From assembly GCA_947453625.1 (NCBI GenBank), contig CANGHK010000054.1, positions 1-34,606 of the forward strand: 34,606 nucleotides of DNA, in the 5' to 3' direction. Shown here in pieces: positions 1 to 34,606 of the stretch. Numbering within the stretch: position 1 is the stretch's first letter; each line of letters opens with the position of its first letter. Both the position numbers and the translations under genes were made by a program. The notes beneath the pieces were generated by a model. It was given only the letters and a program-made list of their open reading frames with translations, was not told the origin of the DNA and ran no database searches. The stretch is from Burkholderiales bacterium (GTDB lineage: Bacteria; Pseudomonadota; Gammaproteobacteria; Burkholderiales; Burkholderiaceae_C).

Positions 1-3000
1 ACGGTGGAGTCGGTGACTTCATCGGCGACAACCGCGGTGGTCAACGTGAACGACCTGCCCACTGGCGGGGTGACGGTGACTGGCACGGTGACCCAGGGTC
101 AGACGCTGACGGCGGGCAACACGCTTGCCGACGTGGATGGTCTGGGTGCGATCAGTTACCAGTGGCAAGCGGGTGGGGTGGCCATTGCTGGCGCGACGGC
201 CAGCACCTTGGTGCTGGGCCAGGGGCAGGTGGGCAAGGCGATCTCGGTGGCGGCGAGTTACACCGACGGCCAGGGGACGGCGGAGTCGGTGCGTTCATCG
301 GCGACAACCGCGGTGGTCAACGTGAACGACTTGTCTACGGGCGGCGTGACGATCACGGGAACGGCGACCCAGGGCCAGACGCTGACGGCGGCCAACACGC
401 TGGCGGATGTGGACGGACTGGGTGCCATCAGCTACCAGTGGCAAGCGGGCGGCGTGGCGATTGCGGGGGCCACGGGTGGCACCCTGGTGCTGAGCCAGGA
501 TCAGGTTGGCAAGACGATCAGGGTGGTGGCGAGCTACACCGACGTCCTGGGCACGGCGGAGTCGGTGACCTCATCGGCAACAACCGCTGTGGTCAACGTG
601 AACGACCTGCCGACGGGCGGGGTAACGGTTACGGGCACGGCGACCCAGGGCCAGACGCTGACGGCGAGCAACACGCTGGCCGACGTCGATGGTCTGGGGG
701 CGATCAGCTACCAGTGGCAAGCGGGTGGGGTGGCGATTGCGGGGGCGACGGCCGGCACCTTGATGCTGGGTCAAGCGCAGGTGGGCAAGGCGATCACGGT
801 GGTGGCGAGCTACACCGACGACCAGGGCAATTCAGAGGCGGTGACCAGCAACTCGACGGCTGCCGTGCTTATCTTTAACTACCCACCCACCAGCACCGAC
901 CAGCTGGCGGCATTGACCGCGGAGCAGATTGCCGCGTTGTCAACAGCCCAGCTCAACGCGCTGAGCGGCGATCTGTGGGTCAAGCTCAGCGGCAGCCAGG
1001 TGGCCGCGCTGACGACGCTGCAGCTCGCAGCGCTGAGCACTGCCCGGCTGGACGCGTTGACGACCGCACAGTTCACCGCATTGACGACCGGTCAGATCGC
1101 GGCGCTGAGCACCGCGCAGGTCGCAGCACTCGAGAGCGCTGACCTTGCCGTGCTCAGCGCGGTCCAGATTTCTGCCTTCAAGCCTGCTGGGGTTTCGGCG
1201 CTGACCACCGCGCAGATCGCCGGTTTGGGTACCGCACAATCGGCTGGGTTGACCGGCGGGCAGATTGCTGCGATGTCGGCAACGCAGCTCAGTGCGTTGA
1301 GCAGCGCGCCGTGGGCCAAGCTCAACAGCAGCCAGGTGGCTGGATTGGGCACTGCGCAGCTGCCGGGGCTGTCCACCGCCCGGCTGAACGCGCTGACGAC
1401 GGCGCAGTTCACCGCATTGACGACAGGTCAGATTGCAGCGCTGAGCAGCACGCAGGTCGCAGCGCTCGAGAGCGCTGACCTTGCCGCGCTCAGTGCAGCC
1501 CAGATCGCGGCCTTCACGTCAGCCGAGGTTCGCGCGCTGACCACCATTGGGCTGAATGCGCTGACGACGGCCCAGTTCACCGCGTTGACGCCGGGCCAGG
1601 TCGCGGCGCTGAGCACCACCCAGGTTGCGGGTCTGAACACCAGCCAGTCGGCTGCGTTGACCAGCCTGCAAATTGGCGCGCTTTCTGTGCCCCAACTCAA
1701 CGCGCTGAGCAGCGCGCCTTGGGCCAAGCTCAGCAGCAGCCAGGTGGCCGCGCTGACGACGCTGCAGCTCGCTGCGCTGCCCACTGCGCGGCTGAACGCG
1801 CTGACCACCACGCAGTTCACCGCATTGACGACTGACCAGATCGCGGGGTTGAGCACCGCGCAGGTCGCAGCGCTCGAGCGGGCTGACCTGGCGGTGCTCA
1901 GTCAGGTCCAGGTCGCCGCCCTCACGCCTGCTGGTGTGTCTGCGCTGACCATTGCCCAGATCGCAGGTTTGGGTACCGCGCAGTCTGCCGGATTGACCGG
2001 CGGGCAGATCGCTGCGATGTCGGCAGCCCAACTCGGCGCGCTGAGCAGCGCGCAGTGGATCACGCTCAGCAGCAGCCAGGTGGCGGGGTTGAGCACTGCG
2101 CAGTTGCCGCGGCTGACCACCGCCCGCCTGAACGCGCTGACGACCGCGCAGTTTGCCGTACTGACGACTGGCCAGATCGCATCGCTGAGCACCGCGCAGG
2201 TCGCAGCGCTCGAAAGCGCTGACCTTGCCGTGCTCAGTGAGGTCCAGGTCGCGGCCTTTACGTCAGCCGAGGTTCGCGCGCTGAGCGCCGCTGGACTGAA
2301 TGCGCTGACGACGGCGCAGTTCAGTGGGTTGACGACTGGCCAGATCGCTGCGCTGAGCACCATGCAGGTCGCAGGCCTGAACACGAGCCAGTCGGCGGCA
2401 TTGACAAGCGCGCAGATTGCCTCGCTGTCGGCAAACCAACTCAACGCGCTGAGCAGCGCGCCGTGGGCCAGGCTCAGTGGCAGCCAGGTGGCCGCGTTGA
2501 CAACGCTGCAGCTCGCGGCGCTGACGACTGCGCGGCTGAACGCGCTGACCCCTGCGCAGTTCGTCGCATTGACGACGGGCCAGATCGCATCGCTGAGCAC
2601 CGCGCAGGTCGCAGCGCTCGAAAGCGCTGATCTTGCCGTGCTCAGTGAGGTCCAGGTCGCGGCCTTCACGTCAGCTGAGGTCCGCGCGCTGACCACCGCT
2701 CGGCTGAATTCGCTGACGACAGGACAGTTCATCGCGTTGATGCCTGGCCAGATCGCAGCCCTGAGCACGACGCAGGTCGCGGGCCTCAACACCAGCCAGT
2801 CGGCGGCATTGACGAGCGCACAGATCGCCGCGCTGTCGGTAGACCAACTCAACGCGCTGAGCAGCGTACCGTGGGTCAGGCTCAGCGGCAGCCAGGTGGC
2901 CGCGCTGACGACGTTGCAGCTCGCGGCACTGACGACTGCGCGGCTGAACGCGCTGACCACCACCCAGTTCACCGCATTGACGACTGGGCAGATCGCATCG

Positions 3001-5172
3001 CTGAGCACCGCGCAGGTCGCTGCGCTGGAGATCGCAGACTTCGCTGTGCTGAGCCCAGTTCAGATCTCAGCGTTGACGCCTGACGAGGTGTCGGCGCTGA
3101 CCACGGCGCAGATCGCCCGCTTGAGTAGCGGCCAGTTGGCAGCCCTGACAAGTGGGCAAATCGTTGGCTTGAGCGCTGGCCAGCTTGCAGCGTTGACCGG
3201 CGCGCAGCTTGGCGCGCTGTCGGCAACCCAGCTCAACGCGCTGAGCAGCGTGCAGTGGGTCAAGCTCAGCAGCAGCCAGGTCGCTGCGCTGAGCACTGCG
3301 CAGCTGCCGGCGCTAGCCACAGCCCAGCTGAACGCGCTGACGACTGCGCAGTTCAAGGCACTGACGACGGCTCAGATCGCCGCGCTAAGCGCTGCGCAGG
3401 TTGCCGCGCTCGAGAGCGCGGACTTCGCCGTGCTCAGCCCAACCCAGGTCGCAGCGTTGACCCCAGCCGATGTTTCGGTGCTGACTACCGCGCAGATCGC
3501 CGGCTTGAGCACCAGCCAGTCAGGGGCATTGACCACTGGGCAGATCGCCGCACTGTCGGCAACCCAGCTCAACGCAATGAGCATCGCGCAGTGGGGCAAG
3601 CTCGGCAGCAGCCAAGTTGCTGCGCTGAGCACTGCGCAGTTGCCTGCGCTGGCCACTGCCCGGCTGAACGCGCTGACGACGGCGCAGTTCAAGGCGTTGA
3701 CGACGGTTCAGATCGCCGCGCTGAGCACTGCGCAGGTGGCCGCGCTCGAGAGCGCGGACTTCGCCGTGCTCAGCCCAACCCAGGTCGCGGCCTTCACGCC
3801 GGCCGAGGTTTCGGCACTGACCACCGCGCAGATCGCGGGCTTGAGTACCGGCCAGGCGGGGGCATTGACCGGTGGGCAGATCGCCGCGCTGTCGGCCATC
3901 CAGCTCAATGCAATGAGCAGCGCCCAGTGGGTCAAGCTCAGCAGCAGCCAGGTGGTGGCGCTGACGACGCTGCAGCTGACGGCGCTGACCACCGCCCGGC
4001 TGGATGCGCTGACGACGACGCAGTTCAATGCGTTGACGACGGCTCAGATCGCCGCACTGAGCACCGCGCAGGTGGCGGCGCTGGAGACTGCGGACCTGGC
4101 CGTCTTGGGCACGGCGCAGTTGCGGGCTTTCAGCACGGGGCAGGTGCGTGCCTTGACGAGCGGCGAGATCAAGGCATTGACTACCGCACAGATCGCCGGG
4201 TTGAGCACGGTTCAGCTGGGAGCCTTGAGCAGCGGACAACTTGCCGCGCTGTCTTCGGCCCAGCGCGCGGCCGCGATGACCGCCAGCGCCAACCTGGTGA
4301 CCCCGTTGATGCTCGACCTCGACGGCAACGGGGTGCAGACATTGGGCATCGCCGCGGGTGTGAGGTTCGACGTCGGCAACACCGGCTCGATCGTGTCCAC
4401 CGGCTGGGCCGCGCCGGGCGACGGCTTGCTGGTGCTGGACCGCAACCACAACGGTGTGATCGACAACGGCGGCGAACTGTTCGGCAGCGCTACCTTGCTG
4501 CCAGACGGCAGCCATGCGGTCGACGGTTTTGAGGCTTTGGCGACCCTCGATGCCAACGGTGACAGCGTGATCAACGCGTTGGACTCTGGCTACTCCTCGC
4601 TGGCGGTCTGGATCGACGCCAACAGCGATGGCCTGACCCAGGCTGGCGAGTTGCAAGGGCTGGCTGCGCTGGGCATCAGCGCGCTGCACCTGGACTCCGC
4701 CCGGATGATTGCAGTCGATAACGGCAATCTGATCGGTTTGATGGGCAGCTATGACGACGCAGTGGGATCGACCCATGCGCTGGCCGACGTGTGGCTGGCG
4801 ACTGCACCGCTGGCCGTCAGCCCGGTCACGGACCAGCCCGGCAAGCTGCAGGCGATGGTGTCTGATTTGGTGCAGTCGCTTGACCGGTTCACGGTGCAGT
4901 CGAATGATTCGCAGTGCATTGCCGGTGCTGCGCTGAGGCTGCCGGCCATTGCTGACACGGCCAGTCTTGCGCTGCTGCCGGCGGATCCATCGCGCAGTTT
5001 GGCGGCGCAACTCTCAGCCTTTATCGATCAGAACTCCGTGGCGATTGCGATGCCTTCAGCGCTCACGGCCCTACCGATTGGCGGGCTCTCGATCCGGGAC
5101 CTGACCCTGGGGCAGCCTACCGTCGGCCCCGCGGCGGTGGATTCGCAGGCAAGCCGAGCTCTGGGTCGATGA
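1..5172 (+). CDS. Giant repeat protein, Ig-like + octapeptide repeats + EF-hand-like C-terminus (5' truncated)
   Basis: The reading frame is open from the first base, so the N-terminus lies outside the window; 1722 residues are visible from position 4. Residues about 16-291 are three Ig-like repeats of 92 residues. Residues 302-1421 are 140 consecutive octapeptides of consensus A-A-L-[ST]-[ST]-[AG]-Q-[ILVF]. After a short linker, residues about 1436-1560 hold acidic calcium-loop motifs (DLDGNGVQ, DRNHNGVIDNGGELF, DANGDSVI, DANSDGLTQAGEL), typical of the C-terminal domain of large RTX-type or 'heme utilization/adhesion' proteins. I see no GGxGxD nonapeptides, so type I secretion is not shown. 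Only one cysteine is visible, near the C-terminus, and charged residues are rare in the octad region. A large surface or secreted adhesin-like protein is the likely role; the exact function is unknown. The C-terminus may be frameshifted (see findings). Confidence 0.85.
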   Translation, partial: TVESVTSSATTAVVNVNDLPTGGVTVTGTVTQGQTLTAGNTLADVDGLGAISYQWQAGGVAIAGATASTLVLGQGQVGKAISVAASYTDGQGTAESVRSSATTAVVNVNDLSTGGVTITGTATQGQTLTAANTLADVDGLGAISYQWQAGGVAIAGATGGTLVLSQDQVGKTIRVVASYTDVLGTAESVTSSATTAVVNVNDLPTGGVTVTGTATQGQTLTASNTLADVDGLGAISYQWQAGGVAIAGATAGTLMLGQAQVGKAITVVASYTDDQGNSEAVTSNSTAAVLIFNYPPTSTDQLAALTAEQIAALSTAQLNALSGDLWVKLSGSQVAALTTLQLAALSTARLDALTTAQFTALTTGQIAALSTAQVAALESADLAVLSAVQISAFKPAGVSALTTAQIAGLGTAQSAGLTGGQIAAMSATQLSALSSAPWAKLNSSQVAGLGTAQLPGLSTARLNALTTAQFTALTTGQIAALSSTQVAALESADLAALSAAQIAAFTSAEVRALTTIGLNALTTAQFTALTPGQVAALSTTQVAGLNTSQSAALTSLQIGALSVPQLNALSSAPWAKLSSSQVAALTTLQLAALPTARLNALTTTQFTALTTDQIAGLSTAQVAALERADLAVLSQVQVAALTPAGVSALTIAQIAGLGTAQSAGLTGGQIAAMSAAQLGALSSAQWITLSSSQVAGLSTAQLPRLTTARLNALTTAQFAVLTTGQIASLSTAQVAALESADLAVLSEVQVAAFTSAEVRALSAAGLNALTTAQFSGLTTGQIAALSTMQVAGLNTSQSAALTSAQIASLSANQLNALSSAPWARLSGSQVAALTTLQLAALTTARLNALTPAQFVALTTGQIASLSTAQVAALESADLAVLSEVQVAAFTSAEVRALTTARLNSLTTGQFIALMPGQIAALSTTQVAGLNTSQSAALTSAQIAALSVDQLNALSSVPWVRLSGSQVAALTTLQLAALTTARLNALTTTQFTALTTGQIASLSTAQVAALEIADFAVLSPVQISALTPDEVSALTTAQIARLSSGQLAALTSGQIVGLSAGQLAALTGAQLGALSATQLNALSSVQWVKLSSSQVAALSTAQLPALATAQLNALTTAQFKALTTAQIAALSAAQVAALESADFAVLSPTQVAALTPADVSVLTTAQIAGLSTSQSGALTTGQIAALSATQLNAMSIAQWGKLGSSQVAALSTAQLPALATARLNALTTAQFKALTTVQIAALSTAQVAALESADFAVLSPTQVAAFTPAEVSALTTAQIAGLSTGQAGALTGGQIAALSAIQLNAMSSAQWVKLSSSQVVALTTLQLTALTTARLDALTTTQFNALTTAQIAALSTAQVAALETADLAVLGTAQLRAFSTGQVRALTSGEIKALTTAQIAGLSTVQLGALSSGQLAALSSAQRAAAMTASANLVTPLMLDLDGNGVQTLGIAAGVRFDVGNTGSIVSTGWAAPGDGLLVLDRNHNGVIDNGGELFGSATLLPDGSHAVDGFEALATLDANGDSVINALDSGYSSLAVWIDANSDGLTQAGELQGLAALGISALHLDSARMIAVDNGNLIGLMGSYDDAVGSTHALADVWLATAPLAVSPVTDQPGKLQAMVSDLVQSLDRFTVQSNDSQCIAGAALRLPAIADTASLALLPADPSRSLAAQLSAFIDQNSVAIAMPSALTALPIGGLSIRDLTLGQPTVGPAAVDSQASRALGR
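49..876 (+). repeat. Three tandem 276-bp Ig-like repeats
   Basis: The codons for Asn-Asp that open each unit lie at 49, 325 and 601, an exact 276-bp (92-residue) period. The third unit ends at about 876, where the motif degenerates to Phe-Asn-Tyr. The units are very similar at DNA level; each has a GGVT(V/I)TGT start, a QGQTLTA motif and an ISYQWQAGG core. This looks like a recently amplified Ig-like domain and probably continues upstream of the window. Confidence 0.9.
907..4266 (+). repeat. 140 in-phase 24-bp (octapeptide) repeats
   Basis: The first octad (AALTAEQI) starts at 907 and the last (AALSSAQR) at 4243. The difference, 3336, is exactly 139 x 24, and all nine tryptophan octads fall on the same phase, so no octad gains or loses a residue. 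A higher-order unit begins at each tryptophan octad (Trp codons at 976, 1312, 1720, 2056, 2464, 2872, 3256, 3592, 3928). The spacings are 336, 408, 336, 408, 408, 384, 336 and 336 bp, i.e. 14, 17, 14, 17, 17, 16, 14 and 14 octads. Confidence 0.95.
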
Positions 5173-5470
5173 GTTGCTGGGAGAGGCAGCGCTTGCTGCA
5201 TCAGCGCGGGACAGAGGTCTGCGCTCGCCCGCCTCCATGTGGGCTTACTTCAACGAGGCCGACCCTGTTCAGGTCGGGTGGGTGGGCGTGTTGCGCCGGC
5301 CCGTTGCGCTGAACCTGGGTATTTCCAACAGATCGCCACGCCGGCGGGTGTGAACCTGTCGCCGTCCGGGGTCTACGCGCCGTCATCGTGTTTCCCGTCC
5401 CGCAGTATGGGTCTGACCGCTGCACATGTCGCCAGCCCTGCTTCGCGGCTTCACTCGTCCGTCCTGCCCC
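5173..5470. other. Region without an assigned gene between giant protein and glycosyltransferase
   Basis: No separate gene is supported. A second plus-strand frame is open from 5104 to a stop at 5351-5353 and its translation looks protein-like; it may be the shifted end of the giant protein (see findings). No convincing Shine-Dalgarno sequence lies just before the ATG at 5471. Confidence 0.4.
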
Positions 5471-6703
5471 ATGAAAATCCTGTTCATCCACCAGAACTTC
5501 CCCGGCCAGTTTCGCCAGATCGCGCCGGCCCTGGCCGCCGCCGGCCACGAGGTCCATGCGCTGGCGATCGCCAACCACGGCGCGCCGGGCGTTCGCCTGC
5601 ACCGCTACACCGTGACGCCCCTTTCCGGCGGCCCAGGCGCGGCTGGCCACCCCTGGCTGCGCGACGCCCAGGCCAAGGTGTTGCGCGCCCAGGCGGCGAT
5701 GCAGGCGATGGCCGCGCTCGACCAGCAGGGTTTCATGCCCGACCTGGTGATCGCCAACCCGGGCTGGGGCGAGGCGTATTGCGTCAAGGATGTCTGGCCG
5801 CGTACCCGGCTGCTCTGTCTGATGGAGTTCTTCTACGCCAGCCAGGGGCTGGACATGGGCTTCGACCCCGAGTTCGCGCCGCCCAGCCTGGACGACAGCG
5901 GACGCCTGCGGCTGAAGAACCTGGTGCTGCTCGAGGCCTTGCTGTCCATGGACGCGGGCGTCGCGCCGACGCAGTGGCAGTTCGACAGCCTGCCGGCGCA
6001 TATGCGCGGCAAGGTCGAGGTCTTGTTTGACGGGCTGGATACCGACAGCGTCGCCCCCGATGCCTCGGCCCAGGTCAGCCTGGCCAGTGGCCACACGCTG
6101 CGCGCCGGCGACCCGGTGCTGACCTATGTGGCGAGAAACCTCGAGCCCTACCGCGGCTTCCATGTTTTCATGCGCGCGCTGCCCGAGGTGCTGCGCCGCT
6201 GCCCCGAGGCCCATGTGCTGATCGTCGGCGGCGAGGAGGTGAGCTACGGCGCGCCGGCGCCCGGCGGCCAGACCTGGCGGCGCCGGTTGATGGACGAGTT
6301 GCGCGGCAGCCTGGATATCGCCCGCCTGCACTTCGTCGGCCGGCTGGCCTACCGCGACTACCTGCGCGTGCTGCAGGTCTCGGCGGTGCACTGCTACCTG
6401 ACCTACCCGTTCGTGCTGTCGTGGAGTTGCATCGAGGCGATGGCCGCCGGCTGCCATGTGGTGGGCAGCCGCACCGGGCCGGTCGAGGAGTTCATCGAGC
6501 AGGGCCGCAACGGCAGTCTGGTCGATTTCTTCGACCGGTCGGCGCTGGCCGATGCGCTGGTCGGCGGCATCGAACAGCGCGCCGGCCTGGCCTCGCTGCG
6601 GCGGCGGGCGCGCGAGACGGCGGTGCAGCGCTGCGACTTCCAGCGGGTGGCGCTGCCCGGTTACCGGGGCTTGATCGACCGCTTGGTGAGCGTTAAGGCG
6701 TAG
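5471..6703 (+). CDS. Family GT4 (group 1) glycosyltransferase
   Basis: A 410-residue protein that probably transfers a sugar from a nucleotide-sugar donor to a surface glycan or lipid acceptor at the cytoplasmic face of the membrane. The N-terminus (MKILFIHQNFPGQFR) and the following APALAAAGHEV are the hallmark of the Glyco_trans_4_3 subfamily. The C-terminal Rossmann half contains a donor-site region around residues 310-335 (TYPFVLSWSCIEAMAAGC, then a GPVEEF motif). The first Glu of the canonical E-x7-E pair is Phe here, as I recall for this subfamily. The frame is open 15 codons further upstream (5426), but the conserved MKILFIHQ start favours 5471. It stands alone, without other polysaccharide genes visible, so the acceptor is unknown. 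Confidence 0.88.
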   Translation: MKILFIHQNFPGQFRQIAPALAAAGHEVHALAIANHGAPGVRLHRYTVTPLSGGPGAAGHPWLRDAQAKVLRAQAAMQAMAALDQQGFMPDLVIANPGWGEAYCVKDVWPRTRLLCLMEFFYASQGLDMGFDPEFAPPSLDDSGRLRLKNLVLLEALLSMDAGVAPTQWQFDSLPAHMRGKVEVLFDGLDTDSVAPDASAQVSLASGHTLRAGDPVLTYVARNLEPYRGFHVFMRALPEVLRRCPEAHVLIVGGEEVSYGAPAPGGQTWRRRLMDELRGSLDIARLHFVGRLAYRDYLRVLQVSAVHCYLTYPFVLSWSCIEAMAAGCHVVGSRTGPVEEFIEQGRNGSLVDFFDRSALADALVGGIEQRAGLASLRRRARETAVQRCDFQRVALPGYRGLIDRLVSVKA

Positions 6704-6759
6704 CGGCTGGCGCGCCGGGATGGTGTTGACGTCAGTATCCCGAGGGCTACACTTGCGCC

Positions 6760-7047
6760 GTGCGCGTGGAGATGACCGAGGTTTACCGGAACTGGATCAA
6801 TGCACTCAAGGACCGAGCGGGTCGGGCGCGGATTCAGGTTCGCGTTGATCGGCTTGTGCATGGCAATCCTGGCCAGCACCGTGTGCTCACCGATGGCGTG
6901 GTTGAATTGAAGATCGACGTCGGGCCAGGTTACCGCGTGTATTTCACCGAACGCGACGGCCTATTGGTCATCCTGCTGGCGGGCGGCAGCAAGACCACCC
7001 AGTCGAAAGACATCAAGACAGCCATCGCACTCGCCCAAGGCCTTTGA
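6760..7047 (+). CDS. RelE/HigB-type toxin of a type II toxin-antitoxin pair
   Basis: A 95-residue protein of the HI1419 'upstream' addiction-module killer type (RelE/ParE superfamily). These proteins usually act as mRNA interferases on the ribosome. The motif series fits the family: W-x-x-x-L-K-D near the N-terminus, then ARIQVRVDRL, a GVVELKIDVGPGYRVYF core, and a final LLAGGSKTTQSKDI. Start choice is uncertain: GTG at 6760 or 6766, or ATG at 6772. GTG 6760 keeps the usual family length, and the frame is closed by a stop at 6727. The toxin gene precedes its antitoxin by 13 nt, the usual order for this subfamily. Confidence 0.88.
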   Translation: MRVEMTEVYRNWINALKDRAGRARIQVRVDRLVHGNPGQHRVLTDGVVELKIDVGPGYRVYFTERDGLLVILLAGGSKTTQSKDIKTAIALAQGL

Positions 7048-7060
7048 TTGGAATCACACC

Positions 7061-7393
7061 ATGGTCAAGACAGTTCTCGCCACCACTCCAGCCGAGGCTT
7101 CGCCAAGGACAAAGACGCATCCCTACGATGTGTCAGCGCAATTGCGCACGCCGGAAGAGATGGCCGCCTACCTGGATGCCTGGCTCACCGAGGCGCCCGA
7201 GGATGTCACCGGCATCGCGCGCGCGCTTGGCGACATCGCGCGCGCCAGAGGCATGACCCAGGTCGCGAAAGACGCCGGATTGAGCCGTGAGAGTCTGTAC
7301 AAGGCCCTTGGTGAGAACGGCAATCCGAGCTTCGCTACGGTATTGAAGGTGGCGCGCGCCCTGGGCGTCAGGCTGCACGCGCTGCCGATCTAG
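7061..7393 (+). CDS. HigA-like / HI1420-type antitoxin with helix-turn-helix
   Basis: A 110-residue partner of the toxin just upstream. It has the typical YDVSAQLRTPEEMAAYLD segment at about residues 22-40 and ALGDIARARGMTQVAK. The Cro/C1-type helix-turn-helix follows (DAGLSRESLYKAL, then GNPSFATVLKVARALG). It should neutralise the toxin and repress the operon promoter. ATG 7061 has a weak GGA about 8 nt upstream, so it is probably translated from the toxin transcript. The first ~20 residues are longer than I expect for the family. Confidence 0.9.
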   Translation: MVKTVLATTPAEASPRTKTHPYDVSAQLRTPEEMAAYLDAWLTEAPEDVTGIARALGDIARARGMTQVAKDAGLSRESLYKALGENGNPSFATVLKVARALGVRLHALPI

Positions 7394-7443
7394 CAGGCTG
7401 TTGGACTTGGGGCGCGTCGGCGGCGGCGCGGCCCCGCTGCGCC

Positions 7444-8172
7444 TTACACCGCCACCCGGTCGATCTCCCCCATCGCATGCCCCAGCCACATCTTCAGGCG
7501 CTGGCGCTCCATCAGGCTCAGGCCCGGGCCGTCGCGGCCGGTGTTGTTGCGGGCGGCCCAGAAGCTGGCGTTGCTGGCGTCGATCTTGTTGACCACTGGG
7601 TCGTGCAGGTGCTTGAGGGTGAGCACCTGGGCGCCCAGCGCGATCGCCCGGCCCTGCTCGCCCGACTTGTCGAGCTGCGAGAAATCGTCGCCGCGCAGTT
7701 GGTTGCGCACCAGCACATAGCGCAGCCGGGCGCCGAACTGGTCGAGCAGCTTGGCCAGCAAATCGACCGAATCGCGCCCGGCGTCCATCACATGCCAGTA
7801 GTACACCGACATACCGCTGATGTCGGCCAGATCGAGCACGCCTGACTCCTCCATCCACCGCACCAGCGGCGCATGGGTCTGCGCCGCCAGGTCCACCAGC
7901 ACGCGGCGGCCGGGCTGCTCGGCGGCGCTCTCGACGATGGCGTCCATCGCCTCGTAGCGGTCGGCCAGTACCGGCGAGGCGTAGCCGGCGTAATAGCGCA
8001 GCAGCGCGCCATGCGATCGGTCGGTGTCGAAGCCGATGAAGGGCATCGCGTGGTCGATGAAGTACTGCGCCAGCAGGCGCGCGACCATCGATTTGCCGAC
8101 GCCGCCTTTTTCGCCACCGATCAGGTGGATCTTCGATTGGGTCGGGGTTTCGAGCGTGGGGGGGTGTGTCAT
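7444..8172 (-). CDS. MinD/ParA-type P-loop ATPase
   Basis: A 242-residue cytoplasmic ATPase of the SIMIBI class. The deviant Walker A motif is at residues 21-28 (EKGGVGKS), with the signature lysine K22. A Walker A' (GFDTDRSHG) and a Walker B-like strand ending in VDLAAQTH follow. The family resembles proteins labelled CobQ/ParA-like or mobilization-associated ATPases; no ParB or centromere-like repeat is nearby, so partitioning is not supported. The frame opens earlier at a TTG (8187), but ATG 8172 is the more usual start. It lies about 90 bp downstream of the alkane hydroxylase gene on the same strand and converges on the antitoxin gene. Confidence 0.8.
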   Translation of the reverse strand: MTHPPTLETPTQSKIHLIGGEKGGVGKSMVARLLAQYFIDHAMPFIGFDTDRSHGALLRYYAGYASPVLADRYEAMDAIVESAAEQPGRRVLVDLAAQTHAPLVRWMEESGVLDLADISGMSVYYWHVMDAGRDSVDLLAKLLDQFGARLRYVLVRNQLRGDDFSQLDKSGEQGRAIALGAQVLTLKHLHDPVVNKIDASNASFWAARNNTGRDGPGLSLMERQRLKMWLGHAMGEIDRVAV

Positions 8173-8263
8173 GGCGGGAGTCGTCAAGTCATGCCGTCAG
8201 CCGGCGGGTGAGGAAGTATCGCCGCAGCTTTGCAGGATCCATGCCACCGACGGCGGGCAGGGC

Positions 8264-9481
8264 TCAGGCGGTCGGCGCGCTGACCCGCCCGTAGCGCGCC
8301 TCCAGCGCGGCACGCCGGTGTGGGTCGATGTTGACCCGGCTCAGGTCGCCCTGGATCTGCGGCAATGCCAGCAGCCGCTGGTCCATCACCCTGAACCACA
8401 GCGGCGGGACATAGGCCAGCGGGAACATGCCGAAATAGCCGCTGGGCAGGCGCGGCAGCTGCTGGAAATCGCGCAGGCACTGGTAGCGCCGCATCGGGTG
8501 GGCGTGGTGGTCGGAATGGCGCTGCAGGTGGAAGGTGACCAGGTTGGTCACCAGGTGGTTGGTGTTCCAGCTGTGGTGCGGCTGCGGCGCCTCGTAGCCG
8601 GTGCCGCCCGCGTGCCGCCCGGCGCCGCTGCTCTTGCGGCGCAGCAGGCCGTAATGCTCGACATAGTTGGCCGAGGTCAGCTGCCACCACGCCACCAGGT
8701 TGTGGATCGCCAGGAAGGGCAGCATCACCGCGCCGAAAGTCCAGACCAACCCGCCTTGCAGCAGCGCGGTGATGGCATACGACTGCAGCAGGGTGTTGTG
8801 CGGGCCCCAGGGCGATTGGCCGGCGGCGCGCAGCCGGTCCCCTTCGAGCTGCCAGGCGCGGCGGACGCCACCCGGCAGCTCGCGCAGCGCAAAGCGGTAG
8901 ATGCTCTCGCCCATGCGCGCGCTGGCGTGGTCCTCGGGCGTGGCCACCCAGCGGTGGTGGCCGCGGCCATGCTCGACCGTGAAATGGCCGTAGGCCGGCA
9001 CCGCCAGCACCAGCCTGGCCAGCCACTGCTCGACCGGGTTGTTCTTGTGGCCCAGTTCATGCGCGGTGTTCAGCCCCAGCCCGGCGTCGGTGCCCGCCAC
9101 ATAGGCCAGCAGCACCACCGCCCACCAGGCCAGGTCCTGCGTGCCCACCCACGCCGCGCAGCCTATCAGCGCGACGAAGTGCAGCGGCACCGTGGCCCAG
9201 GTCAGCCAGCGGTAGTAGCGGTCGGCGTCCAACTGCGGCATCACCGCCTCGGGCGGATTGTTGCCGTCCTCGCCGATCAGCGCGTCCAGCAGTGGCAGCA
9301 GGCCGTAGCTGATCAGCAGCGGCAGGCCCAGCGCGATCTGCGCGCCGCTGGCCGCGTGGGCCCACAAGCCGAGAAACGGCAGCAGCGGGTAGATCACCGA
9401 CATCGCCCAGCCCCAGCGCTTGCGGTCCTGCCACTGGGCGGTCTGGCCGGTGGCGGTGGTGTAGGTGTAGACAGCGGCCAT
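8264..9481 (-). CDS. alkB: Alkane 1-monooxygenase (AlkB family)
   Basis: A 405-residue integral-membrane non-haem di-iron hydroxylase that should oxidise the terminal methyl group of alkanes. The histidine boxes are complete: HELGH at 141-145, EHGRGHH at 170-176 followed by VATPEDH, NYVEHYGL (HYG motif, about 273-280), NTNH at 307-310, and RHSDHHAHP at 321-329. Several hydrophobic spans precede the boxes. The start at 9481 is chosen because MAAVYTYTT begins the conserved part and GAGG sits 5 nt upstream; the frame itself is open to 9679. No rubredoxin or rubredoxin reductase gene, the usual electron donors, is present in the window. The histidine spacing and HYG motif fit AlkB better than xylene monooxygenase. 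Confidence 0.92.
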   Translation of the reverse strand: MAAVYTYTTATGQTAQWQDRKRWGWAMSVIYPLLPFLGLWAHAASGAQIALGLPLLISYGLLPLLDALIGEDGNNPPEAVMPQLDADRYYRWLTWATVPLHFVALIGCAAWVGTQDLAWWAVVLLAYVAGTDAGLGLNTAHELGHKNNPVEQWLARLVLAVPAYGHFTVEHGRGHHRWVATPEDHASARMGESIYRFALRELPGGVRRAWQLEGDRLRAAGQSPWGPHNTLLQSYAITALLQGGLVWTFGAVMLPFLAIHNLVAWWQLTSANYVEHYGLLRRKSSGAGRHAGGTGYEAPQPHHSWNTNHLVTNLVTFHLQRHSDHHAHPMRRYQCLRDFQQLPRLPSGYFGMFPLAYVPPLWFRVMDQRLLALPQIQGDLSRVNIDPHRRAALEARYGRVSAPTA

Positions 9482-9957
9482 GGTCACCTCGATGAATCGC
9501 CTGAATCGCCAGCGGTGGCCGGGCAGGGCACTGTCGCTGGCAGGGATGCCGATCATTGTGCCCAAGGTCGCCAGCCCAGGGTCCAGGTTGGCGACATTGG
9601 CGCGGCGATGCGCTGTCCAGGCAGCCCATGACCAGCAGCGGGAACTGGCTCCTGGGGATCCGGCCCCGGGCCTCATCAAAGGGCAGAAACCCGGGCAATG
9701 GCGGCGGCGGGGATGGACGGTCTGGGGGCGATTGACTGGGCTGGCTGGCCACCGGCCTGAGCCTGGCCTCCATCCTGCCGCCAGTGGTGCTGGGTCTGGC
9801 CGTCACCTGCGGCCTGATGGGCGGGATCAACAGGCCCCATGGCCACCGTATGGTCGCGCCTTATCCCGGGGAGCATCAATCCGTGTCAGGTGCCGAGCCG
9901 GCAACTACGCAACGAAAAAAACGGTTTCAAGTTCGTATTCTCCGTTATCCTCGATTT
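9482..9957. other. Divergent intergenic region, alkB / S8 protease
   Basis: This 476-bp region lies between two divergent starts and should hold both promoters; I could not place convincing -35/-10 boxes. On the plus strand, the protease frame is already open from 9736 (after TGA 9733-9735) with a GTG at 9784. It encodes a hydrophobic stretch (LASILPPVVLGLAV), which may be a gene remnant or an alternative N-terminus. On the minus strand, several frames are open but none resembles a known family. Confidence 0.4.
9487..9490 (-). promoter_or_regulatory. Shine-Dalgarno for alkB
   Basis: GAGG on the minus strand, 5 nt before ATG 9481. It supports the 405-residue start over the longer open frame that reaches 9679. 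Confidence 0.6.
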
Positions 9958-11862
9958 ATGTATTTCGCGAAGTCGATGGCCGCAATGCTGTTTCTGGCGC
10001 TGTTGCACGGTGTTGCATTCAGCGAGCGTGGGCCTGCGCCACGCAACGCGCAACCGGCCGTCGAGGATGCCAGCGATGCCAGGGTGATCGTCCGATTTCG
10101 CGCCGGCAGCGCACTGGCGCTGGCCGGTTCTGCAGCGGGTCGAGCCCAGCATGCCGGGCCTCTGGGAAAGCGCCTGGCGCTGCCGCTGACCGACGGCCGG
10201 CCTCTTGGCCTGCACGCCCAAGGCCTGCGCGGCAGGGGGCTGTCATCGCAGCAACTGGCCGCGCGTCTGGCGAGCCAGCCCGATGTGGAATGGGCTGTGG
10301 TCGACCAGCGCCGCAGCATCGCCGCTGTGATTCCGAACGATCCCTACTACGGGCCCAAGCAGACCAGCATCACCCCGCAAGTGGGTCAGTGGTACCTGCG
10401 CGCGCCAGACAGCAGCGCGGTGTCGGCGATCAGCGCCGAGGGAGCCTGGGCGGTGACCACAGGCTCGCCCAACATCACGGTGGCGGTACTCGACACCGGC
10501 GTTCGATTCGACCATCCCGACCTGAGCAGCAAGCTCTGGCCTGGATACGGCTTTGTGCGCAATTCTGCATCGGGCGATGGTGACGGTTCGGATGCCGACG
10601 CCAGCGACCCGGGCGACTGGACAGTACAGGCTGACACCTGTGGCGCTGCGCCCAGCAGCTGGCATGGCACCGAGGTTGCGGGCCTGATCGGCGCGGCCAG
10701 CGACAACGGCGTCGGCATGGCCAGCATAGGCCGCAATGTGATGTTGCTGCCGGTGCGGGTGTTGGGCAAGTGCGGGGGTTTCGACTCCGATATACAGGCC
10801 GGGATGTTGTGGGCTGCAGGGCTGAGCAGCGACCCTGTGCCCAATCCGCATCCAGCGCAGGTCATCAACATGAGCCTAGGCTCCGCAGGCAGTTGCGGCC
10901 AGGACTATCAATCGGTCTTTGCACAACTGGCGGCGGTTCGTGTGGCTGTCGTGGTGGCCGCGGGCAATGCCGGCGGCGCGCTCAATTCGCCCGCCAATTG
11001 CGAGGGGGCCATCGCGGTGGCGGGTCTGCGCCATGCGGGCACCAAGGTAGGCTATTCCAGCCTCGGGCCGGAGGTGACGATCGCCGCGCCGGCAGGAAAC
11101 TGCGTCAATGACGCCGCGCCTTGCCTGTACTCCCTGCTGACCACTCGCAACACTGGCGCCACCGCACCGGGCGCAAGCAGTTACAGCGACAGCTACCAGT
11201 ACACGGTGGGTACGAGCTTTTCTGCACCGCTGGTGGCCGGCGCAATCGCGCTGATGTTGTCGGTCGACCCATCGCTGACGCCGGTGCAGATCAAGGCTGT
11301 ATTGCAGAACACGGCACGGCCGTTCCCGACCAAGGGTGCAGCTGATGCTGCGGCTGCGACTTGTCGCGCCCCCGGCAGCGTCGAGCAGCTCGAGTGTTAT
11401 TGCAGCACCAGCACTTGCGGCGCTGGCATGCTCGACGCTGGCGCGGCAGTGGCGCAGGTATACCAGGCCACGCTGCTGCCCACAGCGGTAATCACGGCGT
11501 CGACCCTGGCGCCCGTACTCGGCACCATGGTCGCGCTGGACGCCAGCAAGTCCCTGGCAAGTGCCGGCCGCAAGCTCGCTGCCTACCGCTGGGCCATCAC
11601 CAGCGGCGGCGAACGGGCCAGTTTCATCGGCGCCATCGACGGCAAGACCGCCAGCATGTCCACCACGGCGACGGGTACGGTGATGCTCAGCCTGACCGTC
11701 ACCGACGACGCTGGCGCCAGCCGCAGCACGACCCAAGCGATCACCGCGACGGCAGCGGTAGCACCAGCGAGCGGCGGTGGTGGCGGTGGCGCGCTCGGCA
11801 TCGGCTGGTTGATCGGCTTGGCCGCTGCGGTGGGATTGCTGGCCCGCCGTCCGAGGGTCTGA
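9958..11862 (+). CDS. S8 subtilisin-like serine protease with GlyGly-CTERM-like tail
   Basis: A 634-residue exported protease. An N-terminal hydrophobic signal (MAAMLFLALLHGVAFS) is followed by a prodomain with ARVIVRFRAGSA. The catalytic set is visible: Asp179 in VAVLDTG, His236 in WHGTEVAG, Asn337 in AAGN and Ser420 in VGTSFSAP. A PKD/Ig-like region (about 475-600) follows. The last ~30 residues are a Gly-rich stretch, a hydrophobic helix (IGWLIGLAAAVGLLA) and a basic RRPRV end. That layout is the GlyGly-CTERM sorting signal processed by rhombosortase in Vibrio and other proteobacteria. The start is chosen to place the signal peptide at the N-terminus; the frame is open upstream with a GTG at 9784, and no clear Shine-Dalgarno precedes 9958. 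Paired cysteines suggest disulfides outside the cytoplasm. Confidence 0.9.
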   Translation: MYFAKSMAAMLFLALLHGVAFSERGPAPRNAQPAVEDASDARVIVRFRAGSALALAGSAAGRAQHAGPLGKRLALPLTDGRPLGLHAQGLRGRGLSSQQLAARLASQPDVEWAVVDQRRSIAAVIPNDPYYGPKQTSITPQVGQWYLRAPDSSAVSAISAEGAWAVTTGSPNITVAVLDTGVRFDHPDLSSKLWPGYGFVRNSASGDGDGSDADASDPGDWTVQADTCGAAPSSWHGTEVAGLIGAASDNGVGMASIGRNVMLLPVRVLGKCGGFDSDIQAGMLWAAGLSSDPVPNPHPAQVINMSLGSAGSCGQDYQSVFAQLAAVRVAVVVAAGNAGGALNSPANCEGAIAVAGLRHAGTKVGYSSLGPEVTIAAPAGNCVNDAAPCLYSLLTTRNTGATAPGASSYSDSYQYTVGTSFSAPLVAGAIALMLSVDPSLTPVQIKAVLQNTARPFPTKGAADAAAATCRAPGSVEQLECYCSTSTCGAGMLDAGAAVAQVYQATLLPTAVITASTLAPVLGTMVALDASKSLASAGRKLAAYRWAITSGGERASFIGAIDGKTASMSTTATGTVMLSLTVTDDAGASRSTTQAITATAAVAPASGGGGGGALGIGWLIGLAAAVGLLARRPRV

Positions 11863-11867
11863 AGCTC

Positions 11868-11888
11868 CATCGGCAGCGCAAGCCGATG
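11868..11888. terminator. Hairpin between convergent genes
   Basis: A perfect 7-bp inverted repeat, CATCGGC (11868-11874) and GCCGATG (11882-11888), with a 7-nt loop, 6 nt after the protease stop. There is no T-run, so it may only assist termination or protect the mRNA 3' end. Confidence 0.4.
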
Positions 11889-12030
11889 ACGCGCCCCGGC
11901 TGTCCGCCTTGCAGTCCAACGGCTGGTCTATGCGCTTGCGACGAAATCACCCCAAGCGCCGATACAGGCTTCAGAGGCTGAGAGGAACTCGAGCGTGATG
12001 CGCGGCCATGATCGAAAAACTCTCAAGCTC

Positions 12031-13011
12031 TCAGTCCCCCGGTGCCTTTCGGCCGGCCCTTGCCGACATCTTCTCGACAAGGTTCTTTGCGACACCGGGT
12101 CGACTCCAGGGACAGACCGCCACACAGATCGCGCAGCCCATTGTTTCGTTGAAGTACGGCAGGCATTTGTCGAAATCCACATACCACTTCTGTTCGCCCC
12201 GAACCATCTGCTTGACGTGGACCAGGGCGTCTGGCGGACAAGCGTCGACGCACACGCGGCAGTGGGTGCAGAACTCATCGGCGCCGAAGACATCCGTCCC
12301 GTCAGCCAGCAGCGGCAGGTCCGTCAGCACGCTGGCGAGCCTGAAGTTCGACCCGAATTCACGGTTGATCACCGAACCGTGCTTGCCCAACTCCCCAAAA
12401 CCGCAGGCCAGTGCCGGAGGAATCAGCAACACCGGCCCAGCCATTGGGCCACCGTGCGCTTGAGCCTCGTGTCCATGCTCGCGAATGAATGAGGCGACAC
12501 CCTTCGCAACGGCATTGCCGCGGGCATATTGGCGAACGACTTCGGCACCAGCCGCCACGGCCGGCGCCAGCTTCATCTGCCCATGATCGTGCGCCACGCC
12601 GAACATCACGATCCATTGCTGGGTGATCTCCTGGCCTTCGAAAACCCATTCAGGCCGCATCGCCGCAATCCCGACGAGATCAGCACCAAGCCCTTGGGCC
12701 GCTTCCTTGACCCGATCAGTCCAGGTTGCGGCGGGTAGCTCGATGCGCTGAGGCGACAGCGCAGACAGCGGCATGTCGAGCACCCGCTGCCGCACAGCCC
12801 TAGCCTCTATCAGTTGCGGCTCAGTCGAACTGCGGGCGTAGAACCAGCGTTGCAGCGGCCCGTGAGGCGTCTTCTCGGGGTCATGCCAGTAGATCGGTTT
12901 GGGTCGACCCCTGTCAGGCTGCCCAAGCCCGTTGATCTCATTGCCCGAGATGCGGGGCCACAAGGCCATCTGCTCGGGGTTGGGTGTGAAGACTGGTTTC
13001 GATCCCGACAT
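12031..13011 (-). CDS. Reductive-dehalogenase-like / QueG-like 4Fe-4S protein
   Basis: A 326-residue protein with two 4Fe-4S cluster motifs. The first is C248-x2-C251-x2-C254-x3-C258-P; the second is C283-x9-C293-x2-C296-x3-C300-P followed by WSRPG. This spacing and the GCxICxxVCPW signature are those of the C-terminus of corrinoid reductive dehalogenases (RdhA) and the related QueG family. The central region (LGADLVGIAAM, then a PPxLACGFGELG-type segment) fits a B12-binding nitroreductase-like fold. There is no Tat signal (no RR motif at the N-terminus) and no RdhB anchor gene nearby, so this is not a classical respiratory dehalogenase. It is a lone cytoplasmic protein, and its substrate is unknown. 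It is transcribed divergently from the TPR lipoprotein gene. Confidence 0.75.
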   Translation of the reverse strand: MSGSKPVFTPNPEQMALWPRISGNEINGLGQPDRGRPKPIYWHDPEKTPHGPLQRWFYARSSTEPQLIEARAVRQRVLDMPLSALSPQRIELPAATWTDRVKEAAQGLGADLVGIAAMRPEWVFEGQEITQQWIVMFGVAHDHGQMKLAPAVAAGAEVVRQYARGNAVAKGVASFIREHGHEAQAHGGPMAGPVLLIPPALACGFGELGKHGSVINREFGSNFRLASVLTDLPLLADGTDVFGADEFCTHCRVCVDACPPDALVHVKQMVRGEQKWYVDFDKCLPYFNETMGCAICVAVCPWSRPGVAKNLVEKMSARAGRKAPGD

Positions 13012-13282
13012 CAGGTTGCTCCAACTGAATCTGGTTGACGGTAAATATCCGCCGGAAAATCCCTGCGATTTCCGATCCGCGGAGCCATTGTTGCGTACCA
13101 GCCCACAGCAGCCAAGCTATTGTCGTTGCTGGCGCACCGTACAGCAAACGACTCAAGCAGACAATGCTTCAGTGCATTCCCCAATGCCGGAAAGAATTCA
13201 GAGAGCTAGCATCATGGGGCTTGATTGGCAGCGGCGAAAGCGCGAATTTCGCGTTCCAAGTTGTGCGAATGATCGAAGACTC

Positions 13283-13288
13283 AAGGGG
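13283..13288 (+). promoter_or_regulatory. Shine-Dalgarno deciding the GTG start of the TPR lipoprotein
   Basis: AAGGGG lies 8 nt before GTG 13297. It supports a GTG start, which gives an unusually long signal-peptide n-region. The rest of the 285-bp divergent gap upstream (13012-13296) shows nothing else I can name. Confidence 0.65.
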
Positions 13289-13296
13289 AAATCGCC

Positions 13297-15003
13297 GTGC
13301 TGCTCAAGAACCTTTCCAGGCCCAAGGTCGGCCTGTCCTTGCCACACTCGCAACCAGCGCCAGGGTATCTGGCATTGGCCAAGGGCAGCCTGGTCAGGCG
13401 CGGCGCTGAAATTTCAGTTGTTCTGCTGCTTGTGATTCTCGCTGCCTGTCAGGAAACCAGACCCGCTCTGCTTCCGGTTTCGGCACCAGACACCCAGGCC
13501 TACGAAAAGTCGGTGCAGACCACGATCGAGAACGCCCATGCGACCTTTGCGCGTATCGCTGCGGAAAAGCCAACGAACCTGAAGCTGGCCGATGCCTACG
13601 GCGAATTGGCCATGGTTCATCATGCGCAGGACCTCGCCCACCCGGCTGAGGCGGCATACAAGAATGCTCTCCTGCTGGCCCCGGGTGACAAGCGCTGGCC
13701 CTACCTTCTGGGTCATCTGTACAACGATACCGCCCGTCAGAGCGAGGCGATGCAGTGCTTCGAGGCCGTTCTCAAGATCGATGGCGACGACGCGCTGGCG
13801 CTGCTGTCGCTGGGCGAGGTAGCGCTTGCGCACGGTGATGTCGACCGCGCGCAGCAAGTCTTCGACAAACTCCAGCATGACAAGGCGGCGCGACCGGCCG
13901 CCCTGGCCGGGCTTGGCAAAGTCGCGCTCGCAAGGCGTGACTACACCAAGGCTGTAACCCATTTGGAGGAGTCGCTTCAACTCTGGCCGAACGGATCCAA
14001 GCTTCGCCATCCGCTGGCGGTCGCCTATCAGGCGCTTGGCGAGCGGGACAAGGCTGCGCAAGCCTTGCGGGGATATTCCGCCAATGGCCAGGAGCCCAGC
14101 ATCCCTGACCCGCTGGCCGATGCCCTGGGAGCCAAGGCGGCATCATCGAGAGCGCTGCTCAGGCGCGGGCAACGCTACGGTCAGTCAGGCCAGTTCGACT
14201 TGGCCAGGCAAGCGTTTCAGGCTGCTGCGCAAGCCGATCCCACAAACGCCGAAATACTGGCAAACCTCGGAATTTCACTGGCCAATCTGGGTCAACTGGA
14301 GGCGGCGCAGAAGTCATTGATCGAGTCCTTGCGAATCGACGACAAGAATGCCACCGCACAAATGAGTCTGGCCGTGGTGTACGACCGGCAAGGCCTGGAC
14401 CAGCAAGCCATCGGCCGCTACCTGGCGGCGATCGAGCGCGATGGCAAGAACGTGCAGGCCCGCGTCTATCTGGCCGATGCCAAGATGCGAGCGGGACTTG
14501 CGCTTGAAGCGGCTTCGCTGTACCGCGAAGCGTTCGGGATAAGTCCATCGGCCCGAATACGTCTGTCGCTGAGTTATGCGCTGTTGCGGTCAGGTCAGTT
14601 CGCCGAGGCCAAGAAGCAGTTGGAGGCTGGATTGGCTGAAGACGGCAGCAATCAGTCGATCGCCAATGCGCTCGCAAGAGTTCTTGCCGCGGTGCCAGAC
14701 GCCTCGCTGCGTGATGGCCAACGCGCCTTGAGCATTGCCAAGCAGTTGTTCGAGGCCACCAAGAGCCCGGATGCGGGCCAGACCTTTGCGATGGCGATGG
14801 CCGAGACGGGTGATTTCGAACAGGCGGTGAAACTTCAGCAGGAAACCGTCATCGTCTATGACCGTATGGGCGCATCGGCGATGAAGCCATTTCTGGAGCG
14901 AAATCTGGCGCAGTACCAGCAAAAAAAGGCAACTCGAGAACCCTGGTCTGCCACCGATGTGATGTTCCGGCCCAGGAGCCCTGCCGTCAGCCTGAAGCCG
15001 TGA
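13297..15003 (+). CDS. Tetratricopeptide-repeat lipoprotein
   Basis: A 568-residue exported protein. After a long basic n-region comes a hydrophobic stretch ending in the lipobox L-A-A-C with Cys51, so the mature protein should be lipid-anchored. The rest, from about 80 to 540, is a series of TPR helix pairs, for example AYGELAMVHHAQDLAHPAEA, LLGHLYNDTARQSEAMQCFE and ILANLGISLANLGQLEAAQK. Such solenoids bind partner proteins or peptides. The length and lipoprotein form resemble TPR proteins of exopolysaccharide or protein-sorting systems, but no specific family is proven. It converges on the seven-gene envelope operon and may serve the same machine, because that operon also contains a TPR-bearing lipoprotein. 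Confidence 0.85.
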   Translation: MLLKNLSRPKVGLSLPHSQPAPGYLALAKGSLVRRGAEISVVLLLVILAACQETRPALLPVSAPDTQAYEKSVQTTIENAHATFARIAAEKPTNLKLADAYGELAMVHHAQDLAHPAEAAYKNALLLAPGDKRWPYLLGHLYNDTARQSEAMQCFEAVLKIDGDDALALLSLGEVALAHGDVDRAQQVFDKLQHDKAARPAALAGLGKVALARRDYTKAVTHLEESLQLWPNGSKLRHPLAVAYQALGERDKAAQALRGYSANGQEPSIPDPLADALGAKAASSRALLRRGQRYGQSGQFDLARQAFQAAAQADPTNAEILANLGISLANLGQLEAAQKSLIESLRIDDKNATAQMSLAVVYDRQGLDQQAIGRYLAAIERDGKNVQARVYLADAKMRAGLALEAASLYREAFGISPSARIRLSLSYALLRSGQFAEAKKQLEAGLAEDGSNQSIANALARVLAAVPDASLRDGQRALSIAKQLFEATKSPDAGQTFAMAMAETGDFEQAVKLQQETVIVYDRMGASAMKPFLERNLAQYQQKKATREPWSATDVMFRPRSPAVSLKP

Positions 15004-15135
15004 TGCAGCCAAACCGGTCGAAAACCTGGAGATCACACGAATGCCATCGCCGACCTGACGCATCCATGGCAGATTGGCGGCTGCCATCGATAGACGGACC
15101 CGATCTTGAGCGACTGTGTGATGCCTTGCGTCAGA

Positions 15136-15645
15136 TCAGGGCGCCGGTGCACTGGCCGCTGACGGCGGCGCCGGTCCAATGCCATGGGCAAACAGATAGG
15201 CCTGATCTGGCGCCGTCGACGCCGCGGCCTTGGATGGAGCGTCACTTGGCGGCGCCGCGACGACCATGGCGGACGCCTTGCCCCGAGGCAGCACCCACAC
15301 GGTGTCCACGCGCCACTGCCCTGAGCAGCGGCTGCTCGGCGCATAGCTGACCATCAGGTTCGCCTGGTGAGACAGCGCCGTCATCAGGTCGATGTCGCTG
15401 CCGCCACCATGGGCGACGAGCGGGTCGTCACCGGTCCAGTATTCCACCCGGAAGCGACGAATAGCCGAGAGGTCGCGCAACAACTGGGACAGACGCGCTC
15501 GCTGCGGCACAGTGCGCGGCAGATCGCACAATCTGGCGGCATTGCTGACCGGCCCTGCCGCAGATGCAGCACCGGCGACAACCAAGGCGGCGAGTCCGAG
15601 CCAGCACGAAGCATGACGGGCGCGGCTCGCAGCAAGCAAGGTCAC
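15136..15645 (-). CDS. Small secreted protein, unknown function
   Basis: A 169-residue protein that starts with GTG 15645, overlapping the stop codon of the gene before it in a GTGA junction, so translation is probably coupled. A signal peptide is clear (hydrophobic WLGLAALVVAGAASAAG). The mature part contains two segments, RRFRVEYWTGDDPLV and DIDLMTALSHQANLMVSY, followed by a Cys near a WRVDTVWVLP strand, then a Pro/Ala-rich low-complexity tail. The pattern of a short beta-alpha-beta unit followed by 'VWVLP' vaguely recalls STN/secretin N-terminal modules, but this is a weak guess. The frame is open much further upstream, but those codons lie inside the neighbouring gene. It is the last gene of the seven-gene operon. 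Confidence 0.65.
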   Translation of the reverse strand: MTLLAASRARHASCWLGLAALVVAGAASAAGPVSNAARLCDLPRTVPQRARLSQLLRDLSAIRRFRVEYWTGDDPLVAHGGGSDIDLMTALSHQANLMVSYAPSSRCSGQWRVDTVWVLPRGKASAMVVAAPPSDAPSKAAASTAPDQAYLFAHGIGPAPPSAASAPAP

Positions 15646-17021
15646 AGATCCACCGAAGCGAGAAGATCGACGAGAACCCAGCGGTCGCCTATCCGCGCAG
15701 CGATCCAGCCGACAGTGTCGTAAGGCGCATGCCTGAGCCTTGCGATGGCGATCATGCGTGTCATGCCCGCGAAGTCTGTCAGCGGCCGCACGATGTAGGG
15801 CAGCAATGGCATGGGCGCTGGCCCCGCAGGTTGCAGTGGATACACAGCATCGGCGACCCGCATGGGCGGCAGCATGGCGGCCGTGCCAAGCGCCAGTCGG
15901 TCGACCGCCTGCAACTGTGTTTCGCTCAGGGGCGCTGGCGCGTGGGCAAGTTTGGCCGCAGCGCCATGATCTCGCAGTTTCCAAAGCTTGAGTCGCGCCG
16001 CCATCTCGCGTGCCGAACGAACACCGTTGCTGACAGCCGGCCCGGCGCGAGCGGGTCCCATGTCGGCCAGGATATTTTCAGCCCTCTCGTTGCTCAGCCA
16101 GCGCGCCAGCAATTCATCGAAGAAGGCTAGCACGTCGGCGGGCGCATCGTGCTGCAAGGACTTGCTGTCGGCCAATGGCGGAAGGCGCTGGCCGCTCCAA
16201 GTCAGCGGGCCCGGATCCGGTCCGTCGGGCAAGCTGATGCCGCCGAGAAAGTGGGTGTTTGCCATGCCTTGATCGACGAACCAGGCCCGCTTTTGCGTCT
16301 TGGTCGAGGCCGTGGCGAATGCGCTCAGAGCGGGCAGCAGCGAAGCCCAGTCGGCCGACTGTCTATCCTGACCCTGGATCGCCGGATACCGGCGCAGCGC
16401 TTCATAGCTGGCTTTGGCCATGTCGATGACATCGGCCGGCCAGGCGGCGCTCAGGTTGGCCGAATGAGACTGCGGGCCTCCACGCGCTGCCGGCGGTGAA
16501 GAGGCCAAAGCAGCGTCGCAACCGAGCGACTTGCCCAGCTCGGGCTGCGTCGGCTTGCCCTGGTGTGCCCAGGAGTCCTGCAAGGGATGCAAGGCTTCGC
16601 CGAACTTGCCGAGCAACAGTCCTTCCTTGCCCTTGAGTTGGGACGACAGGACTGCCAGCGCCTGACGCGCAGCTTCGCTGCCGGGCACCACCATCCGATC
16701 GGCGGGTGCTGACGGCACTGGCTTGGCCGATGGATAGTGCTGGGTTTGCACCTGACGCGCGACCTCTGGAAAATTGCCGGCACAGGCATATTCGAGACCG
16801 AAGGCCAGGTTCTCGATCAGACCGCCGTCGATGCGCTGGTTGGCCACCGCGATCGAATCGGCCTGCGACTGCGTGAAGCCTGCGCGCAACGCCAGCCAAC
16901 GGGTAAGTCCGAAGTGGACATCGCTCTCGAAAGCCCGGGCAGGAAGCGGCAACGTCAGCAAGGTGGCGACGAGAGCAAAGATGGCAGGCAGCCTGAGTTT
17001 CATTGCGGGACTTGCTTTCAT
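15642..17021 (-). CDS. Secreted phospholipase-C/S1-P1-nuclease-like metallo-hydrolase (copy 1)
   Basis: A 459-residue exported protein with a signal peptide (hydrophobic IFALVATLLTLPLPARA) and mature start FESDVHFGLTRWLALRAGF. A metal-site signature H-x3-D-x-W-x-H is seen in EALHPLQDSWAHQG, with further likely ligands in DVHFG, QRIDGG and a SHSANLSAAWPADV segment. This arrangement belongs to the zinc-dependent phospholipase C / DUF6765-like fold; the true substrate (phospholipid, nucleic acid or other phosphoester) cannot be told. A C-terminal domain ends in RHAPYDTVGW. ATG 17021 lies 2 nt after the stop of the upstream gene; ATG 17003 is an alternative that leaves the signal peptide intact. 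It is a clear paralog of the gene at 33053-34423. Confidence 0.82.
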   Translation of the reverse strand: MKASPAMKLRLPAIFALVATLLTLPLPARAFESDVHFGLTRWLALRAGFTQSQADSIAVANQRIDGGLIENLAFGLEYACAGNFPEVARQVQTQHYPSAKPVPSAPADRMVVPGSEAARQALAVLSSQLKGKEGLLLGKFGEALHPLQDSWAHQGKPTQPELGKSLGCDAALASSPPAARGGPQSHSANLSAAWPADVIDMAKASYEALRRYPAIQGQDRQSADWASLLPALSAFATASTKTQKRAWFVDQGMANTHFLGGISLPDGPDPGPLTWSGQRLPPLADSKSLQHDAPADVLAFFDELLARWLSNERAENILADMGPARAGPAVSNGVRSAREMAARLKLWKLRDHGAAAKLAHAPAPLSETQLQAVDRLALGTAAMLPPMRVADAVYPLQPAGPAPMPLLPYIVRPLTDFAGMTRMIAIARLRHAPYDTVGWIAARIGDRWVLVDLLASVDL

Positions 17022-17023
17022 CG

Positions 17024-18499
17024 TCAGTTGCCGCCTGCCAAGGGCATGGACAGGATCCACAGACCGAAGTTGGTGAACACCATCATCAGCGCCAGCATCG
17101 GAAGCTGACTGAGCGCGGCCCTGCGCGGCGAGCCGAAGCTTCGAAGCGCCTCGACATGGGCAAGGTAGACGCCTGCGATATGGCCGAGCAGAATCAGCGC
17201 GACTTGGGTATGCCAGATCAGTTCCACATCGAGCATCATCGGTTGGATCACCAACTTGGCCGTGCCGAACAGATTCCAGCCGTAGCCGAAAGGGTCAGAG
17301 ATGAGCTTGAACAACTGCCCGCCCTGCGACAGCAGCAGCGTGTAGTAGTGCGTCACGTGGTACACGAAGGCGATAGGCAGCAGTGACATCGCGAATCGAA
17401 GCACCAGATCACGGGTTGAAAGAGTTGTTCGCGAAAAGACCTTCACCGCCCACATGAAACCAGCAAAGAACAACAGATAGACCAGCGGGGACAACAAGAG
17501 TGAGCCGTATTGCCAGAGGTAGTAGAGCTTCGTCGACAGCAGGTACTGCTGGCCAGGCGCTGGCGTGAACCAGGGCGCGATGTCCGGATAGATGTTCTTC
17601 CAGAACACGTTGGCCCAGGGCAGCGTCGAGTGCAAACCATCGAAAGCGGTCGATGACAGCATGAACAAGAGGAACAACACCAGAGTCACGTGGCTCGCCG
17701 ACTCGTCGGCCAGTGCGGTGAACGGCAGCCGCCAATGGCGTTGCCGGCCGCCCGATGACGGTTGCTCGACACCCCAAGGCCGAGACCAGGGCGATATCTT
17801 GCCCATCAAGTGCAGCAGAACTCCGAAAAACTCGCCGTGACGGAACCACAGGTCTCGGCCAAAGGCATAGGCGCCGAGCAGGTTGATCATGGTGTAGCCA
17901 AGCAGGGCGAGCGACAGACCGCGTGGCCCGAGTTGCCCGAAGAGTTCGAGCCAGATGAACGTCATGTAGAGCAGCAGCGCGGGAGCGTAGCCCAGCCCTG
18001 TCGGGTAGCGCAGCCTGCCGCTGAACGCCATGCCAGACGTGCTCTCGACCCAGCTTGCGAGTGCCTTCCAGGGGTTGACTGGCGCATAGAAATCGCCCAG
18101 CAGCGCTACCGCATAGGGCAGGCCAAGGACGAAGAAAATCCAGAAAAAAGTCATGTTGAAATTGGCGAAGGCATTTTGCGTGCCTATCAAGCCGGAGACG
18201 ATGCACAAGACCAACAGGAAGACACTGCAGGCGCTGCCGACTGTCATCCGACTCGGTATGCCGTCGGCAAACGCAGTGAAGACCACCCGCACCGGCGCCA
18301 GGCGGCCCAGCGCCGGCGCGGCCGCAAACAAGCCCACGACGATGAATGAAAACAGCAGCGCCGCCATCGCACCGTAGGCGTACATCGAGAACGGTACAGG
18401 CAGGGTGTAAGGCTGGCCAAAGACATGCGCGCTGGTAGCTGCGGGCAGCAACGCCCCGATGACCAGACCGATGCGTCTCGACTTCTTCAGGACAAGCAT
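17024..18499 (-). CDS. Polytopic histidine-rich membrane protein, 'fenitrothion hydrolase'-like family (copy 1)
   Basis: A 491-residue inner-membrane protein with a cleavable-looking signal (hydrophobic up to A24) followed at once by H25 (TSA|HVFGQPYTLPVP) and about twelve hydrophobic segments. Conserved blocks shared with the copy at 30818-32305 include LPVP..YAYGA, GD.Y...NP, PALLLYMTFIWLELFG, FMLSSTAFDGLH and DPFGYGWNLFG. The C-terminus holds conserved histidines (about H384 in VTHY, H430 in IWHTQ, H440 in GHI, H448 in AHVEAL). From memory, actinobacterial homologs are often labelled fenitrothion hydrolase; that name is not evidence of activity. The histidines suggest metal or haem binding. 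The start at 18499 has GAGGT about 9 nt upstream; a longer frame opens at 18691. Confidence 0.78.
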   Translation of the reverse strand: MLVLKKSRRIGLVIGALLPAATSAHVFGQPYTLPVPFSMYAYGAMAALLFSFIVVGLFAAAPALGRLAPVRVVFTAFADGIPSRMTVGSACSVFLLVLCIVSGLIGTQNAFANFNMTFFWIFFVLGLPYAVALLGDFYAPVNPWKALASWVESTSGMAFSGRLRYPTGLGYAPALLLYMTFIWLELFGQLGPRGLSLALLGYTMINLLGAYAFGRDLWFRHGEFFGVLLHLMGKISPWSRPWGVEQPSSGGRQRHWRLPFTALADESASHVTLVLFLLFMLSSTAFDGLHSTLPWANVFWKNIYPDIAPWFTPAPGQQYLLSTKLYYLWQYGSLLLSPLVYLLFFAGFMWAVKVFSRTTLSTRDLVLRFAMSLLPIAFVYHVTHYYTLLLSQGGQLFKLISDPFGYGWNLFGTAKLVIQPMMLDVELIWHTQVALILLGHIAGVYLAHVEALRSFGSPRRAALSQLPMLALMMVFTNFGLWILSMPLAGGN

Positions 18500-18691
18500 G
18501 CGCGACAGACCTCGGCTGCGCAAAACGCCACGCAGCCCCGTACGGTCACTCCTTCCGAGTATTGATTGCAGCACTGCCGGCGAGTCGGCGTCTATCAAGA
18601 TTCCGATGCCTTGGGCTGGGCATACACCAGTACAGGTGGCACCCTGTGGTCGATCGACGTCAAGGTCATTTCCATTCATAGTCTGCAACAT
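18500..18691 (-). other. Open 64-codon extension or spacer inside the operon
   Basis: This is the only gap of note in an otherwise overlapping operon. The frame of the membrane-protein gene stays open back to an ATG at 18691, 6 nt after the stop of the CRTAC1 gene. The extension contains the short motif CTGVCPAQGIGILIDADSP. Either the membrane protein has a cytoplasmic N-terminal extension, or this is untranslated spacer. The signal-peptide-like start at 18499 favours spacer. Confidence 0.4.
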
Positions 18692-18697
18692 CTTTGC

Positions 18698-20464
18698 TCA
18701 GGGCATCAACGGACTGCCGGCACCTTGCGTCAGCGAGGCGTAGCTGCGCAGGGTTGGTGGCGCGAATTGCTCGCGCTGCCCGTTCGGCCAATGGACGATG
18801 AGACTGTCGATCGGCGGCCCGTCGCCCAGTCCCACCAATATGCGCGGATCATTGGCTGACAGATAGCTGCCATCGGCCCGCACCCGGCGCCACAACGACG
18901 GTCCGGATTTGCGCCTAACCTCGACCCGCGCGCCGTAGGCATCGCGCTTGCCAGACAGCAACCGCAGACCGACCCAGGCGTGAGCGCTGGTCGCCGTGTT
19001 GAGAAAGATTCGCAGCCTGCCATCGTTGTTGTTGACGACAAAATCGATGGCGCCGTCATTGTTGAGATCACCGACGGCCAGGCCGCGACCTACTTCCGAC
19101 AACGCGAATGCAGGCCCCCCCTTGCGAGTCGACTCCTCGAAATGACTGTTGCCGAGGTTGTGGAAGAGTTGCTTGCGCTGGTGTAGCGGATAGGGATCAG
19201 TTTGACTGCGCAGTGCCTCTATCACCTTGACCTCACCATTGGCCGCTACCAGGTCGAGCCAGCCGTCGTTGTCATAGTCGAGGAACGCAGTCCCGAAGCC
19301 GGTGAAGGGAATGCTCGGCACAGCCACGCCCACTTCCACGCTACGGTCTTCGAAGGTGCCGTCGCCGCGGTTGACGTACAGCGTGCTTTTCTCGCGTGAC
19401 ATGTGAGTCATGAAGATGTCGTCGGTGCCGTTGTTGTCGTAGTCGCCCACATCCAGACCCATGCCGGCCTCGGGCGATCCGTGGGCGTTGACCGCCACGC
19501 CACGCTCGGTCGCCTGGTCCTTGAAGGTGCCGTCCCGCTGGTTGATCCAGAGCTGGTTCGGGTTGCCGTCATTGGCGACAAAGATGTCCGGCCAGCCGTC
19601 CCCGTCAGCATCGAAGGCCATCACGCCGAGACCGGCGCCGAACGCTCTTTGTATCCCTGACTTGGCCGAGACGTCCTCGAACCGGCCGCCCCCCAGGTTG
19701 CGGTAGAGAACGCTGGGTTCGGTGCGGTAAGTCGCCGGGGCGCAATAATCCCGGGCGCTATTGGTCGCGAAACACTTCTTGTTCTCGGCGACGCTGTAGC
19801 GCACATAGTGCGTGACGAACAAGTCAAGTCGGCCATCGCGATCGAAGTCGACGAAGCTGGCACTCGCGCCCCAGCCGCCCTGGCCGGCCAGTCCTGCCTT
19901 GCGGGTGATGTCGCTGAAGGTGCCGTCGCAGTTGTTGCGAAACAACTGATCCGGACTGCCGAAGTGGCTTATGAAGAGGTCGACGCAGCCGTCGTTGTCG
20001 ATGTCACCCACTGCCACGCCCATGCCGTAGCCCCGGCTGCAAAGCCCAGAGTTCGCGGTGACGTCGGTGAAGTGGAGGCTTGGGTCGGAGGGCGTCGGTG
20101 CATCGTTGTGGTACAGGCGGGCGGCGCAGACCTCGCCACCCGGGCTGGACGGGGTACCCAGTCCGACACCCTGCAACACCAGCAGGTCGAGTCGTCCGTC
20201 ATTGTCGTAATCGAGAAGTGCCACACCCGACCCAATTATTTCGGCATAGAAGAATTCACCCGCCCGGCCATTGGTGTGTTGGAAGTCGATGCCGCTGGCC
20301 TGTGCCACTTCTGTGAAAAGTGCGGGTTGCCCTTCTGCCGGGGCCGATGCTGCCGCTGCCGCGGCATTCGGCTCGCGGCCGCGATCACAGCCAGCGACAG
20401 CCAGTGCCAGCAAGGCCAAGACGGCAGCAGCGGCACTCTGCCACCCTGAGACGCGGCGCCGCAT
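18698..20464 (-). CDS. CRTAC1 / ASPIC-UnbV FG-GAP lipoprotein
   Basis: A 588-residue lipoprotein with lipobox V-A-G-C at Cys26. Seven calcium-loop FG-GAP/VCBS units follow (for example LLDYDNDGRLDLLV, VGDIDNDGCVDLFI, FVDFDRDGRLDLFV, VGDLNNDGAIDFVV) and should form a beta-propeller. The C-terminal 90 residues are an ASPIC/UnbV domain (YGARVEVRRKSG, then ILVGLGDGPPIDSLIVHWPNG). UnbV-type proteins were first named from enediyne clusters but are widespread in envelope gene clusters; their biochemical role is unsettled. Its ATG shares one base with the stop of the UnbU-like gene (TGATG), implying coupled translation. The frame is open upstream to 20905, but that part lies over the neighbouring gene. 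Confidence 0.88.
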   Translation of the reverse strand: MRRRVSGWQSAAAAVLALLALAVAGCDRGREPNAAAAAASAPAEGQPALFTEVAQASGIDFQHTNGRAGEFFYAEIIGSGVALLDYDNDGRLDLLVLQGVGLGTPSSPGGEVCAARLYHNDAPTPSDPSLHFTDVTANSGLCSRGYGMGVAVGDIDNDGCVDLFISHFGSPDQLFRNNCDGTFSDITRKAGLAGQGGWGASASFVDFDRDGRLDLFVTHYVRYSVAENKKCFATNSARDYCAPATYRTEPSVLYRNLGGGRFEDVSAKSGIQRAFGAGLGVMAFDADGDGWPDIFVANDGNPNQLWINQRDGTFKDQATERGVAVNAHGSPEAGMGLDVGDYDNNGTDDIFMTHMSREKSTLYVNRGDGTFEDRSVEVGVAVPSIPFTGFGTAFLDYDNDGWLDLVAANGEVKVIEALRSQTDPYPLHQRKQLFHNLGNSHFEESTRKGGPAFALSEVGRGLAVGDLNNDGAIDFVVNNNDGRLRIFLNTATSAHAWVGLRLLSGKRDAYGARVEVRRKSGPSLWRRVRADGSYLSANDPRILVGLGDGPPIDSLIVHWPNGQREQFAPPTLRSYASLTQGAGSPLMP

Positions 20465-21348
20465 CAGGTGGCGACTCGCGCCTGACTGCCGGCTGGTGCT
20501 TTGCTGCCGGCACGCAATTCGATCCTGGCCGCCCACCACGATTCGAGCAGCAGTGCGGTCGGGCCCACGAAAAACAGTGCGTAATAAGGCGCGTAGACCA
20601 CCTGCGCCAGGCGCAGCACCGCTTCCATGGTGGCCACCGCAAAAGCCACCATGCACTGGCCGCGACGGGTCTTCACCGTCGTCTTCGGATCGGTGATCAT
20701 GAAGAAGATGAACAGCTGGTACATCGGCCCGGTCACTGGCGAGATCTCGGATTCGAAGGTCGCACCGGTGTACCAACTGCGCAAGCCGGCGTAACAGATG
20801 AAGGCAATCACGTAAGTCGCTGTGATATGAAAGCGACGCAGACGCCAGATGATGAATGCGCCAAGCACCCAGATCACCAGCATCGCCCAAACATGGTTGC
20901 CCCACTGGATGCTCAGGCTGCCGACCATCTCGCCGCCCAGGAACAGCAGTGCAGAGATACCGAAGTTAGAGGGATTCCAGAGGTGGCGGCCTCGATAGCG
21001 CAACACGTACTTGGAGAAGATCGAGATCGCCGCGCACAGCGCAAAAGGCCAGAAGGCCGGTGACCGAACCAGAATGCCGACGCTGATACCCGAGACATAG
21101 GCGCTGGCCGGGTGCGGCCACTTGCCAAGCATCAGGCGGCCGAGGACGAGTTCGACGCCGATGGCGACCGCAATCGCCAGAAAGGTGCGCGACGCGCTTT
21201 CGAGAAATCCGAATGACAGCTGGCCCACCACCAAGACCATGGTGATGAATACCGGCACCACATAGGGGCTGTCCAGACTCCCCAGATGTTGTCGCCAGGT
21301 CGGCACGATGGGCAGGCTCTGCGAAGATTCCGAGGTCGATGTCGTCAT
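20464..21348 (-). CDS. UnbU-like RnfD/NqrB-family membrane protein
   Basis: A 294-residue inner-membrane protein with about nine hydrophobic spans. The sequence HLWNPSNFGISALLFLGG and the late MYQLFIFFMITDPKTT match the two most conserved segments of RnfD/NqrB-type ion-pump subunits and of UnbU. The canonical flavin attachment motif (D-x-x-[ST]-G-A-T) is not convincingly present: a Y-T-G-A-T occurs, but the acidic position is Ser. It may therefore bind a redox cofactor differently or have a non-redox role. It overlaps the genes on both sides (ATGA and TGATG). A pairing of UnbU with UnbV domains is known outside enediyne clusters; its function is not known. Confidence 0.85.
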   Translation of the reverse strand: MTTSTSESSQSLPIVPTWRQHLGSLDSPYVVPVFITMVLVVGQLSFGFLESASRTFLAIAVAIGVELVLGRLMLGKWPHPASAYVSGISVGILVRSPAFWPFALCAAISIFSKYVLRYRGRHLWNPSNFGISALLFLGGEMVGSLSIQWGNHVWAMLVIWVLGAFIIWRLRRFHITATYVIAFICYAGLRSWYTGATFESEISPVTGPMYQLFIFFMITDPKTTVKTRRGQCMVAFAVATMEAVLRLAQVVYAPYYALFFVGPTALLLESWWAARIELRAGSKAPAGSQARVAT

Positions 21349-23141
21349 GCGGGTTCCTTGATCTTGTTGATCGTGTCGATGTGGGGCCCGGTGAGGGTCT
21401 GGACTCGGCCCGAAGGCCAGCGAATCTCGACTTTTTCCACCTGCGCGTTAGCGCCCAGGCCAAAATGCAGACGACGGTCGTTTTGCGCTGCGAAGCCGCT
21501 ACCACCCGATACCACCTGCACTCTCTTCTGATGATCCCAGTGCAAGGTCACTTGGGCGCCAATCGCGCTGCGGTTGCTTGCCTTGCCTTCCAGGTCGAAA
21601 GTGATCCAGTGTCGTCCAGCGACGACCGTGTTGCGGTACAGCAGCAAAGGCCCCTTCTGGTTGGCCACCACAACGTCGAGCACGCCACGGTTGCCAAGGT
21701 CGGCCAGCGCCACCGCGCGGCCGTCGTTGCGGTCGGTCACACCGACCAGCGGCGCCACGTCAATGAAACGCCCCGCGCCGTCATTGAGCCATAGCCGTTT
21801 GGCTTGGTAACCCGACAGGCTTCGCCCATCGAATCCGGGCCAGTTCTTGGCGTCACCGATGATCGTGCTGTTGCCCCCCGCGACCTTGGAAAAGTCGTAC
21901 CAATAGCTGCGTTGCTTGTCGAGCGAGACATAGCCATTGGTCAAGTAGAGGTCAAGCAGGCCATCATTGTTGAGGTCGCCAAACTGGGCGCCAAAGCTCC
22001 AGCCGCCGAGTTCCACCCCGAACTCGCGCGCCTGATTTTCGAACTTCAGCTCACCCGCCTTGGCCTCGACCGGCATCCACAGGTTGTTGCCTTGGATCAG
22101 GATGCCGTCCTCCGATATGTTGGAGACGTAGATGCCGAGCCGGCCTTCATTGAGCAGGTCGCCGAACGAGGCGTTCATGCCGCTCTTCGGTGCAAAGCCG
22201 ATGCCAGACTGCTTGCCAACTTCGCGGAAGACCTTGCCGTCGTTGACGAACAGTTCCGACACGCCGTAGTCGTTGGCAACGAAGAGGTCTTGCCTGCCGG
22301 TGCCGCGAAGGTCAGCGGCGGCGGCGGCCAGCGTCCAGCGTCGGCTGTTCAGGCCAACCCGTTCAGCGATCTCCTCGAACCGGCCACCCCCGAGGTTGTG
22401 AAACAGATATTTCCGGCCCCCGTTGGTTGCGTACTCGAAGCTGTCAGGCATCACCCGTGTGGTCTTGAGGTGCCAGAGATCGATTTCGTCGGGGTAGTAA
22501 CCGGCGACGAACAAGTCGAGCAGGCCGTCCCCGTCGTAGTCGAACCAGATCGCACTGTTGGCATTGATCCAGGCTGGCAGTCCGGCCTGCTCACTGACTC
22601 GGGTGAAGCCGCGGCCACGGTCGTTGTGGTAGAGCTCGGGCCGTCCCCACTTCACCAGAAAGAGGTCTTCGTAGCCATCGTTGTCGTAGTCGCCCCACAC
22701 TGCCCCCATGGACGCACCGGTGCCAGCGCGGTTGACATCGGCAAGGCCGAGTTCTGCGGCGATGTTGCGGAACGTGCCGTCGCCGAGGTTGCGGTACAAG
22801 GCATTCTGGCTGCCCGAGCCGCTGTTGGTGACATAGAGATCGGGCCAGCCGTCGCGGTCGACATCCACCACCGAAACCGACGCACCAAAAGACGCCACCT
22901 GCGGCATCACATGCGCGAGTTTGGGATCGAGCTCTGGTGCCTGGTGGATGAAGTCGATGCCAGCCGCATGGGCCATCTCCTTCAGGTGGAAACCGTAGCG
23001 CGCGAGCGCGGCAGCCTCGCCGACGTCAGCGCCGGTGGCTGGGCGAGACCAGCGCTTCATAGCCAGCGGCACGCACAGCAGCGCCACAAACAACAACACC
23101 AGCGCCACCTTGGCCATTTTGGCTATTTTGGGAGGGTTCAT
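21345..23141 (-). CDS. UnbV-like CRTAC1 protein (FG-GAP + ASPIC)
   Basis: A 598-residue protein with a single N-terminal hydrophobic segment (VALVLLFVALLCVPLAM) that anchors it or acts as a signal; there is no lipobox at the usual place. The body has about seven FG-GAP/VCBS units, four with good calcium loops (VVDVDRDGWPDLYV, WGDYDNDGYEDLFL, WFDYDGDGLLDLFV, FGDLNNDGLLDLYL) and three degenerate ones (AADLRGTGRQDL, FGDLLNEGRLGI, LADLGNRGVLDV). The C-terminal ASPIC/UnbV domain is clear (RSAIGAQVTLHW, FAAQNDRRLHFGLGANAQVE, VEIRWPSG). It overlaps the upstream gene by ATGA and the UnbU-like gene by ATGA. Confidence 0.87.
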   Translation of the reverse strand: MNPPKIAKMAKVALVLLFVALLCVPLAMKRWSRPATGADVGEAAALARYGFHLKEMAHAAGIDFIHQAPELDPKLAHVMPQVASFGASVSVVDVDRDGWPDLYVTNSGSGSQNALYRNLGDGTFRNIAAELGLADVNRAGTGASMGAVWGDYDNDGYEDLFLVKWGRPELYHNDRGRGFTRVSEQAGLPAWINANSAIWFDYDGDGLLDLFVAGYYPDEIDLWHLKTTRVMPDSFEYATNGGRKYLFHNLGGGRFEEIAERVGLNSRRWTLAAAAADLRGTGRQDLFVANDYGVSELFVNDGKVFREVGKQSGIGFAPKSGMNASFGDLLNEGRLGIYVSNISEDGILIQGNNLWMPVEAKAGELKFENQAREFGVELGGWSFGAQFGDLNNDGLLDLYLTNGYVSLDKQRSYWYDFSKVAGGNSTIIGDAKNWPGFDGRSLSGYQAKRLWLNDGAGRFIDVAPLVGVTDRNDGRAVALADLGNRGVLDVVVANQKGPLLLYRNTVVAGRHWITFDLEGKASNRSAIGAQVTLHWDHQKRVQVVSGGSGFAAQNDRRLHFGLGANAQVEKVEIRWPSGRVQTLTGPHIDTINKIKEPA

Positions 23142-26100
23142 CGCTTGCCTCTCTGCCGCAGCGCGCCCAGCACTGCGTCATCCGCCAAATAGCGTGTGTG
23201 ATAGTTGTCCCAGTCCTGCGGGTGACGGCGGAACGCGACTTCGTCCTCCAGCCGCCCAGGCGCTACCGTGTAGGCGCTCTCGCCGTGGTGGGGCAGTGGC
23301 TGAACCGTGGACGAGAAAGTCGAGTTGTAGTCGCCGTCCTTGATCCAGCCGTCGCCCTGTATGATGAAATCACGAAGCCAGCCACCGGTTGGCGGTGGTG
23401 GTTCAGGAAAGCTGAACGACATCTCGTCACCGGCGTTCATGATCACATAGCGGTCGTCGACCGCCTGCAACAGTTCACGCACATCACCATAGCGGGTGTA
23501 GTAGCCCGCCATGTTGCGCCAGCGTGCAGCCGTGCCTGCAAGCTCGTCATAGCGGGGCACTTCCGGCGCGCCAGCGGGCGGTGCCTTGAGCACCGAGTAG
23601 CCCCGGTAGTGCAGGTCTGCAGCACTTGGCTCGAGCGGCGTCAATTGCAGCCTTGCTTCGGGCAGGACGCGTGCCCACTGGATTTGATCCCAGTAGATTT
23701 CAAGATTGGTGCGAATTCGCAGCTTGCGCGGCCCCTCTTTGTGGAACAGGCCCGCCAGGTCGAACAGCACGGTCTTCTTTCGGCCGGCCGGAAAACCTAG
23801 CGCATCGCGCGCCAACTTCCAGCCACCCTTTCCGTCAGGAATCTCCAACTGCATGCCTTGCGGACGCCAGCGCCTGCCTTGGCTCAGCGCCACGTTGATC
23901 GATGAATCGGTGGGTCGCAGCGATCCATGAGCGATCAGCACCAACGGTGAATCTGCCGGCGCATCAGCGCCCAGGTCGAGCTCGACATAGTGATCACGGG
24001 TCACGCCCTGGTACTGGCCTCGGCCAAAGCTGTCCAGGCCCTGGCCGTCGAGATTGGCCAACACGCCCGCCACGTCGTGGCGCAGGTCGTCCACCGCCGC
24101 AGCCAGCCGGCGTGGAGTCTCGACGACCACGATCCGTGGCTTGACCGGTGGAATCGCGAAGCGTTCGTCGACATAGACCTCGGTGCCGGGCGGATGGTCT
24201 ACCGCCGTGAGCTTGAGGTGGTCGTAGTAATAGACCTCCCACAGTTCGGCGGTGATGCGCAAGTCGTAGCGACCGTCGCGCGCGACGAGCTGGTCTCGCC
24301 CGACGCGGTACCACTCCTCGGTCGACTCGACACGGGCCGTGCCGATGGTGTTGATGCGCAAGCCGATGGCCGAGCCCCAGGGTACGGCGTCCTTGACGAA
24401 GTTGATGGCTTTGCCATCGAAGGCAAACAGGAAAGGACAAGAGCCCTTGAGCCGCTGTTCAGTCCGCACCACTTGGTCGACTTTCAGGTCGAACTCGGCC
24501 TGCAACACACCGTTGGGCCACAGAACGCGCACGATGTCGCTCGCGGTCTGTTCGCCCAGTCCGAAGTGGAGCATCGGGCCGGTGATTCGCTGCTTCTGCA
24601 CCAGCGGTCCGGCACGCACCTCGACCTCGCCGCCGACACCGAAAGGATTGATCCGCTGGTCGCCGAATGACTCGGCAGCGCCAGGGCGAACGCGCTGCCA
24701 ATGGTAGGCCTTGGTGGCTTCGCTGCGCGCCTGCGCCACGCGGCCGTCGGCCGACAATCCCAGCAGGTCAAGCCGACCATCGCCGTCCAGGTCGGCCACC
24801 GACAGTGCCGTCGCCAGCCCCGGCGTCACCGGCAGGGCACTGAGTTTGCTGCCTTCTGAGCCCAGCCAAACCATCGCCGCTCCGGCGTCGGCCCCGGGGC
24901 TGGTGCGCAGCAGCACCAGATCCATCGCACCGTTGTTGTCGACATCGGCGGCATGCAGGCGGAACTCACCGGCCGGCACAGTGCCCGGCAACTGAGCCAG
25001 CGAGCGGACCTGCCAGTCTCGGCCATCGTGGCGATCGGTCAAGGCTTGAATCGCGCCGTCCTCGTTCAGCAAGACGATGTCCCACACGCCATCGTTATCG
25101 ATGTCGGCTATCGTCACCGCCCTGACCTTGCCCAGCGACGCGGGCAGCACACGCTCGCGAAACTGACCCAGGCGCAAGTTGGTGAACAGCCGCAACTTCG
25201 AATCAACGTCCAGCAGCACCGCCTCTGACGTGCCATCGCCATCGAGATCGGCCCACACGAGCTGACGCAAGCCGGACACCCCATCGAAGATGGGCGCGGC
25301 CTCGAAACTGCCATCGCCGTTGTTGCGCAGCAGCAGCGGCGCGCCGCGTGCCGAACCCAGCACCAGGTCGAGATCACCGTCGGCCTCGATGTCGACGGCC
25401 CAGGCGCCGGTGTAGGCTGCGTCCAGAACCGAGCGTGGCAGCTTGGACGCGGCACTGGCGTCAACAAACTGGCCGCCGTCCGCTTGGCGCCACAACCGCA
25501 AGCCACCAGCACCCGCGAGCACCAGATCGGTCTTGAAGTCGTAACTGAAGTCGACCTGCAAGACGCCCTCCGGTCCTGGGCCGAGCCGACCCGCTCCGCC
25601 AGGAAAAGGCATTGAAGGGCCGCTGGCCAGCACCAGCTTCACACCGTTGGCCGCCGCTATCACCGGCTTGGCAACGCCGTCGAGCTCGATCGCACCGGTC
25701 CAGGTCCAACCGTTGCCGACAACACCGGTGACGGCAACGGGCGCGAAGCGCAGGCCGGTGTCGGGGGCTGCGGGACGCGCAGGCTGCTCCTGCAGACCCA
25801 ATGGGTGCATCAGCGGTGGCGTGTCCGCGCCCGCTGCTGGCCGGAGAGCGGCATGGTCTTCCCGATAGGCCTGCACACGCATCAGCACGTTTCGAAGGCG
25901 CAGTCCGCGCAAGGCCGAGGCCCTCAGGTCGCCGGCCTGTATCGCGGCGCGCAGGGCTGTCGACTGCTCCTGCGCTTCAGCGGGCCAGACTGCGGTCTTG
26001 TCGGCAAGCTTGGCGCTCAAGCGCTGCAGCGTGGCCTGGTCACCTGTCTTGGCGGCGAGTCGACCCAATTCCAGCCAAGCCGCCAGGTTCTCGGGCCGCT

Positions 26101-26623
26101 GCTCGACGATGCGCTGGATGATGGTTTGGGCCTGTACGTCGCTGCCAGAGACCGATTGACGTTCGATCTCGTCCGCCAGGGAAAATTGGGCACGGATGCT
26201 GTTCGGATCCAGTTCAGTGGCTTTGCGAAATTGCCCAACCGCCTCGTTGGCTTGACCCTGCCGACTGCGAACCACGCCCAGCAGCAAGCGGATCTCTGCG
26301 TTGTCGGGGGCAAGCGATCGCGCATGGTCGAGCCGCTGGGCCGCGAGCTCGAGTTGTCCCTGACGCAACGCCAGAACGCCCCAGTTGGCCCAGCCGCCAG
26401 CCTCGCCAGGCGCGAGCTGCGACAGTCGTTCAAACTTGGCCTGCGCCCTGGCATCGTCGCCGACCAGATAGGCGGCGAGGCCAACCCGGAATGCCGACAA
26501 AGCCATCGCATGGTCGGGTGAGTCCCTTGCGGGCAACACCGTCGTGGCAGGCTGACAGCCGACACCAAACAGCAGGGCAATCGCCAGCCCCGCTGTCAAT
26601 CGAATGAACCCCGGGGTCAGCAT
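23138..26623 (-). CDS. Giant TPR + FG-GAP + ASPIC/UnbV lipoprotein, first gene of the operon
   Basis: A 1161-residue exported protein. The start at 26623 gives a signal ending in F-G-V-G-C (Cys23), a somewhat atypical lipobox. Residues about 45-270 are TPR repeats (AYLVGDDARAQAKFERLSQLAPG, then RQGQLELAAQRLDHARSLAP). Residues about 320-680 are FG-GAP/VCBS units (VWADLDGDGTSEAVLL, IADIDNDGVWDIVLL, AADVDNNGAMDLVLL, VADLDGDGRLDLLGL). An ASPIC/UnbV-like unit follows at about 690-780 (LHFGLGEQTASDIVRVLWPNG). The remaining ~380 residues form a domain I do not recognise (WGSAIGLRINTIG, LWEVYYYDHLKL, LEIYWDQIQWARVLPE). The frame is open to 26794, but only the later start gives a signal peptide. It overlaps the next gene by ATGA. 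Confidence 0.85.
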   Translation of the reverse strand: MLTPGFIRLTAGLAIALLFGVGCQPATTVLPARDSPDHAMALSAFRVGLAAYLVGDDARAQAKFERLSQLAPGEAGGWANWGVLALRQGQLELAAQRLDHARSLAPDNAEIRLLLGVVRSRQGQANEAVGQFRKATELDPNSIRAQFSLADEIERQSVSGSDVQAQTIIQRIVEQRPENLAAWLELGRLAAKTGDQATLQRLSAKLADKTAVWPAEAQEQSTALRAAIQAGDLRASALRGLRLRNVLMRVQAYREDHAALRPAAGADTPPLMHPLGLQEQPARPAAPDTGLRFAPVAVTGVVGNGWTWTGAIELDGVAKPVIAAANGVKLVLASGPSMPFPGGAGRLGPGPEGVLQVDFSYDFKTDLVLAGAGGLRLWRQADGGQFVDASAASKLPRSVLDAAYTGAWAVDIEADGDLDLVLGSARGAPLLLRNNGDGSFEAAPIFDGVSGLRQLVWADLDGDGTSEAVLLDVDSKLRLFTNLRLGQFRERVLPASLGKVRAVTIADIDNDGVWDIVLLNEDGAIQALTDRHDGRDWQVRSLAQLPGTVPAGEFRLHAADVDNNGAMDLVLLRTSPGADAGAAMVWLGSEGSKLSALPVTPGLATALSVADLDGDGRLDLLGLSADGRVAQARSEATKAYHWQRVRPGAAESFGDQRINPFGVGGEVEVRAGPLVQKQRITGPMLHFGLGEQTASDIVRVLWPNGVLQAEFDLKVDQVVRTEQRLKGSCPFLFAFDGKAINFVKDAVPWGSAIGLRINTIGTARVESTEEWYRVGRDQLVARDGRYDLRITAELWEVYYYDHLKLTAVDHPPGTEVYVDERFAIPPVKPRIVVVETPRRLAAAVDDLRHDVAGVLANLDGQGLDSFGRGQYQGVTRDHYVELDLGADAPADSPLVLIAHGSLRPTDSSINVALSQGRRWRPQGMQLEIPDGKGGWKLARDALGFPAGRKKTVLFDLAGLFHKEGPRKLRIRTNLEIYWDQIQWARVLPEARLQLTPLEPSAADLHYRGYSVLKAPPAGAPEVPRYDELAGTAARWRNMAGYYTRYGDVRELLQAVDDRYVIMNAGDEMSFSFPEPPPPTGGWLRDFIIQGDGWIKDGDYNSTFSSTVQPLPHHGESAYTVAPGRLEDEVAFRRHPQDWDNYHTRYLADDAVLGALRQRGKR

Positions 26624-27012
26624 TTTCTGTTTACCGCACGAAGTTCCATGAGCATGCCACCAATGGTACACATCGCGCTCGAGAACTGCTGTGGCACGGT
26701 GTTTCAGCGCATGCCGGGCAGGTGCATCGACTCGATCCGAATCACGAGTGGAACGAAGCTCCATCGCCGGATGACAGATCATTCGGCGACTCATTCGGGT
26801 TCACCCTGACGTCAATGACTGATTTTTGAAAGAATGCGTCTCGTGACCCTGTGCTGTCGACCCATGCACGGGGTGCTGATATGAGTGTTCACCCGCATGA
26901 ACCCGGATGATTTATGAAAGACCTCCGGAATGCCACGCAGTCCAATCAGTCGAGGCCTCGCTGTGCGTCAATGCGGTGAGGTGTCCAATTGGCGCGACAG
27001 GAGTGAACCAAG
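26624..27012. promoter_or_regulatory. Divergent control region between the UnbU/V operon and the LVIVD genes
   Basis: This 389-bp gap separates the seven-gene minus operon from the plus-strand LVIVD pair and should hold both promoters. Repeated short elements are visible: TCATTCGG at 26779-26786 and 26791-26798 (12-bp spacing), GTTCACCC at 26799-26806 and 26887-26894, and the inverted repeat GTTCA-N6-TGAAC at 26887-26902. These may be operator sites. No clear -35/-10 pair was found. Confidence 0.4.
26999..27003 (+). promoter_or_regulatory. Shine-Dalgarno of the first LVIVD gene
   Basis: AGGAG lies 9 nt before ATG 27013 and supports that start over ATG 27016 or the later in-frame ATG at 27028. 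Confidence 0.7.
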
Positions 27013-28689
27013 ATGATGGAATCCAGGATGTTGTTGGCCGACGCGGGCAAGAGGCAAGCCCAGAGCCCGAAACAGAGGCTGTCAAGTTGGCTCGCGCCAA
27101 GTGCGGCATGCCTGGCAAGTTTGTTGCTCCTTGGCTGCGGCGGCAGCGATGGCACGGGTACTGCTGCCGCCCCGACGGCCACAGCGGCCAGCTTTTCGGT
27201 GGCCAAGGCGGCGTGCGGACCAGGCGACAAGCCGGAACCCGATCTGCAAGGACAAGTCTCGGCAGCAGTGCGAACAGCTGGCTTCAAGGGCTACAGCTGC
27301 AACCTGGAACTGGTCAGTCAGTACAAGGGCGATGGCGCGAGCTGGCAATTCGCCTGGTTCCAGGACCGCGCCGGACACAAGTGTGCTTACTACGACACCT
27401 CAGTTCTCAAGAACGACGGCATATCAAGAAGCGCAACTCAGATCGGCACGATCGTGCTCGACATCTCCGACCCGGCCAACCCCAAGCAAACGGCCAACCT
27501 CACCACGACGTCCATGCTGGACCCCTGGGAGTCGCTCAAGGTCAATGAACGTCGCCAACTGCTGGGCGCGACCCAGGCGACCAACGGCAAGGGTGGTCCG
27601 CAACTTGATCTGTATGACTTGTCGGGCGATTGCAGAACACCGCAACTGCTGTCGAGTGTGGCGATAGGAACCGCGGGCAATGGCGACGCCGCGGCGCTGC
27701 CGGCAGGCTACGACCTGCAAGGCCACGAAGGCAACTTCTCTCCGGACGGTCTGACCTGGTACAACGGCGACCGCGGCGCGGTCAAGAAGTACACGGCCAT
27801 CGATATCAGCAACACGATCCATCCCAAGTTGCTCACCACCTGGGATCTGCCGCTGGTGCCGACCGTTGTGCTCACGACGCATGGCTTGAACATCAGCCCC
27901 GACGGCAACCGCGCTTATGTATCGCGCGCTGGCGTCCTTGGATCAGTCGCAACCAACGATCTCAAGACAGCACCCGAGGTCGACGGCATGATCATCCTCG
28001 ACACCAGCGAGGTTCAGAAGCGGCTGCCCAATCCCAAGATCAAGCAAGTCGGCATGGTCACCTGGCGTGACAGCGGTCAGGCCCAACACACGATCGACAT
28101 CATCGTCAAGGGCAAGCAGTACGTGGTCGTCGCCTCTGAATTGGGAACCGGCGGCAACAGCCCTGCCGGTTGGGCGGCATCCTGCGCCGCAGGCTTGTCT
28201 CCGTTTCACACGGCCCGAATCGTCGACATTGCAGACGAGACCAAGCCCGTCGTCGTCTCCAAGCTGTTCCTCGAAGCCTATGACCCAGCGAATTGCTCCA
28301 AAGTCCTTCCGGACCTGGCGGGGCTGAGCAGCTTCACCTACGGCAGCCATTACTGTAGCGTCGACAACAAGGACAACGCGACGACCCTGGCCTGCGGCTA
28401 TTTCAATTCCGGCATCCGCGTGTTCGACATTCGCGATGTTGCGAATCCGAAAGAGATCGCATATTTCAACCCGCCAGGCGTAACCACGATCAGCAACGGT
28501 TCGAACCACAACCGCGCGGGCGGCTGGGTGAGTGGTGGCCCTGACTGGTGCAACTCCCAGATTCGGCTGGACGCCGCGACCGCAAGCCTGCAGACCATAT
28601 GCCAGGACAACGGCTTCTTGTCACTGAAGTTCAAGAACGGCGTGTGGCCATTCCCGGAGAGCACCACGCCAGCCGGCAAGCAGAACTGA
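27013..28689 (+). CDS. LVIVD-repeat beta-propeller lipoprotein (copy 1)
   Basis: A 558-residue lipoprotein with a basic n-region, hydrophobic LASLLLLGC and lipobox L-L-G-C at Cys42. Repeats of the LVIVD type recur (IVLDISDPANPKQTANL, RIVDIADETKPVVVSKL, RVFDIRDVANPKEIAYF), and HGLNISPDGNRAYVS fits a propeller blade. Ten further cysteines lie in short motifs (KAACG, YSCN, HKCAYYD, GDCRTP, AASCA, ANCSK, HYCSVD, LACGY, DWCN, TICQD), all kept in copy 2, so up to five disulfides are possible outside the cytoplasm. The function is unknown; LVIVD proteins are thought to be surface proteins. A good Shine-Dalgarno supports the start. Confidence 0.85.
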   Translation: MMESRMLLADAGKRQAQSPKQRLSSWLAPSAACLASLLLLGCGGSDGTGTAAAPTATAASFSVAKAACGPGDKPEPDLQGQVSAAVRTAGFKGYSCNLELVSQYKGDGASWQFAWFQDRAGHKCAYYDTSVLKNDGISRSATQIGTIVLDISDPANPKQTANLTTTSMLDPWESLKVNERRQLLGATQATNGKGGPQLDLYDLSGDCRTPQLLSSVAIGTAGNGDAAALPAGYDLQGHEGNFSPDGLTWYNGDRGAVKKYTAIDISNTIHPKLLTTWDLPLVPTVVLTTHGLNISPDGNRAYVSRAGVLGSVATNDLKTAPEVDGMIILDTSEVQKRLPNPKIKQVGMVTWRDSGQAQHTIDIIVKGKQYVVVASELGTGGNSPAGWAASCAAGLSPFHTARIVDIADETKPVVVSKLFLEAYDPANCSKVLPDLAGLSSFTYGSHYCSVDNKDNATTLACGYFNSGIRVFDIRDVANPKEIAYFNPPGVTTISNGSNHNRAGGWVSGGPDWCNSQIRLDAATASLQTICQDNGFLSLKFKNGVWPFPESTTPAGKQN

Positions 28690-28758
28690 TCTGCGCTTCA
28701 TGTCGTCAAGACAGGTCCGGCGGTGCAGCTGCTGGATTTTTTTCAGAACCACCAAAAT

Positions 28759-28762
28759 GGAG
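28759..28762 (+). promoter_or_regulatory. Shine-Dalgarno deciding the start of the second LVIVD gene
   Basis: GGAG lies 9 nt before ATG 28772 (an AGGA also sits closer). It selects the shorter start over in-frame ATGs at 28700 and 28757 and gives a proper lipoprotein signal. Confidence 0.6.
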
Positions 28763-28771
28763 ACAGGAACG

Positions 28772-30451
28772 ATGAACAACAAGCATCAGCGGCACATGTT
28801 GCCAACGCGACTTTCGTTGGGGTTGGTGATCTCCGCCTCAGCGTTTCTCTGGGGCTGCGGCGGCAGCGATGCCGTCATCACTGCCGCGCCCACTGTGCAA
28901 GCCGAGGGATTGGCCGTGGCAAAGGCCACTTGCGGCACCGGCGACACGCCCGAGCCGGACTTGCAGGGACAGGTATCTGCCGCGGCACGAACGGCAGGAT
29001 TCAATGGCTATAACTGCAACCTGCAGCTGATTGGCCAGAGCAAGAACGATGGCGGCAGTTGGCAGCACGCGTTCTTCACCGACAAAGCTGGGCACAAGTG
29101 CAGCTATTACGACACCTCTTCGGGCACGGCTGGCAGACGCCACATGGGCGTGGCCGTGATCGACGCCACCGATCCTGCGAAGCCCTACCGTACGACGTCT
29201 CTTGAGACGACAGCGATGATGGACCCCTGGGAGTCGCTGAAGGTCAACGAGAAGCGGCAGATGCTGGCTGGCGTCAACGCCGTGAACGGCAATGGCGGCC
29301 CGGAAATCGAGATCTACGACTTGTCGGGTGACTGCCGCTACCCGCAACTGCTCACCTCGTCGAAGGTCGGCCTCGATGACGGCACAGGGCAATTCGTCGC
29401 TTCGGTCCAGGGGCACGAAGGCAACTGGGCACCTGACGGCCTGACCTACTACGCGGCAAACCTGAACAATGGCTACATCTACCCGATCGACACCAGCAAC
29501 CCGGCCAAGCCGAAGGCGCTGACGAAGTACGTCACCGCACCCGGACGCGTGCACGGCCTCAACATCAGCGACGACGGCAACCGAGCCTATGTCGCGATTC
29601 TGGGCCAAGGAAGCGCCGCGGCCCCATCGGCGACTCGACCTGCTGGAGCGCCAGCGAACAACGGCCTGCAGATCCTCGACACCAGCGAGATCCAGTCGCG
29701 CAAGGTTGGAGGCACGATCAAGGTCATCAGCACCCTGGTCTGGGATGACGGCGGCGGTGCGCAGCACGCCATCAATGCCGTGATCAACGGCAAGAAATAC
29801 GTGATCCATGCCGATGAGGCCGGGTCTGGCGGCAACAGCGCAGCCGGTTGGCAAGCGGCCTGCAGCGCCAATCTGCCCGCCTGGCAATTCGCGCGGATCA
29901 TCGACATTTCGGACGAGACCAAGCCAGCCATCGTGTCCAAGCTGATGCTCGAAGCCTATGATCCCAAGAATTGCAGCAAGGTGCTCCCGGATCTTGCCGG
30001 GCTGGGCAGTTTCACCTACGGCGCCCATTACTGCAGCGTCGACAACCGGATGAACGCCACCACCCTGGCCTGCGGCTACTTCAACTCAGGCATCCGAGTG
30101 TTTGACATCCGCGACCCGGCCAAGCCCAAAGAGATCGCCTATTTCAATCCTGCAGGCACCAAAACGGGAAGCCCTGGTTCGAACCATTACGCCTCCAACG
30201 GCAGTGTTGCATCGCCGGCGGGCGCGACCGGCGCCAATGTCGTTTTCAACACGCCGAACCAGATCACGACCTACAAGCAGAACGCTTGGGTCAGTGGTGG
30301 GCCTGACTGGTGTTCGGCCCAGGTTCGACTGGATGCGGCGACGGCAACACTGCAGACAACTTGCCAGGACAACGGGTTCCTCTCTCTCAAGTTCACGAAT
30401 GGAGTCTGGCCATTCCCGACCAGCAGCACACCGGCTGGCCTGCAGAACTGA
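28772..30451 (+). CDS. LVIVD-repeat beta-propeller lipoprotein (copy 2)
   Basis: A 559-residue tandem paralog of the preceding gene, 82 bp downstream, with lipobox L-W-G-C at Cys29. The same blocks are conserved along the whole length: PEPDLQGQVSAA, MDPWESLKVNE, DLSGDCR, VQGHEGNWAPDGLTYY, HGLNISDDGNRAYV, LEAYDPKNCSKVLPDLAGL, GYFNSGIRVFDIRD and VSGGPDWC. The ten cysteines of copy 1 are all present. Differences concentrate in two insert regions, around 29150 (short AGRRHMG) and around 30160-30280, where copy 2 has an extra ~25 residues before NAWVSGGPDWC. It is followed by a terminator, so the two LVIVD genes form one transcript unit. Confidence 0.87.
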   Translation: MNNKHQRHMLPTRLSLGLVISASAFLWGCGGSDAVITAAPTVQAEGLAVAKATCGTGDTPEPDLQGQVSAAARTAGFNGYNCNLQLIGQSKNDGGSWQHAFFTDKAGHKCSYYDTSSGTAGRRHMGVAVIDATDPAKPYRTTSLETTAMMDPWESLKVNEKRQMLAGVNAVNGNGGPEIEIYDLSGDCRYPQLLTSSKVGLDDGTGQFVASVQGHEGNWAPDGLTYYAANLNNGYIYPIDTSNPAKPKALTKYVTAPGRVHGLNISDDGNRAYVAILGQGSAAAPSATRPAGAPANNGLQILDTSEIQSRKVGGTIKVISTLVWDDGGGAQHAINAVINGKKYVIHADEAGSGGNSAAGWQAACSANLPAWQFARIIDISDETKPAIVSKLMLEAYDPKNCSKVLPDLAGLGSFTYGAHYCSVDNRMNATTLACGYFNSGIRVFDIRDPAKPKEIAYFNPAGTKTGSPGSNHYASNGSVASPAGATGANVVFNTPNQITTYKQNAWVSGGPDWCSAQVRLDAATATLQTTCQDNGFLSLKFTNGVWPFPTSSTPAGLQN

Positions 30452-30487
30452 ATCTGAAATTGCGGCTCAGAACACGAGCCCTTCAGA

Positions 30488-30518
30488 GCCTCCGGCGCGA
30501 AAGCACCGGGGGCTTTTT
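30488..30518 (+). terminator. Rho-independent terminator after the LVIVD pair
   Basis: Stem GCCTCCGG (30488-30495) pairs with CCGGGGGC (30506-30513), with one G-U pair and a 10-nt loop. It is followed by TTTTT (30514-30518), 36 nt after the stop codon. An extra A-T pair flanks the stem. Confidence 0.85.
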
Positions 30519-30817
30519 CATGACTTACGCATGACCTTGTCTTCGCAGGACGAGCGTCGGTCACCATCTCATCTTCGCTGAAGAGAAGATCTGCGCCTTC
30601 AGGCGAAGCTGGCGTCAAGCCGCGACTTGCCGGCGCGCATAGCAGAGGCACGATGCTGCTGACTTGGGCGCTTGCTGCCTGCAGCAGGCCTTGACCGACG
30701 GTCGCGAAGCCAGCAGAGCCAAGGCCTGCTGAACCCACCCAACTCACCGGCCAGGCCGCCAACAGATCGTGTCCTGGCGAACGATCTCGATTCAGGCCCG
30801 GGCAGCCAGGGATGAAC
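30519..30817. other. Intergenic region between convergent genes
   Basis: About 300 bp between the LVIVD terminator and the 3' end of the minus-strand membrane-protein gene. No gene is supported. It contains a perfect 12-bp inverted repeat, listed separately. Confidence 0.6.
30682..30731. repeat. Perfect 12-bp inverted repeat
   Basis: CAGCAGGCCTTG (30682-30693) and CAAGGCCTGCTG (30720-30731) are exact reverse complements separated by 26 nt. There is no T-run on either side. It could be a 3' hairpin of the minus-strand transcript or a remnant of a small mobile repeat. Confidence 0.6.
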
Positions 30818-32305
30818 TCATCGTCCCGTCGGAAGCAGCACCTGCCCGGCAGCGATAGGCAGGGAGAGGATCCACAAGCCAATGGTGGTCAAGATCACCA
30901 TCAGCACCAGCAGCGGCAACTGGCTTAAAGCCGCCTGTTTCCGTGTCGGGAAAACCTTGAGCGCCTCGACATGGGCGAGGTAGACGCTGAGGATATGACC
31001 AAACAGAATCAGCCCGACCTGGGTGTGCCAGATCAAGCCGGCATCGAGAAGGATTGGCTGGATGTTCCAGCCCTTGTTGCCAAACAGGTTCCAACCAAAC
31101 CCGAAAGGATCAAAGGCGAGCGCCAGGGCGAGCGGCCCTTGAGCGAGTGCCAGCGTGAAGTAGTGCGTGACGTTGTACACAAAGGCGATCGGCACGAGCG
31201 AGAGCGCAAATTGAAGCGCGAGTTCAGGCACGGAGAGGGTTGTGCGCGCAACAAGCTTGGTCAGCGCAACAAAGCCAATATAGATGGCCAAGTAGACGAA
31301 TGGCGAGACGAGCATCATCAGCCACTGCCAGTAGTAGAAATAGTCGACCAGGATCAAGTATTGCCCAGGCTTGCCGGCGGCAATGAACTTGGCCAACACT
31401 GGAAACACATCCTTCCAGAAGACCTGGACCCACGGCACCGTTTCGTGGAGGCCATCGTATGCGGTTGAAGACAACATGAACAGCACGAAGATCAGCAAGC
31501 TGAAATGATCCGCACGCTCGCTCAGCAGTCCGACAAAGGGCAGGCGCAGGTGCATCGTCGCTGGTTGACCGCTTGCAGCGCAGCGGTATTCGAGAGGCGA
31601 CATTTTGGCAACAAGTCCGAGCAACACCGCAAACAGCTCACCTTGGCGGAACCAGGTCTCGCGGCCCAGCAGCCACGCCGCCGCCAGATTGATGGCGACA
31701 TAGCTCAAAAGAGCCAAGGACAGCGTGCGCGGATTCGTGTGGCCAAAAAGTTCGATCCAGATGAAGCCCATGTAGAGCGCCAATGCTGGGTAACAGCCCA
31801 GCCATTGCGGGTAGTGGCACTTCCCGCGCAACAGTCCGGGCCGAATGCGCTCCAGCCAGTCGCACAACACCAGCAAGGGGTTGATGGCTCGGTAGACGTC
31901 ACCAATCAGCGCGGTGAGGTAGGTAAAACCCAAGACAAACACAACCCAGAAAAAGGTGATGTTGAAGTTCCGCGTCGGAACTTTGGTGCCGGCAAGCCCC
32001 GTCGCGATGGTCAGGAGCAAGGCCAGAACACTCAGAACGCGACAGCCCGAGATCCAGTCTGGGCGCATCAAGGCGGCGCCGAAGCCGCGTCGACTCAATT
32101 CAAGGCTTCGCGACTGCAGACTTCCGGTGTCGCCACGGACGAAATAGCCGACCACGACGAATGAAGCCAGCAAGGCTGCAGTCGCGCCATAGGCGTAGAG
32201 CCACAACGGCACTGGCAGGTTGTATGGCACTTGCATCGCATGAGCTGCGGCAGAAGCAGTCCACAGCCACAGCAACGAAAGCAAAAAAAGTCTGTGAAAA
32301 CGCAT
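30818..32305 (-). CDS. Polytopic histidine-rich membrane protein, 'fenitrothion hydrolase'-like family (copy 2)
   Basis: A 495-residue paralog of the gene at 17024-18499. The signal peptide ends SAAA, followed by H22 (AAA|HAMQVPYNLPVP), so the mature protein should also begin with histidine. About twelve hydrophobic spans follow. The shared blocks are present: TFFWVVFVLGFTYLTALIGD, MGFIWIELFG, RTLSLALLSY, GRETWFRQGE, FMLSSTAYDGLHET, VYNVTHYFTL and DPFGFGWNLFG. The histidine trio is near H427 (IWHTQ), H437 (GHI) and H445 (AHVEAL). ATG 32305 lies 7 nt after the stop of the cupredoxin-like gene and has AGGG 5 nt upstream, so the two are co-transcribed. Its long C-terminal tail (VLLPTGR) differs from copy 1. 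Confidence 0.8.
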   Translation of the reverse strand: MRFHRLFLLSLLWLWTASAAAHAMQVPYNLPVPLWLYAYGATAALLASFVVVGYFVRGDTGSLQSRSLELSRRGFGAALMRPDWISGCRVLSVLALLLTIATGLAGTKVPTRNFNITFFWVVFVLGFTYLTALIGDVYRAINPLLVLCDWLERIRPGLLRGKCHYPQWLGCYPALALYMGFIWIELFGHTNPRTLSLALLSYVAINLAAAWLLGRETWFRQGELFAVLLGLVAKMSPLEYRCAASGQPATMHLRLPFVGLLSERADHFSLLIFVLFMLSSTAYDGLHETVPWVQVFWKDVFPVLAKFIAAGKPGQYLILVDYFYYWQWLMMLVSPFVYLAIYIGFVALTKLVARTTLSVPELALQFALSLVPIAFVYNVTHYFTLALAQGPLALALAFDPFGFGWNLFGNKGWNIQPILLDAGLIWHTQVGLILFGHILSVYLAHVEALKVFPTRKQAALSQLPLLVLMVILTTIGLWILSLPIAAGQVLLPTGR

Positions 32306-32312
32306 CTCAGCC

Positions 32313-32735
32313 CTAGCGTGGATAGACTTCAAGAGCGCCCAACTCTGCCTTGGCGTGGTGCAACTCATAGCCAAAGCGACCGGTTTGCTTTGCACTGAAT
32401 TGCAGCGTGGTGGTCTTGTCGGGCACCAGTGTGAGGTGCAAGTTGTATCCGTGCAGATGCAACTCGTCCGAGCTGTCGCAGATCATTCGAAAAATCACCT
32501 CATCACCCTGCCGCACCTGAATGACTGCAGGTCCTGTCACCAATCGTCCACGCTGGATCACCAGGTCGAAAACGACAGGTGCGGCTACAGCCAAGTCCAG
32601 CGTCGGTGTACCAGATGTGGCGGCTGTTGGCGACTCAGGTGTTTGCGCTTTCGACACCTCGGCTTTTGGCCTGAAAGTCACCAGCAGAACGCCCAGTAGG
32701 ACGATCACTGCTCCGAGATAGGCCAGAAATTTCAT
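32313..32735 (-). CDS. Membrane-anchored cupredoxin-like domain protein
   Basis: A 140-residue protein with one N-terminal hydrophobic helix (FLAYLGAVIVLLGVLLVTF), a Thr/Pro-rich linker and a ~90-residue beta domain. In the domain, RGRLVTGPAVIQVRQGDEV is followed by FRMICDSSDELHLHGYNLHL and a final FGYELHHAKAELGALEVYP. This is the Cupredoxin_1 pattern. Possible metal ligands are the histidines in ELHLHGYNLHL and ELHHA plus the nearby Cys, but the classical C-x-n-H-x-n-M set is not complete, so copper binding is unproven. ATG 32735 is chosen; the frame opens at 32789. It directly precedes the membrane-protein gene and probably shares its transcript. Confidence 0.75.
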   Translation of the reverse strand: MKFLAYLGAVIVLLGVLLVTFRPKAEVSKAQTPESPTAATSGTPTLDLAVAAPVVFDLVIQRGRLVTGPAVIQVRQGDEVIFRMICDSSDELHLHGYNLHLTLVPDKTTTLQFSAKQTGRFGYELHHAKAELGALEVYPR

Positions 32736-33052
32736 CGCGATGCGCAGCACGGTCCCACTGGCGCACTCCTTGTCATGAACTCGCCGCAACGGGCATCGTT
32801 AGAGGGTTTCGGACCCACAACCACGTACCGCTTGTCTCCGAAGTATAGAGCCGGCTCAACCTTCGAGTGACGGCTCAATCGACTCTCGTCCGCAGCGGTT
32901 GCCGCTGTCACGTCGCAGTCGCTTGCGCAATGTGCATTGCCGCGTTACCGTGTCACCAAAGACTTGCATCTTCAACTGTGAAGTCGAAGCCGACCGCCTG
33001 ACGTCTCGGAGAGTACGTCGTTTTTCAATACATTCTTGCTGTTCGGACTTCT
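32736..33052. other. Divergent intergenic region
   Basis: This 317-bp gap lies between divergent starts. The last 60 bases before 33053 are AT-rich compared with the rest of the window, which fits a promoter, but I could not assign -35/-10 boxes. No gene is supported. Confidence 0.4.
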
Positions 33053-34423
33053 ATGCAATTTCATTATTTTTTGCTCGTTGCTGTCTTGCTTTTCGTACCA
33101 GGGGCTGCGTCTGCATTTGAGCGAGATGTTCACTTCGGGCTTACTAAGTGGCTTGCATTGCAAGCGGGATTTACCCTTCAACAATCCAACGCCTTGGCAA
33201 CAGGAAACCAGCGGGTCGACGCTGGCTTGATGCAGTTCATCGAACTGCTGCCCTTGTACGCTTGCCTTAACAAGGATGAAGGAAGCGCAGTCGAGGTCGG
33301 CAGGCATCACTATCCCACGGCGATGCCGGCACCGGCCCCACCCGAGCAAAGAACTGTGATTGCCGGGAGCGATCAGGCGCGACAAGCCGCGATAGCGGCG
33401 GTCGACGTGTCGGCCAATCAAGCGGGCATCATGTTGTATAAGTTTGGCGAAGCCTTGCACACGCTGCAAGACTCATGGTCACACCAGGGTATTCCCGATT
33501 CGCCGCGAACCATCGGCGGCCTGGTCGCCTGCGACGCCGGCCTGGCCTGGGCACATCCGAGCAAGAGAGGCGGATCGAGCAGCCACAAAGCGGATCTGAC
33601 ACATGCATGGCCGGCCGATGTCGTCGCGATGGCGCAGGCCACCTACGACTTGATGCTCCGCTACCCGTTGATCAGCGAGGCGAAGAGAGACTCCAAGCCC
33701 TGGCCTGCTGTCTTGCCTTCACTGACAGGCTTCGTGCGCGCATCGACCAAAGCTCAGAAAAGGCATTGGTTCGCTGCCCAAGGCATTGCCGATGTTTCGT
33801 TTCTCGAGGGCATCACGCTGCAGGATGGCGGCGAGGCTTTCACACAGCGTTGGGATGGGCACAAACTGCCGAAACTCTCGACACTCCAGTCGACCCAGCC
33901 TCAAGTCGATCCTGAACTGCTGGATTTTTTCAGTCGATTCATTGCGCAATGGGTGTCCAGCGACGACTTCGATGCGTTGGCTTCGGACTTTGCTGCTGAG
34001 CCCAAGCGGCCGAGTGACAACACGCCGGGCGCTTCCAAGGCCATGGGCAGAACGGAACTCGTTGCTCGTTTGACCGCTTGGCGGGTCCGCGATCACGGTT
34101 TGGTTGCCGGCATCGCCCATTCGCCGCAAGGCTTGAGCTCACAGCAACGCAACACCATCTTGTCGCTGTCAAAAGGACGCGACGGACTCGCGCGCTATGA
34201 CGCGCCCGGTGATGCGCTTTTCCCGCTGATGGTCAAGACGCGCGACCCCGCACCGCTGCTGGGTTTTCTGGTCAACCGATTTACCCCGCTAGCCGATGGG
34301 CACGAGCGGGCAACAGCGACCCTGAAATTTCGGCACACACCCTACGACACCGTTCAGGTGTTCGCGCAACGCCTGAATGGCCGCTGGCACATTGTCTCGC
34401 TCGCTGCGGTGGTTGATCATTGA
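33053..34423 (+). CDS. Secreted phospholipase-C/S1-P1-nuclease-like metallo-hydrolase (copy 2)
   Basis: A 456-residue exported paralog of 15642-17021. A signal peptide (FLLVAVLLFVPGAASA) is followed by FERDVHFGLTKWLALQAGF. Candidate metal ligands are H27 (DVHFG), D56 (QRVDAG), and H136-x3-D140-x3-H144 (ALHTLQDSWSHQG), plus a His-rich segment SSHKADLTHAWPADV at about 176-190. The C-terminal block RHTPYDTVQVF matches copy 1. It is transcribed away from the cupredoxin/membrane-protein pair. The substrate is unknown. Confidence 0.83.
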   Translation: MQFHYFLLVAVLLFVPGAASAFERDVHFGLTKWLALQAGFTLQQSNALATGNQRVDAGLMQFIELLPLYACLNKDEGSAVEVGRHHYPTAMPAPAPPEQRTVIAGSDQARQAAIAAVDVSANQAGIMLYKFGEALHTLQDSWSHQGIPDSPRTIGGLVACDAGLAWAHPSKRGGSSSHKADLTHAWPADVVAMAQATYDLMLRYPLISEAKRDSKPWPAVLPSLTGFVRASTKAQKRHWFAAQGIADVSFLEGITLQDGGEAFTQRWDGHKLPKLSTLQSTQPQVDPELLDFFSRFIAQWVSSDDFDALASDFAAEPKRPSDNTPGASKAMGRTELVARLTAWRVRDHGLVAGIAHSPQGLSSQQRNTILSLSKGRDGLARYDAPGDALFPLMVKTRDPAPLLGFLVNRFTPLADGHERATATLKFRHTPYDTVQVFAQRLNGRWHIVSLAAVVDH

Positions 34424-34527
34424 ATTCGAGACGACGATGAACTGTTGCCGGCCGACAACCCCCCCGCGTCAGAATACTTGTCACCCCGATAGAACCGACG
34501 AACAGGGGGCAAAGATGAGAGATCGAA
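34424..34527. other. Probable left end of an insertion sequence
   Basis: This stretch leads into a transposase gene. A 16-nt near-palindrome (GTTGCCGGCCGACAAC, 34445-34460, one mismatched pair) lies about 70-85 bp before the transposase start, a usual distance from an IS3-type terminal repeat. The IS boundary itself cannot be fixed without its right end. Confidence 0.35.
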
Positions 34528-34606
34528 GTGGCCAGATACGGACAAGCATTCAAGAGCAGAACGGTGGCGAGGTTGCTGCCGCCGGAGAGCGCGACGCTGG
34601 AAGTTG
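34528..34606 (+). CDS. IS3-family transposase OrfA, N-terminal fragment (cut by window end)
   Basis: From GTG 34528 the frame reads MARYGQAFKSRTVARLLPPE and continues SATLEV to the window edge. This closely matches the start of IS3-family OrfA/InsE-type proteins, whose helix-turn-helix DNA-binding domain begins with an FK-x-x-x-VARLLPPES pattern. A stop at 34516-34518 closes the frame upstream. A competing ATG at 34515 with AGGGGG 5 nt upstream opens a different frame that gives no family-like sequence. Confidence 0.6.
   Translation, partial: MARYGQAFKSRTVARLLPPESATLEV

Follow-up and report, generated by a model that had tools for sequence, protein, structure and literature searches.

Two adjacent envelope gene modules in one DNA stretch, one of them a candidate periplasmic metal redox or delivery unit

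The envelope genes of the window (the whole stretch of DNA analysed, 34,606 nt) very probably belong to two separately evolving modules that lie side by side, and not to one single machine. Module A consists of UnbV1, a TPR lipoprotein and UnbV3, all exported repeat proteins, joined here by UnbV2 and UnbU. Module B consists of the membrane protein MEM, the cupredoxin-like protein CUP and an exported lipoprotein of the LVIVD or trefoil/M19-like type, sometimes with a DUF6765 protein, and has been placed beside the UnbV module in one genus. The best explanation overall, with a probability of about 0.45, combines two modules with a role for module B as a metal redox or delivery unit.

Gene content and the seam between the modules

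Table 1. Features of the two modules, with window coordinates, strand and supporting observations
Feature	Coordinates	Strand	Observations
TPR lipoprotein (module A)	13297..15003	+	Pfam TPR, lipobox; start codon may be further in
PLC1, exported DUF6765 protein (module B copy 1)	15642..17021	-	DUF6765 34.6 bits; 2 nt after MEM1
MEM1, polytopic membrane protein (module B copy 1)	17024..18499	-	coding from 18499; family alignment; G006 match
Non-coding gap, modules A/B	18500..18697	-	divergence even over codon positions
UnbV1, FG-GAP/ASPIC lipoprotein (module A)	18698..20464	-	PF07593 55.0 bits; lipobox; TGATG overlap with UnbU
UnbU, RnfD/NqrB-like membrane protein	20464..21348	-	PF03116 29.4 bits; 9-row alignment
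UnbV2, FG-GAP/ASPIC protein	21345..23141	-	PF07593 78.8 bits; 4-nt overlaps both sides
UnbV3, TPR + FG-GAP + ASPIC + unnamed C-terminal domain (module A)	23138..26794	-	Pfam
LVIVD1, propeller-type, lipoprotein-like start (module B copy 2)	27013..28689	+	59% identical to LVIVD2; homologues near MEM
LVIVD2, propeller-type, lipoprotein-like start (module B copy 2)	28700..30451	+	59% identical to LVIVD1; homologues near MEM
MEM2, polytopic membrane protein (module B copy 2)	30818..32305	-	family alignment; AlphaFold2 model
CUP, membrane-anchored cupredoxin-like protein, HxHG + ELH (module B copy 2)	32313..32735	-	alignment; cupredoxin profile matches
PLC2, exported DUF6765 protein (module B copy 2)	33053..34423	+	DUF6765 32.6 bits; alignment

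Profile searches bore out several family assignments made in a sequence-only reading of this DNA (Table 1). Its three ASPIC/UnbV proteins match PF07593 (UnbV_ASPIC) above the cut-off of 23.4 bits, UnbV3 at 27.8 bits; its single UnbU matches PF03116 (NQR2_RnfD_RnfE; cut-off 27.7 bits); its two PLC-like proteins are DUF6765 proteins (cut-off 26.6 bits); and the TPR lipoprotein and the cupredoxin-like protein were likewise recovered. The two membrane proteins described as His-rich are indeed polytopic paralogues, but their His content is only 2.0% (MEM1) and 2.3% (MEM2). Neither ORF read as an LVIVD propeller has a Pfam LVIVD match of its own, and the assignment is indirect: LVIVD1 and LVIVD2 share 28-51% identity with proteins encoded close to MEM elsewhere, among them a protein of locus L017 (30-31% identity) with a Pfam LVIVD match of 24.7 bits.

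Where seven genes had been read as one coupled operon, the coupled set is made up of four plus two genes split by 198 non-coding nt. The four overlapping genes run UnbV3-UnbV2-UnbU-UnbV1 (overlaps of 4, 4 and 1 nt), and the closely spaced MEM1-PLC1 pair lies downstream of the gap after UnbV1. Modules A and B meet at this gap, which is regarded as non-coding because its divergence from the sister locus L005 is even over codon positions (19/64, 19/63 and 17/63 differences in the stretch before the MEM1 ATG), unlike that of the MEM1 coding region (45, 31 and 130 differences of 491 each). A GTGA overlap does occur where an ORF at 15000-15350 meets the end of the TPR lipoprotein gene, but on the opposite strand, and the G+C of that ORF is flat over codon positions (0.66/0.67/0.65). 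Rfam and tRNA scans of the window gave no matches. The proposed duplication of a membrane-hydrolase module is doubtful: MEM1 groups with the MEM proteins of L006 and L007 (99/89), and MEM2 lies elsewhere on the tree.

UnbV1, the TPR lipoprotein and UnbV3 occur together in all three other genomes of the class that carry the UnbV3 C-terminal domain (loci L127-L129; 3 of 274 genomes), and no MEM or UnbU match was found anywhere in those three genomes. The lipoprotein start of UnbV3, judged by eye, lies near 26623. UnbU adjoins or is fused to UnbV in five of eight other genomes, and MEM is absent from the stretches examined around UnbU there. The match of UnbU covers the C-terminal part of PF03116. 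RnfD-like flavinylation of UnbU was considered and rejected, the GAT of the covalent-FMN motif being present in the window row only (1/9). One UnbV-UnbU pair elsewhere (L108) occurs with a DUF1702 gene (384 bits); another (L109) lies beside a 1971-aa ORF that appears polyketide synthase-like by eye only.

The check proposed for a single envelope system, recurrence of UnbU, UnbV, the membrane protein and a PLC-like protein in distant taxa, recovered the full set only in the same-genus sister genome G006. Adjacency is conserved for a smaller set, namely MEM, CUP and an LVIVD or trefoil lipoprotein (with DUF6765 in a few loci). That UnbU/UnbV, MEM, CUP, LVIVD and DUF6765 proteins form one integrated complex acting jointly on an external substrate is improbable. 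In its favour, MEM1-PLC1 follows UnbV1 in the direction of transcription and the gap between them contains no called terminator-like site, gene order is conserved in G006, and locus L026, from an Ectothiorhodospiraceae MAG of another family, holds MEM, four LVIVD matches, a TPR protein and two divergent UnbV-type proteins (BLAST) within ~16 kb. Against such a complex stand the 198 non-coding nt at the seam, the occurrence of module A without MEM in L127-L129, the lack of MEM2 and LVIVD2 matches in G006 (a fragmented assembly), and the lack of any UnbV match in the flanks (up to 10 kb, often less) of 51 of 53 MEM loci, the two exceptions being L005 and L026. A metal or redox role, suggested earlier for one complex of all twelve proteins, can reasonably be proposed for the MEM-CUP-lipoprotein set; a complex of all twelve is conjectural. 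Joint function of modules A and B is weakly supported.

Still less probable is a chance juxtaposition of unrelated exported proteins in an accessory island. Such an origin would fit a G+C below that of the left flank (0.618 in the stretch versus 0.674; 0.597 for 27013-34423) and the presence of MEM in 2 of 21 genus members searched, but it leaves the recurrent MEM-lipoprotein-CUP and UnbV1-TPR lipoprotein-UnbV3 neighbourhoods unexplained. Chance is disfavoured inside each module and is possible between A and B.

The MEM family and its partners

With MEM1 as query, 53 MEM loci were found; the family occurs in bacteria and haloarchaea and has no Pfam or NCBIfam match and no clear PDB match. The MEM profile aligned by hhalign with family A4, in which Fer4_5 scores above its threshold and NapH matches are weak (99.8%, E 4e-29, 394 columns), and A4 aligned with the NapH-like family A5 (96.8% over 91 columns); no direct MEM-A5 match was obtained. 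These profile matches point to a common ancestor of MEM and the NapH-like 4Fe-4S membrane family. The 4Fe-4S Cys motif, present in 18 of 18 A4-type rows (from 10 distinct genes, eight of which are represented by two rows), does not occur at the aligned site in any of 76 MEM rows; the Cys pattern appears in two of these, both times off-site, in a non-coding stretch upstream of MEM1 and in the L049 signal peptide. An in-membrane H-x7-H is present in 75 of 76 MEM rows, the sole miss (L051) being a contig-end fragment, and in 0 of 18 A4-type rows. A third conserved His of MEM is also found in the A4-type Fe-S family.

A small residue followed by His before LPxP/LLPT, which places His at the predicted mature N-terminus, was observed in 71 of 76 MEM rows. 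Of the misses, L137 has AHSFGRTYSIPVP, outside the search pattern, L007 begins HTFAAPYTLPVP in alignment A1, the starts of L053 and L058 are unsure, and L060 is without the His. Alignment A1 omits L008 and L015 (stops within the range selected), L021 (end stop), L003, L053 and several near-copies. An AlphaFold2 model of MEM2 (pLDDT 85.7, pTM 0.86) gave nothing naming a fold with Foldseek and VIA, a result that does not imply a new fold.

A lipoprotein lies beside MEM in 47 of 53 loci (36 trefoil-type, 11 LVIVD-type, none with both), and CUP lies within 0.7 kb in 20 of 53, on the same strand in 19 of those 20. Partner copies at least 4 kb from MEM in the same loci (at least 50 bits) amounted to one LVIVD and no others, the few copies at 2-4 kb being left out of the near and far counts. 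The MEM-CUP-lipoprotein adjacency is found mainly in Gamma- and Betaproteobacteria. On the MEM tree (36 labelled rows), partner type changes once (support 94/95; 92% of bootstrap trees), compared with a mean of 10.8 changes for shuffled labels and 0 of 500 shuffles as low as one; W_MEM1 and L058 were labelled LVIVD, their LVIVD genes being ~8.5 and 1.8 kb off. Other genes that recur near MEM (up to 3.5 kb away) belong for the most part to a single lineage each, the highest count being 7 loci, every one of the Limnobacter type. Neighbour proteins were picked one per cluster (140), with 27 omitted from alignment A8. No description of the MEM-CUP-lipoprotein module was found in the limited literature collection searched.

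The CUP profile matches laccase, CuA, nitrosocyanin and Cu-nitrite-reductase chains (E 5e-7 to 2e-6; best 5.4e-7), so that the cupredoxin fold is recognized by profile, with the single-sequence Pfam score under the cut-off. HxHG and, mostly, ELH motifs are present in CUP; a type 1 copper ligand set including Cys was not found, any Cys occurring in 3 of 24 rows only. An HxH motif occurs in the trefoil-type partner, whose matches to M19 dipeptidases are weak (best E 0.021; 4 of 10 members). A 735-aa neighbour guessed to be a TonB receptor was reassigned because it has a lipoprotein-like start and weak trefoil/M19 matches.

DUF6765 homologues lie beside MEM in L006 and L007. Given that the DUF6765 profile found only the window's two proteins in the class sample, the evidence for a link with MEM comes from the window, L005, L006 and L007. 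Comparison of PLC1 and PLC2 with PDB sequences gave no meaningful match, and, with respect to zinc phospholipase C/P1 nuclease ligands, L006/L007 have Tyr/Phe at the position of the SWxHQG His.

Metal-related neighbours were seen in three of five plasmid MEM loci examined (of 60 records): a heavy-metal P-type ATPase and a DUF7350/Fe2+-transport protein in Haloferax, a PCu(A)C chaperone in Sulfitobacter, and a CuMMO operon just downstream in M. dioxanotrophicus. The last of these prompted the idea of MEM as a CuMMO accessory, which was rejected: among the 275 genomes of the class sample, none had both MEM (26) and PF04744 (8), with 0.8 expected by chance. Fenitrothion hydrolase was also considered and dropped, a literature search having offered no useful support.

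Proposed role of module B and comparison with known systems

Tentatively, module B may be a self-contained periplasmic metal redox or delivery module, the metal probably being copper. In the scheme that we infer for metal identity, electron transfer, substrate, direct contact and topology, CUP would bind copper (or iron) in the periplasm, MEM would use its His site to relay either an electron or the metal, and the exported lipoprotein (LVIVD propeller or trefoil/M19-like) would capture a substrate or metal complex; the lipoprotein and, in some cases, DUF6765 would act on the outer side. An unlikely extension is that MEM-CUP-lipoprotein represents a type of copper-dependent membrane oxidoreductase not described before, a NapH-type electron carrier in which a His metal site, possibly including the mature N-terminal His, would have taken the place of the Fe-S clusters and which would use exchangeable extracellular substrate-binding lipoproteins.

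A metal transporter, in which MEM moves copper or iron, CUP loads it and the lipoprotein captures metal, is doubtful. The predicted mature N-terminal His of MEM, its cupredoxin partner and the Haloferax and Sulfitobacter neighbours agree with transport, but MEM homology leads toward electron carriers and not transporters, no metal transporter is among the commonest neighbour families listed, and 2-4 MEM copies per Zhongshania genome would be unusual for a housekeeping transporter. The multiple copies (2-4 in Zhongshania, two in Fontimonas) would fit a catabolic system for hydrophobic compounds, built from a metal-dependent membrane oxidase and exported hydrolase-like proteins. Zhongshania and Fontimonas are genera of hydrocarbon or steroid degraders, crude oil or diesel is mentioned in some record titles, and the HxH motif and M19 matches of the trefoil partner would suit a hydrolase; even so, no catabolic gene recurs beside MEM across lineages and a catalytic site in any component is hypothetical, and we consider this reading improbable. 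A metal redox or delivery role for module B is preferred. The unnamed MEM family thereby gains a likely ancestry, recurrent partners and a metal-site hypothesis, and the UnbV/TPR neighbours stand as a distinct conserved set apart from MEM.

Of the known systems nearest to UnbU/UnbV, Rnf/Nqr subunits D/B share with UnbU the PF03116 match and an FMxTDP-like motif (kept in the 9-row alignment); they differ in that the covalent-FMN motif is not conserved in UnbU and no other Rnf/Nqr subunit occurs among the scanned ORFs. The enediyne-type cassette (UnbV, UnbU, DUF1702) likewise has UnbV adjoining UnbU, and no DUF1702 or polyketide synthase match was found in the 18 window ORFs scanned. For module B, CopC has a mature N-terminal His. 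CopD and YcnJ are multi-pass membrane proteins proposed to move copper (PMC7558416), and FtrC of the FtrABCD ferrous iron system acts with the cupredoxin FtrB; CcoG is treated together with these systems (PMC7558416, PMC11966278). MEM resembles CopC/CopD and YcnJ in its predicted mature N-terminal His and multi-pass architecture, but no Pfam copper family matches it. FtrABCD resembles module B in coupling a small periplasmic cupredoxin-fold protein to an inner-membrane protein, and one Haloferax MEM lies near the Fe2+-transport/DUF7350 protein; it differs in that no FTR1 or Fe2+-transport match occurs in the scanned window ORFs and in the CUP motif HxHG...ELH. The NapH/MauN membrane ferredoxins, with CcoG/FixG as a possible functional relative, are probable kin through the 394 columns that MEM has in common with the Fe-S family that matches Fer4_5 and, weakly, NapH. 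MEM departs from them in having H-x7-H and lacking the Fe-S cysteines, and module B of the window showed neither molybdoenzyme nor cbb3 genes. A replacement of Fe-S by His, if real, would be a clear cofactor exchange in a membrane electron carrier.

Partners of the membrane protein MEM

The polytopic membrane protein MEM, the cupredoxin-like protein CUP and an exported lipoprotein (an LVIVD propeller or a trefoil/M19-like protein), sometimes with an exported DUF6765 protein, form a real and undescribed module (module B), which in the window adjoins a second conserved module (module A: UnbV1, a TPR lipoprotein and UnbV3, here with UnbV2 and UnbU). Scanning of genome contigs with MEM1 as the query returned 53 loci, mostly from Spongiibacteraceae, Nevskiales/Salinisphaerales, Limnobacter and Moraxellaceae, with a few from Betaproteobacteria and odd MAGs; several genomes, Zhongshania above all, carried more than one. 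Gene calling and clustering covered each locus in full, and every ORF was searched with profiles for MEM, CUP, LVIVD, trefoil and DUF6765. Partners were accepted at 50 bits within 0.7 kb of MEM (trefoil and CUP), 1.3 kb (LVIVD) or 0.3 kb (DUF6765). As a description of the 53 loci from which the partner profiles were built, rather than an independent test, trefoil was the only partner at 22 loci and accompanied CUP at 14, and LVIVD was the only partner at seven, accompanied CUP at two and accompanied both CUP and DUF6765 at two; the remainder had CUP only (two loci), DUF6765 only (one, the sister locus L005) or no partner (three). The two lipoprotein types occurred together at 0 of 53 loci. The same strand as MEM was used by 34 of 47 lipoproteins and 19 of 20 CUP proteins.

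A partly independent check was provided by the class sample, whose genomes may repeat some of those behind the 53 loci: CUP was present in four, and one lipoprotein type in six, of eight close-branch loci (L133–L140), with L137 carrying two MEM copies and neither lipoprotein type. Six loci of another branch comprised one with CUP (L116) and five without any partner (L117–L121). Among non-module clusters within 3.5 kb of MEM, counted unthinned, the commonest were found in seven loci, all of Limnobacter type, and the others in at most six loci each, mostly from one genus. When one protein per neighbour cluster was taken, no Pfam family among the best 25 of 167 occurred in more than three of 113.

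Gene order and setting in the window

Among the minus-strand genes, UnbV2 overlaps UnbV3 on one side and UnbU on the other by 4 nt each, UnbU and UnbV1 share one base (TGATG), and MEM1 and PLC1 (a DUF6765 protein) are spaced by 2 nt. The MEM1 ORF is open from 18691. Comparison with L005 revealed equal change at all three codon positions over 18502–18691 (190 bases), whereas MEM1 proper had the third-position bias typical of a gene; the start of MEM1 was therefore placed at 18499, and thus 198 nt after UnbV1. No promoter- or terminator-like sites were called in this gap, a scan of little weight at this G+C.

The window belongs to a 5.18-Mb assembly, and G+C is 0.618 in the region versus 0.674 in the left flank. 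A search for MEM covered 39 other genomes, 20 of them in the window's genus. Given the lower G+C and the finding of MEM in only 2 of the 21 genus members searched, the window's genome and its sister, the MEM region is accessory. Beyond the window, the same genome has no MEM; a third LVIVD copy, 53% identical, lies on another contig (G000:C6:116635-118209). Most families named in the sequence-only reading were borne out by ORF calling and Pfam/NCBIfam scans; MEM1 and MEM2, described there as His-rich, have ordinary His content.

Other genes in the window
Feature	Coordinates	Strand	Basis	Remarks
Long repetitive protein	1-5172	+		Many near-copies of short LTTAQ/ALS-type repeat; ORF open at window start
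Likely toxin-antitoxin pair: Gp49-like protein and HI1420-type antidote	6760-7393	+	Domain match	
Fatty-acid desaturase family protein, perhaps AlkB-like	8264-9679	-	PF00487, 91 bits	
Subtilase with PKD domain	9784-11862	+	Domain match	Glycine-rich C-terminal membrane tail, sorting-signal-like by eye
Reductive dehalogenase/epoxyqueuosine reductase-related protein	12031-13011	-	99 and 61 bits, both below NCBIfam cut-offs	Divergent from TPR lipoprotein gene; kept in sister genome

Probably separate histories of the modules

In the MEM tree (43 rows), partner type changed once, with support of 94/95; this result is limited by near-copies, by long branches (L059, L116, L050, L058 and L028) and by the partner labels assigned to W_MEM1 (the window's MEM1) and L058. 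A single change was recovered in 92% of bootstrap trees; shuffled labels gave a mean of 10.8, and 0 of 500 shuffles were as low as one. The sequence-only reading had taken the window's membrane-hydrolase modules to be duplicated. MEM1 clusters with L006/L007, loci carrying LVIVD, CUP and DUF6765, and MEM2 is placed apart from it; neither MEM2 nor LVIVD2 had a match in the sister genome. Two distinct lineages account for the two cassettes better than a recent duplication does.

A single envelope system of ∼21 kb had also been proposed. The conserved modules are indeed present side by side, but their unity is unproven and the proposal is probably too wide. The C-terminal part of UnbV3 was found in 3 of 274 other class-sample genomes, and in all three it has UnbV1 at its side (identity 46–54%; L127 holds only part of it) together with the TPR lipoprotein (identity 29–31%); no match to UnbU or MEM was found in these genomes. 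UnbU was present in 8 of the other 274: three carry it as a fusion with UnbV (L102, L104 and L105), two have it next to UnbV (L108 and L109), one has it at a contig end (L103), and two show it with no UnbV partner (L107 and L106, the latter at a contig start). The fusions lie inside a gene string that looks similar in the three genomes. Outside the genus, MEM, LVIVD and UnbV-type proteins lie close together at one locus, L026, where the UnbV3 match covers just UnbV3 residues 467–634.

Motifs and distant relatives

The CUP alignment (24 rows) has HxH in 22 rows, the following Gly in 23, His at the ELH position in 21 and any Cys in three. The CUP profile matches laccases, CuA domains, nitrosocyanin and nitrite reductases, and from sequence CUP is predicted to bind copper. 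Links to metals near MEM are anecdotal, coming from three plasmid loci out of the five examined among 60 records.

MEM had no match in Pfam, NCBIfam or PDB sequences (one chance row in the PDB search, E 0.59). The MEM2 model was of good confidence; Foldseek gave no match at E ≤ 0.001 and VIA-align no convincing match. H-x7-H is present in 75 of 76 MEM rows. In 71 of 76 rows the first membrane helix is preceded by a small residue plus His, at the predicted position of signal peptidase cleavage.

A wider search led to a distant branch, two scanned members of which scored 26.9 and 26.1 bits against Fer4_5 (cut-off 22) and a weak 29.3 and 32.7 bits against the NapH model (cut-off 213). The branch could be aligned to MEM across 394 columns. 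C-x(2-3)-CP occurs in 18 of 18 distant-branch rows (10 distinct genes) and in 2 of 76 MEM rows, both outside the site; H-x7-H occurs in 0 of 18. The L110–L114 clusters pair a membrane Fe-S protein of A4 (distant-branch) type with a small exported protein starting AHHVLGRPAYSL. At L111, the distant-branch gene is accompanied by a molybdopterin oxidoreductase, NapG- and NapH-like proteins and a cytochrome c, and L110 and L112–L114 resemble it by eye.
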